Of a stretch of 64,000 bases of DNA, positions 1 through 64,000 are shown piece after piece; within the stretch, counting starts at the first letter, position 1; every line of letters begins with the position of its first letter. Source of the stretch: a virus. The stretch lies in IMG/VR virus record IMGVR_UViG_3300023174_000089, positions 50,874 to 114,873 of that record; one strand, given 5' to 3'. The notes beneath the pieces are model-generated. The model had not been told where the DNA came from, made no database searches, and saw only the letters and a list, made by a program, of their open reading frames with translations. The position numbers and the translations under genes are program-made.

Positions 1-6
1 AGGTCT

Positions 7-1257
7 ATGGGTTACAAAGAAAAGTTTGATCCATTAAATGTTGTTAAATTTATGACCGGGGGCTCTAAGTTTGCAACTGCTCTTTATGGTAGTATGAGTG
101 GCAGAACTCAACAAGATATACAATATTTTGCTGGTACCAAAAAAGCAAAAGAAGTTGGTGGCACCGCTACACGAATAGGTCAATTAGAATCTGATAATCA
201 AGTATTAGATGTTCTCTCCAAGATATACAGTTTGTTAAAAACGACAAATGAAAATAATACTTTGCGTATGGAGAAAGAAGGTAATACACAAGAAGAAAAA
301 GAATTAGAAAGAGAAAAAAGGCATAAAGAATTGATTGCTGCTATTACAGGCAAAAAACAAACTGGCAGCACAGCCGTGCCAACAGCAACTAAGGCTGATG
401 ATGGTTCTGGACTAATATCTACAATTTTAGGAATGGTAACGGGTTTGATTGGTGATGCAATTAAAGGTGTGATGTCTGTTATATCTGGTATTACCAGTTT
501 TATCTCAATGATTACATCAGCATTAGGTGGTGGCGGTGTTGCTAGTATTGGTAAATTATTATTTGGATTAGGAAGATTTTTAGTATTTAATCCTGTTGGT
601 ATAGCTATTGTTGCTGGTACGGGAATAGCACTAGCTATTTGGAAAATGATAAAATCTGAGCCTAGTGAAGAAGCTAAGGCTGAAGCCGCAGGAATAGAGC
701 AGGCTGAAAAAGTTGGTGGTTTTGTTGGTGTAAGAGATGAGATGGATCGCCGTAAAAAATTACCAGAGTATGATAGAACTGTTTTAGAAATAAAAGATTA
801 TGAAAAATCGTATAATGAAGGCCAAAAGTTAAACAATAAACAATTAGAAGGTTTCGCTAAACGTGGACCTGGAGCTTTAGAAGCAGTTGAAGATTATAAA
901 TCAGAGAGAGATAGAGTTCAATCAGTAATTGATTCCAGAAATCAAACTGCAACACCAGTAACACCTCCACCACAAACAACAGAACCCACAGAAAATCCAA
1001 CGATGAGTAGGCAAGATGCTGGCCCAGCACTAATGAATCAGATGAGTGATGCAGTGAGTAAGTTGAATACAGTAACAAGTGAGAATCTAGAGTTGAATTT
1101 ACCAAGCACACCAGAGGCTGTTACTACAGCACAGATAACAAACAATATGAATGTCAATTCAACAAAAGAACAGAAACCGAAAGGTTCTATACCTTCTGTA
1201 AGAAATATGGAAGATTCGTTTCAAAGAATGTTATTAAGCAGTTTACGAGTTGTATAA
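7..1257 (+). CDS. Putative virion-associated protein with hydrophobic core
   Basis: 416 aa; the only substantial plus-strand gene in the window, with AGGT just before its ATG. Residues about 1-60 resemble an N-terminal segment I associate with uncharacterised proteins of T4-like aquatic phages (GGSK, Thr-rich, IGQLE). Residues about 75-115 are charged and helical. Residues about 137-220 are a long Gly/Ile/Ser-rich hydrophobic tract with several possible membrane segments. The C-terminal third is polar and Pro/Thr-rich. Such composition fits a structural or DNA-ejection protein, but no catalytic motif is visible and I do not recognise the family with certainty. Confidence 0.75.
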   Translation: MGYKEKFDPLNVVKFMTGGSKFATALYGSMSGRTQQDIQYFAGTKKAKEVGGTATRIGQLESDNQVLDVLSKIYSLLKTTNENNTLRMEKEGNTQEEKELEREKRHKELIAAITGKKQTGSTAVPTATKADDGSGLISTILGMVTGLIGDAIKGVMSVISGITSFISMITSALGGGGVASIGKLLFGLGRFLVFNPVGIAIVAGTGIALAIWKMIKSEPSEEAKAEAAGIEQAEKVGGFVGVRDEMDRRKKLPEYDRTVLEIKDYEKSYNEGQKLNNKQLEGFAKRGPGALEAVEDYKSERDRVQSVIDSRNQTATPVTPPPQTTEPTENPTMSRQDAGPALMNQMSDAVSKLNTVTSENLELNLPSTPEAVTTAQITNNMNVNSTKEQKPKGSIPSVRNMEDSFQRMLLSSLRVV

Positions 1258-1290
1258 TAAAAAACCCACCATAAAGGTGGGTTTCTTTTA
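1258..1290. terminator. Bidirectional rho-independent terminator
   Basis: Perfect 8-bp stem AACCCACC/GGTGGGTT (1263-1270 and 1276-1283) around the loop ATAAA. It is followed by TCTTTT on the plus strand and preceded by AAAAAA, so a T6 run follows the stem on the minus strand. It lies between convergent genes ending at 1257 and 1303 and can stop both transcripts. Confidence 0.9.
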
Positions 1291-1302
1291 AGTGAAAGAA
1301 AA

Positions 1303-1431
1303 TTACTTCTTCTTTTCTTCTTTCTTAACTTCTGCTTTTGGAGCTTCTTTCTTTGGCTCTTCTTTCTTAGGAGCTTGAGCAAAGGCGGTTACTGCAAATG
1401 CAGCTGCGAGTAGAGATACGAGATACTTCAT
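1303..1431 (-). CDS. Small exported Lys/Glu-rich protein
   Basis: 42 codons. ATG at 1431 is preceded by AAGGAAG. Residues 1-18 are a clear Sec signal peptide (MKYLVSLLAAAFAVTAFA, with AFA before a likely cleavage site). The mature part is about 24 residues of repeated KKEEP/KKEAP units ending in EKKK. Small bacterial periplasmic proteins have this layout, so it may be a host-derived moron. No function can be assigned. It follows gp32 and ends at the bidirectional terminator. Confidence 0.8.
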   Translation of the reverse strand: MKYLVSLLAAAFAVTAFAQAPKKEEPKKEAPKAEVKKEEKKK

Positions 1432-1477
1432 TTTACTTCCTTTCAATCAAAGTTAAAAAATCACAAACAACTCATCA

Positions 1478-2362
1478 TTAATTTTCTTCGGCCAATTTAG
1501 CAAAATAAGCCATGTCATCATCATCTGCTAAATCAGGTTCAACATCAACGGCTTTCTTAGGTGCCTTTGCTTGTTCTTTAACTTGTTCAACAGTTGTTTT
1601 TGCTGCAGGTGTTTCACCATTCAATCCAAGAACTTTGTCAAGGCGTTTCTTTAGATCATCATATGATTTAAATTCTTTGTCACCAATCAACTCTTGCAAA
1701 GAGTGTTGTGATTTCCAAATTGTTTCAAGTTCAGAATCATCTGTCGAAAGAGGAGAAGCAGATTCAAATTCAGACTTATCATAATTCTGATAGCCTTCAA
1801 CTTTACGAATCTTTAGTTTAAAGTTAGCACCTTTCCATAAATCAAATGGGTTAACTGCCTGTTCATCTTCAAACTGAGGATTCATCGCCTCTGAAATCTT
1901 ATCAAAGATTTTCTTGCCATAACGGAACAAGAATACTTTGCCTTCATTCTCAGGATGTTTTGGATCAGATACAATGTAAACATTTGAAACATAGTTTAGT
2001 TTACGTTTTTGTTTGCGAACAATATCTTTATTCGCTTCGATGCCAGAATTCCATAATGTAGAATTATGTTCACAAACAGGACATTTTTCGTCCTTTGTGG
2101 TCAAACAATTATCAATCAACCAACCACCAGGACCTTGGAATCCGTGTGAGAAGATTTTGACCCATGGTAGACTATCTTCACCATCTTTTTCAGATGCGGG
2201 AAGAAAACGGATAGTGGCCATGCCATTACCTGCTTTGTCAACTTCTGGTCGCCAGTAATTATCAGGCTTTTCAGAACCTTCGGATGTTTGAGAGAGTGCC
2301 TCGATTGCTTTAGATAGTTTGTCGAGGTTGCCAGATTGGCGTTTAAGATTTGCAAAACTCAT
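1478..2362 (-). CDS. 32: Single-stranded DNA-binding protein (T4 gp32-like)
   Basis: 294 aa, about the size of T4 gp32 (301 aa). It coats ssDNA during replication, recombination and repair and recruits gp59 and other replisome proteins. The N-terminal basic LKRQSG motif (residues 6-11) matches the cooperativity 'LAST' region. A zinc site is visible as H73, C86, C94 and C97, matching the H-X12-C-X7/9-C-X2-C pattern. The C-terminus is acidic (DDDD near 280), as needed for partner binding. AAGGAAAT precedes the ATG. It has its own promoter at 2427-2455. T4 gp32 represses its own translation through a leader RNA; whether this one does is unknown. Confidence 0.97.
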   Translation of the reverse strand: MSFANLKRQSGNLDKLSKAIEALSQTSEGSEKPDNYWRPEVDKAGNGMATIRFLPASEKDGEDSLPWVKIFSHGFQGPGGWLIDNCLTTKDEKCPVCEHNSTLWNSGIEANKDIVRKQKRKLNYVSNVYIVSDPKHPENEGKVFLFRYGKKIFDKISEAMNPQFEDEQAVNPFDLWKGANFKLKIRKVEGYQNYDKSEFESASPLSTDDSELETIWKSQHSLQELIGDKEFKSYDDLKKRLDKVLGLNGETPAAKTTVEQVKEQAKAPKKAVDVEPDLADDDDMAYFAKLAEEN

Positions 2363-2426
2363 AGTATTTCCTTTCGTATAAACGGAATATTAACGGTGTA
2401 TAAAACGACTTATCCACAAACAACTC

Positions 2427-2455
2427 ATTATATAATAGTATTTATCCAATGTCAA
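2427..2455 (-). promoter_or_regulatory. Promoter of the ssDNA-binding protein gene, with late-type box
   Basis: The minus strand shows TTGACA (2455-2450), a 17-bp spacer and TATAAT (2432-2427), a consensus sigma70 promoter. Inside the spacer is GATAAATA (2446-2439), close to the T4 late -10 box TATAAATA, so the gene may be transcribed early and late. The -35 overlaps the 3' end of the upstream phosphatase gene. Confidence 0.85.
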
Positions 2456-2940
2456 GCATACATCTTCAAAATACCAATGGTAGTTAAGGCATCCGTGTGA
2501 AGTATACCAATACCACCATCTGTTCTCCATTGATCAATGTTTTGTGAAGTGTCATCAATCAATAGATAATCTGGTCGAGCATATGTTCTTTTCAATCTTT
2601 TACCTGGTACCAGGTTAACAGGAAACTCAATGTTGTGTTTCTTTAACCAATCTATCTTCTGTTCTCTAATTTCAGCATCACGTTTCTCGGAAGATGTTGA
2701 TGATAGAATTTCAGTAGGCAGGGGTAACGACCTTAGATAGTTAATTAATGTCAAAGCATCAGGCATTAAATCCAACTTTGCAAATTCTCTATCAGCAATA
2801 AACATTGTGAAGAACTTGTCAAAAGTTTTATATGTGTCTGCGTCCCTTGGAGCAATTTTATATAATTCTTTATATCTCTTGTCAAAGTCAGCGATTACAC
2901 CGTCCATGTCAAGATATATTTTTGTAACTTTAGTATGCAT
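2452..2940 (-). CDS. HAD-family 5'(3')-deoxyribonucleotidase-like phosphatase
   Basis: 162 aa. The HAD motif I DMDGV is at residues 11-15 with nucleophile D11 and acid/base D13. Motif II is near ILSSTSS (about 98-104) and motif III is LLIDDTSQN (about 126-134). The size and short cap fit the NT5C-like family, which dephosphorylates deoxynucleoside monophosphates or small phosphometabolites. Its 5' end overlaps the helicase-loader gene by 11 bp, so it is probably co-transcribed. The substrate cannot be told from sequence. Confidence 0.85.
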   Translation of the reverse strand: MHTKVTKIYLDMDGVIADFDKRYKELYKIAPRDADTYKTFDKFFTMFIADREFAKLDLMPDALTLINYLRSLPLPTEILSSTSSEKRDAEIREQKIDWLKKHNIEFPVNLVPGKRLKRTYARPDYLLIDDTSQNIDQWRTDGGIGILHTDALTTIGILKMYA

Positions 2941-3544
2941 TTTCTTTTATTTTTTCTTTCAAAATTTGTTTGAACTTATTTTTATCATAATGTAAAAATG
3001 GTTTATACTTTACACATTTCATTTTAAAATTTGGCCAAACAATGTCATCATATATTTCTTTTTCCCACATTGGAAAAAAATTCATTAAATCATCCAAAAT
3101 AACCAGTGTTTCTATCGAAATGTCACCGTGTTGAGCATATTGCATCAATTTAGGAAATTCATTTTTATTTGCAATCAATAATTCATTTGGATTATCAACA
3201 TTTTCTAACAGTTTAATTATATCATTTTCAAAGGTATAAGTCAAGCTTTGTTGCCGTTTTTGCCACTTCTTGTAATTATCTTCGGCTTCTGGACCAAGTA
3301 TATCACCAATCCATTGGACATTATCTACCAAAAAATTGGCAATATAATAATCTCGTAATTCTGTCAATCCAAATTTACGTGATAAACGATAGAATGAATA
3401 CTTGTCTTTTCTGGTAGAGAATGTGGTTTTGCTGACATTGGTTTTACCTTTATATTTGATATAATCATAACTATCTGAGGTAAAATGCAACTTCAACGCA
3501 TGAAACATTGCGAAAGCGGCAAAGCCCGAATTTTCAACTGTCAT
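2930..3544 (-). CDS. 59: Helicase loader (T4 gp59-like)
   Basis: 204 aa, similar in length to T4 gp59 (217 aa). Shared features: YDYIKYKGK near the N-terminus (T4: YDVIKYNW), the TRKDKYSFYRLSRKFG segment (T4: KRRDKYFFQKLSEKY), WIGDI in the middle and IVWPNFKMK near the C-terminus. gp59 binds gp32-coated forks and loads the gp41 helicase. Both partners are in this window (1478-2362 and 62589-63977). The gene lies 1 bp from the gp33 gene. Confidence 0.9.
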   Translation of the reverse strand: MTVENSGFAAFAMFHALKLHFTSDSYDYIKYKGKTNVSKTTFSTRKDKYSFYRLSRKFGLTELRDYYIANFLVDNVQWIGDILGPEAEDNYKKWQKRQQSLTYTFENDIIKLLENVDNPNELLIANKNEFPKLMQYAQHGDISIETLVILDDLMNFFPMWEKEIYDDIVWPNFKMKCVKYKPFLHYDKNKFKQILKEKIKENAY

Positions 3545-3545
3545 A

Positions 3546-3767
3546 CTATAATGGTAATCTAGATGTTTTCTTCAACATATTATTGTCTTGCGCTTCTTCT
3601 TTGATTTTAGCTTTGAGCGCAGGTGAGATTAGTGTTGCTGCTACTTCAATTTCCAAACCTGTTTCTTTACAATGATGGCAGATTGCATCCATATAACCTA
3701 ACCGATGTTCTACCACCAATTCTTCAATCATCATACTAAATTTTTTTATTTCATCACGGGTGGGCAT
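3546..3767 (-). CDS. 33: Late transcription co-activator (T4 gp33-like)
   Basis: 73 aa, shorter than T4 gp33 (about 112 aa) but like cyanophage gp33. Conserved features are the SMMIEELVVEH helix, GYMDAI, the TGLEIE..A segment and the C-terminal block AKIKEEAQDNNMLKK ending in LPL. gp33 binds the RNA polymerase beta flap and links the late sigma factor gp55 to the sliding clamp. Its presence implies T4-type late transcription, consistent with the NATAAATA boxes seen here. Confidence 0.85.
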   Translation of the reverse strand: MPTRDEIKKFSMMIEELVVEHRLGYMDAICHHCKETGLEIEVAATLISPALKAKIKEEAQDNNMLKKTSRLPL

Positions 3768-3769
3768 AT

Positions 3770-4312
3770 TTAAATTCTACTATAAAATATATGATTACCT
3801 ATTTTTGTTACAACCTTATTTCTATTCCAACCAGGATTTACATAAGTTGCGTGGTAATACAACGCATTTGTTTCTGCTATCTTATCATGTAAAACTGGAA
3901 CTGTCAATGCTCTTTTTGCAATTAAATGAGATTCTTCCCATCTATACCGATCATGAATGTGTACCATTTCTTTGACCATACAAGTCCATGAGAATTGGCA
4001 AACTGTTCTTAAATTTTGATCAGTTGTTTTCTGATAAACAACCGAACATATATCTTTAGGGAAAATGCCACTATTTACACGGTTCAATGTGACCTGTGCT
4101 ACGGCTAATTTACCTTCATATGTTTCGCCTGCTGATTCATAGTAAATGTTTTTAGCAAGGCATTCTACTTGTTTCTGATAATCTGCTGCAACTTGTTTTT
4201 GTGTTGCAGTTGTAACAAACTCTCTCGATAGAGTTGGTGCTGTGTATACGATTGTCAATACTGCTAATACTACTGCTAATGTGTTAAACTTCTGTGTGTT
4301 AAATTTAAACAT
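3770..4312 (-). CDS. SleB-type cell-wall hydrolase, membrane-anchored
   Basis: 180 aa. A hydrophobic segment at about residues 9-28 is a signal-anchor or cleavable signal. The remainder is a Hydrolase_2 (SleB/CwlJ) domain: NIYYESAGE with the catalytic Glu, AVAQVTLNRV, Cys residues at CSVVYQ and QFSWTC, and ALYYHATYVNPGW near the end. These enzymes cut peptidoglycan. The N-terminal anchor suggests Sec-dependent export, as in signal-arrest-release endolysins. A second, unrelated GH19 lysin is at 42383-43009. Confidence 0.9.
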   Translation of the reverse strand: MFKFNTQKFNTLAVVLAVLTIVYTAPTLSREFVTTATQKQVAADYQKQVECLAKNIYYESAGETYEGKLAVAQVTLNRVNSGIFPKDICSVVYQKTTDQNLRTVCQFSWTCMVKEMVHIHDRYRWEESHLIAKRALTVPVLHDKIAETNALYYHATYVNPGWNRNKVVTKIGNHIFYSRI

Positions 4313-4365
4313 CTTTCTTCCTTATTGATTACGGCAGCCAAACATCTGACTGCCTTGGTCTCCAA

Positions 4366-4644
4366 TTACGAATTTGTTTTCGTTTTTACTTTAACTTCAG
4401 GTTGTGGAGTGGTTTGAGAAACGAATTGATTGAGAGCTTCCGCTTTCTTTACAATTTCATCTTCTGTGGGAAATGCCGGTAAGGCAGGGTAGTCAGGTGA
4501 TGTTGTACCAGCAATTTTAGCTGCATCGACCTGTGTATGCCATTGTTGCTGTAGAGAATCACGTTTGGTGTGAAAATCATCAGTTAGCATATCTTTGGCC
4601 ATTTTTAAGAGTTCTAGCCGTATCTCGTATGGTGTCATACTCAT
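4366..4644 (-). CDS. Conserved phage hypothetical protein
   Basis: 92 aa, start supported by AAAGGAG 7 bases upstream. The N-terminus (TPYEIRLELLKMAKDML) resembles a small helical protein common next to structural or replication genes in T4-like cyanophages. The rest is helical, and the last 15 residues are Lys/Thr-rich. Function unknown. It lies directly downstream of the tmRNA coding piece. Confidence 0.8.
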   Translation of the reverse strand: MSMTPYEIRLELLKMAKDMLTDDFHTKRDSLQQQWHTQVDAAKIAGTTSPDYPALPAFPTEDEIVKKAEALNQFVSQTTPQPEVKVKTKTNS

Positions 4645-4704
4645 TTACTTCTCCTTTTGTGTGTTGTGTGTGTTATCAGCGAAATGTGTGTGCTGATACA
4701 TTAT

Positions 4705-5030
4705 ATAGGCCAGGTGATTCTGTTGCTAAGTTCACCTGGTGAAACTCCGCTTACCGTTTAGGCAGCAAGTGCAAACTTATTATCGTTAGCGTTTAATTTA
4801 ATTTGCTTCTTCGGCCGAGTATCTTCAACCCTAACGTCTTTAGCTTTGACGATTCTCCATTGTTCTAATTATTGCTATGTCGAATCTAGGCACCCCCATC
4901 AGAAGTATATTGCCACATTTGTGTTTGCTACCAAGAACCTGGTTCGTCAATATACTTTTGGTGGAGGTGGTGGGAATCGCACCCACGTCCACAACAACTT
5001 TGAAACAACTTCTACGAATTTCCTAGAATT
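4705..5030 (-). ncRNA. ssrA: Two-piece (circularly permuted) tmRNA
   Basis: In transcription order the 3' acceptor piece comes first (about 5030-4959), then an intervening loop (4958-4898), then the coding piece (4897 to about 4705). Acceptor piece: T-arm stem CCCAC/GTGGG (4982-4986, 4970-4974), 3' acceptor strand CACCTCC (4969-4963) and encoded ACCA ending at 4959. Coding piece: starts GGGGGTG at 4897, which pairs with CACCTCC and gives the G3-U70 alanine identity pair; then ATTCGAC; then the tag frame GCT..TAA at 4790-4758, reading ANDNKFALAA. Helix P2 is 4867-4875 with 4991-4999. A hairpin follows the tag (4710-4739). The intervening loop has a perfect 10-bp stem (4903-4912 with 4948-4957), as expected for a processed permuted precursor. 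Outer ends are approximate. Role: rescue of stalled ribosomes and proteolytic tagging. Confidence 0.95.
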
Positions 5031-5119
5031 AATAATGTTGCCATAACTAAAGCAACACCACCAATCCAATAATTAAATCTATTTACTTTTTTTTGTTCTA
5101 CACAATCTTTACTAGGCAT
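5012..5119 (-). CDS. 35-residue membrane miniprotein
   Basis: ATG at 5119 follows AGGAAGGA at good spacing and overlaps the upstream stop as TAATG, so it is probably translationally coupled. Residues about 18-32 (IGGVALVMATLLILG) form one membrane segment after a polar, Lys-containing N-terminus. The last codons run into the presumed 5' part of the tmRNA acceptor piece. Function unknown. Confidence 0.6.
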   Translation of the reverse strand: MPSKDCVEQKKVNRFNYWIGGVALVMATLLILGNS

Positions 5120-5247
5120 TACAGAATCCTTCCTAACAACCAAATGATAAAAAGAAAACTTAAACCACCAGCCAATACTTTTAGAGCCCCGATTTGTCTT
5201 GCGTTCTGCTCGGGAGTGCAGAGTTTTTTCCAATATTTGTTTTGCAT
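5119..5247 (-). CDS. 42-residue membrane miniprotein
   Basis: ATG at 5247 with AGGAA upstream. The N-terminal half is basic and polar (MQNKYWKKL..EQNARQIG). Residues about 22-39 form one membrane segment ending in WLLGRIL. The stop overlaps the next start (TAATG). Upstream is an AT-rich hairpin with arms CCTATATAAGT and ACTTATAATAGG (5252-5281). No known family recognised. Confidence 0.6.
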   Translation of the reverse strand: MQNKYWKKLCTPEQNARQIGALKVLAGGLSFLFIIWLLGRIL

Positions 5248-5294
5248 AGTGTTCCTATTATAAGTGTTTATACTTATATAGGCAACCAGCTTAC

Positions 5295-5954
5295 TTAATA
5301 TTTACCACTTTTCTCATAATATGAAATGGCGTTGACTAGACCTGTGATGTGGTCCTCGGTCTTTTGTTTGAATACGATTGGATGGTTATTCTCAACGGCC
5401 ATAATGATTACTAGGTCGTGGATAGGTTCACCTATCAACTCCTCATACATCAACGCATAGGCGCTTGTTTGCCAAAAATAATCTTCAATATCTTCATGGC
5501 TTTTAACTTTTTTGGATGTTTTGAAATCAATTACCGAAAGCACACCATCAAATTCGGCAATACAATCTACACGACCTGCCATATTCAATTGTTTTGACCA
5601 AAGTGCCTGTTCTTGGTAATGAATGTTATTAATACGATTCAGGTGTGGTTTAATTGATAAGAACATTTCATGTGCATCAGGCATCACATTACCCAAATCT
5701 TCATTATTCAAATATCGTTCACATAGTGTATGAACATTTGTACCACGAGAAGTTGCTTTCTTGGTAATTGCATTAGCAACATCATCACCTACTTTATTAC
5801 GCCATGCTTGAAAGATGTGTTTCTTTTGAGCACCAATCACTGTAGTGACTGATGGTAATTTTGTACCATCAGGCAGTTTGTAGAATCGTCTACCATCAGG
5901 AAAAGTTTCTGATTGTAAATCTTGTAATTGTTTTGGTGGGCAGTAATTAAACAT
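5295..5954 (-). CDS. PD-(D/E)XK (RecB/Cas4-like) exonuclease
   Basis: 219 aa. The nuclease core is visible as GRVDCIAEFDG followed by VIDFKTSKK (about residues 127-149: catalytic Asp, then D-x-K) and a preceding His/Glu-containing helix (NVHTLCERYLN, about 74-84). The N-terminal SVTTVIG segment is typical of phage exonucleases annotated as Cas4-like or T4-like cyanophage exonuclease. Probably degrades or processes DNA ends during replication or recombination. It overlaps the upstream oxygenase gene by 8 bp. Confidence 0.88.
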   Translation of the reverse strand: MFNYCPPKQLQDLQSETFPDGRRFYKLPDGTKLPSVTTVIGAQKKHIFQAWRNKVGDDVANAITKKATSRGTNVHTLCERYLNNEDLGNVMPDAHEMFLSIKPHLNRINNIHYQEQALWSKQLNMAGRVDCIAEFDGVLSVIDFKTSKKVKSHEDIEDYFWQTSAYALMYEELIGEPIHDLVIIMAVENNHPIVFKQKTEDHITGLVNAISYYEKSGKY

Positions 5955-6726
5955 TTTTTTTCGTCAAAAACTTTTCTTTTAATCTATCAAATAATGCTAT
6001 ATCTTCTGGTGTAAGAGTAACAGCATCTACATTTTTTCTATATTCTTTTGCTTGATTCTCAACTTGAAAGATATTCCCATAATATTTGAAATTTTTGGTG
6101 ATTTGCCTTGTGTCATAGGCATCCATAATTATATGATAACGATCTTCATCTGAATCATTTCTAATTTGGTGCCACAAATTCACCCACAGAATATAAACTG
6201 AACCATCAGCTGGCATATGTAGATTTTCACCTTGGCAGATATGCACACATTTCTTATTTGTAATTAATGGAATATGAATTCTTGCCATATAGTTATTTGT
6301 GTCTGAATCTTTATGAACCAAAGATTTTGAATGTGCCTGTAAACAAGATACCCTTGCTCGTCTAGGATAAAACCCTAATGATTCCAAATCATCCAACACT
6401 TCTTTAATATAACCAACACATCCTGCTGTTGGATTTTTATGTTCAAATCCTTCTGCGACATTCATATATTTCATGGCTTTATAATTATATTGGCCATTTG
6501 GAAAAAATACATCATTTGTTTCTTTATCATCAGAATGATAAACTTCCCAACCATCTCGCCAATCACCAGTTCTAGACAATAATGTCCAACCACCAAAGCC
6601 ATGGTATTCTAGTGTTTCAAATTCTTCACCTTGAATCTGTTGTTTACCAAGAGTGAATACATTATTCTCAACCTCTTTTCTCAATCGGTCGATATCAACT
6701 TTATAATCCAACTTTTCATACCACAT
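5947..6726 (-). CDS. Aspartyl/asparaginyl hydroxylase-like 2-oxoglutarate oxygenase
   Basis: 259 aa from ATG 6726, chosen because AGGAAA lies just upstream and it overlaps the upstream stop (TAATG); a longer non-ATG start adds 11 residues. Double-stranded beta-helix signature: H138-x-D140, then R149-x-H-x-P-L, W182 and H186 followed by DEDRYHII (R196), the order seen in Asp/Asn beta-hydroxylase-type enzymes (iron ligands H, D, H; Arg for 2-oxoglutarate). Such enzymes hydroxylate protein Asp/Asn or small molecules. It sits in the cluster with a Cys/Asn-repeat protein and a radical SAM maturase. Confidence 0.82.
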   Translation of the reverse strand: MWYEKLDYKVDIDRLRKEVENNVFTLGKQQIQGEEFETLEYHGFGGWTLLSRTGDWRDGWEVYHSDDKETNDVFFPNGQYNYKAMKYMNVAEGFEHKNPTAGCVGYIKEVLDDLESLGFYPRRARVSCLQAHSKSLVHKDSDTNNYMARIHIPLITNKKCVHICQGENLHMPADGSVYILWVNLWHQIRNDSDEDRYHIIMDAYDTRQITKNFKYYGNIFQVENQAKEYRKNVDAVTLTPEDIALFDRLKEKFLTKKNV

Positions 6727-7289
6727 TATAAGTTTCCTGTTTCTTTTAAAATTTGACACACATCTTGATAATAATACTGTGTACCTAGAGTAATGGCAAG
6801 CCTTTCACTCAAAACATTATTTGGTTTTACTGCGTGTGGTCGTGTTACATCAAGTAACCACACTTCATTATCTTTTGCGATGAATGATTCTGTTTTTTCC
6901 AAATCGTCCTCTTGGTAGATAAATCCATTGGTTTGATTATCTATCTGATAGGTATTTGGTTGTTCATCTTTAAACTTATAAAACTGTGTTAAGCAATTTT
7001 CAGTTTTTATATAGAAGTTAATTGTTGAATTTATACCACTATCGGTGTGAGGAGGTATTGAATGGTTCACTTTCATTAAAGACATGAAGAAGTCTTTACG
7101 ACATCTTTCCGGCAAAACAGAATATATTTGTGGATGTAATAATGAATTCAAGTTTAAATATTGTATGCCTTTAAATTGGCCATCAATATTTACACCGTAA
7201 GATATTTGAACATCAAGTGGTTCATAACCAGGAACAATGAAATTGTTTTTTAATTTAACAAAACTACTTCTTTGATTTCCATTCTTCAT
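6726..7289 (-). CDS. Second 2-oxoglutarate/Fe(II) oxygenase-like protein
   Basis: 187 aa. A possible metal triad is visible: H81-x-D83 in PPHTDSG, H152 in RPHAVKP, and R163 in RLAITLG as 2-oxoglutarate anchor. It lacks the DRYHII block of its neighbour, so it belongs to a different oxygenase branch. It overlaps both neighbours (26 bp at its start, TAATG at its end). Substrate unknown. The cluster context suggests a protein or peptide, but a nucleobase or sugar is also possible. Confidence 0.7.
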   Translation of the reverse strand: MKNGNQRSSFVKLKNNFIVPGYEPLDVQISYGVNIDGQFKGIQYLNLNSLLHPQIYSVLPERCRKDFFMSLMKVNHSIPPHTDSGINSTINFYIKTENCLTQFYKFKDEQPNTYQIDNQTNGFIYQEDDLEKTESFIAKDNEVWLLDVTRPHAVKPNNVLSERLAITLGTQYYYQDVCQILKETGNL

Positions 7290-7626
7290 ATTGTTTCACG
7301 ATTTGACATTCATAATCCCAATTAATACCTTCATGTGGATTATCCTTAGCGGCTTGCCAAGGTTTACCCAAAATATGTTCGAGAATAGGAATGCCAGGAT
7401 GTAATATTTTTTCTAATACATCAGCATAATCAGTAAACATTTGAAACAACCGCTCTTTATCGGGTTGTTGTAGATTTAAAATGTCGCTGTTCAATTGAGT
7501 ATCGAAATATTTTACGATATGTTTACGATATAACTCAATTTCTTCTTCTGTAACAATACCATCACGGTTGATGTCGGCGTCTGCTACACCATCGTTATTT
7601 AAATCAATATCTTTAATATCAGACAT
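7264..7626 (-). CDS. EF-hand/dockerin-like small protein
   Basis: 120 aa. The N-terminus has two Asp-rich loops, DLNNDGVADAD (about 8-18) and DINRDGIVTEEE (about 18-29), of the D-x-N/R-x-D-G-x-x type that binds Ca2+. The rest is helical with no recognised domain (Trp and Tyr at WDYECQIVKQYEEW). It overlaps the Cys-repeat gene by 8 bp and the oxygenase gene by 26 bp, so the four genes form one translationally linked unit. Confidence 0.72.
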   Translation of the reverse strand: MSDIKDIDLNNDGVADADINRDGIVTEEEIELYRKHIVKYFDTQLNSDILNLQQPDKERLFQMFTDYADVLEKILHPGIPILEHILGKPWQAAKDNPHEGINWDYECQIVKQYEEWKSKK

Positions 7627-8602
7627 TTTCTAATTTCCCCTGAAACAGTTTTTCTTTAAATTCTATTAATTTACTTAGATATAGAGCTGTGTAATAAGTA
7701 AAAAATACAAGAGCCCAAATTGTGTATACGGCCAAGACTTGTTGTTTTCTATTTGATTTTGGTTTTGGTGGTATATAACTGACCACTCTACAGATAACTG
7801 TACCAATTTTCATAATGATACGACCCATGGTGTTATCTTGTTTCAAAACACCCATCTTATAAGCCATATGTTCAGACCAAGGTGTTCCAATCTTAACAGC
7901 CATTTCAGTTGCAACAATCTTTTGTTCAATTTTACGGCGTGATTCTTTTTTGATCCAGAACATAAAATCTGGACCTTTAGCATTCATCCATGATGTAACG
8001 ATACGAGCCCAACGGATATAACCACGATAAACCCTCTTATCTGTTTTACGTAACATCTGGCCATATGCCTGATCAGCTGCCCATATTGTAGAACTCATTA
8101 GGCCTTTATCATACAAATCAGCACAAACGATCTTAGAACAGTTACATGCACAGTTACAATTAAATGTTGCTGAAGCTGCGGCGCCACAATTGTAGCCTAC
8201 AGTTGCATTACAGTTACAATTATATCCAGAAGAACAGTTACAATTGGCTTGAAGATACGATTGTGTATCACAGTTTGTGCAATTTATACCAGAACAATTT
8301 GTGCACTGAGATTCAAAGGCACCAAAAGGTAAACACTGCTGACATTGAATGTTTCCACAGTTACAGTTACAGTTTGTGCAATTTGTAGGAGGACAATTGG
8401 TATTTGAACAGTTACCATTATCACAGTTTCCGTCCATATTTCTCTGATAGTATGCTTTATCTTTAAAAGCATCCATGTTTGGACTGGCTGGAGGATTCTT
8501 TAAATAACCATTTAAAAACTGCAAAGATGCAGAATATGTTGCACCTAAACCTAGTTCGGTCGTTACATCAGATGTCGATATTTGGCCACTTGGTGTTGTC
8601 AT
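7619..8602 (-). CDS. Cys/Asn-repeat protein, candidate substrate of the adjacent maturase
   Basis: 327 aa. Residues 1-55 (SGQISTSDVTTELGLG.. to AYYQRN) resemble a short module found in phage tail-fibre or baseplate proteins. Residues 59-160 hold 23 Cys; 18 follow Asn and 3 follow Gln, with runs such as NCTNCNCNC and FNCNCACNC. Residues about 165-265 form a helical domain (DKGLMSSTIWAADQAYG..), and residues about 293-312 are a membrane-type segment. The next gene upstream encodes a radical SAM/SPASM enzyme and those downstream encode two oxygenases. I infer that the NC-repeat is post-translationally modified and the protein displayed on the virion or membrane; neither is shown by sequence alone. 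Confidence 0.8.
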   Translation of the reverse strand: MTTPSGQISTSDVTTELGLGATYSASLQFLNGYLKNPPASPNMDAFKDKAYYQRNMDGNCDNGNCSNTNCPPTNCTNCNCNCGNIQCQQCLPFGAFESQCTNCSGINCTNCDTQSYLQANCNCSSGYNCNCNATVGYNCGAAASATFNCNCACNCSKIVCADLYDKGLMSSTIWAADQAYGQMLRKTDKRVYRGYIRWARIVTSWMNAKGPDFMFWIKKESRRKIEQKIVATEMAVKIGTPWSEHMAYKMGVLKQDNTMGRIIMKIGTVICRVVSYIPPKPKSNRKQQVLAVYTIWALVFFTYYTALYLSKLIEFKEKLFQGKLENV

Positions 8603-8629
8603 TTTACTGTCCGTTACAATTTATTGTAG

Positions 8630-8637
8630 TATTTATG
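8630..8637 (-). promoter_or_regulatory. Possible T4-like late promoter of the Cys-repeat gene
   Basis: CATAAATA on the minus strand, 28 bases before the ATG at 8602, close to the T4 late -10 box TATAAATA. It overlaps the last codons of the radical SAM gene, so the repeat protein could be made late and separately from the enzyme. Confidence 0.4.
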
Positions 8638-10078
8638 TTGTTTCCAACCGTGATTTTCCATATACTTCAATACCTTCTACCTGACCTATTTTTTCACTTA
8701 CGACCTTGATGGGTATAACCTTTTTCTTTGGTTCCTCTTTGTGTTCATAGATTGTACCAAAAATATCTTGGCGTTCTAGGGGTAGACCTTCCGCCTTAAT
8801 TAAAGTTGGAATGTAACCACCAGTAATTTTCTCAATGGCCAAGGCAAACAATGGTACATTATCTGAATATGAGTTTGCACAAGATATATCCCAAAACTTT
8901 TCATCTAGGAACATACAAGCACCTTTACATAGGTGTAAAACTGGACAACCGCTACATTCTTTACGATTACTCCAATGTGTAGAACTTTTGATTCGAACAT
9001 TATCAAAATCATCTAGTGTTCCACTATGGTGACTTTCACCATTTTTACCCATTTCTAAAGAACTTACGTTTTGACAGGTCATAACATTACCACGCAGGTC
9101 AACAGCAAGGGTGTGTTCATCATCCATGCCACACTTTTGACCTAAGAATTTAGAATTTGTGTGTGTTAATACTGAACCAATAAACCCATCGATTTTGGCC
9201 AACTGGCCAAAGAATCCTATTTTACCTTGTGTGGTGAATATATCAGCAAATGCTGTTCTACGATATTCAAAGTGTTCTTGTTTTGTTTGTAATGAATTAA
9301 CGATACCATCTTCATCATAAGCGTCAACAATACCACCTTCACCCAATACAACATTTGGATCACCGGTTAGTTTAACAAACCATTCATAAATTTCTTTACG
9401 TGATTTGTTTTTCGAATTCATCATTGGGTTGAAACTAAATGATTTACCCAATCTACTCATCATACGGTGAAATCCAAGAATTCTTTTCTTGGCTTCTGGA
9501 TCATCAAATGGATCTGGCCCACGAACTGATTGTCCTGGTCCATCATGTGATATTGATACGGAGAAATCCATCATCATCAACCAATCAATGATATCATCAG
9601 TTAGAATTGACCCGTTGGTAATGATAGAGAATTGTGGTTTTCTTTTCCAATCAGAAAACTTTTCTGCAATAGTTTCGGCCAAAGGTTTTAATGTTTTCCA
9701 ATATACAAGTGGTTCACCACCCCAAAACTCAACTCTTAAGCCAGACTGTTCATCAAATTCTAGTTTGTTAAATTTTTCCATAAAAGAATCGATATCTTTT
9801 TTGGATGTTTCTGGCATTCTTTCAACAAATTTCTGTGAACAATAATCGCAGGAGTAGTTACAACTCAAACCTAATTGAATTTTAATATGTTTAACTAATC
9901 TAGATTTTTTGAGTGGATTATTCTTGTCGAATGGGACATAAGGTTTTAAACCATGTGGTTGAATATTATTGTATTGTAATATGTTTCCATTTTCATCAGA
10001 CAATATGTTGGTCATATTATCATAATAAAAAATCCTCTTATCGTCTTTTGACTTCTCGGTGTGTATTTCAAATAACAT
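8633..10078 (-). CDS. Radical SAM/SPASM peptide maturase
   Basis: 481 aa. The radical SAM cluster motif is CNYSCDYC (C73, C77, C80), with GGEP at 120-123 and a TIM-barrel-like stretch after it. The C-terminal half has a SPASM/twitch Cys set: GQKCG..TCQNV and CSGCPVLHLCKGAC..ISC (about residues 300-395). This is the architecture of anaerobic sulfatase-maturating enzymes and of enzymes that form thioether or C-C crosslinks in ribosomal peptides. A Cys-rich repeat protein is encoded immediately downstream, the usual place for a substrate. AGGAAA precedes the ATG. Confidence 0.92.
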   Translation of the reverse strand: MLFEIHTEKSKDDKRIFYYDNMTNILSDENGNILQYNNIQPHGLKPYVPFDKNNPLKKSRLVKHIKIQLGLSCNYSCDYCSQKFVERMPETSKKDIDSFMEKFNKLEFDEQSGLRVEFWGGEPLVYWKTLKPLAETIAEKFSDWKRKPQFSIITNGSILTDDIIDWLMMMDFSVSISHDGPGQSVRGPDPFDDPEAKKRILGFHRMMSRLGKSFSFNPMMNSKNKSRKEIYEWFVKLTGDPNVVLGEGGIVDAYDEDGIVNSLQTKQEHFEYRRTAFADIFTTQGKIGFFGQLAKIDGFIGSVLTHTNSKFLGQKCGMDDEHTLAVDLRGNVMTCQNVSSLEMGKNGESHHSGTLDDFDNVRIKSSTHWSNRKECSGCPVLHLCKGACMFLDEKFWDISCANSYSDNVPLFALAIEKITGGYIPTLIKAEGLPLERQDIFGTIYEHKEEPKKKVIPIKVVSEKIGQVEGIEVYGKSRLETT

Positions 10079-10217
10079 TATTTTTCCTGTAGTCCTTTAG
10101 TTGTTCTACTTCTCTTTGTTGTTTTATATATTCTATTAGTTCCTGTCGAACTCTTTCCTTGTTGTGATATTCGTAATATAGCCGCTGTTGTTTTGACATC
10201 ATTCTTTTTTTGCTCAT
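10068..10217 (-). CDS. Small basic coiled protein
   Basis: 49 aa. ATG at 10217 has a strong AGGAG 5 bases upstream. Sequence is helical and charged (KQQRLYYEYHNKERVRQELIEYIKQQ). It overlaps the radical SAM start by 11 bp. A different frame is also open across this stretch (10078-10341); the good ribosome-binding site and helical composition favour this frame for the 3' part. Confidence 0.65.
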   Translation of the reverse strand: MSKKRMMSKQQRLYYEYHNKERVRQELIEYIKQQREVEQLKDYRKNNVI

Positions 10218-10341
10218 TAAAACTCCTATCGTTATTATTGTATTTTGGAATTTTAGAAGCAGGTTCTACAGGATTAACTTTGCCATTATCTGACCTCCTG
10301 ATATTAAGTAGATGGGGAATTTGACTATTCACTGTTACCAT
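10078..10341 (-). CDS. Small hypothetical protein, C-terminal part doubtful
   Basis: 87 aa. The first 40 residues (MVTVNSQIPHLLNIRR..VNPVEPASKIPK) look like a conserved phage N-terminus. The C-terminal half is low-complexity Thr/Lys/Arg and overlaps the better-supported 49-residue frame (10068-10217). Either two overlapping genes exist, or a frameshift (natural or in the sequence) joins the first half to the other frame. The start overlaps the upstream stop. Confidence 0.4.
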   Translation of the reverse strand: MVTVNSQIPHLLNIRRSDNGKVNPVEPASKIPKYNNNDRSFNEQKKNDVKTTAAILRISQQGKSSTGTNRIYKTTKRSRTTKGLQEK

Positions 10342-10610
10342 TCTCTAGGCATCTTTGTTTTGTGACCGTGTTTAACAGTATTTTGTGGAACTTTTTCTTT
10401 GATACGACCAATAATCTCACGTTCAAATCTTGCATCAGGTTGACCAATACCTGGTACTGACATACGCATGCCGTCACCAAACATTGGTACATCTGTAATG
10501 TGTCGTTCTAAATGGGGATTATTTTGTTTGAAACCATCCAACTCCGATATCTTCATCGTGTGGGTTTCTATTTCGTTTGTTGTTTTATTTAAAAAATCAT
10601 AGGTTGGCAT
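10335..10610 (-). CDS. FmdB-like phage hypothetical protein without zinc ligands
   Basis: 91 aa. The start MPTYDF followed by an MKISELDGFKQNNPHLE block resembles the FmdB-type zinc-ribbon family seen in T4-like phages, but the Cys residues are missing. The second half is DVPMFGDGMRMSVPG..FEREIIGRIKEK. Possibly a small virion or regulatory protein; function unknown. It abuts the gene at 10610. Confidence 0.7.
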   Translation of the reverse strand: MPTYDFLNKTTNEIETHTMKISELDGFKQNNPHLERHITDVPMFGDGMRMSVPGIGQPDARFEREIIGRIKEKVPQNTVKHGHKTKMPREW

Positions 10611-11212
10611 TAACTATACTCATAGGAAAGTGATTCACGAACATTTTGTGACCACTCTTTCATAAAAGGTGGCACCTCTCTCTTATTTATCTTACCTTTC
10701 CATGACCACATTCTCTGTTTTTCCATGATATAGTAATTGCGATAAGACTTCAATGAATCACCTGGTACCTTACAAGCATCAGGCATGGCAGGTGTAGGAC
10801 CAGTAAAACTTACTGCCTTTGGTATGTTGTTTGGTAGATTCCAAAATAAAGCTTTGACCAAACCATCAGATTCACATTTGTGAACTTTACCATAACGATA
10901 GGTGTATTCTTTACATAACTCATTTAACAATTTGCTTAACCAAATGTAATTTGAATCTGATTGGCGGCACCATACGGCTGATGGATGATTTACATGAGTG
11001 GCTGAATAAAGAATCGTTTCTCTTTCATCAGGTAAAATCCAGCGTTTCACTTTACGACCAGTTTTCGATTCAGCAATGGTTTCTTTGCCGTCAATGATAC
11101 GGTGTGCCGTTGATAATAGTTGGCAATATTCTAGAATCATTTTTACAACGTGCTTATCAACATGATATTGAGCACATTTCACAGGATCATAATCAAGATA
11201 AAAAATATTCAT
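10610..11212 (-). CDS. Conserved T4-like phage hypothetical protein
   Basis: 200 aa. It starts MNIFYLDYDPVKCAQYHVDKHVVKM, a hallmark I associate with a widespread phage family. HVDKHVVKM and HVNHPSAVWCRQS contain several conserved His that could form a metal site, and the C-terminus is rich in Trp/Lys (MWSWKGKINKREVPPFM). I have seen such proteins loosely linked to pyrimidine-dimer glycosylase annotations, but I see nothing here that proves it. Confidence 0.8.
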   Translation of the reverse strand: MNIFYLDYDPVKCAQYHVDKHVVKMILEYCQLLSTAHRIIDGKETIAESKTGRKVKRWILPDERETILYSATHVNHPSAVWCRQSDSNYIWLSKLLNELCKEYTYRYGKVHKCESDGLVKALFWNLPNNIPKAVSFTGPTPAMPDACKVPGDSLKSYRNYYIMEKQRMWSWKGKINKREVPPFMKEWSQNVRESLSYEYS

Positions 11213-11493
11213 AGCATTCTAATTAAGCCGATTGTATCAATAGTAGTAAGTAAAACGTAATTAGCAACCATGCCAAATGATTTACGAGTATAAGCAGCCC
11301 AACCATACATAGCACAACCAAGGATCCAAATAGGGTATAGAATAAGTAGGGGCGGGTTTGGTACTGTAAGAGCCATTGTGATAGAGCATCCAATAGAGAT
11401 TGCCCATGCCAAGAGCTCCACAACAAAGCGGAACTTACCAGATTTCCAATCATCACGAATCCAATCAAATAAATTATAAAATAAATCGTTCAC
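11209..11493 (-). CDS. Three-helix membrane protein
   Basis: 94 aa with about three membrane segments (residues 22-42, 46-63 and 72-92). FGMVANYVLL.TIDTIGLIRM resembles the pore helix region of small PnuC- or SemiSWEET-like transporters, but it is too short for PnuC. ATGA overlap with the next gene. Function unknown. Confidence 0.75.
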   Translation of the reverse strand: MNDLFYNLFDWIRDDWKSGKFRFVVELLAWAISIGCSITMALTVPNPPLLILYPIWILGCAMYGWAAYTRKSFGMVANYVLLTTIDTIGLIRML

Positions 11494-11760
11494 TTAACAC
11501 TCATCAGACCTGATTATACTCTTTCTGCCAGAAAAAATAGAATCCAAATCATCTAAATCATCATCTTCAACAATTTTTTGATCAGGCTTTACAACTTCTA
11601 AGTAACCGTCTAAATGAAAACCACAACCACGCAGAAAGGTTTCAAACTCACCAACCACACCATCTAGTGTATCAGCATTGAATTCAAATGTTCTTTTAGT
11701 AACGATTGTGTCACCAAATGGTGATGGTTCATCTTCACAGACAAATGTAAATTTACTCAT
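11494..11760 (-). CDS. Small hypothetical protein
   Basis: 88 aa with a beta-rich N-terminus (FTFVCEDEPSPFGDTIVTKRTFEF) and an acidic C-terminus (VEDDDLDDLDSIF). The acidic tail is of the kind that often binds partner proteins. It overlaps the next upstream gene by 4 bp. Not recognised. Confidence 0.7.
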   Translation of the reverse strand: MSKFTFVCEDEPSPFGDTIVTKRTFEFNADTLDGVVGEFETFLRGCGFHLDGYLEVVKPDQKIVEDDDLDDLDSIFSGRKSIIRSDEC

Positions 11761-12011
11761 AGTTTTGGAATTTCCAATTCAGCAGGTTTCTTTTTTGGTG
11801 GAAAACGTTTTGCAATATCTTCGGCTGATACAGTTTGCATTGCAAATTGTTTGAATTGGTCATATGAATCTTTTACTTTCATAATACTACCATGTGTCAT
11901 AAACAATGCACAACCACCATCAACTAGAGGAGCAATTTCACCAACCCTATCTAAATTGATAATAATTTTACACGATTTTTCTACTGATTCAACTTCAACA
12001 AATAATGCCAT
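11757..12011 (-). CDS. Small hypothetical protein
   Basis: 84 aa. ATG 12011 is preferred over a GTG one codon earlier because AAGGAG lies 7 bases upstream of it and it overlaps the previous stop (TGATG). Beta-strand-rich first half, then QFKQFAMQTVSAEDIAKRFPPKKK. Not recognised. Confidence 0.7.
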   Translation of the reverse strand: MALFVEVESVEKSCKIIINLDRVGEIAPLVDGGCALFMTHGSIMKVKDSYDQFKQFAMQTVSAEDIAKRFPPKKKPAELEIPKL

Positions 12012-12181
12012 CACTCATCTCCTTTATCAGACTTCATAGTTAACTTGGCCATCTTGGCACGTTTTTCGGATACTTCTGCTTCAATCATCATATTCTTCCA
12101 ATGTCCACGTTTATCTGCCGGCATAAGTGCCAATATTCTTTTGGACGATTTACTTAATTTAAAATCTTTGTTGGTTTTCAT
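12011..12181 (-). CDS. Small basic hypothetical protein
   Basis: 56 aa, Lys-rich and helical (KLSKSSKRILALMPADKRGHWKNMMIEAEVSEKRAK). ATGA overlap with the upstream gene and TGATG with the downstream one, so it is embedded in a coupled operon. Could bind nucleic acid by charge alone; no motif. Confidence 0.7.
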   Translation of the reverse strand: MKTNKDFKLSKSSKRILALMPADKRGHWKNMMIEAEVSEKRAKMAKLTMKSDKGDE

Positions 12182-12444
12182 TTACCTGCCTTTTGAACTA
12201 ATTCAACTTTATCACAATCTTTTACACGAACTAACAGCGTATCAGTTTGATTCAATGGTCGAACAAAAAAACATTCGCCTTTAACTGACCAAACCAATTT
12301 ATTCTGTATGCCGCCATCAAAATTACCGTTGACTGGCAAATTCATAAAATATGGTGTGTAGTAAAATGTTAAACCAAACACAACAACAGCTACAAAAAAT
12401 AAAGTTTTATTTAATTGTAACCATTCATTAATTTTTTTAAACAT
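12178..12444 (-). CDS. Single-pass membrane protein
   Basis: 88 aa. One membrane segment at about residues 13-33 (NKTLFFVAVVVFGLTFYYTPYF), then a soluble part with two Cys (GECFF, VKDCDK) that could form a periplasmic disulfide. Overlaps neighbours by 4-8 bp. Function unknown. Confidence 0.7.
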   Translation of the reverse strand: MFKKINEWLQLNKTLFFVAVVVFGLTFYYTPYFMNLPVNGNFDGGIQNKLVWSVKGECFFVRPLNQTDTLLVRVKDCDKVELVQKAGK

Positions 12445-12673
12445 GAATCAATCCTTGAGTATATAATACTAACATTATACTAGCAAATACTGCCAATGTC
12501 AATAGAATTAAGGTAAACTTCTGTGATTCTTCTTGGTAATATTCCATTTCTCTTTGAATCATTTCGTGTTGAGCTAGAACCATATTAGGCACATCTGGTT
12601 CCATCATATTGATTGTTTTTTGTGATGATTCGAAACGCTTCAATGCCTGCCAATAACGATAATATGATATCAT
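12437..12673 (-). CDS. Tail-anchored small membrane protein
   Basis: 78 aa from ATG 12673, which directly follows the upstream stop. An ATG at 12736 would add 21 residues but would overlap the neighbour by 62 bp and has no ribosome-binding site. Helical N-terminal part and one membrane segment near the C-terminus (FTLILLTLAVFASIMLVLY). Unknown function. Confidence 0.65.
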   Translation of the reverse strand: MISYYRYWQALKRFESSQKTINMMEPDVPNMVLAQHEMIQREMEYYQEESQKFTLILLTLAVFASIMLVLYTQGLIHV

Positions 12674-12674
12674 A

Positions 12675-13304
12675 TCAATCCCAAAGGTTTTCGTAATACT
12701 TTCCAAATAGTCTAAATGCGTTACGCTTTCTTTCATTGTGTGCGTTGAGGCCGTCCCAATCTACTTTTGGTCCAACATAATCTTCATGCCATGGCAACTT
12801 GCCTTTACTTTCAGAGTGGTCAAAGAACTTACTTTCTGCATCATCAATTACTTTCTGTTCAAATGCCCAAATCATTTCATCTAACACATATTGCCAGCGT
12901 TGGTGAATCATGTCATCTTCACTTGATTCTAAAGCTTGAATAGAAGGATCAACCATCTTTTTACTTTTCTTTTTGCCACTACGCATTTCAGCCGGCACAT
13001 CTTCTTCATCAACAAAAGGTGAACCATGAGATTCTGCTTTGAGTTGCTTCAGCATTGGTAGAATGATATAAGCCAAAGTGTGATCCATCGACCATGTATC
13101 CCAACGGTCAATCTTTACATAATCAATTTTTGGATGAATGAAATCAAGCACCTTTTGAATTGCGGTACAAATAGGCGAAAGCACCTTATTGCATTTCTCA
13201 ATGAAAGGCTCTTCATAATCAATCTCACGCCAAAAGATAACCTTCTCCATAATTCTGTATGGAGAGAACCAATGGCTACGGTAACAACTCAAATAAACTT
13301 TCAT
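12675..13304 (-). CDS. Conserved phage protein of unknown function
   Basis: 209 aa. It contains the block IDRWDTWSMDHTLAYIILPMLKQL, then HGSPFVDEEDVP, then YVLDEMIWAFEQ, found together in a widespread phage family (T4-like and others). All-helical, soluble. No catalytic motif known to me. Confidence 0.85.
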   Translation of the reverse strand: MKVYLSCYRSHWFSPYRIMEKVIFWREIDYEEPFIEKCNKVLSPICTAIQKVLDFIHPKIDYVKIDRWDTWSMDHTLAYIILPMLKQLKAESHGSPFVDEEDVPAEMRSGKKKSKKMVDPSIQALESSEDDMIHQRWQYVLDEMIWAFEQKVIDDAESKFFDHSESKGKLPWHEDYVGPKVDWDGLNAHNERKRNAFRLFGKYYENLWD

Positions 13305-13305
13305 T

Positions 13306-14142
13306 TTATACTTTCAATAGGTCACTCAATTTATAAGTTGATTTTAAATAAGACGATGGATTATCTAACACACTATATTCTAAATCACCTTCACGCCTTT
13401 GGCAATAGTTAATTTGAAAATTACATTCATTTACCAATCTAAATGTGGTAGCCATTTGTAATACCGAATGACCTTTACCATGACCTAGATTCTCTAACTT
13501 ATTTGCCGGTGTTTCGATTGCCATTCGAATGGATTCACATATCTCATTCACATGAACATAATCACGAATGGGTGTACCATCTTCTGTATTATAATCACCG
13601 CCATACAAATTAAATACACCAGTTTCTTTGGCCTTTATCAGATTGGCCATTAAACCATCCGGATTGGTTGGTGCAATCCCATCAGACCCAATCACATTAT
13701 AAAATCTGAAAGAGGTGAAAGTTTTTGAATTTTCAATGCAATATCTTTCGACCACATTTTCAGCACATCTTTTACTCAAAGCGTATGGGTTGATGGGATT
13801 AGCGGCTGTGCCTGTCGATGCAAACACAAAATTCTTAAAAAATACTTCTTGTAATACATTTACAGTACCATTGATATTGGTATTGTAATATGATATTGGT
13901 TTTTTTACTGATTCATTTACTTTAACGAGAGCTGCAAGATGAACAACAGTATCAAATACTGTGGTCGGCCATTTTACAAAGTTCTCAGCAATATCTAATT
14001 TGATAAAATGATTTGGTACCAAGTAATCATTAAATCTGGTGTTTTTATCAAGACCAAAAACCTCGTAATCATCCTTTTTGAGGAGTTTTACGAGGTGTTG
14101 GCCGATATAACCAGAACTGCCGGTTATTAATACTTTTTTCAT
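13306..14142 (-). CDS. NAD-dependent sugar epimerase (GalE-like)
   Basis: 278 aa, somewhat shorter than typical GalE (about 330). Rossmann motif GSSGYIGQH at residues 8-16. Catalytic Ser/Thr near ASTGTAA and YxxxK in NPYALSKR. NVIGSDGIAP and RDYVHVNE follow the UDP-glucose 4-epimerase order. Would supply UDP-sugars, perhaps for the glycosyltransferases at 52.7-59.3 kb. Abuts the rubrerythrin gene. Confidence 0.92.
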   Translation of the reverse strand: MKKVLITGSSGYIGQHLVKLLKKDDYEVFGLDKNTRFNDYLVPNHFIKLDIAENFVKWPTTVFDTVVHLAALVKVNESVKKPISYYNTNINGTVNVLQEVFFKNFVFASTGTAANPINPYALSKRCAENVVERYCIENSKTFTSFRFYNVIGSDGIAPTNPDGLMANLIKAKETGVFNLYGGDYNTEDGTPIRDYVHVNEICESIRMAIETPANKLENLGHGKGHSVLQMATTFRLVNECNFQINYCQRREGDLEYSVLDNPSSYLKSTYKLSDLLKV

Positions 14143-14582
14143 TAAACTTGTTCTGCTTTATGTGCTTCTAAAGTTTTACGGAACTTATTGGCATGACTAC
14201 GCTCTGCTTTGGCCAATGTTTCGAACCAATCAGCAATCTCATCAAAGCCTTCATCACGAGCGGTCTTTGCCATACCAGGATACATATCGCTGTATTCATG
14301 GGTTTCACCGTGAATAGCGGACTCTAATGCTTCTGCTACAGTTGCAGCCGATAGACCAGTGCCTGGATCTCCAGCACCACCACTCAACAAATACTCCATG
14401 TGACCATGAGCATGGCCTGTTTCACCTTCTGCTGTAGAACGGAATACTGCCGCTACATCTGGTGCACCTGCTACGTCAGCCATGTTTGCGAAATACAAAT
14501 AACGGCGATTTGCCTGTGATTCACCTGCAAATGCCTCTTTCAATGCTGCTTCGGTACGAGTACCTTTTACTGATTTTGCCAT
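14142..14582 (-). CDS. Rubrerythrin (diiron domain only)
   Basis: 146 aa four-helix diiron protein. Ligand motifs: [13 protein letters not shown] (helix 1), [10 protein letters not shown] (helix 2), [11 protein letters not shown] (helix 3) and [11 protein letters not shown] (helix 4). The C-terminal rubredoxin domain of classical rubrerythrin is absent, but a separate rubredoxin-like gene lies just upstream (14584-14730). Rubrerythrins reduce hydrogen peroxide. AAGGAG precedes the ATG. High Ala/Glu content and a bacterium-like sequence suggest host capture. Confidence 0.95.
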
Positions 14583-14583
14583 A

Positions 14584-14730
14584 CTACTTCTCCTTTACTA
14601 TTGAATAATATTCTTCTTTAAAACAACCACACTCAGGACAAATGAAAGTATCTGGCAAATCCTCAAATTTACCTTCTGCCTCATCATCATGGACATGGCC
14701 ACACACGGTACAAATATACTGCAATTCCAT
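14584..14730 (-). CDS. Rubredoxin-like electron-transfer protein
   Basis: 48 aa. CTVCG at residues 7-11 and CPECG at 31-35 give the Cys4 iron site of rubredoxins; the spacing of 20 residues between the pairs matches the short rubredoxin domain of rubrerythrin. AAAGGAG precedes the ATG, and the stop lies one base before the rubrerythrin ATG, so the pair is a split rubrerythrin. Confidence 0.9.
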   Translation of the reverse strand: MELQYICTVCGHVHDDEAEGKFEDLPDTFICPECGCFKEEYYSIVKEK

Positions 14731-14814
14731 AACATCTCCTTTAATAGTTAAAAACTAACAATATTACTTATACATAGTTTATCACTATTAGATGGTTTTG
14801 TCTAATGATATTTT

Positions 14815-15153
14815 TTAATTCTGATTATCGATTTTTTCAATCTTAATCATCTTACCATCCATGAACAAGGCCTTATATTCAATCCAGTTATCGGCCTTCC
14901 AACCGCCATTCTCTTTATCTTCACGGTAGAATCGAATGAGGCCATCAAAGTCTTCCTCAAACTTCCAATAGAAGTCTTTCCGTTCTATACGGATTTTAAG
15001 CCAACTATCTGGTTCATCATGTAATTCCATGGTGTAACATTCACGCCATAATGTACCATCTTCACGAATCTCATAATCATCCAATGCCTGTTGTTTGGTG
15101 TCTTTGGTCTGATACTTATGGCCTTCGTAGGTGATATAATCAAACATTCCCAT
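14815..15153 (-). CDS. Hypothetical protein
   Basis: 112 aa from ATG 15153, which has GGGAG 5 bases upstream; an ATG four codons earlier would put the ribosome-binding site inside the gene. Aromatic-rich (MFDYITYEGHKYQTKD, WLKIRIERKDFYWKFEEDFDGLIRF). This MFDYI start recurs in many phage hypotheticals. Function unknown. The 84 bp between its stop and the rubredoxin start hold a small TTAGA..TCTAA hairpin and a possible -10 box. Confidence 0.75.
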   Translation of the reverse strand: MGMFDYITYEGHKYQTKDTKQQALDDYEIREDGTLWRECYTMELHDEPDSWLKIRIERKDFYWKFEEDFDGLIRFYREDKENGGWKADNWIEYKALFMDGKMIKIEKIDNQN

Positions 15154-15155
15154 AA

Positions 15156-15509
15156 TTACTCCCAAATTCTATGTTTTTCGGCAACCCATTCATAACCATC
15201 ATACTCATCAATCTGCCATTTTACATCATCCGGAATTTCTACAATCTTTAACGATGCAGCAAATCCATTGGCTTCGTCACCAAACTCCTCAATTACAGAA
15301 ATTAAATTCTCATCATTTCGTGGTGAGTAATGTTCATATTGAGAAATGAAATAGTCATCATTACCAACATGGCCTTTAACAAAATAATTTGTGTGACCAA
15401 AATCAGTTTCAGCACTTTCAAATTCAATACCTTTCAACTGCAAAAGCTTTTCAAAAGCTTTATCAGAAAGGCCAAAACCACCATGTTGTTTGTTAATTGC
15501 AACTTTCAT
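15156..15509 (-). CDS. Widespread phage hypothetical protein
   Basis: 117 aa. Family features: MKVAINKQHGGFGLS at the start, a YSPRNDENLISVIEEFG block, and the ending VEIPDDVKWQIDEYDGYEW..HRIW. Members occur in phages and some bacteria, usually next to other small accessory genes. No known activity. Shares one base with the next upstream gene. Confidence 0.85.
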   Translation of the reverse strand: MKVAINKQHGGFGLSDKAFEKLLQLKGIEFESAETDFGHTNYFVKGHVGNDDYFISQYEHYSPRNDENLISVIEEFGDEANGFAASLKIVEIPDDVKWQIDEYDGYEWVAEKHRIWE

Positions 15510-16366
15510 TATACCTCCAAATATTTTAATTGAAAATTATCAGCACGAGCTTCATAATTAATGTAACCACGAGGATTACAAACCACTCTGGTGGTGCCAA
15601 TCAGATAATCAAAATCTTCATGTGTGTGACCATGAGTCCATAATTTGATTTGTGGTCGATCCAAAATGAATTCATTCAAATCAGAACTATAACCACCATT
15701 CATCAAGGCCTCATCTCTATATCTTGGATGGGTTGATAAACGGCTTGGTGCATGATGGCCAACCACCACAAACTTATGGTCATGTTTGCCTTCTACTACC
15801 ATTGAGATGTAGTCAACCATCGCACGGTGTTCTTTCACCGCATCTTCAGGTGAAAATCTGCTATCACGATATTTTCTCTCACGCTGACCATCATTCTCAA
15901 CCCAATATCCCACCTGGTTGGCACTATTCTTCACGCAACGAAAATCATTCATGGCTCTACCAATGTGCCATAGTGTCAATGGATCTTCCTTATTCATATC
16001 GGTCCACAAGGTACCACCAATGAATGTGACCTCATCAAATAAAGTCCATGCTTCTGTGTCTAGAATTTGTAGATTTGGCAGATGCTTTAATCTCTTTTTT
16101 AAATCTTTTACTGTGTGTGCAAAATCATAATGATAATGCTCATGATTACCCACGATATACACAACATGAGGAAATTTATTGCAGCAATCATAAAAGAAAT
16201 CGTGAAGGTTCTTTGACTTTTCGGTAGCCATAGGATCATCATGGTCAAGCAAATCATGAGCAACGCAGATATCACCAGAAAGGAGCAATACATCAGCAAC
16301 TTCCGTATTTTCTAATACGATAGGTCCAAACTCTAAGTGAAGGTCTGATGCTAATGCCAATTTCAT
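15509..16366 (-). CDS. Calcineurin-like metallophosphoesterase
   Basis: 285 aa. Metal-binding blocks in order: DLHLEFG (8-14), GDICV (about 31), GNHEHYH (about 72), VGHHAPS (about 202) and GHTHEDFD (about 250). This is the complete two-metal phosphoesterase signature; the substrate may be a nucleotide, a phosphoprotein or a cyclic phosphate. In an early operon driven from 17.6 kb. Confidence 0.92.
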   Translation of the reverse strand: MKLALASDLHLEFGPIVLENTEVADVLLLSGDICVAHDLLDHDDPMATEKSKNLHDFFYDCCNKFPHVVYIVGNHEHYHYDFAHTVKDLKKRLKHLPNLQILDTEAWTLFDEVTFIGGTLWTDMNKEDPLTLWHIGRAMNDFRCVKNSANQVGYWVENDGQRERKYRDSRFSPEDAVKEHRAMVDYISMVVEGKHDHKFVVVGHHAPSRLSTHPRYRDEALMNGGYSSDLNEFILDRPQIKLWTHGHTHEDFDYLIGTTRVVCNPRGYINYEARADNFQLKYLEV

Positions 16367-16600
16367 TTAATGTACCTGTTTGTTTTCTCGTTCTGTTTTA
16401 TGTATAACATCTTTTGGTGATTCCAAAAGTTTTAAATAATCTTCTTCAATATTACTTTGTTTTGCTACCCACGTTAATCGTGCCAATATAACGGCAATCA
16501 AATTAAGTGGATGAATTTCAAATGTAGTCATCCACTTTAATAATTCTGTATCAACATCTAACGATAGTTGTTCTAACATTTCATCATTAAATGCGTCCAT
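16367..16600 (-). CDS. Small hypothetical protein
   Basis: 77 aa, helical (DVDTELLKWMTTFEIHPLNLIAVILARLTWVAKQ). Directly abuts the phosphoesterase start and overlaps the next gene by 14 bp. Not recognised; similar acidic helical proteins are common in T4-like accessory regions. Confidence 0.7.
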   Translation of the reverse strand: MDAFNDEMLEQLSLDVDTELLKWMTTFEIHPLNLIAVILARLTWVAKQSNIEEDYLKLLESPKDVIHKTERENKQVH

Positions 16601-17033
16601 GATTCACTTTCACCATCTGGCCATTTCTCCATTGCTTACGCCATTTAACTGGCTCAGCATTGTTCTCACGGTCACGCCATAGTGCTGCACATTGTGATTG
16701 TGTCAAACCACCATACAAACTACAATCTTCCATAAACATCTGTTGGTCAGTTTTAGGTTTCGATTCAGGTTTAACCTCAGCCACAGGTGGTTGTGGTTTA
16801 ACTTCTTCCCACTTTGGTTCTTCATTGACAATTGGTGCCTTAGCTACTTCAATCGATTTACTATCATTCTTTGATGGCATAGCAAACACGACAACGCAGA
16901 ACACGATGCCAATGCCAGTTACAATGAATCGCCAATACATACCAACCAAAAAGATGGCAATAGCAGCAACAATTATAATTTGTAATACACCAGTGGTTAA
17001 GCCTACTGCGGCTAAATTATCAAATAATTCCAT
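16587..17033 (-). CDS. Two-segment membrane protein with periplasmic Pro-rich linker
   Basis: 148 aa. Membrane segments at about 15-32 and 36-52, a Pro/Lys/Val linker (KPQPPVAEVKPESKPK), then a small Cys-containing domain (MEDCSLYGGLTQSQCAALWRDRE) with a probable disulfide. The layout suggests the C-terminal part lies in the periplasm. Unknown role, perhaps envelope modification or superinfection exclusion. Confidence 0.75.
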   Translation of the reverse strand: MELFDNLAAVGLTTGVLQIIIVAAIAIFLVGMYWRFIVTGIGIVFCVVVFAMPSKNDSKSIEVAKAPIVNEEPKWEEVKPQPPVAEVKPESKPKTDQQMFMEDCSLYGGLTQSQCAALWRDRENNAEPVKWRKQWRNGQMVKVNHGRI

Positions 17034-17035
17034 GA

Positions 17036-17278
17036 TTACTTTTTCTCAATATATGGTTCACAATGAACATTGATTGGCACTAATACTTTGCCAGAATCAG
17101 TTTTCTTTACAACATACTCAACATTCGGTTTCATACCTGCACTAACACAATCTTTATTGTATTTGATGACATCGGTATTGGCCAATGCTTTGGGGCCTTC
17201 ATAACCAGAAAGTTTTGGTGTTGAACTACAACCCACTACCAATAATAATAAACTACTAACTACTATGCTTTTTTTCAC
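17036..17278 (-). CDS. Small lipoprotein
   Basis: 80 aa. Lipobox LVVGC with the lipidated Cys at about residue 17 after a hydrophobic signal (MKKSIVVSSLLLLVVGC). The mature part has two more Cys (KDCVSAG, VHCEPY). Phage lipoproteins in early regions often act in superinfection exclusion; that is inference. Confidence 0.8.
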   Translation of the reverse strand: MKKSIVVSSLLLLVVGCSSTPKLSGYEGPKALANTDVIKYNKDCVSAGMKPNVEYVVKKTDSGKVLVPINVHCEPYIEKK

Positions 17279-17456
17279 TTTTTAACTCCATAATGTATTG
17301 AATAACTTCTCTTGCTTCTTTCAAATCGGATTTGTTTACTGCTTCATCAATCATTTCCAATTGAACTCTATGCAAATAATTTAAATGAATTACAATTGCA
17401 GCTTGTTTTAAATTATTCACATTTAAAGTTTTATAATAAACATATTTTTTGTTCAT
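17256..17456 (-). CDS. Small helical hypothetical protein
   Basis: 66 aa. Contains a helical repeat-like region (LKQAAIVIHLNYLHRVQLEMIDEAV..LKEAREVIQYIMELK). ATGA overlap with the upstream gene and a 23-bp overlap with the lipoprotein gene. Not recognised. Confidence 0.65.
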   Translation of the reverse strand: MNKKYVYYKTLNVNNLKQAAIVIHLNYLHRVQLEMIDEAVNKSDLKEAREVIQYIMELKSEKKHSS

Positions 17457-17584
17457 TGTTTCTCCGTGGTAATATTAATTGATTTAATAACGTCCACACC
17501 TTTATCTAAGGATTGTGCTATGCCAGTAAAACCTATCGTGGCAATAAAAAATCCTAAAATACAACCTAACACAAAGTTAATCAT
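17453..17584 (-). CDS. Small exported or membrane protein
   Basis: 43 aa. GAGGAA precedes the ATG. Residues 3-22 are a hydrophobic signal or anchor (FVLGCILGFFIATIGFTGIA), followed by AQSLDKGVDVIKSIN. First gene of the operon driven by the promoter at 17611-17638. Confidence 0.65.
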   Translation of the reverse strand: MINFVLGCILGFFIATIGFTGIAQSLDKGVDVIKSINITTEKQ

Positions 17585-17610
17585 AAAATTCCTCTCTTAC
17601 TTTAGGTACC

Positions 17611-17661
17611 ATTGTATCACAACCACGGAATAACACAAACGAGTGTTGTATGGACACAACA
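17611..17661 (-). promoter_or_regulatory. Promoter with upstream TGTTGT-N6-ACAACA palindrome
   Basis: Minus strand: -10 TACAAT (17616-17611), 16-bp spacer, -35 TTGTGT (17638-17633), then 5 bp, then the palindrome at 17644-17661. One of six copies with this layout. Drives the operon starting at 17584. The palindrome ends immediately downstream of the neighbouring gene's stop. Confidence 0.75.
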
Positions 17662-17880
17662 TCATTCAGGTATCAACTCCAATTTACCAATGCCAATGTA
17701 TTCTTCAATGGACTTCTTTAGGTTGCGCTTGGAGGTCGATGGTGCCACGAACACATAGTCCTGATGGTCACCGTCCTTAGGCGCAAGGACGCTGTTTAAA
17801 TAGGTCAAAGCATCAACAGGATTGCTGAACTCTTTTTTACCTACATTATTACATAGATTTGGTTTTGCAATGTATTTCAT
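17662..17880 (-). CDS. Small hypothetical protein
   Basis: 72 aa, mixed alpha/beta (MKYIAKPNLCNN.. KEFSNPVDALTYLNSVLA.. DYVFVAPSTSKRNLKKSIEEYIG). ATGA overlap with the upstream gene. No known family. Confidence 0.7.
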   Translation of the reverse strand: MKYIAKPNLCNNVGKKEFSNPVDALTYLNSVLAPKDGDHQDYVFVAPSTSKRNLKKSIEEYIGIGKLELIPE

Positions 17881-18170
17881 TTCTTACCTTTTGTTTTTTC
17901 TGCCAATTGTTCACGCAAGGCAGCACATTCTTCTTCAAGCATTTTGTTCTTACGAACTTCTGCCATCATTACATCTTCAAACAAACTCCACAACTTATGG
18001 AATTTCACATCATAAACATGAGCAAGAGCCATTACTTGGTTTGAAAAAGAATCTTCACTATTGTTTTCTACCCAACCTTCAAAGAGGCCTTCATCAAGCT
18101 CTTTGAGGTCATCCACAATACTCCAACATTTTACAATTTGTTGTTCAAAATCAAACCTGTCGCTCGGCAT
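17877..18170 (-). CDS. Conserved phage helical protein
   Basis: 97 aa. Helices include FDFEQQIVKCWSIVDDLKELDEGLF, FSNQVMALAHVYDVKFHKLWSLFEDVM and a C-terminal coiled coil ending in KTKGKK. Found in many phage accessory regions. Function unknown. Overlaps the next upstream gene by 20 bp. Confidence 0.78.
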   Translation of the reverse strand: MPSDRFDFEQQIVKCWSIVDDLKELDEGLFEGWVENNSEDSFSNQVMALAHVYDVKFHKLWSLFEDVMMAEVRKNKMLEEECAALREQLAEKTKGKK

Positions 18171-18324
18171 AAGTTTTCATCCATTCTGTTAAAATATTTT
18201 TGGCTTCTCTACGCTCAAGGCCAAAAGCTTGTTGCAAATAAGGTGCAGCACCAAACATATTGGTTACACCAGTTTCACGCAATGTATCCAAATACTCAAA
18301 CATTTCTTCTTTATCGAGTGTCAT
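18151..18324 (-). CDS. Conserved small phage protein
   Basis: 57 aa. EEMFEYLDTLRETGVTNMFGAAPYL followed by FGLERREAKNILTEWMKTY is a recurring small phage family of unknown function. The start is not preceded by a strong ribosome-binding site (GGAAAATT). Single helical domain that could bind a protein partner. Confidence 0.78.
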   Translation of the reverse strand: MTLDKEEMFEYLDTLRETGVTNMFGAAPYLQQAFGLERREAKNILTEWMKTYAERQV

Positions 18325-18351
18325 AATTTTCCATAATATAAAAAGGTGCCA

Positions 18352-18398
18352 ATCATATAGCCCGAGCGTTTCACAACGAGTCTAAAAAACTATATGAT
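18352..18398 (-). other. Structured intergenic RNA or hairpin
   Basis: 9-bp perfect inverted repeat ATCATATAG (18352-18360) and CTATATGAT (18390-18398) with an inner small stem CGTT-GTGA-AACG in the 29-base loop. Lies in the 84-bp gap after the stop of the 108-residue gene. No T-run follows, so it is not a standard terminator; it could be a processing or stability element. Confidence 0.45.
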
Positions 18399-18408
18399 GG
18401 CAGAGAGA

Positions 18409-18735
18409 TTAGGCAGCGACTGATTCTGATTGAACCGCAGCTACTTTAGGTTGTGCCTTAGCAACAGCACCTTTGAAACGGCCATTGGCATCGAATTGAT
18501 CAAAGTTAACCAATTGGTACGCTTGAACTTTGCGACCACTCTTGATTACTTTAACGATACCACCATCTTTACGAATGTTATAGATGTTGGTACTCAAACG
18601 ATACAATACTTTTTCTTGATCGGTGCCTTTGAATACTGCCTCGATTTCAGCAGGACTTACAGGTTTACCAGATAATAATACTTGGGTAATTTTCTCATGA
18701 CGGTTTACCTTACCTTTACGAACTGTTAATGCCAT
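18409..18735 (-). CDS. Winged-helix-like DNA-binding protein (putative)
   Basis: 108 aa. Residues about 13-75 (HEKITQVLLSGKPVSPAEIEAVF, then LYRLSTNIYNIRKDGGIVKVIKSGRKVQAYQLV) have the helix-helix-helix then two-strand wing pattern of small winged-helix domains. The tail is Ala/Lys/Val-rich. A near-palindrome covers its promoter (18781-18804), so autoregulation is possible. Inference from pattern only. Confidence 0.7.
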   Translation of the reverse strand: MALTVRKGKVNRHEKITQVLLSGKPVSPAEIEAVFKGTDQEKVLYRLSTNIYNIRKDGGIVKVIKSGRKVQAYQLVNFDQFDANGRFKGAVAKAQPKVAAVQSESVAA

Positions 18736-18775
18736 TGTGATACTCCTTCAAATAAACATAATAAAAATGTATCCT

Positions 18776-18804
18776 ATTATACACAAGAACCTAGGTTTTT
18801 GTAT
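18776..18804 (-). promoter_or_regulatory. Promoter with CCTAGG-centred palindromic operator
   Basis: Minus strand -10 TATAAT at 18781-18776. The region just upstream is a 24-bp near-palindrome (18781-18804) centred on AACCTAGGTT with two mismatched pairs; it fills the spacer and the weak -35. Controls the 108-residue gene. Its sequence differs from the TGTTGT family. Confidence 0.6.
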
Positions 18805-18834
18805 ACTATATGATACATACACATAACCATTCTA

Positions 18835-19983
18835 TCATACCTGTGGTTGGTTGGCAACCTCAGATGTGGTAGAAATGGTACTTGTATTGGCAGGTGATTC
18901 TACCGAACTATCAACCTTCGAATACAAATCCAGAAATGCCATTTTCGTTTCTTCATCAAAGCGATTCACACACAAGGTGATGGCCTTCATGCGGTCTTTG
19001 AAAATGGTAAAAGCTTTTGCAATATGTACCAATCGGCGAGTGGAAATAATCTCATCAGTAGCACCTTCGTCATATGATTTGCGTACCACATCTGCCCATT
19101 GTACCAAATGATCCACAAATTCTTTGTCATCAATTAATGGTGTAAGAATCTTTTTCTCAGTTTTGGCATCAGGATATTCCTGTTCTACCGTAATTGGAAA
19201 ACGCTCTAAGAAAGCATCATCAAGAATCTGTGATAGATACTTGCCTTCATCACTACCACGACCTTTGGTGTTGGCGGTGGCGATGATAGTAAAGCCAGAT
19301 TTTGGATATACCATTTCACCTGATTTCTTATTGTAATGTGGTTTGCCTTCCATAATACCTTGCAAGCACATTAGTTTGTTTGAACCACGGTCAACTTCGT
19401 CAATCAACAATACTGCGCCACGCTTCATAGCGGTGATAACAGGACCATCACGATTGACCACATTACCATTGACCAATGTAGGACCACCAAGCAAATCAGT
19501 TTCATCAGTTTCAACCGAAATGTTTACACGAATACATTCACGCTGTAATTCGGCACACACTTGCTCAACCATCAAGGTCTTACCATTACCTGATAAACCA
19601 GTAATGAAAATTGGATAGAATGCTTTGCTTGATACAATGTTTCGTAAATCTTTGTAGAAACCAAATGGCACATAATCAGGCCATTTTTGTGGCACCGATG
19701 GTTCGTTCTCATCAACCAATTTTGGCTGGCGGAACTCTAACACTTGTGCATAAGCCATTTCAGTTTCAGGTTCTTGCTGTGCTTGTTTCACAACTGGTTC
19801 ACCTGATGCAGGCACTTTGTATTGGCCTCGGTCATGGCGATATTGTGCCTTCGTAACCAACCAATATGGATACGGTGCACCTGATTCGTTACATACTCTT
19901 GTAATGTCATCACGATTCAAAATTGGTTCAACACCAAAAATTGATTCTGCTGCTGTTACAAAAGCTTTTGCATTTTTATTCAT
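18835..19983 (-). CDS. cobS: CobS-like AAA+ ATPase
   Basis: 382 aa. Walker A GLSGNGKT at 129-136, Walker B VLLIDEVD at 191-198, and a sensor region TIIATANTKGRGSDEGKY. Resembles the CobS homologue conserved in T4-like cyanophages and the MoxR/CbbQ ATPases. These pair with a VWA protein; the matching CobT-like partner is at 30904-33015. True CobS/CobT insert cobalt into corrin, but the phage pair more likely remodels a protein complex. Confidence 0.92.
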   Translation of the reverse strand: MNKNAKAFVTAAESIFGVEPILNRDDITRVCNESGAPYPYWLVTKAQYRHDRGQYKVPASGEPVVKQAQQEPETEMAYAQVLEFRQPKLVDENEPSVPQKWPDYVPFGFYKDLRNIVSSKAFYPIFITGLSGNGKTLMVEQVCAELQRECIRVNISVETDETDLLGGPTLVNGNVVNRDGPVITAMKRGAVLLIDEVDRGSNKLMCLQGIMEGKPHYNKKSGEMVYPKSGFTIIATANTKGRGSDEGKYLSQILDDAFLERFPITVEQEYPDAKTEKKILTPLIDDKEFVDHLVQWADVVRKSYDEGATDEIISTRRLVHIAKAFTIFKDRMKAITLCVNRFDEETKMAFLDLYSKVDSSVESPANTSTISTTSEVANQPQV

Positions 19984-20012
19984 ACATTCTCCAATTAATC
20001 ATAACAAAATAC

Positions 20013-20098
20013 TGGTGGGTAAGGATGGATTCGAACCAACTCAGCCTGAGGCAACGGATTTACAGTCCGCTGTAGCTCTCCAACTCTACGGCTTACCC
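20013..20098 (-). tRNA. tRNA-Tyr (GTA)
   Basis: 86 bases including encoded CCA. Acceptor stem GGGTAAG/CTTACCC is perfect. D stem GTAG/CTAC, anticodon loop CTGTAAA giving GTA, a long variable arm GCCT-CA-GGC as in bacterial tRNA-Tyr, and T loop TTCGAAT. The T stem has one T-T mismatch. It has its own palindrome-type promoter at 20112-20139. Confidence 0.95.
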
Positions 20099-20111
20099 AA
20101 TTTAACCTACC

Positions 20112-20162
20112 ATTATACAGGTGCCACATCAAATGTCAATCGACTGTTGTTTTTTAGCAACA
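20112..20162 (-). promoter_or_regulatory. Promoter with TGTTGT-N6-ACAACA-type palindrome (tRNA-Tyr)
   Basis: Minus strand TATAAT (20117-20112), 16-bp spacer, TTGACA (20139-20134), 5 bp, then the palindrome at 20145-20162 (one arm reads GCAACA on the plus strand). The palindrome lies inside the last codons of the SWIM-domain gene. Transcribes the tRNA and then the CobS-like gene. Confidence 0.8.
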
Positions 20163-20536
20163 CTCTCCGAATGCTTACATTTACCACGATACGAATAACC
20201 AACACAATTACATTGGTACTTACCAGATTCTAAGGTGACTGTATAGGTCTTGCCAGAATCACTCTTAACCTGCCAGTTAGGCACATTCAAAGCTTCTGGT
20301 TGGTCAACCACCACCGTTGCACCTATGGCGTCCAATTCTTTGTGTTTGACCTTCACGAACTTACGCCTACGAGTATCCATTGGTAATGGTTTCTTGAATA
20401 CCATCACCTGACCATCACTCTCACGAGCATAGGCCAATATATTGGATTTACCATCAAACAAATAGGTATGATTAGGCACCACAAAATCTGGTTCATTCCA
20501 TTCTGTAATTTCTTTGTATGCTGATATACCCATCAT
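20129..20536 (-). CDS. SWIM zinc-finger protein
   Basis: 135 aa. The C-terminal SWIM motif is YQCNCVGYSYRGKCKHSESV (C-x-C, then C-x-H). The N-terminal 90 residues include a basic RRRKFVKVKHKEL stretch. SWIM domains bind DNA or proteins. ATGA overlap with the upstream gene. The last codons double as the palindrome of the tRNA promoter. Confidence 0.85.
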   Translation of the reverse strand: MMGISAYKEITEWNEPDFVVPNHTYLFDGKSNILAYARESDGQVMVFKKPLPMDTRRRKFVKVKHKELDAIGATVVVDQPEALNVPNWQVKSDSGKTYTVTLESGKYQCNCVGYSYRGKCKHSESVAKKQQSIDI

Positions 20537-20727
20537 TCATCTTTCCATTGGTCATTTTCACCGGTTTCAGTCCAAACATTCCAAATCTTTGCTTCTGGCC
20601 AACCGAGTTTAATACTATACACCGCCTCTTGTGCTGAAATGGCGGATACTTCTTCATAGTGGTGATTATTAACCTTACTCATAGGATGAATTGAATCATC
20701 TACAAATTCAACCAAGTAATAATTCAT
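20533..20727 (-). CDS. Small hypothetical protein
   Basis: 64 aa, starting MNYYLVEFVDDSIHPMSKV and with ISAQEAVYSIKLGWPEAKIWNVW. It looks like a small alpha/beta domain built of strand, helix, strand. ATGA overlaps on both sides. Function unknown. Confidence 0.75.
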   Translation of the reverse strand: MNYYLVEFVDDSIHPMSKVNNHHYEEVSAISAQEAVYSIKLGWPEAKIWNVWTETGENDQWKDE

Positions 20728-20897
20728 TCTTCTTCCTGAGCCAAAGCTTCAAACACATTTTGGTAAATGATGTAAATATTTTCATCACCATGTTGTTTGA
20801 AAAATTGTTGTTTGCAATCTTCCATATCTTCGGCACCAAAATGATATTGATTGCCTTCAACTGTTTCAACCATATAAATTTTATAATCAAAGCTCAT
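20724..20897 (-). CDS. Small acidic hypothetical protein
   Basis: 57 aa. MSFDYKIYMVETVEGNQYHFGAED then a helix (DCKQQFFKQHG), a strand and an EEE C-terminus. Same strand-helix-strand size and pattern as its neighbour at 20533, so the two may be paralogues. Coupled by ATGA. Confidence 0.72.
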   Translation of the reverse strand: MSFDYKIYMVETVEGNQYHFGAEDMEDCKQQFFKQHGDENIYIIYQNVFEALAQEEE

Positions 20898-21088
20898 TAT
20901 GTTCTCGCAATGTTAGTATTGTACCGCTCTTCATAAATTAATACGATAGTATCATCAGTCAGCTCACGCAAATTATCAGCCAGCAACTCTTTGGTCACAG
21001 CCAATAATTCTGTTTTCTTGAGCTTTTTGATATCAAGCATCGAATCATTTACCAATTCATCAATTAATTGATTAATTTGTCTACTCAT
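20897..21088 (-). CDS. Small helical phage protein
   Basis: 63 aa, three helices (INQLIDELVNDSMLDIKKL, ELLAVTKELLADNLREL, DDTIVLIYEERYN). Belongs to a family of small acidic proteins seen beside early genes in many phages. Function unknown. Confidence 0.75.
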   Translation of the reverse strand: MSRQINQLIDELVNDSMLDIKKLKKTELLAVTKELLADNLRELTDDTIVLIYEERYNTNIART

Positions 21089-21089
21089 A

Positions 21090-21323
21090 TTAGTCCAATA
21101 ATATCATGTATGCTGAAGCGTTATTGCTACGAAACCAATCAAGGCCTTTACGAACACCTTTATAATCACCCATCAATTCACAACCTTTGAGGTAATCATA
21201 AACTGCAACCTCATCAGGTGTTAGAACTGTGCTCTCACCACTAAACGGGTTTTGCACCTCAACTGGTTTTTTATCCAATACCATAATGCCTGGAAATAAT
21301 TCTTGAATCGATTTCTTTTTCAT
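21090..21323 (-). CDS. Conserved small phage protein
   Basis: 77 aa. IQELFPGIMVLDKKPVEVQNPFSGES then LTPDEVAVYDYLKGCELMGDYKGVRKGLDWFRSNN. The C-terminal part recurs in many phage genomes. No enzyme motif; soluble. Confidence 0.78.
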   Translation of the reverse strand: MKKKSIQELFPGIMVLDKKPVEVQNPFSGESTVLTPDEVAVYDYLKGCELMGDYKGVRKGLDWFRSNNASAYMILLD

Positions 21324-21784
21324 GCTGTTTCCTTTTCTTTACAAAACTCAACAAAATCAACCAATGAACCATTAAAGATTTCTTCGTAGGTTTCATCATT
21401 TGTCATACCAAAGAAATTACAACCACAATTCATTACAATGATTTTCAATCCGTTCTCTTGCTTATAAATGTGATATTCATAATCTTGACCACAATCTTTA
21501 GCAATTACAGGATACAAATAGAAACCACCTGGTTCTTGTTTGAAGTGTGCTACCAATTGTGCAGCCAAATCACCCATACCATTGAATACCACTTCTTTGA
21601 CCGTTTTCGTATGAATCAAGCCATTCACCATACGACCACCAGATAGAAACTCGGCCAATTCGGCACCATGGCCTGTTGGATAACCATCATACTGACGATA
21701 AAAATTGATAATTGGTTCATTCACTACTGAACCTTTTTCTGTTATGTAAGAATCATACACAAATGTTAAACTTCTGGTACCCAT
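21320..21784 (-). CDS. Widespread phage protein of unknown function
   Basis: 154 aa. Starts MGTRSLTFVYD, with NFYRQYDGYPTGHGAELAEFL and a central KEPGGFYLYPV-type block. A long-recognised family in phages and bacteria with no assigned role. GGAG precedes the ATG. Confidence 0.85.
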   Translation of the reverse strand: MGTRSLTFVYDSYITEKGSVVNEPIINFYRQYDGYPTGHGAELAEFLSGGRMVNGLIHTKTVKEVVFNGMGDLAAQLVAHFKQEPGGFYLYPVIAKDCGQDYEYHIYKQENGLKIIVMNCGCNFFGMTNDETYEEIFNGSLVDFVEFCKEKETA

Positions 21785-21793
21785 AAATTCTCC

Positions 21794-22111
21794 TTAATGA
21801 CTACGATTATTAGCCCATCTAACACCACGCTGAAATGCCTCACGCTCAATACGAATCTCACGGACAGTCCGTGCATCACGCTCATACACATCAAAAGCTT
21901 TTGCATCACGCTTACGAGTAGAACTTGCACCACGATTACGAGGACCACGGAACATTACAAAATATTTGGTAAAATCAATGAATTGTTTTATTGTTTCATA
22001 GTTACCAATTGGCATACCTTTGTAGATTGACCGAAAGCCAACAGGCGATATGTGATTGGCAAATATTGCTTTCATCACTGCTTCTTTTTCTTCATAACTA
22101 AACTGTTTCAT
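21794..22111 (-). CDS. Small basic hypothetical protein
   Basis: 105 aa. MKQFSYEEKEAVMKAIFANHISPVGFRSIYKG then a basic C-terminal half (RGPRNRGASSTRKRDAK, REIRIEREAFQRG). The charge suggests nucleic-acid contact. No recognised domain. Shares its operon with the genes at 22112-22691. Confidence 0.7.
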   Translation of the reverse strand: MKQFSYEEKEAVMKAIFANHISPVGFRSIYKGMPIGNYETIKQFIDFTKYFVMFRGPRNRGASSTRKRDAKAFDVYERDARTVREIRIEREAFQRGVRWANNRSH

Positions 22112-22405
22112 TTACGCTCCACACCATCTAATATGATTAAAATTACCAGTTAATACATTACCACGAGCAAAGTTTCTTGCCGGTGCATTCCATGATGCTG
22201 ATTTGAGAATGTCACCACGCTTAAACTTTTTATCATCTACCAACATCACCCACGAATGTGAACTGCGTTGGTTATCTTCCATGATGATATGCACATACTT
22301 ACGACCATTTACAAAATAAAATTTTTTGTTATTGTAAGCCGCTGTATTGGTATAATCATTAGCCAGATGGTTTACATAATTTTGAATTGCTTTATCTAAA
22401 TCCAT
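22112..22405 (-). CDS. Conserved small phage protein
   Basis: 97 aa. DLDKAIQNYVNHL.. NGRKYVHIIMEDNQRSSHSWVMLVDDKKFKRGDILKSASW. Beta-rich; related proteins occur in many T4-like aquatic phages. Function unknown. Followed by the next gene after 1 bp. Confidence 0.78.
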   Translation of the reverse strand: MDLDKAIQNYVNHLANDYTNTAAYNNKKFYFVNGRKYVHIIMEDNQRSSHSWVMLVDDKKFKRGDILKSASWNAPARNFARGNVLTGNFNHIRWCGA

Positions 22406-22406
22406 A

Positions 22407-22691
22407 TTAACCTCTACTCAAATTAATCACACGAAAATCAAATTCCATAAAACTGGTTTGGTGCGGTACAAACATAATCTTACCAACACGATTCTTTTTA
22501 TTAGGTCTGGTTTCAAACTTCACAAACTTATCAGCAGTCACCGTAATTTTGTAGCAGTTAAAACCAGGTTCATTACAATTTGCCTGCTCTACCACGCCTT
22601 CAATAAATGCATCATCACGACCAGCACATGGTTTAAAATCATATGCACGAATCACATCACCAACTTTTGCAATACCTTCAAATTTCAACAT
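22407..22691 (-). CDS. Small beta-rich hypothetical protein
   Basis: 94 aa from ATG 22691, preceded by TAGGAGC. A TTG 18 bases upstream would swallow this ribosome-binding site. KVGDVIRAYDFKPCAGRDDAFIEGVVEQ and a VGKIMFVP strand suggest a small barrel. First gene after the promoter at 22721-22748. Confidence 0.75.
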   Translation of the reverse strand: MLKFEGIAKVGDVIRAYDFKPCAGRDDAFIEGVVEQANCNEPGFNCYKITVTADKFVKFETRPNKKNRVGKIMFVPHQTSFMEFDFRVINLSRG

Positions 22692-22720
22692 ATTATAGCT
22701 CCTACTCAATTAATACTACC

Positions 22721-22771
22721 ATTATACACTTACCACAGGGGTTTTCAAGCCCCTGTTGTAAATATACAACA
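22721..22771 (-). promoter_or_regulatory. Promoter with TGTTGT-N6-ACAACA palindrome
   Basis: Minus strand TATAAT (22726-22721), 16-bp spacer, TTGAAA (22748-22743), 5 bp, palindrome at 22754-22771 with perfect TGTTGT and ACAACA arms. A CAGGGG..CCCCTG hairpin overlaps the -35. The palindrome adjoins the stop of the 43-residue gene. Drives 22691 and downstream. Confidence 0.85.
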
Positions 22772-22903
22772 CTATTTGGTCTTTTTAATAGAATACCCTT
22801 TTAATAAAACCCATTCCACATACGCCTGAACGATTGCTGGTGTATCTGGCGTTTCCTGTTGAAGTGCCTTTAATTCTTTGATTGTAAATTCCCATTTACT
22901 CAT
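22772..22903 (-). CDS. Small helical protein
   Basis: 43 aa: MSKWEFTIKELKALQQETPDT then a second helix (IVQAYVEWVLLKGYSIKKTK). Located just upstream of a palindrome promoter. ATG follows the previous stop by 2 bases. No known family. Confidence 0.65.
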   Translation of the reverse strand: MSKWEFTIKELKALQQETPDTPAIVQAYVEWVLLKGYSIKKTK

Positions 22904-22905
22904 AA

Positions 22906-23079
22906 TTATGCCAAACTTTCATAATCTTCAATAATGTGCCGTTCTGACATATTATCATATTTTTCAATAATCAACTCTTTAAGAGCTTCGAGCAATTCAC
23001 CACGGTTCGATGTTTGAAAATAATTCATTTTATCACGAACCAAGGCTTCACGCATACGGTCAACATTTGAGATACTCAT
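22906..23079 (-). CDS. Small helical hypothetical protein
   Basis: 57 aa, acidic and helical (SNVDRMREALVRDKMNYFQTSNRGELLEALKELIIEKYDNM). Starts inside a coupled operon (ATGA with the upstream gene). Not recognised. Confidence 0.68.
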   Translation of the reverse strand: MSISNVDRMREALVRDKMNYFQTSNRGELLEALKELIIEKYDNMSERHIIEDYESLA

Positions 23080-23276
23080 ACGGTCTCCTTAAACCATTCA
23101 GTCCAGAGCTCTCGCTCATTCATTTCATTCACCAATTCTTCATCGGTAAAATTGTCATAGCCTTTGAAACCAGAATACAAAAAATCAAATAGAAAATCCG
23201 TATCGACACCATTATTTTGAATACTATCAAAATCAGAGTCAATTAGCATTTTAATCATTTCTTGCCGTCTACTCAT
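23076..23276 (-). CDS. Small acidic hypothetical protein
   Basis: 66 aa from ATG 23276 with GAGGAC upstream; a longer frame to 23348 lies inside the neighbouring gene and is unlikely to be translated. MSRRQEMIKMLIDSDFDSIQNNGVDTDFLFDFLYSGFKGY then an acidic helix. Similar proteins are common in phage early regions. Confidence 0.7.
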   Translation of the reverse strand: MSRRQEMIKMLIDSDFDSIQNNGVDTDFLFDFLYSGFKGYDNFTDEELVNEMNERELWTEWFKETV

Positions 23277-23277
23277 A

Positions 23278-23817
23278 TTAATTATTGTCCTCTTCCGCAT
23301 TTTCTTCTTCCCATTCACGCATGGATTCGGTGATACAATACATTTCATTCAAAGCTTCGGGAAGATATTCTTCCGCTTCATCAGCATTCATGCCAGAATA
23401 ATCATAGAATTCATCCACGCCTTCATACACACCAGCAAAACCCATACCAGGTTCATAGTAATATGCACGAACCGCAAAACCTAATTGTTCCAACTGCTCA
23501 TAGGCCTGTATTGGAGGACCCCATGGACTATCAAATGAACCAGTCAGCGTATTACCATCAACCTCACACTCATAAGGGCTGATATCCCACTTGGTACCCC
23601 AATTATTCACACACCACGAGTACCAATCAGAGGCACCATACTTCTCCTGTAATTCTTCATTGGTGAACCGAGCAGGTGCCGTGGTGTCTTCCAACTCTTT
23701 TGGTAGTGGAATAAACTCATTCAACAATGTGCCATCAGCAAATGCTTTGGTGGCACGCTCGACCATCGCTTTATCAGGATGAGATAACTCAATATTATTA
23801 TTACACCAATTTGGCAT
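23278..23817 (-). CDS. Api92/YubB-like conserved phage protein
   Basis: 179 aa. Starts MPNWCNNNIELSHPDKAMVERAT, a hallmark of the DUF1281/Api92 family seen in phages and plasmids. DWYSWCVNNWGTKWDI and TLTGSFDSPWGPPIQAYEQLEQLGF are the family blocks. Activity unknown. GGAG lies upstream of the ATG at 23817. Confidence 0.88.
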   Translation of the reverse strand: MPNWCNNNIELSHPDKAMVERATKAFADGTLLNEFIPLPKELEDTTAPARFTNEELQEKYGASDWYSWCVNNWGTKWDISPYECEVDGNTLTGSFDSPWGPPIQAYEQLEQLGFAVRAYYYEPGMGFAGVYEGVDEFYDYSGMNADEAEEYLPEALNEMYCITESMREWEEENAEEDNN

Positions 23818-23819
23818 AT

Positions 23820-23903
23820 TCAAAACTCCTTAATCACAAAATAAATTAATAACGCTGATGCTACCATATACAACAAAATACCTACATTAATTGCAAGCAT
23901 CAT
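23820..23903 (-). CDS. 27-residue membrane miniprotein
   Basis: Starts MMLAINVGILLYMVASALLIYFVI, one membrane helix and little else. The start ATGATG overlaps the upstream stop (TATGATG). An ATG at 23921 would give 33 residues. Short, so evidence is the coupling and hydrophobicity. Confidence 0.5.
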   Translation of the reverse strand: MMLAINVGILLYMVASALLIYFVIKEF

Positions 23904-24022
23904 ACTTTGATTACCTTGCATACATCCAATACAATATCAAACTTACGAAATTGCTCATTGGCATAGGCCACGGCTAATTGGTAACTGTCAAAAAGTAAAC
24001 CATCACATACATAAAATGTCAT
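23900..24022 (-). CDS. Small hypothetical protein
   Basis: 40 aa (MTFYVCDGLLFDSYQLAVAY then EQFRKFDIVLDVCKVIK). Strand-helix-strand like the 20.5-20.9 kb miniproteins. Only AAGG-like sequence upstream. Coupled to the next gene by TGATG. Confidence 0.6.
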   Translation of the reverse strand: MTFYVCDGLLFDSYQLAVAYANEQFRKFDIVLDVCKVIKV

Positions 24023-24026
24023 ATAA

Positions 24027-24245
24027 TCACCTTATCAATAATTCTAAATCAGCACCCCAACCATTTACCTTTACACAGGTAGCGGTTAATACTTCGTATG
24101 GTGCACCTTCTTCCCGCAAATCATCAATACGATAGCGTGCGGTATGCTCTTCGGCATATAAACCAAGAATGGTTGGATTGTATTGGTTCTTACCTTCGCC
24201 ATTGTGGCCGGTTACGATCCATACATCAGTTTGTTTGCTCATCAT
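24027..24245 (-). CDS. Small hypothetical protein
   Basis: 72 aa from ATG 24245 with GGAG upstream; the frame continues to 24263 but that lies in the promoter leader. DVWIVTGHNGEGKNQYNPTILGLYAEEHTA.. EVLTATCVKVN. First gene of an operon with a sigma70 promoter and palindrome (24266-24330). Confidence 0.72.
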   Translation of the reverse strand: MMSKQTDVWIVTGHNGEGKNQYNPTILGLYAEEHTARYRIDDLREEGAPYEVLTATCVKVNGWGADLELLIR

Positions 24246-24265
24246 TTTCTCCAAATAATACAACT

Positions 24266-24330
24266 ATTATACAGGAAACTGGTATAAATGTCAATACCCT
24301 GTATAATAGTCGACCAAAATGGTCAACTAT
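24266..24330 (-). promoter_or_regulatory. Promoter with a different upstream palindrome
   Basis: Minus strand TATAAT (24271-24266), 17-bp spacer, TTGACA (24294-24289). A 10-bp-arm inverted repeat (ATAGTTGACC..GGTCGACTAT, 24306-24330) lies 11 bp upstream of -35. It does not match TGTTGT-N6-ACAACA, so it may be another operator or a hairpin of the upstream gene. Confidence 0.7.
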
Positions 24331-24333
24331 TGG

Positions 24334-24621
24334 TTAATCACACAAATTAACCGAACAGGCCAAAATCAATTGGCGCTTCGTTTTATCCACACCTACAATG
24401 GTATCAGCATTCGCCCAGCGTAAAACACCATAACCGCTCTGGTTTTCACCAAGTTTTCCGGCGCTCCGATACGCTTCAATGATGGCCTGCTCAACTTCTG
24501 GCGTAATTTCACCATCATAATCAATATCAATACCATCCAACCAAGTATCCTGATAAGATTCCATGCGGTGACTGCCTTCCACCATTTTCCTAGTTTTTAC
24601 TAACAATTTACCACCAAACAT
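24334..24621 (-). CDS. Small hypothetical protein
   Basis: 95 aa from ATG 24621, two bases after the upstream stop, with GGAG nearby; a longer frame reads back through that gene. Starts MFGGKLLVKTRKMVEGS. GVLRWANADTIVGVDKTKRQLILACSVN at the end. Not recognised. Confidence 0.68.
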   Translation of the reverse strand: MFGGKLLVKTRKMVEGSHRMESYQDTWLDGIDIDYDGEITPEVEQAIIEAYRSAGKLGENQSGYGVLRWANADTIVGVDKTKRQLILACSVNLCD

Positions 24622-24622
24622 A

Positions 24623-24805
24623 TTACACTCCATACATAGAAGGTGGAGATATATTTTTGTTACCAGCACGAACAAAATATATTTCCTGTTCAACATAATC
24701 CAATGGCAGGTGCAATACTCTTGCAATATGCTCACTGGTACGGCCTTTGAAGTAAAATTCCTCAATCGCCGAATAAATCAATTCTTTTTCATTTATTGCT
24801 TTCAT
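24623..24805 (-). CDS. Small helix-turn-helix-like protein
   Basis: 60 aa. KELIYSAIEEFYFKGRTSEHIARVLHLPLDYVEQEIYFVR has the helix-turn-helix pattern of response-regulator or phage sigma-like domains. No wing or dimer region is visible. Possible transcription regulator; pattern only. Confidence 0.68.
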   Translation of the reverse strand: MKAINEKELIYSAIEEFYFKGRTSEHIARVLHLPLDYVEQEIYFVRAGNKNISPPSMYGV

Positions 24806-24806
24806 A

Positions 24807-24992
24807 TTACTCCAAGGTTAATTCTTCAATTTCCACATCCTCGGTTTCACCAAGGTTCTTCAATGGTATTTGATTCTGTACCATTTTCATAAACGCTACC
24901 GCCTTATCGTAATCAGAAAAGGCACGGAGATTCAACCATTCCCAACCGGCAAAATCAACCAAGGCACCAGATTTTACAATATACACATTCAT
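24807..24992 (-). CDS. Small hypothetical protein
   Basis: 61 aa (MNVYIVKSGALVDFAGWEWLNLRAF.. VEIEELTLE). Starts with the strand-type MNVYIV seen in other miniproteins here. ATGA overlap with the upstream membrane miniprotein. Confidence 0.7.
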   Translation of the reverse strand: MNVYIVKSGALVDFAGWEWLNLRAFSDYDKAVAFMKMVQNQIPLKNLGETEDVEIEELTLE

Positions 24993-25060
24993 AATAATAC
25001 CACCATTAATAATAAACCAAATAAAAACACATATAGATCCAACTTATACGAATATGGCAT
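24989..25060 (-). CDS. 23-residue membrane miniprotein
   Basis: MPYSYKLDLYVFLFGLLLMVVLL, essentially one membrane helix. GGAG sits 5 bases before the ATG, and the stop overlaps the next start (ATGA). Small size limits confidence. Confidence 0.5.
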   Translation of the reverse strand: MPYSYKLDLYVFLFGLLLMVVLL

Positions 25061-25062
25061 AA

Positions 25063-25206
25063 TTACTCCGCAAAGTCCGTCCAATATTCTACTGCCTGCT
25101 CTGCCATTTCCAATGAGCAACCTAATGCTTGGGAGATTTGGTCGGCATTGTAACCACACTCCAATAATACCTGGACTTCATCCAGAAATGCTTTCATACC
25201 GCTCAT
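25063..25206 (-). CDS. Small helix-turn-helix-like protein
   Basis: 47 aa, preceded by AAGGAGG. QVLLECGYNADQISQALGCSLEMAEQAVEYW has a clear helix-turn-helix spacing. Resembles its near-neighbour at 24623. Could be a small DNA-binding regulator; unverified. Confidence 0.65.
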   Translation of the reverse strand: MSGMKAFLDEVQVLLECGYNADQISQALGCSLEMAEQAVEYWTDFAE

Positions 25207-25976
25207 GCTGCCTCCTTCAAAATTGTAATATGCTTCACAAAGCCAGAGGTATCGGCTTTCGCTTTACCTTTGGCATACAAACCAACCACGACACCACGAG
25301 GATCCAGAAAGCGTAAGTCCGAATCATCACCGTTGAATATAGGTGCCACGGCAGAATAACCAGGTGCTGTAAATATATGTTGCTTTGGCATGGCCATGGT
25401 TTTCTTCAAACCAAACACCACAGCAATATTCATACCTGACTGCCAAGCACGCATCACATCCGCATCATTACCATCCGCTGCTGAAAAGGTTAGGTGGTAA
25501 TTGGTGATACCTGATACCTTACGACCAAGCACCTTGGTGTAATCATAGAATTGCACCTCAGCAAACGCTGCAAAAATGTTAGTATATACTACACCACGGC
25601 GAGTAACCGAATATTTTTCCCACGATAAGTCCGAGGTGCCATTCAAACGGAAAACAGGAATCAAATCTAATTTAGCCGATTGTTTAATGGCCAACTCAAT
25701 ATCAGCAACCAACATGGACATAAATTGCTCACGGTCACTATAAAATAACCGAGTTTTACGAATCCGTGCCTGCTGAATGGTATTGGTGGTTTCACCACGC
25801 TTAAACATACCACCACGACCTGCCGTATTCAAACAAGCAGCCGCACAACCGTGGGTGGCCTTTGGACAGGTATTATAACCAGAAAGCGTAGCAGGTGCAA
25901 GGTGCAAAATGTAGGTGTTATAACCTTGAGCCAAACCTTTCAAAACCTTAGGATTGCCAGTAGATAATAATTTCAT
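25203..25976 (-). CDS. Gp88-like conserved phage protein
   Basis: 257 aa. Chosen start ATG 25976; an in-frame TTG lies 15 bases upstream. SGYNTCPKATHGCAAACLNTAGRG (three Cys and a His) matches the gene product 88 family found in actinophages and others. FYDYTKVLGRKVSG and a C-terminal region DLRFLDPRGVVVGLYAKGKAK follow. Possibly a metal-binding enzyme; function unknown. Confidence 0.8.
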   Translation of the reverse strand: MKLLSTGNPKVLKGLAQGYNTYILHLAPATLSGYNTCPKATHGCAAACLNTAGRGGMFKRGETTNTIQQARIRKTRLFYSDREQFMSMLVADIELAIKQSAKLDLIPVFRLNGTSDLSWEKYSVTRRGVVYTNIFAAFAEVQFYDYTKVLGRKVSGITNYHLTFSAADGNDADVMRAWQSGMNIAVVFGLKKTMAMPKQHIFTAPGYSAVAPIFNGDDSDLRFLDPRGVVVGLYAKGKAKADTSGFVKHITILKEAA

Positions 25977-26006
25977 AATAAAAATTTCCAATCAATCAAA
26001 ACAACC

Positions 26007-26067
26007 ATTATAAAGGTATGGTATGGAATGTCAATAAAAATCGAACATCCGTTGTAAAAAAACAACA
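26007..26067 (-). promoter_or_regulatory. Promoter with palindrome at 15 bp
   Basis: Minus strand TATAAT (26012-26007), 16-bp spacer, TTGACA (26034-26029), then 15 bp, then CGTTGT-N6-ACAACA (26050-26067). The gap is 10 bp longer than in its sister promoters, about one helical turn, so the same face of the helix is presented. Drives the Gp88-like gene. Confidence 0.85.
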
Positions 26068-26254
26068 CCAAAACCTGTATATAACCAAAAGTAATATAGC
26101 AAGTGTTGCAAAGTGTGAAATTGTGTGAAAAAGTGGGATTTTCGCTAATACCATCGCCGCATATATGCTACTTGCGGCTCTTAGTTTGTTCCCACGATTC
26201 TCCGCACAATTCCTACCATTTCCTGAGTATCCTAGAGAAGAGCTCCTAAGCATT

Positions 26255-26464
26255 TCAGAATACCTCATTTAATTCCGTGTAAATTACTGAGCGGCCATGG
26301 CGCTTTACTAAGGCTATTTCATTACAGCGCCGGCTCTCTAGTGTGAATATACTAGGCTTTTCTACTGTAATATCCACCTTAACGGTTAGGCCAAGGTCAG
26401 CCTGTAGCATGGCCAATAGTGCTTTCTTATCGTTTAGTGATAATGCTTTAATATTCTCTAACAT
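26255..26464 (-). CDS. Small hypothetical protein
   Basis: 69 aa. MLENIKALSLNDKKALLAMLQADLGLTVKVDITVEKPSI. The first half repeats the theme of the next gene (about 90 aa, IDTIQNLSIREKRALVKSI), so the two may be paralogues. AGGTG upstream. About 190 bases between this gene's stop and the promoter at 26067 contain nothing I can support. Confidence 0.65.
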   Translation of the reverse strand: MLENIKALSLNDKKALLAMLQADLGLTVKVDITVEKPSIFTLESRRCNEIALVKRHGRSVIYTELNEVF

Positions 26465-26527
26465 ATTACACCTGTAAAAATGGTATTACTAATAACGCCT
26501 CCGTGGAAGCGCTACTATAATACCACT

Positions 26528-26800
26528 TTAAGCGGTAATTACTGTAACCTTGGAAGGTTTACGATTAGCCTTGATAGCTTTGGCACCGACTGGATTGCGA
26601 AGCGCTTCGAGCTTGGCTTCCAGAGCAGCGATACGAGCGGCCTTCTTTTCAGCACGAGCCAGAGCGGAATTCTGCTTCCGCTGGAAATTGGCTTCACGGT
26701 TAGCCGCAATGTGCTCTTTAATCATTTCCTTAATGGATTTTACCAAAGCCCGCTTTTCACGGATTGAGAGGTTTTGAATGGTATCAATGTATGAAAACAT
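26528..26800 (-). CDS. Basic coiled-coil protein
   Basis: 90 aa. Helix MFSYIDTIQNLSIREKRALVKSIKEMIKEHI then a long Ala/Lys/Arg coiled coil (ARAEKKAARIAALEAKLEALRN) and a basic tail (KAIKANRKPSK). The composition resembles small nucleoid-type DNA-binding proteins. AGGAGC upstream. Promoter at 26851-26878. Confidence 0.75.
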   Translation of the reverse strand: MFSYIDTIQNLSIREKRALVKSIKEMIKEHIAANREANFQRKQNSALARAEKKAARIAALEAKLEALRNPVGAKAIKANRKPSKVTVITA

Positions 26801-26850
26801 ATAATGCTCCTATAAAAAATAAATTTAATCAATTAACTACAATAGAACCC

Positions 26851-26878
26851 ATTATACAGGTTCGGCGGTATTTGTCAA
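26851..26878 (-). promoter_or_regulatory. Sigma70-like promoter
   Basis: Minus strand TATAAT (26856-26851), 16-bp spacer, TTGACA (26878-26873). Perfect -35 and -10. No TGTTGT palindrome upstream. Drives the 26528-26800 gene from the edge of the GC-rich non-coding tract. Confidence 0.85.
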
Positions 26879-26879
26879 A

Positions 26880-27212
26880 TGGTATTTTCTGCTGCCGTAA
26901 GCGCTTGATTGGTATAGGGATAATACTTGACCGGCCGGCTGGACTATTGGTGGGGGTGGCTCTCGGACGCATACGGACGCACAGGAGCCCCATGGTGGAC
27001 AAGGCTCGGAGGCGTATAGGAGCAGCTCTGGAGCCGTGTGTGGTATGACTCGGATTCTGCCATTGTGCGAGCTCTGGACCGACTGTTATATTGTAAAGGG
27101 GGGAGGGGGATAGTAAAGCGTTAGCTAAAAAAGCGCCACCAGGTCAAACTCTTTTTTTCAATTTTTTATTTTCTGGGGCTTCCGTCAGGATTTCGAAATT
27201 CCAAATTTTTTT
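26880..27212. other. GC-rich non-coding tract beside an HNH gene
   Basis: About 330 bp with no convincing gene and much higher G+C than its surroundings over 26920-27080. Motifs include GACCGGCCGGCTGG, a poly-purine run (AAAGGGGGGAGGGGG, 27095-27110), T-rich runs and the 10-bp palindrome GGACCGGTCC at the HNH stop. It could be imported DNA, an origin-like or packaging-like region or a structured RNA; sequence alone does not decide. Confidence 0.55.
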
Positions 27213-27698
27213 TCAGGACCGGTCCACGAGGATTCTCTTTTCTATTTCTTCTAGGTCTTGTAAGATTTTTTTTAATTCGGATACAGTAGCATTACTTTTT
27301 AATGCATTTGCTCGATGTGAAATAATTCTCACATTATCTTTGGTATAACCTCCATCATTGTCAATTCTGTCTATCGATGGTGAATTGTCGGTATATCGAC
27401 CTTGTATATCTTCACGAATCTCAATACCCAATACTGGACAAATTTTTGGTATAATCACATCCGAGATATCAATGTTAAATTCTAAACCTTTTTTCTTAGC
27501 ACGGTTCTTTGCTTTTGTTAGTAGTATACGTTTCTTGTTATTTTTGACATATTCAATCGATTTAATGTTACCACAGATTACACATACACCATCACGTGTA
27601 TATCTTTTGGAAATATGTCCTTTTTCACAAGGTAATCCGGTGAAATAGTGTCTATCACCGTCCAGTTTAGCTTGGTCTCTACTTTTAACGGGATCCAT
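27213..27698 (-). CDS. HNH endonuclease
   Basis: 161 aa. Two Cys pairs precede the core (CEKGH at about 24-28 and CVICG at about 39-43). The HNH core is CPVLGIEI, then SIDRIDNDGGYTKDNVRIISHRANALKSNA (about residues 92-140). Free-standing homing-type nuclease; its target is unknown. Overlaps the upstream gene by 14 bp. Its neighbour tract (26880-27212) looks foreign. Confidence 0.93.
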   Translation of the reverse strand: MDPVKSRDQAKLDGDRHYFTGLPCEKGHISKRYTRDGVCVICGNIKSIEYVKNNKKRILLTKAKNRAKKKGLEFNIDISDVIIPKICPVLGIEIREDIQGRYTDNSPSIDRIDNDGGYTKDNVRIISHRANALKSNATVSELKKILQDLEEIEKRILVDRS

Positions 27699-27876
27699 GG
27701 AGTTGTTTCTCTAATTCATTAATACGGTCTACAAGTTTCATTACATCTTCAACTGGTACCCATTTACCAGAGATATCGGTACAGAAGGCTCTCATACGGT
27801 CACCCGAAATATGAATGGTTTGTTGGTTATATCCAATATTATGTTTCTCTAAAGTTTCTACCATACTCTTATTCAT
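27685..27876 (-). CDS. Small hypothetical protein
   Basis: 63 aa. MVETLEKHNIGYNQQTIHISGDRMRAFCTD followed by a helix (WVPVEDVMKLVDRINELEKQLHG). ATG at 27876 or, better placed, codon 5. Overlaps the HNH start by 14 bp, which may mark the insertion point of the HNH gene. Confidence 0.7.
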   Translation of the reverse strand: MNKSMVETLEKHNIGYNQQTIHISGDRMRAFCTDISGKWVPVEDVMKLVDRINELEKQLHGSR

Positions 27877-28114
27877 GTTGTATCAAAGTCCTTTCTTGTA
27901 TTAACCAGTATCTTTCTACAGCAGCCTTAGCGGTTTCAGAATTAATATACATGCCTAATGAAATAGCTTGACTGGTATTAGGATAAACTGTGGTGGTATG
28001 TTTCGTATTAATCTGATGACCAGCACGGTTTACTTCACCAATGATTCGACCAGTATCATCATAGTATAGAAAGTGTGCAACGGTCTCTCCGTCCTTCCAT
28101 TGGTGGATATTCAT
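27869..28114 (-). CDS. Small hypothetical protein
   Basis: 81 aa. MNIHQWKDGETVAHFLYYDDTGRIIGEVNRAGHQIN then a C-terminal helix (TAKAAVERYWLIQERT). Resembles short beta-hairpin proteins in phages. ATGA overlap with the membrane protein upstream. Confidence 0.72.
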   Translation of the reverse strand: MNIHQWKDGETVAHFLYYDDTGRIIGEVNRAGHQINTKHTTTVYPNTSQAISLGMYINSETAKAAVERYWLIQERTLIQHE

Positions 28115-28266
28115 ATAAACCTATCTGGTCGATCAAAGACCATTGCGATACCACAGATAGTCAGAAGAAGATAACCTTTCGGTGTTTTCTCTTTGAAGAA
28201 CCAGAAAGATGGTGAAAGCCAAAGAGATGGATAAGTCCAGTATTGGAAGATGTGTAGTAACCTCAT
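28111..28266 (-). CDS. Small amphipathic or membrane protein
   Basis: 51 aa: MRLLHIFQYWTYPSLWLSPSFWFF, then KEKTPKGYLLLTICGIAMVFDRPDRFI. Aromatic-rich with one or two membrane-prone stretches. ATGA at its end. Coupled in operon. Confidence 0.65.
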   Translation of the reverse strand: MRLLHIFQYWTYPSLWLSPSFWFFKEKTPKGYLLLTICGIAMVFDRPDRFI

Positions 28267-28481
28267 TTGGCGTCCCTATCTTTAATGAGTAAATTGGAAA
28301 TTGTTTTCCCATTTTGGTCGGTGCAAATCCAAGTATGGCTCAGCGGCTTCTGAGGCCGACATTGGAGAATGATTTCCCGACCTTTAGAATCTTTTGCGGG
28401 AGCCTCGGAAGGCGCTTCTTGTCCGGAGGCGGCGGAAACGCAGAGGATTAAGAGAGATGGTATTAGAAGGAGTTTTGCCAT
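28263..28481 (-). CDS. Small exported protein
   Basis: 72 aa. Signal peptide at about 1-20 (MAKLLLIPSLLILCVSAASG), then a Pro/Glu/Ala linker and a part with two Cys (LQCRPQKPLSHTWICTD) that likely form a disulfide. Periplasmic or surface role inferred; no family. Confidence 0.72.
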   Translation of the reverse strand: MAKLLLIPSLLILCVSAASGQEAPSEAPAKDSKGREIILQCRPQKPLSHTWICTDQNGKTISNLLIKDRDAK

Positions 28482-28513
28482 AATATAATGATACGTTTCG
28501 CAGAGGCGTTTCG

Positions 28514-28684
28514 CTATTGTGTGAGGTTACGCCAGAGGTCCTTGTAAGTTTCGATGAGGGTTATCCAGAGAGTAATCACGGTACGGATCGGATGCTCAAT
28601 GAGGGTTGCGAATGCGATGAGTGTTGCTGGTATGGCAACCAGAACGGTGATGATAAAGCCGATAATGCCTAAAAACGTAATCAT
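28514..28684 (-). CDS. 56-residue membrane protein
   Basis: Residues about 3-30 are one long membrane segment (ITFLGIIGFIITVLVAIPATLIAF), followed by a second amphipathic part. Its stop is followed by a GCGAAACG direct repeat (28500-28516). Holin-like size and shape, but nothing else supports that. Confidence 0.65.
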   Translation of the reverse strand: MITFLGIIGFIITVLVAIPATLIAFATLIEHPIRTVITLWITLIETYKDLWRNLTQ

Positions 28685-28929
28685 GTTGTTTCTTTCACAT
28701 ATTCATTTGAAATGGTTCGTGCTTCTTCTTCGGTGGTGGCGGTACGAACAGCCTGCCACACTCTGTTATTATAACATTCAATGGTGTAATGAGTTCTACG
28801 GTCATATACATCAGCCTGTCGGCTGTTTTCGGTAATACTAAATTTAGGTCCTAGTTTTTGTGTTGTCATATTTAAGTCAAGCGGTATCTGTTCAGTTAAT
28901 GGTGTAAAAAATAAATTCTTTTGTACCAT
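28681..28929 (-). CDS. Small hypothetical protein
   Basis: 82 aa from ATG 28929, which overlaps the upstream stop (TAATG). DLNMTTQKLGPKFSITENSRQADVYDRRTHYTIECYN.. TATTEEEARTISNEYV. Small soluble domain, unknown role. The frame also extends 12 bases upstream. Confidence 0.7.
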   Translation of the reverse strand: MVQKNLFFTPLTEQIPLDLNMTTQKLGPKFSITENSRQADVYDRRTHYTIECYNNRVWQAVRTATTEEEARTISNEYVKETT

Positions 28930-29198
28930 TATCTCTCCCACTTTTGACCGCCCTTCAGAAAATCAATAATCTTTTTGGATGTAGACACATGACGATCCTT
29001 CACTTTAAGCAACTCATCAAATTCTTTAGATAGAATAGTTAATTTTTTACTTTCTATAACCGCATCTTCGTAACCTGGATGATAAGGTGCTTCTGCAACA
29101 AGGTTCGGTTCTTCCATGCCGTTGGCAGAAGATGGTGTTACACAAGTTAAACCTGGATCATAAGCCGCTTTTCTATCATCTGATGTAAATGTGGTCAT
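28929..29198 (-). CDS. Small hypothetical protein
   Basis: 89 aa. N-terminal polar region with LTCVTPSSANGMEEPNL, C-terminal helices (KLTILSKEFDELLKVKDRHVSTSKKIIDFLKG). ATGG/TAATG coupling with the next gene. No known motif. Confidence 0.7.
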   Translation of the reverse strand: MTTFTSDDRKAAYDPGLTCVTPSSANGMEEPNLVAEAPYHPGYEDAVIESKKLTILSKEFDELLKVKDRHVSTSKKIIDFLKGGQKWER

Positions 29199-29199
29199 A

Positions 29200-29391
29200 T
29201 TATCTCCTATCGAATTCTTGATCTAACTCCATTTCTTTACGAATCTCATCAATACGGTGTTGTAATACAGAAGCGGCCGTATTAAAATGTCCTGTGCCTT
29301 CGGATTTAGGTTTATAGTAGTGTCGTAATAAAGTTTCTTTTTCGGTTTCTAAAACGGCAATATATTCTTCGTTAGTAATATCAAAAGGCAT
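29200..29391 (-). CDS. Small helical protein
   Basis: 63 aa from ATG 29391, which has GGAG 6 bases upstream; the frame extends to an earlier ATG at 29403. MPFDITNEEYIAVLETEKETLLRHYY then a coiled C-terminus. Overlaps the GroES stop region by none; 1 bp gap. Confidence 0.7.
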   Translation of the reverse strand: MPFDITNEEYIAVLETEKETLLRHYYKPKSEGTGHFNTAASVLQHRIDEIRKEMELDQEFDRR

Positions 29392-29392
29392 A

Positions 29393-29653
29393 TCATTCTC
29401 CAAAAATTAAAACAATCTCATTCTCACTTACAATATAATAATCTTTATTGTCGTATTTGATTTTTCTTGCTTGGTTCCAATTGGGTAATACCAGATCACC
29501 TTCTTTGACTAATTCGACATTTGGTCCAAGTGATACTACTTTACCTCGATTGGCTTCTGCTGGATCGGCCGATGAAAGAACAATACCAGAACTGGTAACC
29601 TTTTCTTTCTCGATCAACTCTACTGCTACATTATTCTTGATAGGTCTTAACAA
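29393..29653 (-). CDS. GroES-type co-chaperonin
   Basis: 86 aa, slightly shorter than GroES (97). RPIKNNVAVELIEKE at the start, SSGIVLSSADPAEANRGKVVSLGP (mobile-loop and dome region) and KYDNKDYYIVSENEIVLIF at the end match the cpn10 fold. T4 instead uses the distant gp31; a true GroES in a phage would steer host GroEL folding of phage proteins, probably the capsid. Confidence 0.93.
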   Translation of the reverse strand: MLRPIKNNVAVELIEKEKVTSSGIVLSSADPAEANRGKVVSLGPNVELVKEGDLVLPNWNQARKIKYDNKDYYIVSENEIVLIFGE

Positions 29654-29840
29654 TTACAAATCTCCTTCCATCATTACACATAGTTACCACATCTATTGGA
29701 GCATCATAACTCAACTTATTACAATTATACTGTATCTCAATCATTTTGTCAAATTTTTTGTGGTAATCATCATTAGACGTATAGGCATAGGCCATCGTCA
29801 AGGCAATTATAAAGAGGGAGAGTCGGAGATATTCTAACAT
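29631..29840 (-). CDS. Small exported or membrane protein
   Basis: 69 aa from ATG 29840 (MLEYLRLSLFIIALTMAYAYTS), a signal or anchor followed by NDDYHKKFDKMIEIQYNCNKL and a second Cys near TMCNDG. The 3' end overlaps the GroES ATG by 23 bp. Role unknown. Confidence 0.65.
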   Translation of the reverse strand: MLEYLRLSLFIIALTMAYAYTSNDDYHKKFDKMIEIQYNCNKLSYDAPIDVVTMCNDGRRFVIVKTYQE

Positions 29841-29859
29841 ACCCTTATATATGCCAGTA

Positions 29860-29979
29860 TTATCTCCGTTGCGCCGCCAACTGGTCAATTACCTCTTGTA
29901 TTTTATTTCGTATATAACTACCATGTGGCGTCCAAGGCAGAAGATGTTTTAGAAATTTCAGTAGTTCATCAGGATGCAT
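29860..29979 (-). CDS. 39-residue helical protein
   Basis: MHPDELLKFLKHLLPWTPHG then SYIRNKIQEVIDQLAAQRR. Starts inside the last codons of the upstream gene. Weak ribosome-binding site, so coupled translation is needed. Low-evidence gene. Confidence 0.5.
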   Translation of the reverse strand: MHPDELLKFLKHLLPWTPHGSYIRNKIQEVIDQLAAQRR

Positions 29980-30259
29980 CTTTGAAAATACTCGACCATT
30001 TTTCTAGTTTCTTCTTTTTAAGTTCCATATAGGTCATCAAATCTTCTTCGTTGACTACCTTTTGTTCTACTAATAATCCAATCATACAAAGTAACTGTCC
30101 TAGTTCCATCGTTAGGCATTCTCTGGTTGTTGGTGAATCTTCATTTGGGTAACACGAATCAAAACCGAACCGAAATATCTTTGAGGCGGATTGAATTACT
30201 TCAGCACATTCTTCTTGTAATATAATTAATGTTTCTCTTGTTTTATTTTCCACAATCAT
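29969..30259 (-). CDS. MazG-like NTP pyrophosphohydrolase
   Basis: 96 aa. The helical EExxE motif is EECAEVIQ near residues 16-23, with a second acidic pair in ELGQLLCM (about 52-60). The all-alpha NTP-PPase family hydrolyses non-canonical nucleotides or, in cyanophage MazG, may influence nucleotide pools. Function by family only. Overlaps both neighbours. Confidence 0.8.
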   Translation of the reverse strand: MIVENKTRETLIILQEECAEVIQSASKIFRFGFDSCYPNEDSPTTRECLTMELGQLLCMIGLLVEQKVVNEEDLMTYMELKKKKLEKWSSIFKDAS

Positions 30260-30509
30260 CTTCTACAAATTTAATTACAGGCATGTATTCTTCCACTTTT
30301 TTAATTGCTGCCTCTTTTGTGGGAGCAATTACTTTGCAAGTATACAAACCATCTTTCATACTAATCGTAAATGGTACAACACCATTAATAAACCATTCTT
30401 CTTGCACATAACACTTGATATGCCATTCTCTGGCATCAAGGCAGCGTTTAATCATTTCATCAGCAATTTTCTTAGGATTGAATTCATCTTCAGCAATCAT
30501 ATTAGACAT
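30243..30509 (-). CDS. Small hypothetical protein
   Basis: 88 aa from ATG 30509 with AAGGTGG upstream; the frame extends to 30524. NMIAEDEFNPKKIADEMIKRCLDAREW, then strands and a C-terminal helix (AAIKKVEEYMPV). Overlaps the gene at 30502. Not recognised. Confidence 0.7.
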   Translation of the reverse strand: MSNMIAEDEFNPKKIADEMIKRCLDAREWHIKCYVQEEWFINGVVPFTISMKDGLYTCKVIAPTKEAAIKKVEEYMPVIKFVEDDCGK

Positions 30510-30711
30510 CATTCCACCTTTCAACTAAAAATTGTGGACCTTTCTTTTCTTCGGCCAGCACATAATCTTCGGCCAAATCTTCTGCTCGTTGATAGTCAGC
30601 CGTTGTTTCTTTTTTAATTATCTTATCATTCAGATAATAGACAATCGTATAATTGAAATCAGCTCGTTCAACAATTGCTTTTTTATCACCATTCATAAAA
30701 GTAGACATTTG
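30502..30711 (-). CDS. Small hypothetical protein
   Basis: 69 aa from ATG 30711, which has GGAG 6 bases upstream; a longer frame to 30816 reads across the previous gene and is unlikely. IVERADFNYTIVYYLNDKIIKKETTADYQRAEDLAEDYV is a beta-hairpin plus helix domain, like other miniproteins here (30716, 30243). Confidence 0.7.
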   Translation of the reverse strand, partial: QMSTFMNGDKKAIVERADFNYTIVYYLNDKIIKKETTADYQRAEDLAEDYVLAEEKKGPQFLVERWNDV

Positions 30712-30715
30712 CATT

Positions 30716-30907
30716 TTATTCTCCAAAGGCATATTTCTTGGCAGCTTCTTCTGCTTCTTCTTCTGTTGCAAAAAACTCTGTCTTAAACAAATCAGACTCT
30801 TTAAAAAAGTCCACAATATATGGTGACATCACACAGGATGCCACGAATATAATTTCTGCATGCCGGTGACCTTGAGCACCGAAAAAGGATACGATTTCGT
30901 TAATCAT
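30716..30907 (-). CDS. Small hypothetical protein
   Basis: 63 aa. MINEIVSFFGAQGHRHAEIIFVASCVMSPYIVDFF, then an acidic helix EEEAEEAAKKYA. ATGA overlap with the CobT-like stop. Another strand-helix domain of the miniprotein series. Unknown function. Confidence 0.7.
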   Translation of the reverse strand: MINEIVSFFGAQGHRHAEIIFVASCVMSPYIVDFFKESDLFKTEFFATEEEAEEAAKKYAFGE

Positions 30908-33015
30908 GCTATTAGTCCTATAAAGCGATTCAACACAACACGGTTTGATAACCGGTTACCAGCATATTTACTAAATGCAGATACAAGACCACGAGTAGTT
31001 GCATTTTCTTTTACAACAAATTCTGTATCATCATCCGTATCTAGGCCTTCCGAACGGAGCAAATAATATTCATCAAAGCCAGCATTGGTTACAATCTTAT
31101 ACTTTTCTTTACGGAACTCAGATTTTAATTTGGCATGATCTGATGATCTCGGAAAGAAGTTATGTGCAACACGGCCAAACTCACGACTAGACAATACATA
31201 GAAACCAATAATGTTGCATTGTGTTCTGACCTTCAACATTTTGACATAAGCAGTCATCAACTCATTACCATAACTATGGTAAATCTTTTCTTCGTGTTTG
31301 GTAATAGGATCACGGAGAACAAGCACTTTTTCTTTACCATATGCAGAACCAAAATCTAAATCTGGATTATTGTAACCAGATAGTCTTTGTTTTTTGCCAT
31401 TACTATCTAAATTTGAGAACATAACATTTCTTACAGGATTACCATCACCATCGGTAAGAAATACCGTGTTTACAATTTGTAGTTTGTAATCTTTTTGAAA
31501 CTGTGGCACAATCTTCATGGCAGAGATTACACCCTCATAGAGAGGAGTTCCACCGAGCTGCATCCAGTGTGGTCGTGGTGCTCTAGGTTTAGCACAGCTC
31601 ACCAAAGCAGAACAAGCATAAGTGAATTCAGAAGCCGACATTTTACTTGATAACAAATTCATTAGTTTGAAACCATTTAAATCCAAATCACCTTCTTTAA
31701 AATCAACATGATACTTATCAGTATGTTCAGAGGTGAAAGCATATACTTCGTAAGGAATGTTTACCTTCTTACAGAACATGACCAAATTGATTAATTGTTT
31801 AACAGTATTTTCCATATGGTCAGACATAGAACCAGACCAATCAAGGAACATTACGAGACCATGTGATTTGCCTTCAGGTAACACAGTCATGCGTTTGAAA
31901 ATATCTTCGGTAAATTTATACGCATAAACTTTGTTAAGATTCAATTCACCAGTTTTGGCAATTGATGCACGTTTCTGTTGATCGGCATTCTTACGCAATT
32001 CAAATTCTTTGGCCAAATAACCAACAACTTTTTTAGCATCATTACGAATTTTCATAAATTCTGCTGTGTCAATACCAGACATATTATATTTGGCCAAATC
32101 GTTTTTGTATTCAGTCCATAATTGTTTGTATGGCATTACTGCTTTTTTCAAATCGATATCGTTGATATTACCATAATAGAAATGCCTGTTACTTGATTCG
32201 AATAGTTTGCTTTCATTCTTACGATACGATTTATCAGTGTGCGAATCCAATGCACCTTCATCACTGCCTTCATGGCCTGCTAGATTTTTCTGTTGTGCAC
32301 CACTTTCGATTTCATCCATTGATTCATCGGTGTTTGAATTCGGTTTGCCAAACTTTTCAATAACATCATCATCAAATTCATCAGAATCATCATAACCATC
32401 AGCCGAAAAATCACCATCTGGATTTTCTTCAAATTCAGGAATAGCTACTTGGCGTTCTTCTTTTTCTTTTTTCATATACGCCATTATTTTGTATGCAAGC
32501 TGAATCACATCATCATAAGTTTCAGTAGATTCGATTTCATTAACTAAACCACGCTCTTCGTCATTGAATTTGATACCTTGTGCTGCACCACCTTTTGTAT
32601 AAAGGTTTACACGGTCAATGAAATTCATATCGTTCAAATCTACACCACTGGTACCAAAGAAATCTTTTTCAATCAGTTCACGATAACCACGAACAAAAGA
32701 GGAACGAATACCAGGATATTTGTTTTTGATTTTTCTTTCAATACGAGAATCTTCCAGCACATTCATAATACCCATTGGGATTTTTTCTTCATGTGCTTTC
32801 ATCATACCATCTAAAGGAGTGTAAAGTGCATGGCCAACTTCGTGACCTAGAAAAAGATCATAGAGATAACCCGAGATGTTTTTATCAAGGACTGGAACGG
32901 TTAGGATACGGTTCTTTACATCAAACGCAGCTGTATTGGTATTGCGCTGTTCAATGGTTAAATTTTCGTTGGCCATTAGTTTGGCAAGTAATGATTTAGA
33001 TTGAATGAGTTCCAT
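30904..33015 (-). CDS. cobT: CobT-like VWA protein with HExxH motif
   Basis: 703 aa. An N-terminal HEVGH motif (residues 58-62, zinc-metallopeptidase type), then a mid region, an acidic linker (DDSDEFDDD, about 205-220), and a VWA domain with MIDAS motif DWSGSMSD (about residue 395). It corresponds to the CobT/peptidase protein of cyanophages, partner of the CobS-like AAA ATPase at 18835-19983. Corrin synthesis is unlikely; a protein-remodelling pair is more likely. Palindrome promoter at 33039-33067. Confidence 0.92.
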   Translation of the reverse strand: MELIQSKSLLAKLMANENLTIEQRNTNTAAFDVKNRILTVPVLDKNISGYLYDLFLGHEVGHALYTPLDGMMKAHEEKIPMGIMNVLEDSRIERKIKNKYPGIRSSFVRGYRELIEKDFFGTSGVDLNDMNFIDRVNLYTKGGAAQGIKFNDEERGLVNEIESTETYDDVIQLAYKIMAYMKKEKEERQVAIPEFEENPDGDFSADGYDDSDEFDDDVIEKFGKPNSNTDESMDEIESGAQQKNLAGHEGSDEGALDSHTDKSYRKNESKLFESSNRHFYYGNINDIDLKKAVMPYKQLWTEYKNDLAKYNMSGIDTAEFMKIRNDAKKVVGYLAKEFELRKNADQQKRASIAKTGELNLNKVYAYKFTEDIFKRMTVLPEGKSHGLVMFLDWSGSMSDHMENTVKQLINLVMFCKKVNIPYEVYAFTSEHTDKYHVDFKEGDLDLNGFKLMNLLSSKMSASEFTYACSALVSCAKPRAPRPHWMQLGGTPLYEGVISAMKIVPQFQKDYKLQIVNTVFLTDGDGNPVRNVMFSNLDSNGKKQRLSGYNNPDLDFGSAYGKEKVLVLRDPITKHEEKIYHSYGNELMTAYVKMLKVRTQCNIIGFYVLSSREFGRVAHNFFPRSSDHAKLKSEFRKEKYKIVTNAGFDEYYLLRSEGLDTDDDTEFVVKENATTRGLVSAFSKYAGNRLSNRVVLNRFIGLIA

Positions 33016-33038
33016 AAATTCTCCGAGTTAATACGAAT

Positions 33039-33090
33039 ATTATCTCATATTCCACATACTTTGTCAAATGAGTGTTGTATGAAAACAACA
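33039..33090 (-). promoter_or_regulatory. Promoter with TGTTGT-N6-ACAACA palindrome
   Basis: Minus strand -10 GATAAT (33044-33039), 17-bp spacer, -35 TTGACA (33067-33062), 5 bp, palindrome 33073-33090. Drives the CobT-like gene and the operon that follows. The palindrome ends 2 bp before the stop of the upstream gene. Confidence 0.85.
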
Positions 33091-33091
33091 A

Positions 33092-33259
33092 TCATTTAAA
33101 CGAATACATTTCCTGAATCTTTTGGTACTCGGAAAGGTCTTTTTCCATACCAGATAATACTGCCCATTTCCGAGTAACGATATCCAAGCGTTTCCACGCA
33201 GGAATTTCATCATCATCTACGATTGCATTTAGCCAAAAATAGTTGGATTTTTCATCCAT
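33092..33259 (-). CDS. Small hypothetical protein
   Basis: 55 aa from ATG 33259 with AAGGA upstream; the frame extends to 33322 but that part overlaps the neighbour. MDEKSNYFWLNAIVDDDEIPAWKRLDIVTRKWAVLSG. Acidic N-terminus. Unknown role. Confidence 0.68.
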   Translation of the reverse strand: MDEKSNYFWLNAIVDDDEIPAWKRLDIVTRKWAVLSGMEKDLSEYQKIQEMYSFK

Positions 33260-33440
33260 GATTTTTTCCTTCGTTTTTATCAAAAATTCGTTGTTCAATC
33301 GCAGTTGCCAGCTCATCGGCAAGCTTCGGATTGAATTTTACCAGAAAATGAGCGACATCATCAGCTGGTATATGACGCAGATTGTGCATAATTTCATCAA
33401 TTCCACGATAAATTTGTGTTTCTTCCCATTGTGTTAACAT
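33252..33440 (-). CDS. Small helical hypothetical protein
   Basis: 62 aa from ATG 33440 with GAGG upstream. MLTQWEETQIYRGIDEIMHNLRHIPADDVAHFLVKFNPKLADELATAIEQRIF. Helical, no transmembrane part. The longer frame to 33518 is a read-through of the upstream gene. Confidence 0.7.
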   Translation of the reverse strand: MLTQWEETQIYRGIDEIMHNLRHIPADDVAHFLVKFNPKLADELATAIEQRIFDKNEGKNHG

Positions 33441-33447
33441 ATTTACC

Positions 33448-33615
33448 TCACATTTTATAAAAAGTTTCATTCGGAACAATAATTTTGCCTTCTTTTTTTG
33501 CTTTTCCGAGCGTTTCAAGCAATTTTAACTCAATTTCGAGCTCTTTGGCAGACAAATTTTGCAAATATTCCTCATAATCGTCCCAATCTTCATTATTCCA
33601 GCCTTTTGGATTCAT
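33448..33615 (-). CDS. Small acidic hypothetical protein
   Basis: 55 aa. MNPKGWNNEDWDDYEEYLQNLSAKELEIELKLLETLGKAKKEGK then IIVPNETFYKM. Helical and acidic with a Trp-rich start. Unknown function. Neighbours are coupled within 10 bp. Confidence 0.65.
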   Translation of the reverse strand: MNPKGWNNEDWDDYEEYLQNLSAKELEIELKLLETLGKAKKEGKIIVPNETFYKM

Positions 33616-33621
33616 TTTTGA

Positions 33622-33966
33622 CTATCTCCGCATGCTGGAAATTTCTTTTGCTTCAGTATCCGTGAAAACCGGCACAGCATTTGACTTATGCATTGTAGCC
33701 ACACCTTTCATTTTGTCACCTGTATAAGAAAATGGAAGTTTTTTTGTGCAAGGCACAAAACCAGTATCTACGGACGCAAATTTAGGAGTTTCTCGACCTA
33801 CAGGAACCTTGTAAGAAGGAACATTGTTATAATTCTTCGTGGATTTGGTTTTACTGAAATTGGTAGTGATTGAATTAATGGTAGTTAACCATTCTTCGTT
33901 TTGAATTTGCTTGGCTTTTGAAACCTTGCGTTGTTTGCTTTTTGGAATATATCCGTAGATCATCAT
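33622..33966 (-). CDS. Conserved phage protein
   Basis: 114 aa from ATG 33966, preceded by GGAG; a longer frame continues to 34020. YGYIPKSKQRKVSKAKQIQNEEWLTTINSI, a Thr/Ser-rich middle, then PKFASVDTGFVPCTKKLPFSYTG and KGVATMHKSNAVPVFTD. The C-terminal half is a recurring phage domain. Unknown function. Confidence 0.8.
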   Translation of the reverse strand: MMIYGYIPKSKQRKVSKAKQIQNEEWLTTINSITTNFSKTKSTKNYNNVPSYKVPVGRETPKFASVDTGFVPCTKKLPFSYTGDKMKGVATMHKSNAVPVFTDTEAKEISSMRR

Positions 33967-33991
33967 AACAATTCTCCATTGTAGAAGAACC

Positions 33992-34045
33992 ATTATACTA
34001 CAGGAATAGGGGAATGTCAATACAGAATGTTGCTAGGATACAACA
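33992..34045 (-). promoter_or_regulatory. Promoter with TGTTGC-N6-ACAACA palindrome
   Basis: Minus strand TATAAT (33997-33992), 17-bp spacer, TTGACA (34020-34015), 7 bp, palindrome 34028-34045 with one arm TGTTGC. Drives the operon starting at 33966. The 34046-34118 stretch upstream holds a weak A-T hairpin (34103-34120) and otherwise nothing supportable. Confidence 0.85.
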
Positions 34046-34118
34046 CTATTACCAATACCTCTTATCTGAAAGCGGACATACCTACTTATGCTTAAAAAAC
34101 AGAAAAATATTGGTATTT

Positions 34119-34301
34119 TTAAGAATTCTTACTATGTGAAATTTCATATTCTTCGAAATCTTCACTTTGCCAGTTTTTAAACTGTTTCTTTACTTCTGGA
34201 TGTTCACCACGGCGTTTTTTGGTGTGTAATACTGTTTTAGCGTAAGTGTAATCATCATTATAATCTTTGTTTTTGCGAAACTTACCTACAAACTTTGTCA
34301 A
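34119..34301 (-). CDS. Small basic hypothetical protein
   Basis: 60 aa. MTKFVGKFRKNKDYNDDYTYAKTVLHTKKRRGEHPEVKKQF. Basic and aromatic-rich; DNA or RNA contact is possible but unproven. A stem AAAAATA..TATTTTT overlaps its stop and may be a weak terminator. Confidence 0.65.
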   Translation of the reverse strand: MTKFVGKFRKNKDYNDDYTYAKTVLHTKKRRGEHPEVKKQFKNWQSEDFEEYEISHSKNS

Positions 34302-34310
34302 TTAAATCTC

Positions 34311-34682
34311 CTATTTCATGGTTTCAAAATTGATGCCTTTTATTTTGGTTTCTGGCATATTAAACATATCATCTTCTGAAATATAAGTTATACTTGCATC
34401 CGGATAACATGCTTTTATAATTTTGAGTAATTGGCAGACGGTGCCATCGGAATCATTAAATGAAAATACTTCATCTACACATTTTAAACTTTTTATGATG
34501 TTCCTGCGTGATTCATAATTTTGAACAAAACCACCATCTGCCCAAGCAAGATACCAATCGGAGTGAACACCAACAGCCAACCAATCTCCTCTCCTTCTAC
34601 ATTTCTGTAAGAAACTGAGTTGATGGTTTGTAAGTGGGTCAAATTTTCCTGATACTACTACTATCCTATCTTGTGGATGCAT
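34311..34682 (-). CDS. Cytidylyltransferase-like nucleotidyltransferase
   Basis: 123 aa. VVSGKFDPLTNHQLSFLQ carries the G-x-F-D-P-x-T-x-x-H motif of the HIGH-type nucleotidyltransferase superfamily (phosphopantetheine/CTP types). A second HxGH site is not clear; YISEDDMFNMPETKIKG stands near the end. Might make a nucleotide-linked metabolite. Stop is adjacent to the next gene (1 bp). Confidence 0.8.
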   Translation of the reverse strand: MHPQDRIVVVSGKFDPLTNHQLSFLQKCRRRGDWLAVGVHSDWYLAWADGGFVQNYESRRNIIKSLKCVDEVFSFNDSDGTVCQLLKIIKACYPDASITYISEDDMFNMPETKIKGINFETMK

Positions 34683-35105
34683 TTATGGTAAAAGTTGTGG
34701 AAAAGCTTCTTTAACAAATTTGTAATTTAAACCTTTGACACCTAAATCTTTACTTAATATACCAATAACAACCTCTGCTTCACGTGGTTCTAAGGATTCA
34801 ACTAATTGTAATAATAATTGCTTCCTTCTTTCCTCTGATAACTTTTCGGCTGTATCATCACCCTTTCTAAACAAATACAATTTTCTAATTTCTGTTGAGA
34901 GTTGTGCTCTAGAAATTCCAGGTAAAGTATCTGGAATTTTATACTCATCTGGCATTTCTGTTATGAGAAATTCATAATTTGGATGAAAAGCCAATTCTAA
35001 TACTTGTACCAAAGTCTTTGACAGATTTTTTTCAATTACTGCCATTTTTTCTTTTTTTGATGCGGCTTCTTCAAATTCATCAAATACTTCATAAATATTT
35101 TTCAT
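34683..35105 (-). CDS. Conserved T4-like cyanophage-type protein
   Basis: 140 aa, all-helical. NIYEVFDEFEEAASKKEKMAVIEKNLS, then LLLQLVESLEPREAEVVIGILSKDLGVKGLNYKFVKEAFPQLL matches an uncharacterised family (DUF6433-type) of T4-like aquatic phages. Sits between the RNase H gene and a nucleotidyltransferase. Role not known; replication-linked by context. Confidence 0.82.
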   Translation of the reverse strand: MKNIYEVFDEFEEAASKKEKMAVIEKNLSKTLVQVLELAFHPNYEFLITEMPDEYKIPDTLPGISRAQLSTEIRKLYLFRKGDDTAEKLSEERRKQLLLQLVESLEPREAEVVIGILSKDLGVKGLNYKFVKEAFPQLLP

Positions 35106-35950
35106 TAAAACTCCTCGATTACGTCCATTAAATTTTTAAGTTTGTGTTCCATAAAATAGTTCAATAACTTACCTTTGGCAGGTTTTGTTTCTTCATAGGT
35201 ATTTATGATTTTTTGTTTGATATCGCCAGGAATGTTTCTGAGGTCAATAAGTGTCTGATTACGTGAAAAACCTGTTCGAGCGCTTTCATCTTCCCATTCA
35301 CCATAGTGAACATCTAAGTATTTTTCAATAAGTTTTTGTGTAATTGGTTTCTGTCGTAGGTCACGGACAAAACAATCAGCAGGAGAAAAAATATTTGGTA
35401 TACCATCACCTTTGTCACCACGAATAATCTTTTCTTTTAGTTCTAAATGTGGATCAGCAGATTTGACATATTTCTTCTGTGATGGATTGTATTGTTTAAC
35501 ATTACTTCCATACATTTGCAATTGTAGAAAGTCACCATCACTTGATAGTATTAAAATCTTTTCAGATGGAGCATAGATTGGTACCAGTGTGCCAATAATA
35601 TCATCTGCTTCTGCACCTTCAACATCAATTACTTTATAGGGAAAATTATCTCTTAATTCTTGTTTAAGTTTGGCAAGAATATCAAAGATTAGATGCCAGT
35701 CCAAATCAGATTTCTCTCTCGTCTTTTTTCGACCAGCTTTATAGAATGGGAAAAAATCTTTACGCCAATATTTACGGTTATCACAACACAATACAATTTC
35801 ACCGTATTCTTTTTTAAAGTTCTTTACGTGAGTTCGTATGATGTTTAACACCATGTGACGGATTAAACTTTCTTCTAACTTACCTTTATGATTGGCAATC
35901 TGTGCCATGAGGCCAGCTAGTAACACTTGATTCAAATCAACTAAAATCAT
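35105..35950 (-). CDS. rnh: RNase H / 5'-3' exonuclease (T4 Rnh-like)
   Basis: 281 aa. FEN-type core: MILVDLNQVLLAG at the start, VLCCDNRKYWRKDFFPFYKAGRKK, DVEGAEADDIIGTLV (about 117-131), SSDGDFLQL and IRGDKGDGIPNIFSPAD. T4 RNase H removes RNA primers and flaps from Okazaki fragments and is stimulated by gp32. Position in a replication cluster agrees. Confidence 0.93.
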   Translation of the reverse strand: MILVDLNQVLLAGLMAQIANHKGKLEESLIRHMVLNIIRTHVKNFKKEYGEIVLCCDNRKYWRKDFFPFYKAGRKKTREKSDLDWHLIFDILAKLKQELRDNFPYKVIDVEGAEADDIIGTLVPIYAPSEKILILSSDGDFLQLQMYGSNVKQYNPSQKKYVKSADPHLELKEKIIRGDKGDGIPNIFSPADCFVRDLRQKPITQKLIEKYLDVHYGEWEDESARTGFSRNQTLIDLRNIPGDIKQKIINTYEETKPAKGKLLNYFMEHKLKNLMDVIEEF

Positions 35951-35987
35951 AATAAACTTTCAATAGTTTCCAATATTACCTATTGTA

Positions 35988-36332
35988 TCATTCTTTTTTG
36001 AACCTGTCAACTATCTTTTCAATGATTTTTTGAGATGTGGTAGTTTTCTTGGCAATTATACCAAGCCAACCGGAAGGTATTAAGTTTGAAATGTATTCCA
36101 ATGGATCAGGTAATATGGCATCAAAGTGATCAAAATCAACATACTTGTCCTGTGTTTCGTGACACCTAAAGAGAACAATGTGATACGCATCACCCATATC
36201 ACTACCGCCAATCTTTTCTCCAGGATTGGCATAATCTTGTCCTAGAATTTGAATTGAATTTTCTTTGTCACCATCCAAAAATGTTAAGAAATCAAATTTA
36301 TCATTTTTGAGTGGCCTGAGAAAGTCTAACAT
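35988..36332 (-). CDS. Hypothetical protein
   Basis: 114 aa. MLDFLRPLKNDKFDFLTFLDGDKENSIQILGQD.. GDAYHIVLFRCHETQDKYVDFDHFD. Single-domain alpha/beta. The ATG lies inside the end of the upstream nuclease gene (32-bp overlap). Found in related phages; no known activity. Confidence 0.7.
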   Translation of the reverse strand: MLDFLRPLKNDKFDFLTFLDGDKENSIQILGQDYANPGEKIGGSDMGDAYHIVLFRCHETQDKYVDFDHFDAILPDPLEYISNLIPSGWLGIIAKKTTTSQKIIEKIVDRFKKE

Positions 36333-36738
36333 TATAGTCCTTTATATGTGATTTTCTAACTCTTACCATTATCCATGTATTGTAATAGTCATCGCTTTCC
36401 ATTACACCACGGATAAACTGCTCTTTTGCTTCAAGATAACCACATTCACCTTTTGATTTACATAAATGCAGAATTTCACGAACAAATTTTTCATGTCCTA
36501 ATTCTAACACATCTTGCTGTAAATTGGCACTACTTCCGTAGTAAGTTTGCCAGTCTGATAGGACCTTTGTCCGTTTCTTCTTTCCTTTGACTTGTTTGGT
36601 TTTGGTAGAATAGAAAAATTTCTTACCTATGTATTTTTTGTCATTCGTCAGATTAGTTATCTGATACACGAACCCGTAATTATCACCAATCAAGTCTTCC
36701 GTAAAGTCTTTACCATTATACTGCCAATTTATTCCCAT
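36301..36738 (-). CDS. GIY-YIG-like endonuclease
   Basis: 145 aa. YGFVYQITNLTNDKKYIGKKFFYS has a GIY-YIG-type strand-helix pattern (GFVYQ .. YIGKK, about residues 22-42). The remaining part is basic with GYLEAKEQFIRGVM. Similar to small endonucleases in T4-like phages. A homing or repair role is open. Overlaps both neighbours. Confidence 0.75.
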   Translation of the reverse strand: MGINWQYNGKDFTEDLIGDNYGFVYQITNLTNDKKYIGKKFFYSTKTKQVKGKKKRTKVLSDWQTYYGSSANLQQDVLELGHEKFVREILHLCKSKGECGYLEAKEQFIRGVMESDDYYNTWIMVRVRKSHIKDYNVRLSQATQK

Positions 36739-36917
36739 TCCTTAATGTCCAAATCATCTTCATCATCCTCTATATAGTCCTCGGATAATTCTTCGATTTG
36801 TTCACCACAAAATGGGCAGTGTTCTGGTAATTCTTGTGAAACCATTTCTTGCATGAAGGATACGTTATAAGTTGATTCACAACTCAAGCATTCACCTGAT
36901 AATGATTTATTTGTCAT
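36729..36917 (-). CDS. Small zinc-ribbon protein
   Basis: 62 aa. Two Cys pairs, GECLSCES (residues 8-15) and HCPFCGEQ (about 33-40), form a zinc ribbon. The C-terminus is strongly acidic (EDDEDDLD). Zinc ribbons of this type contact polymerase or nucleic acid. Unknown role; located between NrdB and the GIY-YIG gene. Confidence 0.78.
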   Translation of the reverse strand: MTNKSLSGECLSCESTYNVSFMQEMVSQELPEHCPFCGEQIEELSEDYIEDDEDDLDIKEWE

Positions 36918-36926
36918 TTAAATTCC

Positions 36927-37913
36927 TTAATGGGCCCAAACATCTCCCCAATTTCCTGACAAAGCTCCTTTTGCATAATCAGTAGCACGATTTTCAAAGA
37001 AATTGGTGTGTGTTGGTGCGTTAATCATTTCTTCTACCCAAGGTAGAGGATTCTTTTTCACTTTAAACACACCTTTGAGTCCCAATGAAATCAACCGGCG
37101 GTCTGCAATATAACGAATATACTTCTTAACATCTTCTGCTGATAGTCCTTCCATTTGATTCACACCAAATGCTAGGTCAATAAATTTATCTTCTAATAAA
37201 ACCATTCTCTCAGCAATCGTGTAGATTTTTCCTTTGAGTTCATCATTCCAAATCTCACGGTTTTCTTCTATGTATGTTCTAAACAATTTAATCATAGATT
37301 CTGCGTGTTGGGTTTCATCAACGATTGACCATGTAATGATTTGTCCCATACCTTTCATTTTGCCATGACGAGCAAAGTTCAATAACATAATAAATGAACT
37401 GAATAATTGCATGCCTTCGGTAAAAGCGGAGAACACAGCAATATGGGTGGCAGTATTCTCTCTTGTGGTATTCTTACTGGAGATATCCATAATGTAGTCA
37501 TGTTTCTCACGCATCGCTTCATACTCTAGGAACTCATTATAGGTGGTTTCAGGTAGACCTAGTGTTTCGATAAGGTGTGAGTAGGCTGCGATATGTAACG
37601 CCTCTCTGGCAGCGAATCCAGTCAGCATCATACGAATCTCTGGCTGTGGAAAGTATGGTAAATAATTCTTAACATAACCACCAGCCACATCAATATCACC
37701 TTGTGTAAAGAAACGGAAGATTTGTGTTAGAAATGTTTTTTCTTCTTTAGATAATTTTTTCTTCCAATCCTTTACATCTTCGGCCATAGGAACTTCGGTA
37801 TGTAACCAATGAGATTGTTCATGTTTCAGCCAAGCTTCATAGGCCCAAGGATAGTTAAAAGGTTTGAAATAATTACGTTCTTCCGAAAGATTTGATTCTA
37901 CTTTTTTTATCAT
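36927..37913 (-). CDS. nrdB: Ribonucleotide reductase beta subunit
   Basis: 328 aa, class I beta. Iron ligand motifs: AAREALHIAAYSHLIE (about 125) and FTEGMQLFSSF / WSIVDETQHAES (about 190-215). Supplies the radical for NrdA to make deoxyribonucleotides from host ribonucleotides. Gap of 17 bp to nrdA. C-terminal end NWGDVWAH includes the aromatic residues that dock on NrdA. Confidence 0.95.
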   Translation of the reverse strand: MIKKVESNLSEERNYFKPFNYPWAYEAWLKHEQSHWLHTEVPMAEDVKDWKKKLSKEEKTFLTQIFRFFTQGDIDVAGGYVKNYLPYFPQPEIRMMLTGFAAREALHIAAYSHLIETLGLPETTYNEFLEYEAMREKHDYIMDISSKNTTRENTATHIAVFSAFTEGMQLFSSFIMLLNFARHGKMKGMGQIITWSIVDETQHAESMIKLFRTYIEENREIWNDELKGKIYTIAERMVLLEDKFIDLAFGVNQMEGLSAEDVKKYIRYIADRRLISLGLKGVFKVKKNPLPWVEEMINAPTHTNFFENRATDYAKGALSGNWGDVWAH

Positions 37914-37930
37914 TATTGTTTTTCCTTAAA

Positions 37931-39733
37931 TTAACCTTCGCAAGCGATACAATCATTACCTTGTGCAATAGCACTCATATCCAATTCTTTAATCACTTCT
38001 CTTTCAATTTTTTTGGCAACTTTATCTGCTTTACCAATTTTTTCAGAACGACAATAATACAAAGTTTTCAATCCTTTTTTCCATGCCATGAAATGAATGG
38101 CATGAATATATTTAATGTGTGCATCTGGTCTAAAGAACAGATTGAGTGATTGTGCTTGGTCGATATACTGTTGTCTATCAGCAGCTAAATCAATTACCCA
38201 ACGTTGATCGATTTCCATAGAAGTTTTAAACACATCCTTTTCTGCTTCATTAAGTATATCTAAATGTTGAACAGAACCATCATTAGCAATAATTGACGAC
38301 CAAATATCATTATAATCTTCCGTGGCCAGTGCACCACTTTCGTCAGCCAATTTGTTTTGAATGAGTTGGTCTAACCATTTATTTTTATTTAAGTAAGCAC
38401 CAGATAATGTATCTTGCCGATAAGCATTAGCACGGTATGGTTCAACACTAGGTGATGTATTACCCATAATGATAGAGCTACTAGCATTAGGAGCGATAGC
38501 CATAACATGACTAAACCTGCGGCCGGTGCCTTTTGCATCTGGTGCTTCACCACGTTCTTTGCCCAATTGTAAATTCGCTTCATCTAGTCCTTCTTTGATA
38601 TGTTTGAACATTCTATTGTTTGCAACTTTGGCCATCACTCCTTCAAAAGCAATACCATTACGCTGTAGATAAGCATGGAACCCAAGAGCACCGATACCGA
38701 TAGAACGTTCTCTTTCGGCACTATATCTTGCACGAGCGATAGCATCAGGAGCATTAGTGATGAAGTAACTGAGGACGTTATCAAGCATTTCGGCAACGTC
38801 TTTGAGAAATAATGGGTCAGATTTCCATTCATCATAGTTCTCCAAGTTTAATGAAGATAGACAACATACGGCTGTGCGTTCTTCGTTTGTGGGCAAAATA
38901 ATTTCAGAGCAAAGATTTGACTGATGAATCTTCAAACCTTTATCTTTGAGAAATTGTGGTAAGTGTTTATTACTCGTATCAATGAAGTGAATATATGGTT
39001 CACCTGTATGCATACGCAATTCTAAAATTTGTTGCCAAAGATGCTTTGCTGACACTACTTCACGGACTTCACCTGAGTGTGGGTCTTTTAATTCCCAATC
39101 ATCTTTTGCTTCAGGATCCAACATACAATTTTCAATGATTTGCATGAAGTCATCGGTGATGTTAATACCATGATGTAGATTTAAACAACGAACATTTGGG
39201 TCGCCTGTTGGCTTCCGCATCTCTAAGAAAGGGATAATATCTGGATGAAAAATACTGAGGTAAGCAGCATAACTGCCCCTGCGAGTGCGACCTTGCCTGT
39301 ATGCCAAAGAACTGGCGTCATAGATTTTGAGGTGAGGCATGACACCAGTAGATTTATCGTCTGCTGAACGAATACCAAAGCCAATGCCAACACCACCCCC
39401 GAGCATAGAAAGCCAATTAGTTTCTGATAGGTTATCAACTAGTCCCTCCGCAGTATCTTCAATATAGTTGAGAAAACATGATATAGGCATCCCACGCTTA
39501 CTGCGACCAAAAGAAAGAATGGGAGTAGAATAAGAGAGCCAATGCTTGCTAGAATAATCGTAAAGCCGTTGGGCATGTTCAGCATTTGAGCTGAACGCTT
39601 TTGAAACGAATGCGAATCGATGCTGTGGAGAAGTTTCATCTTCTCGCATGTATGATTCTTGTAATCTTTTAATTCCGAGCTCATCAAATAATTTATCTCT
39701 TTCTAAATCTATATTAATCCCTAGATATTCCAT
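37931..39733 (-). CDS. nrdA: Ribonucleotide reductase alpha subunit, short form
   Basis: 600 aa from ATG 39733 (AAGG upstream; a GTG start two codons earlier is less likely). T4 NrdA is 754 residues, so this lacks about 150 residues, including the N-terminal ATP-cone allosteric domain. Active-site parts: SCFLNYIEDT (Cys nucleophile pair region), NLCSEIILP, AVCCLSSLN and the C-terminal CIACEG thiol pair. Absence of the ATP-cone suggests loss of activity control by dATP. Confidence 0.93.
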   Translation of the reverse strand: MEYLGINIDLERDKLFDELGIKRLQESYMREDETSPQHRFAFVSKAFSSNAEHAQRLYDYSSKHWLSYSTPILSFGRSKRGMPISCFLNYIEDTAEGLVDNLSETNWLSMLGGGVGIGFGIRSADDKSTGVMPHLKIYDASSLAYRQGRTRRGSYAAYLSIFHPDIIPFLEMRKPTGDPNVRCLNLHHGINITDDFMQIIENCMLDPEAKDDWELKDPHSGEVREVVSAKHLWQQILELRMHTGEPYIHFIDTSNKHLPQFLKDKGLKIHQSNLCSEIILPTNEERTAVCCLSSLNLENYDEWKSDPLFLKDVAEMLDNVLSYFITNAPDAIARARYSAERERSIGIGALGFHAYLQRNGIAFEGVMAKVANNRMFKHIKEGLDEANLQLGKERGEAPDAKGTGRRFSHVMAIAPNASSSIIMGNTSPSVEPYRANAYRQDTLSGAYLNKNKWLDQLIQNKLADESGALATEDYNDIWSSIIANDGSVQHLDILNEAEKDVFKTSMEIDQRWVIDLAADRQQYIDQAQSLNLFFRPDAHIKYIHAIHFMAWKKGLKTLYYCRSEKIGKADKVAKKIEREVIKELDMSAIAQGNDCIACEG

Positions 39734-39772
39734 GTTCACCTTATTGTTGTTATCGTTAATACAAATTTACTA

Positions 39773-40783
39773 CTAAATCTTTTTCCAATTCATGAATTCT
39801 ATTTTTGCTCTAAGATTTACAAAGGTATTTTTACTTATAAAATCTTGGATTTCATCTGGCGAAAAACCAGATAATATCATATCATTAATGTCCTTTTCTT
39901 CAATCATTTCTGGCCATATCACCACATTATAGTGATTATCTATCGCCTTTTCCATTTTATCTACAATTTGTTTATTACGAGGTTCGTTATCAAATATTAA
40001 AACCACTTTTGATTTATCAAACGCATCAGTAATTGATTCTAAATTTGAATCTGCTGTAGCAACAGCATTTTTAATAAACATAGAATCGATTGGGCCCTCA
40101 ACAACATATATTAATTCATCCTGGTTGGTCCTGTCAAGTCCATAAATCTTTTTATCGTTCTCGTCTACCTTTAATGTTATGTATCTGAGCTTGGATTCAC
40201 CTAATGCTCGACCTTGTATAGCGATGAGATTCTTTTCAGCATCATAGAACGGAATAACAAGGCGTTTGTCTTCCTTAATAAGCTCTTTCTCAATCCCCAA
40301 ACTTTGTATGAAGGCTGCAAAGTCTTCCGCATAGTATAATTGCGAGAGAAAGTCCTCTGGAATTTTCCTTGATTTAACATACACTTTAGCAAAATGCGCT
40401 TCTGGTAAAGAGTCGATAGACGGGAGATCCAAGGATTTTTTAAATACTGGCTTGGACGTTTTTGCTTCCTCAAATTCCGGCTTAGTATAATTGTTGTTTC
40501 CCGTTTCACCATTTTTATATCTCTCTAACTGATATTCTTTTATCAATGTTTCATCAACTTGTTTCAAAAAATTATAGAATGTAGTGGATGCACCGCAGTT
40601 ATGACACATATAAAAATAGTCATTCTTTTTGCGATAAACATAACCACGAGATTTTAATTTGTTTTTTTGTGAGTCGCCACAAAGCGGACACCTGAAATTA
40701 TAAAGGTCATCCTTTTTCTTGGTAAACCTTTGTAATTTAGGCGATACTTGTAACAGGAAAGACCTGTCAATAAAAACACTCAT
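39773..40783 (-). CDS. 61: DNA primase (T4 gp61-like)
   Basis: 336 aa, like T4 gp61 (342). Zinc-binding N-terminus CPLCGDSQKN and CHNCGAS (about residues 33-64), then a TOPRIM-like region VYVVEGPIDSMF and LIFDNEPRNKQ (about 220-265). gp61 makes pppRNA primers with gp41 helicase. Next to nrdA as in many T4-like phages. Confidence 0.93.
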   Translation of the reverse strand: MSVFIDRSFLLQVSPKLQRFTKKKDDLYNFRCPLCGDSQKNKLKSRGYVYRKKNDYFYMCHNCGASTTFYNFLKQVDETLIKEYQLERYKNGETGNNNYTKPEFEEAKTSKPVFKKSLDLPSIDSLPEAHFAKVYVKSRKIPEDFLSQLYYAEDFAAFIQSLGIEKELIKEDKRLVIPFYDAEKNLIAIQGRALGESKLRYITLKVDENDKKIYGLDRTNQDELIYVVEGPIDSMFIKNAVATADSNLESITDAFDKSKVVLIFDNEPRNKQIVDKMEKAIDNHYNVVIWPEMIEEKDINDMILSGFSPDEIQDFISKNTFVNLRAKIEFMNWKKI

Positions 40784-40798
40784 AATATAAAAACCAAT

Positions 40799-41221
40799 TT
40801 ATTTAATAAACTTACTTATTGTATCAGGATTAACATGTGAAATCAACCATGAAATAGCAATAATACCACCGGCAACCATCCATTTCCATTTCAGTAAGGC
40901 ATCTAAAGCATCTTTTTCTTGTTTATTGTGTTCAGTCATATCATTTCTTAATGACTTAAATTCATTCATAATTTCTTTATTGGAAGCTTCCATTTTATCA
41001 AGAACAGTATCAATACGTTGATGTATCTCTTTAATATCAGCCTCCGTTTCTAACCTGCGATTGTCCATATCTGTGTATACCTTTGCAATATGCCGGTCGT
41101 GTTGGTCGACCAACTTTTCTATAACCTGGTCCATTTTATTACAAAGTGCAGATAAAGTCAATACCTGTGTCTTTAAAACACCAATATCAACTTTAATGTC
41201 GGTATCGTCAAACTCTGCCAT
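40799..41221 (-). CDS. Tail-anchored coiled-coil membrane protein
   Basis: 140 aa. Long coiled-coil of about 100 residues (LVDQHDRHIAKVYTDMDNRRLETEADIKEIHQRIDTVL) then a membrane segment near 113-130 (WMVAGGIIAISWLISHV). The layout is like XhlA-type hemolysin or spanin-associated proteins. Placed at the start of the lysis cassette. Function by position. Confidence 0.72.
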   Translation of the reverse strand: MAEFDDTDIKVDIGVLKTQVLTLSALCNKMDQVIEKLVDQHDRHIAKVYTDMDNRRLETEADIKEIHQRIDTVLDKMEASNKEIMNEFKSLRNDMTEHNKQEKDALDALLKWKWMVAGGIIAISWLISHVNPDTISKFIK

Positions 41222-41413
41222 TTATTTTTTCTCTGGTACTGGTGTGCCTTCTAACTTCTTATGCACCTTGATTTCTTTGCAAACTTCTTTTTCTTTACCA
41301 GTTTTTGAGTCTTTTTGTGTTACACAAGCTTTCTTGGTTTCGGCAGCGTAAGTAATTTGATATCCAACCAAAGACCAAATTACAATATTAAATGCAATTA
41401 AAAACTTTTTCAT
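41222..41413 (-). CDS. Small exported protein
   Basis: 63 aa. Signal or anchor MKKFLIAFNIVIWSLVGYQITYAA, then CVTQKDSKTGKEKEVCKEIKVHKK with two Cys. Ends in basic/polar residues. Probably periplasmic. Confidence 0.72.
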   Translation of the reverse strand: MKKFLIAFNIVIWSLVGYQITYAAETKKACVTQKDSKTGKEKEVCKEIKVHKKLEGTPVPEKK

Positions 41414-41631
41414 TTTTCTTCCTTTTTAGCAAATTTTTCTGAGGCGGTAAATCCTAATCCTGCGATTACGAGATATATCATCGAATCAAATAATGAAGGT
41501 GTTACTTTATAACCAAATATATCGGCAACAAGTGCAAAACCACATATTAAAAATGCCAAAAATGTTATAACTCTTTTGCTACTGACTGAACCATTTTGTC
41601 CATCAGAAAGCATACTGTTTAACCAATTCAT
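41410..41631 (-). CDS. Holin-like two-segment membrane protein
   Basis: 73 aa. Membrane segments about 21-39 (VITFLAFLICGFALVADIFG) and 48-66 (FDSMIYLVIAGLGFTASE). Basic C-terminus KFAKKEEK. Size, topology and placement in the endolysin-spanin cassette fit a class II holin. No experimental support. Confidence 0.7.
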   Translation of the reverse strand: MNWLNSMLSDGQNGSVSSKRVITFLAFLICGFALVADIFGYKVTPSLFDSMIYLVIAGLGFTASEKFAKKEEK

Positions 41632-41634
41632 TTA

Positions 41635-42114
41635 TTAAATCTCCGGCTGAGGTGGTTGAACTGGTGCAGGTTTACCACCAAATCCTGTTACAACTGCTGG
41701 TGTAAATGGCGATGGTGCAGGTGCCGATGTAACAAAAGCAGGCGTTGTCACACCACCAAAACTTGGTGTAGATGGTGTTGTTGGTGCAGGCGACACTGTT
41801 GTTGTTCTATTGGCCAATTCTAATGCTTTTCTCTGTGATTCTTTATCACCGCCAGCCAGCATAATACCAGACAATGTGCCTGTTAAAAATGTGGCGATAG
41901 GTACAATCAACTCAAAAAACTTTTGGTCAATTGGTGAAATGGCATTGAGTGGTTGTGTCACAAAGATTAGTGAGTATAACACAACAAATACGATACCAAA
42001 CAATGTAAGTGATAAACAGATACCAATGAAGAACTTCAGACGAGCCATTAACTGCTCTTCTGTATACATGAAGTCTGGTTCTGGTTGTTTTGGTTCTTTA
42101 TTAAATAAATTCAT
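41635..42114 (-). CDS. Membrane protein with Pro/Thr-rich tail
   Basis: 159 aa from ATG 42114, which overlaps the upstream stop (ATGA). Two membrane segments (about 32-55 and 74-92), then a Pro/Thr/Ala-rich tail (PAPTTPSTPSFGGVTTPAF..) of about 60 residues that may sit in the periplasm. Unknown role; possibly a second holin or antiholin. Confidence 0.7.
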   Translation of the reverse strand: MNLFNKEPKQPEPDFMYTEEQLMARLKFFIGICLSLTLFGIVFVVLYSLIFVTQPLNAISPIDQKFFELIVPIATFLTGTLSGIMLAGGDKESQRKALELANRTTTVSPAPTTPSTPSFGGVTTPAFVTSAPAPSPFTPAVVTGFGGKPAPVQPPQPEI

Positions 42115-42383
42115 TTGCAATTCGCTCCTGTTACTGGTACTGATGGTATATTTTGTGCAAGAGGTTTATTTCCTCCTGGTCCCAAACGTGGGTCATTTTG
42201 GCCTTTGAAGATATGTTCTGGACAAGTTCTAGTTACATCACAATATGGCAGTTTACACATATCTTTATCCCAATTTGCTGGGTCTTGGCAAGGATAACGG
42301 AATCGGTCACCACTAAAATAAGCCAATGTTAAAGGCAATAACAATATAAACAAAATCCACTTTAATAACTTCTTGTCATTCAT
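42111..42383 (-). CDS. Small exported Cys-containing protein
   Basis: 90 aa. Signal-anchor LLKWILFILLLPLTLAYFSG (about 4-24), then four Cys spaced as PCQDP, MCKLPYC, RTCPEH and a final Cys in GANCK, suggesting disulfides. Coupled to the endolysin gene by sharing a base. Confidence 0.72.
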   Translation of the reverse strand: MNDKKLLKWILFILLLPLTLAYFSGDRFRYPCQDPANWDKDMCKLPYCDVTRTCPEHIFKGQNDPRLGPGGNKPLAQNIPSVPVTGANCK

Positions 42384-43009
42384 TAATGAACTCCCAATAC
42401 ATGAAGTGCGTGTTCATAATGTTTAATTCTATCTTCAAGTCCAATGATACCACCATTGATACGCTTTGTTAATGTTAGTATGTCGCCTTTGTCAGCCCAT
42501 TGGTTGAGATTGTTTGTTTCCCAAAACCAGCAAGCAGATTGAGCTGCACCTTCAAATGTTTGTAGATATTCGGATGCTTGTTCGACAGGTATTTCAATTG
42601 AGGCAGCAAACCAAGAATAGTTCTCTTTACCTGTCAATTGAATTAGACCACGGCCACAATATCTGAAACCATCACCAGAGGCCTCATCGCCATTACCCAT
42701 ACGATTAGCATAGATACGATTTGCGATTGCTTCTTGTTTGTTTGGTTTGTTTGCATACTCATTTGCCAACTCATCTGTTGGAAAATACTTAGCAAATAGT
42801 TTGCGTAATGTAGCTGCCTTGTAATTTAAATTTTCTTTGAGAAATACAAAATTACCAGATTCATGAGCGCACTGTGCTATGAAAGCTGCAATACGTTGTG
42901 GTGTGTTAATACCGTAGTCAGGTAACAATTGTGCCAAGGCATTGTGCCATTGGTCAATGTATGGATTTTTTGGAAGCAGTTGCTTCAGTTGTTCTTTTGT
43001 TAGTTCCAT
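42383..43009 (-). CDS. GH19-type endolysin
   Basis: 208 aa. GH19 chitinase/lysozyme signature: FIAQCAHESGNF (catalytic Glu), RYCGRGLIQLTGKENY and SACWFWETNNLNQWAD. Cuts peptidoglycan at lysis. No signal peptide, so it probably needs a holin to escape the cytoplasm. It complements the membrane-anchored SleB lysin at 3770-4312. Coupled to the upstream miniprotein by TAATG. Confidence 0.94.
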   Translation of the reverse strand: MELTKEQLKQLLPKNPYIDQWHNALAQLLPDYGINTPQRIAAFIAQCAHESGNFVFLKENLNYKAATLRKLFAKYFPTDELANEYANKPNKQEAIANRIYANRMGNGDEASGDGFRYCGRGLIQLTGKENYSWFAASIEIPVEQASEYLQTFEGAAQSACWFWETNNLNQWADKGDILTLTKRINGGIIGLEDRIKHYEHALHVLGVH

Positions 43010-43122
43010 TATTTTTTAATCATTCCTAAAACTTTTGCTTTGATTGCTTTGGCCCAAAATGGTTCTGGAAAATGCCAGCCAACAAATGCGCCTACTAAAA
43101 TCCAAAATAGTGTATCTACCAT
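43009..43122 (-). CDS. 37-residue amphipathic membrane protein
   Basis: MVDTLFWILVGAFVGWHFPEPFWAKAIKAKVLGMIKK: a short membrane segment (about 4-17) then a basic tail. Stop overlaps the endolysin ATG. Could be a holin-like or antiholin-like peptide; only the position supports it. Confidence 0.62.
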   Translation of the reverse strand: MVDTLFWILVGAFVGWHFPEPFWAKAIKAKVLGMIKK

Positions 43123-43132
43123 CTTTTTCTCC

Positions 43133-43339
43133 TTATACAGCCATCTTTGCAACAGAAATTGCTGCATTGATCATTGTGTTTAATTGTTCTTTGAGTGCTA
43201 AACCTTCAGCATCATCATTAATGCCTTCCATTATATTAATACCTTGTACCAATTGAACATATTCTTCTTTACTGATTTGGCCTTCAGCCCACATCTTATT
43301 ATACTCTATAATCAAAGCATTTAATTGTTCTGGATTCAT
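43133..43339 (-). CDS. Small helical hypothetical protein
   Basis: 68 aa, MNPEQLNALIIEYNKMWAEGQISKEEYVQLVQGINIMEGIND followed by a further helix. SHOCT-like (short C-terminal) pattern in residues 10-38 (YNKMWAEGQISKEEYVQL). Such motifs are often oligomerisation helices in phage and bacterial proteins. Overlaps the lipoprotein gene by 4 bp. Confidence 0.72.
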   Translation of the reverse strand: MNPEQLNALIIEYNKMWAEGQISKEEYVQLVQGINIMEGINDDAEGLALKEQLNTMINAAISVAKMAV

Positions 43340-43740
43340 CTCGGTTTGCTCCCTAAAACATGTTGAATGGTATCAGCAGATTTTTCTATTTGTTGTAACT
43401 TTGCTTTACAAAATACAGGTGAAATTTTTTCTGCCTTATTAAAATAATCTCTTGTATCCTTTGTTAATGTCAATAACTTAGTTGACATATTATCCGTATC
43501 TTTATTTCGTGGTATATGAGTTGTAAAGTTTTTAAATTCTAATGCTTTAATATACAATTCATTTACCTGTGTAACCACCAATAATTGATTGTTACAATTT
43601 TCTTCAGCAACCTGTGCCTTTGTCTTAATATCATTTACAATAAAGTATTCATTGGTATCATACTTGGCCATAAAATAGGCATCAAATAACGTGCAACCAC
43701 CCAAAGATAAAACAAATATTAAAGGTAATAACCTTTTCAT
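43336..43740 (-). CDS. Lipoprotein
   Basis: 134 aa. Lipobox SLGGC with Cys16 after signal MKRLLPLIFVLSLGG. Mature part includes ENCNNQLLVVTQVNELYIKAL and a second Cys at VFCKAKL. In a lysis cassette this could be part of a spanin or envelope factor; sequence gives no more. Confidence 0.78.
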   Translation of the reverse strand: MKRLLPLIFVLSLGGCTLFDAYFMAKYDTNEYFIVNDIKTKAQVAEENCNNQLLVVTQVNELYIKALEFKNFTTHIPRNKDTDNMSTKLLTLTKDTRDYFNKAEKISPVFCKAKLQQIEKSADTIQHVLGSKPR

Positions 43741-44175
43741 TTAATTGCACCAACTTTGTTTTGCTTCACCAAAATATTCACGAGCATAACCATTTTTAAT
43801 TAACATGGTGCGTAATGATTGGCCATTTAGTATGATATCACCCAAGACACGGCCACCAAATTTATCCCACCCATACAACACAACTTGGCGCTGATTGGAA
43901 GCGGATACTGCTTTTTTTGTAAATTCTGTTGCTGCTTGTCCTCTGGCATCTTCTGAAGGACATTGGGCTCTGAATCCTTTTTCTGGAGTATCCACACCGA
44001 ATACTCTAACGGCAAGTTCGGGTTTAAGTGGTGCCGGTAAAAAGGGAGCCGCTATGACTACAGTATCACCATCATTAACACGAATGATCTGAGCGTCATA
44101 GGTTACACCTTGTGGAGTTTTCTGTGCAAATGCCACCAAAGGTAAAATCAATAAAACAGTTAATAATTTTTTCAT
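43741..44175 (-). CDS. Exported thermonuclease-like (SNase) protein
   Basis: 144 aa. Signal peptide MKKLLTVLLILPLVAFA (1-17). SNase core: IIRVNDGDTVVI (about 31-42), RVFGVDTPE (about 58-66), GRVLGDIILNG (about 108-118), and a final Cys pair (SWC). Secreted nucleases of this fold degrade DNA or RNA in the periplasm. It could attack DNA of superinfecting phage, or digest host nucleic acid at lysis. Confidence 0.88.
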   Translation of the reverse strand: MKKLLTVLLILPLVAFAQKTPQGVTYDAQIIRVNDGDTVVIAAPFLPAPLKPELAVRVFGVDTPEKGFRAQCPSEDARGQAATEFTKKAVSASNQRQVVLYGWDKFGGRVLGDIILNGQSLRTMLIKNGYAREYFGEAKQSWCN

Positions 44176-44465
44176 TTTACACTTTCAGATATTTGTTTCT
44201 GTTGTTTGTACCACAACTGCCAAGCATTATATCTATCCTGTAGTTCATAATACAATCCGTAATTCTCATTAGCATTTTCTAATAAATCGGCTAATGTCTT
44301 TTTATCTTTACTTAGAGGCTTTAGAACCGGAGCGGGCTCCATTAGCACTTGAGGAGCTTCTGGAAACTTTTGGCTCAACGGCACGGTTGTAGAGCACCCA
44401 AGCATCATCAGACAGCTTACACTCAGCGTTAATAGCTTCCCTTTTCGCTTCAATATCTTTAGCAT
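44172..44465 (-). CDS. Outer-membrane spanin subunit (Rz1-like)
   Basis: 97 aa. Lipobox LMMLGC with Cys at about 24. After it TTVPLSQKFPEAPQVLMEPAPVLKPL is Pro-rich, as typical of Rz1 o-spanins. The start lies inside the Rz-like gene in another frame (158-bp overlap), the classic nested arrangement. It completes the envelope-disruption step. Confidence 0.85.
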   Translation of the reverse strand: MLKILKRKGKLLTLSVSCLMMLGCSTTVPLSQKFPEAPQVLMEPAPVLKPLSKDKKTLADLLENANENYGLYYELQDRYNAWQLWYKQQKQISESVK

Positions 44466-44802
44466 TCCTATTCACCTTCTCTCTAATCAATTCCTTATTT
44501 TTACCAACTTCAACAGTTAATTTTTCATTCAGTTTAGCAGACTTAACTTCTGCTTCTTTTATCTTTGCTTGCATTTCGGCTATTCTAGCACGATATGACA
44601 TTTCTACGCCATAACCACCTTCAAAATACACACCAATTAATAATAACACTATACCAACTTGTCTGCCAACTAAAGCATATGGTTGAATCACAGGTATAAA
44701 TTTAACAAGTGATCCTATAAATGTTAATACAAGTCCGAGTATAACCAGACCATGTATTGCCCATTGTAAAATCCAATCAGGTATGAATGACAAAAACCAC
44801 AT
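44308..44802 (-). CDS. Inner-membrane spanin subunit (Rz-like)
   Basis: 164 aa. N-terminal membrane segments (about 10-35 and 40-61), then a coiled coil RIAEMQAKIKEAEVKSAKLNEKLTVEVGKNKELI (periplasmic) and a Cys at about 127. Overlaps the Rz1-like gene out of frame. Together they fuse the inner and outer membranes at lysis. Two membrane segments rather than one is a variation. Confidence 0.83.
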   Translation of the reverse strand: MWFLSFIPDWILQWAIHGLVILGLVLTFIGSLVKFIPVIQPYALVGRQVGIVLLLIGVYFEGGYGVEMSYRARIAEMQAKIKEAEVKSAKLNEKLTVEVGKNKELIREKVNRNAKDIEAKREAINAECKLSDDAWVLYNRAVEPKVSRSSSSANGARSGSKASK

Positions 44803-44804
44803 TT

Positions 44805-45419
44805 TTAAGCCTTAGGTTGTTTTCTCCGAATCGACATTAAGATTGGAGTTTTTTTCTTTTTCATGTGAACACCTGGTTCACCATCTTTACCTACACCAAT
44901 ACCAGCAATTGCACCACCTCCGGCAACATTAGCAATACCATCTTCATTTATCTCTTTGCGGCGTTCAGCATTACTTTTAACGTTGGGTGCATCGGGATTT
45001 TTATAAGGCGTTTTTCTAAAGCCTTTTGCATCATAATTTCCAGATTTTTTCTTTGCAATTGCTGTAGCAGCAGCTATGGCTGCAGCTGACCCTTCTTTAA
45101 CACAATTGGGCACCATACGGTTGCCTTTCTTTTTTAAACCAATAGCTTTGTATCCTGTCCAGCATGCTTCTGTTCGCACATTGATTGGTGCACCACGGCG
45201 TTCTGGATTTGGATCTTCTTTACGTTTTCTACGAGCAGCTGAAGCACGAGCTTCTTTGCCTATTGCATGTGCTTTAGCTTGTGGTAAGCACTTTGGTTTA
45301 CCTTCGCCTGGTTCTCTTGCACAATCACCTTTTATATTACCTTTGGTGTCCATGCGAACCCACTTTTGTTTAAACCATTTACGTAAATCTTCACCTAAGT
45401 ATTGTTTAAAAGATTGCAT
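44805..45419 (-). CDS. Basic Lys/Arg-rich conserved phage protein
   Basis: 204 aa from ATG 45419 (MQSFKQYLGEDLRKWFKQKW). A Cys/Gly-rich basic core: DCAREPGEGKPKCLPQAKAHAIGKEARASAARRKRKED, then NPERRGAPINV, then TEACWTGYKAIGLKKKGNRMVPNCVKE. A DUF5872-like family in T4-like phages, possibly DNA-binding or internal virion protein. Similar blocks recur in the 531-aa protein at 48076. Confidence 0.8.
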   Translation of the reverse strand: MQSFKQYLGEDLRKWFKQKWVRMDTKGNIKGDCAREPGEGKPKCLPQAKAHAIGKEARASAARRKRKEDPNPERRGAPINVRTEACWTGYKAIGLKKKGNRMVPNCVKEGSAAAIAAATAIAKKKSGNYDAKGFRKTPYKNPDAPNVKSNAERRKEINEDGIANVAGGGAIAGIGVGKDGEPGVHMKKKKTPILMSIRRKQPKA

Positions 45420-45739
45420 TAGCAATTCCACTTTCTTAGTGCTTTGTTGATACGGCTATCCGGATCACGAGCTGTTTTTGCAGATGTCAAACGTTTTTTC
45501 ATACCACCCATTCTCGCACAGAATGATTTACGGCGATTAGCTGCTTTAGAACCCGGTTTTAATTTTGATGGTTTCGTTGTAACTGCCATCGATAATTTAG
45601 AACCAGGATTCTCTCTACGATAAGAAGCAATACCTTTACGATTTAGACCACCTTCTGGATCTTTACCTGCAGCACGTTGCCATGCTGGTGATTTCTCATC
45701 TAAGTATTCTTCGATTACAAACTGTTTGAATGTTTTCAT
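45419..45739 (-). CDS. Basic conserved phage protein
   Basis: 106 aa. MKTFKQFVIEEYLDEKSPAWQRAAGKDPEGGLNRKGIASYRRENPGSKLSMAV, then SFCARMGGMKKRLTSAKTARDPDSRINKALRKWNC. The SFCARMxGM and ALRKWxC blocks define a family seen in cyanophages. Very basic, perhaps binds virion DNA. Overlaps the next downstream gene by 1 base. Confidence 0.82.
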   Translation of the reverse strand: MKTFKQFVIEEYLDEKSPAWQRAAGKDPEGGLNRKGIASYRRENPGSKLSMAVTTKPSKLKPGSKAANRRKSFCARMGGMKKRLTSAKTARDPDSRINKALRKWNC

Positions 45740-46125
45740 ATTTGTCGTAATATCTCTGCAATATTGTTATCTATGGGAATATCTCCCGTTCTTATATTTT
45801 TTCCATTGATACCATAAATCATATCAGGTAAAATATTCAAATATATTAAAAATGTTTTCAATACATCATAATCTCTGTGGTCTATTTTGTAGAATAAAAT
45901 TCTAGCTGTTGCTTCTGGACCAAAAACATTGTTTAATAAAATAATATGATTTAATATTAATCTTTCTTTTACAGATTTCGTAATTTTATATCTACGAAAT
46001 AACCGTTTTAAATATTTTATTCTTTTAATATCACTTTCAAACTCCGACATCATACACATCGGAGAGTTATAATATTTTACAGCGTATATTAAAAAATTTT
46101 CATCAGTCAAATTATCAAACATCAT
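45736..46125 (-). CDS. Conserved T4-like phage hypothetical protein
   Basis: 129 aa from ATG 46125 (AGGATT upstream). MMFDNLTDENFLIYAVKYYNSPMCMMSEFESDIKRIKYLKRLFRRYKI, then LILNHIILLNNVFGPEATARILFYKI. The block LNHIILLNNVFGPEA recurs in a cyanophage family. Function unknown. A hairpin at 46138-46153 precedes it. Confidence 0.8.
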   Translation of the reverse strand: MMFDNLTDENFLIYAVKYYNSPMCMMSEFESDIKRIKYLKRLFRRYKITKSVKERLILNHIILLNNVFGPEATARILFYKIDHRDYDVLKTFLIYLNILPDMIYGINGKNIRTGDIPIDNNIAEILRQI

Positions 46126-46137
46126 TAATCCTAAAGT

Positions 46138-46153
46138 GGGGGCCGAAGCCCCC
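46138..46153 (-). terminator. Hairpin terminator or attenuator
   Basis: Minus strand GGGGGC-TTCG-GCCCCC (46153-46138), a 6-bp G/C stem with a UUCG tetraloop, then ACTTTAGG with only three Ts. It follows the decoration-type gene (46174) and precedes the 45736-46125 gene, so it may limit read-through. Confidence 0.7.
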
Positions 46154-46173
46154 GTATTCAATAATATTAACTA

Positions 46174-46857
46174 TTACGCCGTAACAGTCAACTTAACTGG
46201 TGTAGATGTTGCTGAAGCACCTGTACCTGTTGCAGAAACAGTTACTCTATAGTAATTGTTATTAGCATCGGTAAATGTTGGGGTAATTGTCAATGTTGCG
46301 GTTGTTCCACCAGAATATGTTGTATTTGCTGGTGTACCATTCGAAACGTTGACATAAGAACCGCCAAGTGTTGCAGAACGCTGCCATTGATAAGTCAATG
46401 GAGCTGCAGTATTTCCTGATGTAATCGAAGCTGCAACTGTAAACGATGCTACTCTTCCACCACCAAATTGAACAGAATTTGCAGAAGGATTGGTACCAAT
46501 TGTGATGATGGCATCTTGATATGTTGTATCTTCATCGTCACCATTGAAGTTTGAAATGGCTACCAAAACTTCTTGTTGGACACGACCAGCACGACCACCA
46601 GAACCAGTGGTTCTTAATACCCATCCTTGATGAGCAGCTTTACCATTAACATTAATCTCATTGGCATCAACACCAAAAAGACCAATTGTTTCACCAACCG
46701 TATAAACGTCAGCGGTAGTGTTTGCATATAAGCGAGCTACATTGGCTGCCGTTGGAGCAGCATAATTGGCTTTTACGTTTGTAGCATTTACGATTGTTGA
46801 ATTGACAGCCCAATATGGTGCATTGGCTGCGTTATCGAATTTTCCATGCGATGACAT
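46174..46857 (-). CDS. Virion structural protein with Ig-like domain
   Basis: 227 aa. The N-terminal 130 residues resemble a virion surface protein (SSHGKFDNAANAPYWAVNS.. TGSGGRAGRVQQEVLVAI). The C-terminal 90 residues (FTVAASITSGNTAAPLTYQWQRSATLGGSYVNV.. TATLTITPTFTDANNNYYRVTVSATGTGA) are an Ig-like beta domain. Such proteins decorate heads or tails and may bind carbohydrate. A late-type box lies at 46889-46896. Confidence 0.85.
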   Translation of the reverse strand: MSSHGKFDNAANAPYWAVNSTIVNATNVKANYAAPTAANVARLYANTTADVYTVGETIGLFGVDANEINVNGKAAHQGWVLRTTGSGGRAGRVQQEVLVAISNFNGDDEDTTYQDAIITIGTNPSANSVQFGGGRVASFTVAASITSGNTAAPLTYQWQRSATLGGSYVNVSNGTPANTTYSGGTTATLTITPTFTDANNNYYRVTVSATGTGASATSTPVKLTVTA

Positions 46858-46888
46858 CTTTTTTCTCCTTTAAATGTCCATTGTTAGT

Positions 46889-46896
46889 TATTTATC
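46889..46896 (-). promoter_or_regulatory. T4-like late promoter box
   Basis: GATAAATA on the minus strand, 32 bases upstream of the ATG at 46857. Same class as the TATAAATA at 52635-52642. T4-type late promoters need only this box plus gp55/gp33 and the clamp. Confidence 0.55.
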
Positions 46897-48079
46897 TTGT
46901 TATACTCTTTTGTTTTTGGTCTATTGGTGGACCAGGTTTTCTCATCAAAGGATCAATTTCCAAAGTATCTCTGGTTTGACCAGTCAAAGTTTTACCTCCA
47001 GTTAAAACTGCTGCGGCCTGTGGTTGATTCTCGGCCATACCTAATTTTTTCTCAGCTTTTACCATGGTTGGTTTTTTACCATAAGTAGCAACGGATTTAT
47101 CTTCTTTTTCATGGTCATATAATTCTTCTTTAACCACCTTATGCTTTTTATATAAAGCCTTAATCATACGAGCCGATTTGGACATTTCTCTTTTTCTTAC
47201 TTTTTCTTCTGGTGGCAAATCTGCAATTTCCATACCAGTAGTTTGTGTGGCTGCATAAGAATCTTGATAAGTATCTTCTCTATTAAGAAGCTTAGATATA
47301 AACGAAGCTTTCTTTGATGGTTTCTTGGCCAGAGTTTTTGGTTTAGGACTGTAACTAGGAGTGCCTAAATTTACTTTGACATTACGTTTACCTTTAATAG
47401 AATCCAAAGCAGCTTGAGATACATGACCTTGAACTCCAGTGGAGAATACTTCAGATACGCTTTCAGTTTCTTCAGATGTTGGTTTAAAACCCATTAAACG
47501 AGAAATTGACCTTGATACATTTTTTGCTGAAACTTCTTTACCTTTTTTCTTTTTACCAACTTGATCTCCATGAAAATCATCTCTGCGTTTCTTGTAGAGA
47601 GATTTAACGGTATCATAGTTTAATTCATCCAAAGTTTCTTCTTTCATTTTCATTTCATCTTTACGTTTACCAAAAGTTGAATGAACGAGTTTGTCTAATT
47701 TTTTATGAAATGAAGTTTCTTTGGTTTTACTTACACCTGCATCAGCAGCTTCCTTATTCAAGTGTTTTTCTAAACGATCAATAGCACCTTTCATATCAGG
47801 TTTTTCTTTTGACTGTTTTTCAATCTCAGCATGTTTCTTTTCACGTTCAGCAGATGCTTTACGAAACTTTTGTAATGAAGTTAATTTCTTTTCTTCAATG
47901 TGTTCAACTTCTTCTTTTGCAAAACGATCCCAATGGTCTGCTTTCCATTTTGCATACTGAGAGGATTTAGCATGAGCTATTTTTGTATCTCTAGTTACAA
48001 ATTTTGCATTAATTCCTCTGGAATTTAAATATGCAGCTAAAAGCTGTTCTTCGCTAGCTTCTAAAATGTTATCTTTCAT
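46892..48079 (-). CDS. Highly charged putative internal virion protein
   Basis: 395 aa, Lys/Glu-rich with short modules separated by low-complexity linkers: DNILEASEEQLLAAYLNSRGIN, EEVEHIEEKKLTSLQKF, KKLDKLVHSTFGKRKDEMKMKEETLDELNYD. Residues about 180-290 are basic (KKKKGKEVSAKNVSRSI). Similar long charged proteins flank the late structural genes of T4-like cyanophages. Likely structural; unproven. Confidence 0.7.
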   Translation of the reverse strand: MKDNILEASEEQLLAAYLNSRGINAKFVTRDTKIAHAKSSQYAKWKADHWDRFAKEEVEHIEEKKLTSLQKFRKASAEREKKHAEIEKQSKEKPDMKGAIDRLEKHLNKEAADAGVSKTKETSFHKKLDKLVHSTFGKRKDEMKMKEETLDELNYDTVKSLYKKRRDDFHGDQVGKKKKGKEVSAKNVSRSISRLMGFKPTSEETESVSEVFSTGVQGHVSQAALDSIKGKRNVKVNLGTPSYSPKPKTLAKKPSKKASFISKLLNREDTYQDSYAATQTTGMEIADLPPEEKVRKREMSKSARMIKALYKKHKVVKEELYDHEKEDKSVATYGKKPTMVKAEKKLGMAENQPQAAAVLTGGKTLTGQTRDTLEIDPLMRKPGPPIDQKQKSITR

Positions 48080-49671
48080 TTTTTGCTCTCTGACGTTCCA
48101 GTTTTACCTAACATCTCTGTTTTAACTTTTTTCATTGCTGCTCGAGCTAAATCTCTAGCACGGGACATAGGAGTATGAACTGCACCAGATTTATCTTTAA
48201 CATCAGTTGGAGCTGACCTTGTGTAAGGCTCGTCAAAAGGAGGAGCATCGTCAGTTTCAGGACGCTTTCCTTCCATCTTCAACGTTTGTTTTGTTTCGTG
48301 TGATTTTCTTGCTAGTGTATCATCAGGCTGAATAACAGCAGGTGTAGCATCTTTTGGTTCTTTCTCACCTTCTTTGTCTAAAGGACGAACACGAATTTTG
48401 TAAGATTTAAAATCATTAGATTTGCCACCTTCTGATCTACCAGCCAATGTATCTGTCGTTATGGCAGAAGAATCTTCAGAAGCTTCTTTCATCGCTTGTT
48501 TAGTTGCCGTAGCATACATTACATCTTTTGCACGAGCACCATAACGGGCTTTGAATCCAGCTAATCCTTTTTTCATGCCTTTAACAATATCTTCTTTTTT
48601 CTTCATTTCAGCATTGGTCATTTTACGCTCTTCTAAATCATGAACTTCTAATAGAGCATCAATATCTTCGTCAGACCAATCCTCATCTTCTTTACGTAAT
48701 TTAGCGAGAATTGCACCAGCAACACGTTTACCTGCTTCACCTGAACCATATCGTTCACCTGCTTTTTTAGCAATCATGCTAAATGCTTTACCTGGTTTAC
48801 CAATGTCTTTACCTGCACGTGCTGCTTTGGCTGAATATCCAGCTTTCTCATCGAGAATTTCTTCTTCAACTTCAACTTCTTCTTTTGCAGTCTTCCATCC
48901 ACCACCCATTGCTTTGTATTTCTTGGATGCCCAACCATTAGCGTATGCTGAAGGATATACTGCAAATTTAGATTTAGCTGCTGCTTTAGCTTTAGCCCAT
49001 TTTTCTGGACTTGTTGGTACATTCTTTTCATCAATTTGTTCAACTTCTTCATTACGTGCTTTAGCTAAATTGGCCGAAGCAGAAATAGAATCTTTTGCCG
49101 GAGCTTTTACTTCTGCCGGTGTCAATGGTGCATCACCACGAGCTTTACGAACAGAGGCAGGTATATCAGAACGCTTCATGCCTTCAATTAATTTTTTAGC
49201 AAAATGCATATCTTCTTTGACTTTCTTTTGGCCACGGAGAATGGCAAAGTCTTGTGCATCTATTTTGTTGTTTTTATTCTTATCAATTTTATGTTGATCG
49301 CCTTTAAGTTCTTCTTTTTTGACTTCTTCTTTTTGTACCTTCTCTTTATCAGCCAAAGCTTTTTTCATAGATTCTTTTTTGTTACCATCTTTATCAAAGT
49401 CAAGATAATCTGGCTTAGCGGCCTCATCATAACGACCTTTCGTTTTTTTGTGATCTTCTACATCTTTATCAATCAAATCTTTGGTCTTAGGACCTTTTAA
49501 TGTATCAACGGAAGACTTTGTTTGATCTTGTTTAGCCTTTGCTGAATTGCCATAACTACGGCCATATACTTTCATGCCTGTAGAAGTGGGTTCTTTGACA
49601 GGACCAGCCTCGTCAATGACGTTTTTAACAGCATCTATTAAAGATTGGCTTACATTAATTTTTGTAAACAT
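48076..49671 (-). CDS. Multi-module charged virion protein with EF-hand-like loops
   Basis: 531 aa. Residues about 90-100 (DYLDFDKDGNKKESMKKA) and about 130-146 (DKNKNNKIDAQDFAIL) are EF-hand-like Ca loops. Later blocks are a PTSPEKWAKAKAAAKSKF.. YKAMGGGWK module and SAKAARAGKDIGKPGKAF / YGARAKDVMYATATKQAMK. The last modules recur in other phage proteins as repeated units. Possibly a DNA-associated or protease-cleaved head protein; inferred. Confidence 0.7.
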   Translation of the reverse strand: MFTKINVSQSLIDAVKNVIDEAGPVKEPTSTGMKVYGRSYGNSAKAKQDQTKSSVDTLKGPKTKDLIDKDVEDHKKTKGRYDEAAKPDYLDFDKDGNKKESMKKALADKEKVQKEEVKKEELKGDQHKIDKNKNNKIDAQDFAILRGQKKVKEDMHFAKKLIEGMKRSDIPASVRKARGDAPLTPAEVKAPAKDSISASANLAKARNEEVEQIDEKNVPTSPEKWAKAKAAAKSKFAVYPSAYANGWASKKYKAMGGGWKTAKEEVEVEEEILDEKAGYSAKAARAGKDIGKPGKAFSMIAKKAGERYGSGEAGKRVAGAILAKLRKEDEDWSDEDIDALLEVHDLEERKMTNAEMKKKEDIVKGMKKGLAGFKARYGARAKDVMYATATKQAMKEASEDSSAITTDTLAGRSEGGKSNDFKSYKIRVRPLDKEGEKEPKDATPAVIQPDDTLARKSHETKQTLKMEGKRPETDDAPPFDEPYTRSAPTDVKDKSGAVHTPMSRARDLARAAMKKVKTEMLGKTGTSESKK

Positions 49672-51463
49672 TTTTTTTCTCCGTTGTTTTTCTTTTTTTT
49701 ATTTGAGTGGTAATATTTCTTTCCACATCTTTATACGTTTCCAAAGGTTCTTTATTGGTTGAACCACCAAGAACGCCAGCAACACCCATGTTATTGGCAC
49801 CAGGATCGTCAATCGCTTCCAATACTTTTCTAAACTTACTAAATTGTTTTTGTTCTCTATAAGTTACATCGCCTAGACCTGACATAGGATATACTGTTCC
49901 TTGCTGGCGTGTATCGTATTCGGGACCTACCGAGGCCACGTTTCTAATTCTTTGGTTTACCGACTGTATATCGGTAAACCTTTTCCTTTTACCTACTTTT
50001 TCTTTGTCTTTGGAGAAGTTGGTCTCTTTTGGCTCTGGCGAGATTTTGAGGACTGGCTTTTCTTCTGTGTAGGTGCGGAAGGTGTAACTTCCTCTTGTTT
50101 TGTTTGCGTTCCACTTGATGTCGTCTGCGTTGGGGTCGCTTGCTCGGTTGTCGGGGGACAAACTATCGAGGCCACCTGCTCGGAGTTCTGGCGTGGTTTT
50201 AACTTTAGAAAATCTATTAGCGCTTTTAACATTTTTTTCTTCCTTAAATAATGAAACATTCCTATTTTTCCAATCACTAGCGATATCATTAATATTGCCA
50301 GTATCCAAGAATTGTTTAGTAAATTGATATACCTCTGTAATATCCTGTTCCTTGGTATCTAATTTACCAGTATTGTCAAATCCAATGAAATCAACAAACA
50401 TTTCTCTAAAATATTTAGTATTTTCTTGACATTTCATCCATTTGTCATACCGAACCGACTCCACCATCATTCTGGATAATGCCGAGTTTCTTTCTTTACT
50501 AACTTCGTTGGTGGTATTGACAAAAATCATCATGGTGTCATACCCCAATTCTTCCAATTCTTCTTTTATATATGACAACCTCTGGAGGTCATCGGCCGGA
50601 CCATTAATTAATAATGGACCTCTCCTACGGATGGCTTCCCTACGGAAATCACTGGTTTTTTCTGATAATTTTTGTTTGTCGGCAAGATAATCCTTGGCCT
50701 GGACAAAATTTAACTCAACAATTTTACCTTCAGCAATGGCTTCACGAATTACAATATCTTTACCAGAACCTGGACCACCAGTTACGAATATTGCCTTAAA
50801 TTGACCACGGTTATACTGTTCATGTAAACCCATACCTTTACGAGTATCGTGCATTAACTCTTTGGCATGAGAATCAGAAACATGAGAAGGTACACCTTTT
50901 CTAAATTCATGGAAGTTTTTATTCTTGGCATGTTCTCTCATCTTAGTAGCCGACATACCTTCGGTACCTTCAGCATCAGGATCACGATGACCAGCTGAAT
51001 GAACTGTAATTTTCTTAAAATGATATTTTCCGTGACCAGCTTCTACGCCATTGTATTTGTGTAATAGATGGTGCATTTCTTTAACACGATCAGAACCAAC
51101 AACAACATGTAAATGTGTTACACCATTATTATGGGCTTCTACCGCATGATGTAATATTGTTGGCTTTTCTTTTGATGCTGCTTTAAAATTTGTACCACCA
51201 GATTTTGATTCCTCTGTTATTGGGCCAGCGGCATAGCGTTTGAGGTGTTTAATCTTCTGTTCTGCACTCAGAGGATTCTTCTTGCTATCTTGTGTATGTG
51301 AAACGACAATCGTATGGGTTGCATTATTTTTCTTTGCAATCTCTTTTACTTTATTGATTAGTTTCAAATGTCCTGATGTGGGTGGACTCATTCTACCAAA
51401 AGTAATAACATGGTGTTTCTCACCCTCTTGTTGTTCTTTTAGTATATCTAAAAATGATTTCAT
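49655..51463 (-). CDS. Fused nucleotidyltransferase and P-loop kinase
   Basis: 602 aa. Residues about 18-190: HIGH-type nucleotidyltransferase with GRMSPPTSGH at 23-32 and SATKMR at 171-176, as in NMN or pantetheine adenylyltransferases. Residues about 222-400: kinase with Walker A GGPGSGKD at 229-236, resembling the NadR-type bifunctional arrangement. The C-terminal 200 residues are charged and uncharacterised. May act in NAD metabolism or RNA repair; function is inferred. Confidence 0.82.
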   Translation of the reverse strand: MKSFLDILKEQQEGEKHHVITFGRMSPPTSGHLKLINKVKEIAKKNNATHTIVVSHTQDSKKNPLSAEQKIKHLKRYAAGPITEESKSGGTNFKAASKEKPTILHHAVEAHNNGVTHLHVVVGSDRVKEMHHLLHKYNGVEAGHGKYHFKKITVHSAGHRDPDAEGTEGMSATKMREHAKNKNFHEFRKGVPSHVSDSHAKELMHDTRKGMGLHEQYNRGQFKAIFVTGGPGSGKDIVIREAIAEGKIVELNFVQAKDYLADKQKLSEKTSDFRREAIRRRGPLLINGPADDLQRLSYIKEELEELGYDTMMIFVNTTNEVSKERNSALSRMMVESVRYDKWMKCQENTKYFREMFVDFIGFDNTGKLDTKEQDITEVYQFTKQFLDTGNINDIASDWKNRNVSLFKEEKNVKSANRFSKVKTTPELRAGGLDSLSPDNRASDPNADDIKWNANKTRGSYTFRTYTEEKPVLKISPEPKETNFSKDKEKVGKRKRFTDIQSVNQRIRNVASVGPEYDTRQQGTVYPMSGLGDVTYREQKQFSKFRKVLEAIDDPGANNMGVAGVLGGSTNKEPLETYKDVERNITTQIKKRKTTEKKNVYKN

Positions 51464-52588
51464 TTATTGAACTTTCTGAAACCGTGTGTTTGTCAAGAGT
51501 GCATGAGATACTTTTTGTGGCACCAACTTGGCAGCAGGCCGATTATTTTTCTGGAGCACAATGCCTTCTCCTGGCGACTTTTTACCCTCTATGCTTGTTT
51601 CCATATCAGTATGGTGTATATTCTTTAATAGACTTTCGGTTGCTTGTGATAGGTGATGCCTAATTTCAAGTGACCTTTGGAAATTCTCTTTATGTGTGTC
51701 AACATGATTGACCAAGGCATCATAGTGTTGTTCTTTTCTCAATTGTCCTACAGGCGTTTTCATCTTGCCAGCTTCTTTCTGTTTTATTTTATTTAAATGT
51801 GTTTTAAAACCATTTACTGAAGGTTTTGTATTCTGCCTTGTTGTTCCGTTAAGATATGTTATAAAGTGTTTCGTGTGTTCTGGTGTCAAGTGTTCAGAAG
51901 TATGTTTATCTAAAAGTTGTTGAGCCATATTTAGGTGGTGCTCTGTGGTTTCTTTATCTTTTTGAGAATAGGAAGATGGTTCAGCATTGTATTCATGGTT
52001 TGGTACAAAAACATTATTCGAATGTTTTAGAGCACCTTTTGAAAGGGCTTGTGCGACACCTTTTTTAACTTCGGTGTGTATAGCGATACCAACTGGTGCT
52101 TTTGTTTTTGCTTTATATGTTATTCTATTTGGTGTGGTTGATGTGTGTTCACCTTCTTTTTTTACTTCTTCAGCTGGACTAAACAACAAATCTCCTTGAA
52201 CATGGTGACCTTTATTGACAAATTCTTTACCGTGTTTTAGTATGTGTTTAAGAGCTTTAGCGTAACCTGGTGCATGGCCAAAATGTTTATCGATTTCCTG
52301 TGGTGTTCTTGCTATAACACCTCGTTTGAATCTATGTTTGTCGGATACACCAACACCATCTTTATCGTGTATGACATGGACAGACGCACCACCATCCACT
52401 TTTAGCGTGGCTTTGGTGTCACCAGATGGTTTACCTTGGCGAATGTTATGAAAGTCCCTCAAAAGATTTATTGCCTCTTGTCCTTTTGATGTATCCTCAT
52501 GGGGTATATCTTTTGTATGGGTTAAATGACCCAATTGTTCATCGTCAATAGATGTAGCTTCTCTCAGAAACGATAAAAAAGACCGCAT
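51464..52588 (-). CDS. Ligase-fold-like protein with KxDG and EGIV motifs
   Basis: 374 aa. Motif I-like KVDG at 63-66, HVQGDLLFSP at about 139-148 (motif III-like), EGIVL at 341-345 (motif IV-like) and a Lys at 354 (KLVP, motif V-like) are in the order of covalent nucleotidyltransferases (DNA or RNA ligases, capping enzymes). A long insert separates motif III and motif IV. Could act with the adjacent nucleotidyltransferase-kinase protein in nucleic-acid end repair. Unverified. Late box 47 bases before the ATG. Confidence 0.68.
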   Translation of the reverse strand: MRSFLSFLREATSIDDEQLGHLTHTKDIPHEDTSKGQEAINLLRDFHNIRQGKPSGDTKATLKVDGGASVHVIHDKDGVGVSDKHRFKRGVIARTPQEIDKHFGHAPGYAKALKHILKHGKEFVNKGHHVQGDLLFSPAEEVKKEGEHTSTTPNRITYKAKTKAPVGIAIHTEVKKGVAQALSKGALKHSNNVFVPNHEYNAEPSSYSQKDKETTEHHLNMAQQLLDKHTSEHLTPEHTKHFITYLNGTTRQNTKPSVNGFKTHLNKIKQKEAGKMKTPVGQLRKEQHYDALVNHVDTHKENFQRSLEIRHHLSQATESLLKNIHHTDMETSIEGKKSPGEGIVLQKNNRPAAKLVPQKVSHALLTNTRFQKVQ

Positions 52589-52634
52589 TGATTTCCTTAC
52601 TAGATTTGCAACACACTTTGGTTGCCGGTTTGCT

Positions 52635-52642
52635 TATTTATA
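52635..52642 (-). promoter_or_regulatory. T4-type late promoter
   Basis: Exact TATAAATA on the minus strand in the 124-bp intergenic space before the gene at 51464-52588. The remaining intergenic sequence (52589-52712) is AT-rich and has no clear gene. Consistent with the gp33 co-activator in this phage. Confidence 0.65.
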
Positions 52643-52712
52643 CAACATTTAAATTTTCTATGTTTCAAACTAAAAACATTCGGTTCGATACATAGCACAA
52701 AAAATGTTGGAT

Positions 52713-53423
52713 TTAAAACTGTGTTCCTTCAAAGTCCAACCAATAAGTTGTCATTTTACCCTTTCCCTCAAGGAGGTAGAATGGTAAAGTATGAATTAAA
52801 CCTCGGCTAGAACCATAGTATAACAGTTCTTTAGGACCTCTGTCAAGTGCCCAAGCAAAATGGCTAGAACCAGTATCACCACCTACAAAGATTTCGGCTG
52901 TGGTAATGTGGTAATAATTCTGAACAAAATTGGTAGAATACCGCCAGCCTTCGTATGGACAAGATTCTGAGAAGTGTCCTTTTCGGCAGATTACTTTTTC
53001 ATAATCTTTATATTCTTCAGTTGAGAATTTCTGTATAATTTGTTCAAATACTGTTTTAGGCCAGTTGCGCCATGTATTATATGGTGCATCAAACAATGGA
53101 AATACAGTAATCTTTTTCTCCATCGGCGCATTATTTGGTATCTTTACCAAATCACCAGAAATGTCACGAAAATCCCATATATTCACTTTTCTCCATGGCA
53201 ACGATTGGTCACCAGGCTCAGCCGAAAAGTAGTTGGTCATTTTCAACATTATCTCATAAAATGTTTGACAATGTGTATCCGAACTAATATTACCAGGTTT
53301 TAAATGAAACTGAATAAGTGGGTTGTTATTTGTTTTACGAATATGTTCTAAAACATTTGCAACACCAATCATATCACCATTACGAATTGTACCAAAGGTA
53401 CCAGGTTCAATATTAATAATCAT
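52713..53423 (-). CDS. Glycosyltransferase family 9-like protein
   Basis: 236 aa. A GT-B-like C-terminal half with FVGGDTGSSHFAWALDRG matches the heptosyltransferase (GT9) G-DTG-x-H/S-x-A motif. The N-terminal half is VFPLFDAPYNTWRNWPKTVFEQII. Likely adds sugars to a phage or host target. Four bp overlap with its neighbour. First of a sugar/methyl-modification island. Confidence 0.78.
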   Translation of the reverse strand: MIINIEPGTFGTIRNGDMIGVANVLEHIRKTNNNPLIQFHLKPGNISSDTHCQTFYEIMLKMTNYFSAEPGDQSLPWRKVNIWDFRDISGDLVKIPNNAPMEKKITVFPLFDAPYNTWRNWPKTVFEQIIQKFSTEEYKDYEKVICRKGHFSESCPYEGWRYSTNFVQNYYHITTAEIFVGGDTGSSHFAWALDRGPKELLYYGSSRGLIHTLPFYLLEGKGKMTTYWLDFEGTQF

Positions 53424-54163
53424 AATAAAGATTGTAATTCATTTGCGTGAACTAACTTAGCCTTTCGATTTAAATAAAAGTGTTTTTCAAAAATCTGATT
53501 AATGTTCTTGCCATTATCCCAAGATACATCATCACCAACCCTAAATTCTGGTTTCCAATCTTCTGCTTTCCATACACAATATAAAGGAACATTACAGAGA
53601 TCGGCCAACATACCAACACCAGTGAAATTCGTAATAAATGGTTTCTTTAGATTTTTAATAATGTAAGCATTCTCCAACATTGGTCGATTGAAATCTATAA
53701 ACTCACAATCTTTTAGATGTGATAGTATATGTGTTTCTCTACGGTCATCAATATTGCCTACTGCCCATCGGTCACCAACATAATAAGCATCTTTAATTTC
53801 AATATCATATTCAGGAGTTAAAGGAACAAAATCATCATCAACTTTAAATAACATTCTGTATTTGTCATTTAACCAATTTTCATATCGGCATGTTTCTGTT
53901 GGCCTATTTGGATCTTCTTTATCTTCTCTAATTGGCCATGAACTTAAATTGATGACATCACCATATATAAACAATTCATCATCAAAACTAACATCAGTAA
54001 ACAAATCTTGAAACAATAAAAATTCTTTGAGACCGTTGAATTTCCTCATTTCACTTTTAATTACAAGGTCAAATTTAGCAACATCTTTACTGACGCCAGA
54101 CAAAACAGGCATCGCATTTAAAAAATCACCAAGATTAGAAGTTCCACTAACAAATATTTTCAT
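53420..54163 (-). CDS. Glycosyltransferase-like protein (GT9-like)
   Basis: 247 aa. MKIFVSGTSNLGDFLNAMPVLSGVSK is the heptosyltransferase-like N-terminal Gly-rich loop; PFITNFTGVGMLADLCNVPLYCVWKAEDW is the C-terminal GT9-like block. May form a pair with the gene at 52713 (each could be half of a GT-B fold). Function inferred. Confidence 0.75.
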   Translation of the reverse strand: MKIFVSGTSNLGDFLNAMPVLSGVSKDVAKFDLVIKSEMRKFNGLKEFLLFQDLFTDVSFDDELFIYGDVINLSSWPIREDKEDPNRPTETCRYENWLNDKYRMLFKVDDDFVPLTPEYDIEIKDAYYVGDRWAVGNIDDRRETHILSHLKDCEFIDFNRPMLENAYIIKNLKKPFITNFTGVGMLADLCNVPLYCVWKAEDWKPEFRVGDDVSWDNGKNINQIFEKHFYLNRKAKLVHANELQSLL

Positions 54164-54954
54164 TTACTAAATTCCTTAAAAGCAACAAACCAGTCCGATT
54201 TAGAAACTGGATGTAATTCAAACAATTCTGGTTTTTGCAGATATGACATCAACAATAATGTTTGATCATCATCCACTAAATTATTTTTTATCAATTCACT
54301 TATACTATGATGCACCAATTTCTCTAAAGTGAACCACATTTCTTTTCCAGCAACAATACATGGTCCTGTTATGTGAACATCATTATTAAAAATTACATCA
54401 CTAATGTAGGTATTTGGTACCCACTCTTTAATATTGAAAAAGTGAATTTTGTTTTTATCAAAAGGATATTTCCACTTCTTTACACCATTCAATGTTGATT
54501 CTTCTCTACAATAACCAAAGTCCATCCATGCCACTAAGTCGGTTGAAACTACATCATTCTCAATTGCTTTAGTAATGAAAGAGGACTTTAATGTATTGAC
54601 GGTAACATAATCTGCATTCCAATATTCAGGATTTCTACATTCTCTAGGATTGATTTTAATTTGAAACTCTTTGCTTTTTTGTACCTTTGAAATCTTTTCT
54701 CTAAGGTCTTTAAAATTATCCTGAAAATCAATCGTGAATATATCTGTAGGTCTATCTTGCCTTAAAAATCGAATATCAGACACAAATTCTTTTGATGTAA
54801 ACACGACCATGGGATTTTCTAATTTGGCCATATAACCAAATCGTTCCAAGTATGTTTGATTTGTTCTGTGTAAATAATGTGGTAAACCTTTATCAGGAGT
54901 CCAATCGCCACGGCCAATATCAAAGAAAGCAGTTGTAATCGTTATATCACTCAT
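54160..54954 (-). CDS. HtrL/YibB-like glycosyltransferase
   Basis: 264 aa from ATG 54954 (an ATG two codons earlier exists). DITITTAFFDIGRGDW near the N-terminus is the HtrL/YibB family hallmark, also LVAWMDFGYCREESTL and DDDQTLLLMSYLQKPELFEL. Family members are linked to lipopolysaccharide or protein glycosylation. The acceptor is not known. Confidence 0.83.
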   Translation of the reverse strand: MSDITITTAFFDIGRGDWTPDKGLPHYLHRTNQTYLERFGYMAKLENPMVVFTSKEFVSDIRFLRQDRPTDIFTIDFQDNFKDLREKISKVQKSKEFQIKINPRECRNPEYWNADYVTVNTLKSSFITKAIENDVVSTDLVAWMDFGYCREESTLNGVKKWKYPFDKNKIHFFNIKEWVPNTYISDVIFNNDVHITGPCIVAGKEMWFTLEKLVHHSISELIKNNLVDDDQTLLLMSYLQKPELFELHPVSKSDWFVAFKEFSK

Positions 54955-55679
54955 ACCCAATAATATTTCTTATAGTTGTTGACAATTTCTATATGCTCTG
55001 GTTGTTCATTTACAAACTTGTCATAATCATAACCATTATTCTGATGATGGTGTGTATCTGTCATATATGGATTAACAGAATAATTTTTACCACACAAGAA
55101 GTAATACACAACCATATAACAATCCATGTAACCCAAAGGATTATATTTTATTTGAAACCAATCATGGTTTTCTTTAAACCATTCAATAACTTTATCATGG
55201 TTATTTAAGAATGTTGCAACTTTGAATATTGATCCACCACCACATCCATATTGATTTGTGATAGGTCTTATACCAGAAAAAGTTTCAATACTATTCATAA
55301 TAAAGTCTGGAATAACATTCCCAATACGAATATCGTGGCCTACCATTTCCCACTCTTTATGTAATGTAATTTGTTTTTTAATCCAAACATCATCTTCAAC
55401 CATCATTATATGTGATGTATTACACTTTTGGCAAGCCAGTTTGAATCTTTCTAACCATGATATTACTTTTTCCATATTGTAACTAGGATATCCAAGTTTT
55501 GTTTTAAATGGGTAATAATCACAATTATTGTCTATTGCAATATCAGATAAATCATCTGCGGCATCTGATCCCAAAAAATAATAGGCATCAGGATAATACT
55601 TACGAATATTTTCTACAATTTTTCTGGTTGAGATAGATTTACCAGCACTGGCTAAATGACAGAATGATACATCAATCAT
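54951..55679 (-). CDS. GT-A-like glycosyltransferase
   Basis: 242 aa from ATG 55679; earlier in-frame starts to 55706 overlap the methyltransferase gene. CNTSHIMMVEDDVWIKKQI contains the acidic D-x-D-like motif. YGCGGGSIFKVATFL and a C-terminal HHHQNNGYDYDKF follow. Part of the modification island. Confidence 0.75.
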   Translation of the reverse strand: MIDVSFCHLASAGKSISTRKIVENIRKYYPDAYYFLGSDAADDLSDIAIDNNCDYYPFKTKLGYPSYNMEKVISWLERFKLACQKCNTSHIMMVEDDVWIKKQITLHKEWEMVGHDIRIGNVIPDFIMNSIETFSGIRPITNQYGCGGGSIFKVATFLNNHDKVIEWFKENHDWFQIKYNPLGYMDCYMVVYYFLCGKNYSVNPYMTDTHHHQNNGYDYDKFVNEQPEHIEIVNNYKKYYWV

Positions 55680-56244
55680 GGCGTACCACAAACATAATAG
55701 AATCACTCATGTTCGAAATTTCACGAGCATCAATGATTTCATAAACCATATCCTTAGGTACTAACTTCTTATATTCTTCTGTCCATTCCATTTGTGCAAT
55801 ATCTTCAATAACGAAAACACCAAATTGTCTTAGCTTTGGTAAATATAATTGAAGTGATTGTAAATGGCTCTCTTTAGTATGTGGGCCATCATCAATAATG
55901 ATATCGAAATTTGGCAACGATTCGGCAAATTCTCTACGATAACCATCAGCATAAATTACTTTAACTCTAGGATAAGGTTCACAGTTTTGTTTTGCACCAA
56001 AATCAACGGGATCAACACCATAGATTTCTGCTTTAGGAAAATAATGATGCCATACAGCCAAACTACCACCACGGTGAATACCTAATTCTAAAATTCTTAA
56101 ATTTTCTTGATATCGATATTTACTAAACTCTTTATCATAAAAAGCTGTGCAATATTTGTGATTAAATTCTTTATCTGTTCCAAACTCATAATGTGTATCA
56201 TTACGAATATTGTGTTCAATCATAATATCAACAAGTGTATTCAT
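55672..56244 (-). CDS. SAM-dependent methyltransferase
   Basis: 190 aa from ATG 56244. Motif I ILELGIHRGGSLAVW (about residues 49-63), motif II-like YGVDPVDFG, and IIDDGPHTKESHLQSL (about 112-127) of the cephalosporin-hydroxylase or Methyltransf_24 type. Likely O- or N-methylates sugars or glycans. Overlaps both neighbours. Confidence 0.85.
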   Translation of the reverse strand: MNTLVDIMIEHNIRNDTHYEFGTDKEFNHKYCTAFYDKEFSKYRYQENLRILELGIHRGGSLAVWHHYFPKAEIYGVDPVDFGAKQNCEPYPRVKVIYADGYRREFAESLPNFDIIIDDGPHTKESHLQSLQLYLPKLRQFGVFVIEDIAQMEWTEEYKKLVPKDMVYEIIDAREISNMSDSIMFVVRHD

Positions 56245-57245
56245 CACATCAACCTATCTTTCCACGTTGCAGGAGTTTTATCTGAAATAATTTCTAAAGG
56301 ATAAGAATAATCAAATTTCTTAGGTCCTTTTCCTTTAATGTATTGTACCGTTTCTTTTATTGCTGTTCTCAAATCAGTCTTTGTTTCATAGTTCAACAAT
56401 CGTCTGGCTTTATCAGCAGAGCAAGAAGCGTGTTTAACTTCTCTTGGCCGATCAGGCATGTGAATTGGTTCACCTTCAAAACCACATTCTTCTGCAACCA
56501 TCTTCGACATATCTTTTACTGTAATTGTTCCCTCATCGGGACCAATGTTGATAATTTGATGCACTAAATTAGGATCAAGTGCCATTTTCTCTAAACAAGA
56601 AATACAATCATCAACATAAGAGAAACACCTTGTTTGTAATCCGTCACCATAAATGATGGCAGGTTTGCCTTGTAGATTGCGATTAATCATAATACTCATC
56701 ACGTTACGGAAAGGATCATCATATCGTTGTCTTGGTCCTACGATATTATGTGGTACAGCAATATTCCACTGCATATGATGTGTATCACATAATACTTTTA
56801 ATACTTCTTCACCAGCAACCTTTGCAATACCATACGGATCAACTGGTTGTGGTCTCATATCTTCCGTAAATGGTGTTTGTTGTTCACCATATCGTGCCAT
56901 TGATGTGCAGTATACGAATCGTTTTACTTTGTTTTGGATGGCCGCAGAAATGGTAGATACAGAAGCTTCAAATATATTTCGTGTGATGAAACTTGGACTA
57001 AAAACAGAAAGTCCTTCGTGTGCTGTGGCGGCTGTATGAATTACAACATCACAATCTTTCATGATTCGTGTCATTTGTTCAACATTACAACAATCGACCA
57101 TATATAATTTAGCCTTTTCTGGCACATTATCAACATAACCACCAATCAAAGTATCGTTACCAATAACTTCATGGCCAAGTTCAATCATTCGGTCAGCCAA
57201 ATGACTGCCTAAGAATCCTGCTAATCCTGTTATAAAAATTTTCAT
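56244..57245 (-). CDS. NAD-dependent epimerase/dehydratase
   Basis: 333 aa. GLAGFLGSH Rossmann motif at residues 7-15, SMARYG and DPYGIAK (the YxxxK catalytic pair), and GPRQRYDDPFRNVMSIMINRNL substrate loop. Typical UDP-glucose 4-epimerase or dehydratase. Supplies activated sugars for the glycosyltransferases of this island. A second epimerase lies at 13306-14142. Confidence 0.92.
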   Translation of the reverse strand: MKIFITGLAGFLGSHLADRMIELGHEVIGNDTLIGGYVDNVPEKAKLYMVDCCNVEQMTRIMKDCDVVIHTAATAHEGLSVFSPSFITRNIFEASVSTISAAIQNKVKRFVYCTSMARYGEQQTPFTEDMRPQPVDPYGIAKVAGEEVLKVLCDTHHMQWNIAVPHNIVGPRQRYDDPFRNVMSIMINRNLQGKPAIIYGDGLQTRCFSYVDDCISCLEKMALDPNLVHQIINIGPDEGTITVKDMSKMVAEECGFEGEPIHMPDRPREVKHASCSADKARRLLNYETKTDLRTAIKETVQYIKGKGPKKFDYSYPLEIISDKTPATWKDRLM

Positions 57246-57772
57246 GATACTCTCTTAATTAATGTCATACCGTTACAATTGGTTCGCCTTTCAACTAATT
57301 GCCATTCAGGATGAGTTTGTAAAAATTCTTGAACTGCAGGCCACACACCTAATTCACCGCCTTGGCCACGATCACCAAATAATGTGGTATCATGAAAGAA
57401 AATATATTTTTTTACCTTATTGGCATGGCGTTGTAACTCAATCTTAACTTGTTCATAAGAATGATAACTATCAACCAACATAATATCGGTTGGATCAATA
57501 ACGGCTGTTCTGGTGTCCTCAACGTGCAAGGTAACTCTGCGGCCACCTTTTATAGCTGCATCAAAGAATTCTCTTGTTTCTGGATACACATTGATATCAT
57601 AACTGTGCATTTCAATATCATGTCGTAAAAATCCTCTGGTGCTTTGGGCATACCCAACACCCAATTCAGTAGCATGTTTACACTCGGAAGTCATTTGTGA
57701 AATCCAAGGTAGATGTTCATGCATATCAGTTTGTCTGATACAAGCGTCTTGATATTCTTTTTCAAAGTCCAT
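57242..57772 (-). CDS. SAM-dependent methyltransferase
   Basis: 176 aa. Motif I ATELGVGYAQSTRGF (about residues 34-48), then SYDINVYPETREFF, and MLVDSYHSYEQVKIEL, which is the Methyltransf_24 D-x-x-H motif. Two further methyltransferases of similar kind are at 55672 and 59312. Probably sugar methylation. Confidence 0.85.
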   Translation of the reverse strand: MDFEKEYQDACIRQTDMHEHLPWISQMTSECKHATELGVGYAQSTRGFLRHDIEMHSYDINVYPETREFFDAAIKGGRRVTLHVEDTRTAVIDPTDIMLVDSYHSYEQVKIELQRHANKVKKYIFFHDTTLFGDRGQGGELGVWPAVQEFLQTHPEWQLVERRTNCNGMTLIKRVS

Positions 57773-58620
57773 TATGTTGTCCTAAATGTGATTAAATCTT
57801 CTTGTTGATATTTTTGTTTAATGTATTCTTTCCATTCTGGTACACGATCATATTGATGCACAATAGCAAATGGTCGGCCCAAAGATGTTTTAACGATACC
57901 ATCTTCAAATCTTGGTTCTGGTTCTAATAAGTGTGGTCTAAAAGATTCAATTTTTGACGGATCAACCGTTGTGCCAGCCTGACAAGCCCAACCATCCAAT
58001 TGTGCAGCAAAACGAGTTACATCTTTGTATGGCTGTGTCTGAATTAATACATTATATACCGCTTGATCACAGATGGCAATAGGTCGATTAATAGCATTGA
58101 ATAGAATGTTAAAAACCAAATCTTTAACATATTCGGACACACCACCAATTGTACCAACATTGTATATTTCATTATCTTTAAACTGATTATGAACATATGG
58201 TCCATAAGCTTGCATGAGATTTTCATTACCCCATGGTTCATCTCTATACCTCATACTTTCAGAACCAGCAACTAACTTTTTGCCTTTGAGATTTAATTCC
58301 AACCATGCGATTGGATTTGTTTGAAAATAAACATCTTTGACATCTGTGGTAACTATATGATTATAGTTTTGCCAAGTGTTTTTTAGAAAATCATAGATTG
58401 ATAAGAAGCGAGCGACATGAATTGGAGCTTTGATGTCGTGCATTTTAATGATGATGAAATTTCTTTTTTTCAATTCATCAATCGTTTCTTCTGATGCGTT
58501 ACCAACAACCATGGCTTTATCGCCAGTGAAACCACATTCATCAATCGATTCAACCCAAGGTTTTAATTGATTGTAGTTGTAATTAGTAAATGCACCGATT
58601 ATGAGGCTTTTTGACGCCAT
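57772..58620 (-). CDS. Glycosyltransferase-like protein
   Basis: 282 aa. MIIGAFTNYNYNQLKPWVESIDECG-type N-terminus, then HIVTTDVKDVYFQTNPIAWLEL with an acidic D-x-x-D site near residue 95, and ENLMQAYGPYVHN. GT-A-type glycosyltransferase by pattern. Overlaps the GT2 gene upstream by 22 bp. Confidence 0.78.
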   Translation of the reverse strand: MASKSLIIGAFTNYNYNQLKPWVESIDECGFTGDKAMVVGNASEETIDELKKRNFIIIKMHDIKAPIHVARFLSIYDFLKNTWQNYNHIVTTDVKDVYFQTNPIAWLELNLKGKKLVAGSESMRYRDEPWGNENLMQAYGPYVHNQFKDNEIYNVGTIGGVSEYVKDLVFNILFNAINRPIAICDQAVYNVLIQTQPYKDVTRFAAQLDGWACQAGTTVDPSKIESFRPHLLEPEPRFEDGIVKTSLGRPFAIVHQYDRVPEWKEYIKQKYQQEDLITFRTT

Positions 58621-59315
58621 GGGTATACTCCATTATATTTTTCATTCATTACTCTATTGCCATTTTCAAAGAATTCTGCATTAACAGAACCTTTACCACC
58701 ATCTACTCGATAACAAGTTGTATATTCTCCTGTGCAATCAAATTTAGGAAAATGATGCGTGATAGCTTGTAAGAATACTCTATCTTGTCCCCAACCACCG
58801 TGCCACACACTTGCAATCTTATTTGCTACCTGTGTTTTAATGAAATAACAATTCGTATCAATGTGATGTATGCCATGATAAGTTGGCCATTTACCTAATG
58901 ATTCACAATCATCAAAACAAACAAGTTTGCCTTCTTTATTATATATTTGTCGTAAGGAATAACACCAATCTAATGATCGTGTATTGATTGTTTTAATACA
59001 TTGATCAACATGAGACCGATATAACCAATTATCTTGGTCGAGATATCCAACATACTCTGTATTGATTAGATGTGTAAATGCGGCATAGACACGGTGACCG
59101 TAAAATCCTTTGGCACCGACATTGATTGGTAGTGAACAGATGTGAACTCTTTCATCTGTTAATGTTGAATCTAATACTTCTAATGTTTTATCCATGTATT
59201 CATCACCATCAATCACAACATAACATTCTGTGTGATGACTTTGATTTAAAACAGATTCAACGGCCGTTTTTACCTCTGGTGATCCAGTGGTGGGTATAAT
59301 TATAGTAGCGCTCAT
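58599..59315 (-). CDS. Glycosyltransferase family 2
   Basis: 238 aa from ATG 59315 (GGAAAT upstream). ATIIIPTTGSPEVKTAVESVLNQS, then VVIDGDEYM, and YLDQDNWLYRSHVDQC with the DQD/DxD motif (about residue 92). HHIDTNCYFIKTQ and GWGQDRVFL follow. Inverting GT2 fold. Substrate unknown. Confidence 0.9.
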   Translation of the reverse strand: MSATIIIPTTGSPEVKTAVESVLNQSHHTECYVVIDGDEYMDKTLEVLDSTLTDERVHICSLPINVGAKGFYGHRVYAAFTHLINTEYVGYLDQDNWLYRSHVDQCIKTINTRSLDWCYSLRQIYNKEGKLVCFDDCESLGKWPTYHGIHHIDTNCYFIKTQVANKIASVWHGGWGQDRVFLQAITHHFPKFDCTGEYTTCYRVDGGKGSVNAEFFENGNRVMNEKYNGVYPWRQKAS

Positions 59316-59917
59316 ATAAATTTCCAAAATATTTGATAACCTTTATATACTGGTTGATTATCTATTTTTTTCATATAGTCAAAAATTAATTTTCCTTTGC
59401 CTGCTTCAACTTGCATATTATTTTTATATTCAAACCAATTATCATCAACACCAATCAAAGCGCCAGATTTCAATGATGGTATAATTACGGTGTATTCATA
59501 TAAATGGTGTAATGCACTCTCAAAAACAACTTCTGGTTTTCCTCTTGGTGCATCAAAACTATCTAAATATAAAAAATCTATTTTTTTGTTTTGATCTTGT
59601 AATTGTGTATTGAGTTGTTTTAAATATGTAATACTATCACTTAATATAACGTGGCTGTTTGGTGATGTCATTTTACTAATGCAATACTCAACACTTTCTT
59701 TTGCATTATCAATCGTGAAAAATTCACCACCATATTCATTAACATATTTGTCAAATAATAAACTACTTTGACCATCACCACTATAATTATCCTCTTGTCT
59801 TGCGCATCCAGTTTCAACAATTAAAGGATTTTCAATTTGTTTTAGGTAGTCAAAAATTAAATCAAATCCACGAATTCGGTGACCTAGTCGGTTTCTCACA
59901 TCATTATAAAATTCCAT
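59312..59917 (-). CDS. SAM-dependent methyltransferase
   Basis: 201 aa. LIVETGCARQEDNYSGDGQSS near residues 32-52 (motif I), FFTIDNAKESVEYC, KIDFLYLDSFDAPRGKPE and GVDDNWFE. A FkbM- or Methyltransf_24-like fold. Ends the modification island. Confidence 0.85.
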   Translation of the reverse strand: MEFYNDVRNRLGHRIRGFDLIFDYLKQIENPLIVETGCARQEDNYSGDGQSSLLFDKYVNEYGGEFFTIDNAKESVEYCISKMTSPNSHVILSDSITYLKQLNTQLQDQNKKIDFLYLDSFDAPRGKPEVVFESALHHLYEYTVIIPSLKSGALIGVDDNWFEYKNNMQVEAGKGKLIFDYMKKIDNQPVYKGYQIFWKFI

Positions 59918-59920
59918 AAT

Positions 59921-60199
59921 TTATTCTTTTGTTAGTTTCAATATTTTTTCTATTTGTTTTTCTATAATAGGTTTACGGTTTGGCCAATATATGTATTCTT
60001 TATCTCCGGTCGAATGTAATTTTGTTAAGAATGGTATAATCAGTTTCTCAACTTCTTTTAACCGTAATTTATAATCTTCTGCGGTCTCAGCAGTTTTGTT
60101 TATAACTGAATTATATTCTTCTTCTGATACAGCAGAAAAACCAAAATCATCTTCTACATCATATTCTTGAGCTAGTTTATCAAAATCAATTAGTGGCAT
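59921..60199 (-). CDS. Small conserved T4-like phage protein
   Basis: 92 aa. MPLIDFDKLAQEYDVEDDFGFSAVSEEEYNSVI (acidic) then helices KLRLKEVEKLIIPFL.. IEKQIEKILKL. Family of T4-like cyanophages next to gp17 or helicase genes. Function unknown. Confidence 0.8.
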   Translation of the reverse strand: MPLIDFDKLAQEYDVEDDFGFSAVSEEEYNSVINKTAETAEDYKLRLKEVEKLIIPFLTKLHSTGDKEYIYWPNRKPIIEKQIEKILKLTKE

Positions 60200-60202
60200 A
60201 TT

Positions 60203-61480
60203 TTACTTTGCAATTACAAATGGTCCAGAATCTTCAGAACGAGATGCCGTGTATTGATATATTACACGAACAAACTTGTCCGCATTGTCATTTTTGTTAA
60301 ACCAAGATATCAACATAGGCATAAGTTTATTAGTTACTGCTGCACTCAATTCTGTTCTTTTTTCTTCAAACATAATCCTTAAAGGGTCTTTTGGAGGAGC
60401 TTTTTTTGCTCCTTTCTCTTTAACAGGTTTTGGTGGTTTTACTCCTCCCAAATCAATTTTTAGGAAATCTTTTAATTCTTTTTTAAATTTATTATTTTCC
60501 ATTGTAAACTGATTTAACCACCTAGTAGCAAATGCATTATCAACTAACGATAAAGCATCAGAAAATACATATTGTGATGCCAAAGAACCGTGGCGAGCTT
60601 CAGAATCTTTGTCCATGTTATTTGCTTTCCAACCACCACTTGATTCAGTAACATGTAACATTTGTATGTATTTTGTTTTGTCTTGTGACATATACAATTT
60701 TAAATCTCTAGCATTTTTTCCACCAGGTTTTCTTGGCTGCCAATCACTCAATCCATATGACTTTACTTTTTCCAGTTGTTTTAACTCATAAGGTCTACTA
60801 AAATTAATTTTATAGATGTTAACTTCTTGTGTTTGTTTTTTTAGAGATAATGGTAGTAAATTTCCACTTGCAATCATTGAAGCAATAAATGTGTTTAGTG
60901 TTGTAAAAGTTAAACCTTGTTTGTTTCTGACCATATTTTGTATATCTTTTTTTGCTTTGGGTGAAGCAAAATATATGTCAGCTGGGCACCATTTATTGAT
61001 ATCACCAAATAACAATTTTCTTGGTTGACCACTTTCAACTAACATTGCATTTATTTTTTTCTGATCTTCATTGGCTGCATCAAATAAAGATTGAATATTG
61101 GCCATCACTTCTTTGTCACCACGAACATAAAAAACAGATGACCATGATGGTCTTTTTATAGCAGTAAATTTATTTGAAATATCATCTAAATCTTTTATAA
61201 GTTTTTTTGCAATCTTTAAAGAAGAAAGATACCAACTATCATCTTTCATTAAGAAATCTTCAATCTCTTTTAAATTTGTTGATCCTGAATCAACGTGACT
61301 TCTAAATGCAACACCAATTTTTGCTGTTGGGTGATTTTCGTCCCAAAATCTTTTAAAAATTTTATAAGTTGGATAAAGTGTTTCATCAAACACCTTTTCA
61401 ACTTTAGATGCTCCTAAAAAATCTGCCATTGCGCAAAAAAGTGCTTGAGCTGATTCTGCTTTTGAGGTATCGTCTGCCAT
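60203..61480 (-). CDS. Conserved phage protein of unknown function
   Basis: 425 aa. QALFCAMADFLG at the N-terminus, WDENHPTAKIGVAFRSH, GDINKWCPADIYFASP and GLTFTTLNTFIASMIAS. A Lys-rich linker around residue 350 (PPKPVKEKGAKKAPPKD) leads to a C-terminal helix domain. Widely conserved near helicase genes in T4-like aquatic phages; no known function. Confidence 0.82.
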   Translation of the reverse strand: MADDTSKAESAQALFCAMADFLGASKVEKVFDETLYPTYKIFKRFWDENHPTAKIGVAFRSHVDSGSTNLKEIEDFLMKDDSWYLSSLKIAKKLIKDLDDISNKFTAIKRPSWSSVFYVRGDKEVMANIQSLFDAANEDQKKINAMLVESGQPRKLLFGDINKWCPADIYFASPKAKKDIQNMVRNKQGLTFTTLNTFIASMIASGNLLPLSLKKQTQEVNIYKINFSRPYELKQLEKVKSYGLSDWQPRKPGGKNARDLKLYMSQDKTKYIQMLHVTESSGGWKANNMDKDSEARHGSLASQYVFSDALSLVDNAFATRWLNQFTMENNKFKKELKDFLKIDLGGVKPPKPVKEKGAKKAPPKDPLRIMFEEKRTELSAAVTNKLMPMLISWFNKNDNADKFVRVIYQYTASRSEDSGPFVIAK

Positions 61481-61482
61481 GT

Positions 61483-62592
61483 CTACCTAATAATTTGAAT
61501 GTCTTTTCCTGAAGTCCACACTTCAACTTCTGTTCTTAATCTACCCTCAGATTTAAGGGTTTCGTATCTATTTATAGCTTTACTCCGCCACCATTCAATC
61601 ACATTATTCAATTCATGTTTGTGATAGTTTTCACCAGGTAAAAGTTTATCAGTTTTAAGGTTAACATAATCGACCATGTTTTTAAAACCATAATCACCCA
61701 CATAATATCTTTTTCTCTCTGTCAACGATTTTGCTTTCTCAATCGTTAAGGAGAATGCCTCCGCTTCAGGTGATCCTTTTAATGCAGCTTTGGTGAGAGC
61801 AATAATCTTTGTAAAGGTTCTCAACTTTCTACTAGTGGTACTTTCATCACCCCCTAAAATATCTCCAACTTTACTTTCCACATATTGTTTTAAATCATTG
61901 TATGCTGGTCCGTGCATCATTGGCACCATATCAGATTCAGTAAGACCTTTGTAACGAATATAAGGCTTCATACCATCATACTGTGATACCTGTTTTGTTG
62001 AACCATATAAACTGGTAGTTTCAAATAAACAAAGATTCATACCATATTTTTTATTACAGATTTCTCTTACTGTGTGACTGGTACATATGGCAGCCATAAG
62101 TTTACCACCTAGATAATTAAAACCAAATGGTTGAGATGGTACAATCACAAATCCCATCATAGCAGAAGCATTAAACCGTTTGGATGTTTCTGTGGTTTGC
62201 GAGAACACCTGTCCAAGCATTTCATTGCGTGGTTTCATATAGATTACAGGTGAACCCAACCGAATGAAACCTAGAATCTTTCCTGTGTTTTTCTCTCTGG
62301 CAGCTAATTGTATATTTCTACCAACTGGTGCTTTATTGATATGTGATGATGTGATTGCAAGTAATGTATCCCAAGTTTCATATGGTATTTCTACCACTTC
62401 AATATTCATTTCTGATGGGTGCATAGAAAAATCAGAAAATAAATCATCTTCTGGTGGAAACAATGATGTTGGTATTTCATTGAGAGATTTTATCTTTTCT
62501 TCTCGCATGTATTGTTCAATGTTTTCATAATTGTTAAAGTAATCATGAAAAGCTTTGGCACAATACAACCCATCTTCTCTAGAAATAATCAT
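61483..62592 (-). CDS. DUF4338/DruA-like conserved protein
   Basis: 369 aa. GFIRLGSPVIYMKPRNEMLG, MMGFVIVPSQPFGFNYLGGKLM, and FETTSLYGSTKQVSQYDGM follow the pattern of the DUF4338 family that includes DruA of the Druantia defence system: strand-loop-strand, then R-x-E, then small residue-Phe-Glu-Thr near a Tyr-Gly. Overlaps the helicase stop by 4 bp. May be a replication-linked DNA-binding factor. Similarity is by pattern only. Confidence 0.7.
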   Translation of the reverse strand: MIISREDGLYCAKAFHDYFNNYENIEQYMREEKIKSLNEIPTSLFPPEDDLFSDFSMHPSEMNIEVVEIPYETWDTLLAITSSHINKAPVGRNIQLAAREKNTGKILGFIRLGSPVIYMKPRNEMLGQVFSQTTETSKRFNASAMMGFVIVPSQPFGFNYLGGKLMAAICTSHTVREICNKKYGMNLCLFETTSLYGSTKQVSQYDGMKPYIRYKGLTESDMVPMMHGPAYNDLKQYVESKVGDILGGDESTTSRKLRTFTKIIALTKAALKGSPEAEAFSLTIEKAKSLTERKRYYVGDYGFKNMVDYVNLKTDKLLPGENYHKHELNNVIEWWRSKAINRYETLKSEGRLRTEVEVWTSGKDIQIIR

Positions 62593-63977
62593 ACTTTGAA
62601 TCCACTAAATTTCTTTGGCCGTTCTTCCCTGGTACCAAATGTGTTCAATGGCTTATCGTGGCCAGCATCAGCAATACCCATCTGTGCAGCCTGTTCAACA
62701 TCATATAGTTTCATTTTGGCACGGTCGACACCGAGAGTGAATCGTTTGTGGAATGTTGGATCATTATAACGATTCTTCAATTGTTTCACCATAATTTGGC
62801 CGAGTTCTTCTAGTTCTTCAGAAGAAATCAAAGCAAACATTAAGTCTGCGGTGGCGGGAAGTCCGAACGACTCACTCGTATCCTCAAGTCCCGGATCACT
62901 CGAAGTAAATCCTGATCGGGTAGTTTGTGTAGCAGATACAATAGGAACATTAAACTCAACAGCAAGGCCACGTAATTCTTCTGCAATTGCTTTAACGTAG
63001 GTGTATGAATTAATATTCGCACCAGCTTTAATACGAGCACTGCAACAAATATTAAGATAGTCAACAAATATAATGTCAGGTACAAAAGACCTCTTGAGAT
63101 TAAGTTCATTCAATAGTGTCCGAAAGTGTATGGTCGAAGCGGATGCAGTTGGATATTCTTTGATGATTAGTTTGCCTGTAGTCTTTTCACGAACTCTTGT
63201 TACCTTTTTATCATACATATCTTTTGGTAATTCCATCAAATCATCAATCGTTACATTTAATAAATTTGCATCGATTCGTTCTGCAATCTTTTCTTCACTC
63301 ATTTCCAGAGTGATGTATAATACATTCTTGCCTTGAACCATACACGATGCAGCCACATGACACATAAAAAGAGATTTGCCAACACCAGTGCCAGCAAGAG
63401 CGACATTGAGTGTCTTAGCAGGTAGACCACCTTTTGTGATTTTGTTAAAGTAGTCCAAGTCGAAAGGTATTCTTTCCTCTTTTCTATGATAGAATTCATA
63501 TCGAGCATCTGAGTCCTGTAAGTAATCGTGTCCTACCGAGTTATCAAATGAAACGGCCAAGGCGTCCGATAGTATCTTGGGAATCTGACCTTTGTCGTGA
63601 TTTTTGTCCTTGCCATCGAGAATTGAAATAGACCCCAATACTGCATTGTAGATGGCTTTCTCTTGGCAGAATTTTTCGGTCTTGTCAACAAGCCATTGAA
63701 TCTCGGTTTTTTCTTCATGATTACTCTCAATTTCTTTAAGATAATCCTCTGCTCTCTTAGCATCATCATCTGTGAGATTTCTCTTTTCTTTGAAGGCAAT
63801 ACTAAGTGCTTCAACCGTTGGCGTAGTGTTGTAAGTTTCTGTGAATGATGTAATTTCATTGAATAGTGTTTTCTCTACATTACCACTAAAATATTCATTC
63901 TTTAAAAATGGTAATACTTTTCTAAGATATTCTTCATTATAGATTAGATTCTTTAATATCGCTTGTTCCAGCTTCAT
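62589..63977 (-). CDS. 41: Replicative DNA helicase (T4 gp41-like)
   Basis: 462 aa from ATG 63977, with AGGAAA upstream. RecA-fold: Walker A AGTGVGKSLF, Walker B DIIFVDYLNIC and the ring Arg finger region. The N-terminal about 150 residues are the helical domain that contacts gp61 and gp59. Moves on the lagging strand with primase gp61 and is loaded by gp59. Both are in this window. Confidence 0.96.
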   Translation of the reverse strand: MKLEQAILKNLIYNEEYLRKVLPFLKNEYFSGNVEKTLFNEITSFTETYNTTPTVEALSIAFKEKRNLTDDDAKRAEDYLKEIESNHEEKTEIQWLVDKTEKFCQEKAIYNAVLGSISILDGKDKNHDKGQIPKILSDALAVSFDNSVGHDYLQDSDARYEFYHRKEERIPFDLDYFNKITKGGLPAKTLNVALAGTGVGKSLFMCHVAASCMVQGKNVLYITLEMSEEKIAERIDANLLNVTIDDLMELPKDMYDKKVTRVREKTTGKLIIKEYPTASASTIHFRTLLNELNLKRSFVPDIIFVDYLNICCSARIKAGANINSYTYVKAIAEELRGLAVEFNVPIVSATQTTRSGFTSSDPGLEDTSESFGLPATADLMFALISSEELEELGQIMVKQLKNRYNDPTFHKRFTLGVDRAKMKLYDVEQAAQMGIADAGHDKPLNTFGTREERPKKFSGFKV

Positions 63978-64000
63978 CAATTATTTCCTGTTCAATATTA
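63937..64000 (-). CDS. Possible C-terminus of an upstream gene (partial)
   Basis: A minus-strand frame reads into the window from beyond 64000 and stops at 63939-63937, overlapping the helicase start by 41 bp. The visible 20 residues (NIEQEIIDEAGTSDIKESNL) are acidic, as in many UvsX-type tails, but that is only a guess. Only this fragment is visible. Confidence 0.35.
   Translation of the reverse strand, partial: NIEQEIIDEAGTSDIKESNL

Follow-up and report, generated by a model that had tools for sequence, protein, structure and literature searches.

Introduction

Class I and class II activation by CRP and FNR proceeds from upstream dimer sites that lie on one face of the helix, at about -61, -81 and -91; the FNR half-site reads TTGAT, and half-sites are spaced as TTG-N8-CAA. 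In phages, the late promoters served by P2 Ogr and P4 delta carry an upstream TGT-N12-ACA dyad at about -55, and those of P2 have a poor -35 and are dependent on a phage protein. The MotA-dependent middle promoters of T4 have no dyad, and a MotA box at about -30 replaces the -35. In T4-like cyanophages, NtcA sites with half-sites GTA-N8-TAC occur in promoters at 1 to 16 per genome (Sullivan et al. 2010, PMC3037559).

Here we analyzed a family of phage promoters preceded by an 18-bp palindrome, TGTTGT-N6-ACAACA (as an oligonucleotide, TGTTGTAAAAAAACAACA). The cyanophage NtcA sites appear to be the closest precedent for these dyad promoters. In both cases a T4-like phage carries multiple host-type dyads before diverse phage genes, and the half-sites are N8 apart, GTA-N8-TAC in the cyanophages and a GTTG-N8-CAAC core here (PMC3037559). 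The 18-bp dyad also reads TGT-N12-ACA, like that of P2 Ogr, but the promoters described below have good -35 boxes (TTGACA in 4 of 6), and the dyad also precedes host genes. As with T4 MotA, the phage is T4-like and a protein, here putative, would act near the -35 region of sigma70 promoters; unlike the MotA-dependent promoters, the dyad promoters retain their -35, and the dyad lies further upstream.

Results

Six promoters of a T4-like phage share an upstream dyad

The source contig is an IMG/VR phage of 114,873 bp, of which we analyzed bases 50874-114873 (64,000 nucleotides, hereafter the window, in whose numbering positions are given). This freshwater phage is, judged by gene content, a T4-like myovirus. 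The window encodes a ribonucleotide reductase, a T4-type RNase H, a DnaB-like helicase, a T4-type ssDNA-binding protein, a helicase loader, a gp88-family protein and a CobS-like AAA ATPase, as well as a 703-aa protein with 34-36% identity to cyanophage proteins annotated as peptidase. A search for a close relative among sequenced phages found none. From 1.4 kb onwards nearly all window genes are on the minus strand, which is the coding strand of the region that holds all six sites discussed here.

A first-pass annotation of the window had listed six sites at which the palindrome was followed, after a gap of 5 bp in four cases, 7 bp in one and 15 bp in one, by a -35 and a -10 spaced 16-17 bp apart. 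All six were found at the listed positions, on the minus strand, with measured gaps of 5, 5, 5, 15, 5 and 7 bp and -35/-10 spacings of 16, 16, 16, 16, 17 and 17 bp. The features are as follows, with dyad centres computed on the assumption that transcription starts 7 nt after the -10.

17644-17661, minus strand: dyad 1, TGTTGTGTCCATACAACA, exact; centre at about -48.5.
17611-17638, minus strand: promoter 1, TTGTGT-16-TACAAT, gap 5; its -35, TTGTGT, is poor.
20145-20162, minus strand: dyad 2, TGTTGCTAAAAAACAACA, 1 mismatch; centre at about -48.5; overlaps the 3' end of ORF 20129-20536.
20112-20139, minus strand: promoter 2, TTGACA-16-TATAAT, gap 5; upstream of tRNA-Tyr and the CobS-like AAA ATPase gene.
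22754-22771, minus strand: dyad 3, TGTTGTATATTTACAACA, exact; centre at about -48.5.
22721-22748, minus strand: promoter 3, TTGAAA-16-TATAAT, gap 5.
26050-26067, minus strand: dyad 4, TGTTGTTTTTTTACAACG, 1 mismatch; centre at about -58.5.
26007-26034, minus strand: promoter 4, TTGACA-16-TATAAT, gap 15 (one turn further) with an A/T-rich linker; upstream of the gp88-family gene.
33073-33090, minus strand: dyad 5, TGTTGTTTTCATACAACA, exact; centre at about -49.5.
33039-33067, minus strand: promoter 5, TTGACA-17-GATAAT, gap 5; upstream of the 703-aa protein gene.
34028-34045, minus strand: dyad 6, TGTTGTATCCTAGCAACA, 1 mismatch; centre at about -51.5.
33992-34020, minus strand: promoter 6, TTGACA-17-TATAAT, gap 7.

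The -35 is TTGACA in four of these promoters, three of which have a TTGACA/TATAAT pair, and none of the dyads overlaps the core promoter. A motif search of the whole contig, which the first-pass annotation had proposed as a check, returned six dyads, three exact and three with a single mismatch, all of them the promoter sites. Shuffles of the contig gave a mean of 0.03 exact dyads (maximum 1) and 1.27 with at most one mismatch (maximum 6). With two mismatches allowed, the window held 11 dyads against 7.4 by chance, which is no excess, and the operator therefore tolerates little change. The dyad is absent from at least five further sigma70 promoters of the window that are close to consensus (-35 at 2455, 12502, 24294, 26878 and 29752); thus, it marks a subset of promoters.

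The dyad is phased to promoters in related phages

The 703-aa protein and the AAA ATPase served as queries in scans for relatives, which yielded 118 loci (1.5 Mb) containing 344 dyads with at most one mismatch. The loop was fixed at 6 bp: 156 exact dyads had this length, and loops of 4, 5, 7, 8, 9 and 10 bp were found 0, 1, 2, 0, 1 and 0 times, respectively. An outward-facing control dyad occurred exactly once in the same loci. For phasing, we began from 666 distinct promoters that had been called independently of the dyad. With one mismatch at most, dyads stood at a gap of 5-7 in 84 cases, at 15-17 in 55, and at 8-14 in 3. The motif search in relatives that had been suggested thus found the dyad recurring and phased to promoters, in two position classes about one helical turn apart that were seen in dozens of relatives. 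The phage dyad centres lie at -48.5 to -51.5 in the near class and at -58.5 to -60.5 in the far class, and the -35 in relatives is predominantly TTGACA/T.

Among ten relatives' contigs, the dyad-rich genomes had most of their dyads at the two gap classes. Use of the classes varied, with only the far class in G002 and G008 and mostly the near class in G009. Few dyads were present in G010, G004 and G011, and some dyads of the relatives had no recognisable promoter downstream. In the far class, dyad and -35 are often separated by a stretch that is A/T-rich and AAATAATGC-like, and the dyad-poor G010 (locus L099) has this stretch alone; with the dyad at the far site, an alpha C-terminal domain would have space to sit beside the -35. 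Across 116 distinct phage sites the core GTTG-N8-CAAC was near-invariant, and the variable positions were the outer and innermost bases of the half-sites, mostly in the promoter-distal half.

These data also bear on two trivial explanations. The window count at two mismatches, which is not above shuffles, is what a chance low-complexity word in an A/T-rich genome would give, but for sites with at most one mismatch chance is excluded by the contig shuffles, the phasing in relatives and the fixed loop, and this explanation can practically be dismissed. It is also very improbable that the palindrome is an RNA element, i.e., a hairpin or the terminator of the upstream gene, that precedes promoters by coincidence. 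The palindrome often lies just past the stop codon of the upstream gene, but its stem would consist of six weak pairs with no U-run, its distance to the downstream -35 is fixed in two classes one turn apart, and no compensatory changes between the arms were seen across relatives. Moreover, pairing was not kept at variant positions, where C-A (39) and A-A (9) oppositions, 48 in all, outnumbered U-G wobbles (17); the dyad is therefore read as DNA, and the terminator or hairpin reading was rejected on this pairing evidence. Judged from sequence comparison, the dyad is a real, helically phased operator.

The architecture was also searched more widely as the exact pattern dyad-gap(5-17)-TTG-TATAAT. 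In IMG/VR it was found in at least 120 stretches, some of them from unrelated phages that have no or very few proteins in common; the dyad gap in those other phage families is 8-11, which puts the dyad half a helical turn off the register. Prokaryotic genomes (257 Gb) gave only 20 scattered matches with no gap preference, which is background, and at least one of these (L325) is a contig that resembles a phage, in a bin from a lake metagenome.

The best phage-encoded candidate does not track the dyads

An arrangement of this kind might be served by a phage-encoded regulator that, bound to the dyad, activates early promoters or shuts them off later. About 40 window proteins were compared with Pfam and PHROG, and none was recognisable as a transcription factor; an Ogr-like zinc protein was absent from the results of the protein-family searches made. 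The best candidate was a 108-aa protein encoded at 18409-18735 on the minus strand, directly downstream of the CobS-like gene. It is predicted to form a winged helix (helices 12-22, 28-33 and 43-57; strands 61-66 and 69-75; mean pLDDT 81) and has many weak winged-helix matches in the PDB, and by tblastn it is present in 10 of 10 large relative contigs at 69-92% identity. No homologue was found in a collection of sequenced phages.

However, the protein is equally conserved in the relatives with few or no dyads (G010, G004 and G011). Of 30 other dyad-bearing contigs, only 7 contained it in a profile search, and those in which it was not detected include large ones from other phage families, of 342, 345, 240, 148 and 121 kb. 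Its distribution does not track the dyads, and it was rejected as the dyad binder. The zinc-finger-like ORF at 20129-20536 is lost in dyad-poor contigs, but other genes of the region are lost too, and this loss was considered unspecific. A phage regulator would, in addition, leave unexplained the dyads before host porin genes that are described below. Altogether, we consider a phage-encoded regulator unlikely. Because the 108-aa candidate does not track the dyads, the search turned to hosts.

The dyad precedes outer-membrane protein genes in Methylophilaceae

In 200 Burkholderiales genomes (GTDB order) there were 62 exact dyads against 34 controls, and several dyads with A/T loops preceded porin, FadL or pilin genes. 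The excess was larger in one family, that of G204, of which 120 genomes contained 104 exact dyads and 19 controls. A 3-hexulose-6-phosphate synthase of the RuMP pathway scored over the curated cut-off in 13 of 13 members of this family tested and in 0 of 4 outsiders. This enzyme, together with genome sizes of 0.7-3.7 Mb, indicates that the family is the Methylophilaceae. Of the Methylophilaceae dyads inspected, 44 of 51 lie directly upstream of outer-membrane protein genes, a class assigned on visual inspection of signal peptides and similarity. A second batch of the inspected dyads was hand-picked, mostly with A/T loops, and the host dyads include orthologues. Ten proteins sampled from Methylophilaceae and other Burkholderiales loci were compared with Pfam, and eight matched Porin_4, Porin_O_P, MlaA, OmpA, FadL or a TonB receptor.

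To describe the geometry of the host sites, we located the best-scoring sigma70-like elements downstream of 48 non-redundant dyads, mostly from Methylophilaceae and some from other Burkholderiales. The best-scoring -35 lay at a gap of 35-37 in 16 of 48 (shuffles 2.6, maximum 8) and at 46-47 in 7 of 48. The phage register (gap 5-7 modulo 10) was kept by 30 of 48 (shuffles 14.3, maximum 23), and host gaps were often equal to the phage register plus 30 bp, with computed dyad centres at about -60, -81 and -91. Host loops are A/T-rich, and many phage loops are not. This same-face dyad before outer-membrane genes of freshwater methylotrophs suggests that the phage has borrowed a host activator.

The geometry also bears on repression, in which a bound host or phage protein would act on the promoters from upstream, as an early shut-off or as a host anti-phage defence. 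The promoters are already strong, with three TTGACA/TATAAT pairs in the window, such that an activator may seem superfluous, and a repressor that works through RNA polymerase contact would also be phased. Nevertheless, we regard repression as quite improbable, given that no dyad overlaps a core promoter, that an identical register precedes host outer-membrane protein genes, and that the sites are kept, not lost, in many phage lineages.

The tmRNA of the window phage is permuted and has the tag ANDNKFALAA, whereas that of Methylophilaceae is in one piece, with ANDDNYALAA and similar tags. The tmRNA therefore does not point to Methylophilaceae as the host, and the regulator may be shared by another betaproteobacterium that is the true host. 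In the 269 genomes of one lineage with permuted tmRNA, the family of G102, dyads were no commoner than controls, and this family was rejected as a dyad carrier.

Discussion

The first-pass annotation had proposed an activator that binds just upstream of RNA polymerase and defines a regulon across the early region. As geometry, the first part is well supported by fixed, helically phased sites that are also present in relatives, an arrangement that would be predicted for an activator in contact with RNA polymerase. The second part needs refinement: a host activator is favoured over a phage regulon, because the dyad precedes Methylophilaceae outer-membrane protein genes in an identical register and because it also occurs in unrelated freshwater phages in which the best phage regulator candidate was not found.

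We therefore consider it probable, on comparative grounds, that the phage uses a putative host activator of outer-membrane genes to boost a subset of early-type promoters. The dyad TGTTGT-N6-ACAACA would be the operator of a homodimeric activator encoded by freshwater betaproteobacteria, which in the host would act from about -60, -81 and -91 to drive outer-membrane protein genes. In the phage, a subset of the sigma70 promoters, those read by host RNA polymerase, would have acquired this operator at about -49 to -51 or at about -59 to -60, with every copy on one helix face, such that the bound activator could touch RNA polymerase, most likely via the alpha C-terminal domain, and favour those promoters early in infection. 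We infer that one protein binds the phage and host dyads, activates, and contacts the alpha subunit. A broader version of this model seems somewhat likelier than not: in betaproteobacteria, a master activator that governs outer-membrane proteins (porins, MlaA, OmpA, FadL and TonB receptors) would bind the dyad, and several freshwater phage lineages would have independently captured its operator as a plug-in at two positions one turn apart.

Several observations count against a host activator. Several of the dyad promoters are near-consensus and might not need one; the phage and Methylophilaceae tmRNAs do not match; G010, G004 and G011 are poor in dyads; other phages have half-turn gaps of 8-11; and some dyads lack a recognisable promoter. 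The A/T-rich host loops also differ from many phage loops, and the host counts include orthologues and a hand-picked second batch.

The NtcA precedent extends to the host side, in that the operator is also found before host genes and phage and host geometry agree. The system differs from NtcA in its half-site, in the host phylum, and in host targets that are outer-membrane protein genes and not nitrogen genes; strict two-position helical phasing, unlike in the cyanophage case, is shown for the dyad here. Within the core, the half-sites are spaced as in the CRP/FNR superfamily (TTG-N8-CAA), which we treat as a lead only. As with the CRP/FNR sites at about -61, -81 and -91, the host dyads are one-faced, at about -60, -81 and -91, and the core with N8 between its half-sites is near-invariant in the 116 distinct phage sites. 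On the other hand, the dyad reads GTTGT and the FNR half-site TTGAT, and the phage positions, about -49 to -51, match the canonical placement of neither class I nor class II sites.

A literature search by the literal motif found only unrelated work, and one on porin regulation in Methylophilaceae found nothing on point. The phages may serve as evolutionary reporters that yield a testable prediction of a host regulatory circuit of which we found no description in the literature searched. The dyad provides an operator with which the regulator could be isolated from freshwater methylotrophs, which are abundant but hard to grow, and its presence in freshwater contigs might aid host prediction for phages known only from metagenomes. 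If the model is true, early transcription of the phage would be coupled to the physiological state by which porin production is set, and perhaps also to receptor abundance.

Additional elements of the dyad promoters

Examination of the dyad promoters of the window and its relatives showed that a sequence 3' of the -10 element is conserved (TATAAT-GGT), and that GTGG occupies a constant spacer position in four of the six window promoters, i.e., those with a 5-bp gap between dyad and -35. Both look like additional early-promoter elements. At some far-class sites (L108 19564, G002 100993 and G008 85403), the bases that follow the dyad, for example CCATTATACAGGA, mirror those of the -10 region (TCCTGTATAATGG) in inverse orientation, and the two together make up a second, larger inverted repeat around the -35. 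The dyad-poor relative L099 contains many strong bidirectional promoters, some overlapping, at 1603-5519, where an AAAATARTGC-like stretch recurs immediately 5' of TTGACT.

Dyads in other phages and in bacterial genomes

In several apparently unrelated freshwater phages, including L204, L220, L287 and L291, the dyad was found 8-11 bp from the -35, half a turn off the register used by the window phage and its relatives, and its loop is often AAAAAT. Perfect or near-perfect dyads with no recognisable sigma70 promoter were observed in G003 (136513, 138460 and 141681), G005 (100112, 101754 and 103446), L110 (3170) and L117 (4023), all of them intergenic or closely 5' of start codons.

The 1.8-Mb genome G217 has the dyad inside a longer sequence repeated at three places (L357, L358 and L359), possibly a mobile repeat. 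All three exact dyads of a Lake Erken bin labelled as a Bacteroidetes MAG sit on one phage-like contig (CAIMMJ010000313.1), which encodes a gp88 homologue (71% identical) and a distant homologue of the following winged-helix candidate:

18409-18735, minus strand: ultraconserved 108-aa protein, winged-helix by structure prediction

This protein was found in 10 of 10 large relatives searched; searches of Pfam, PHROG and sequenced phages returned no meaningful match.

Other genes of the window phage

4667-5051, minus strand: phage-encoded permuted (two-piece) tmRNA (Rfam tmRNA_permuted, 112 bits; alpha_tmRNA, 58 bits)
14142-14730, minus strand: adjacent rubrerythrin-like and rubredoxin-like genes, recognised by eye

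The tmRNA encodes the tag ANDNKFALAA, and the putative rubrerythrin-rubredoxin pair was probably acquired from a host.
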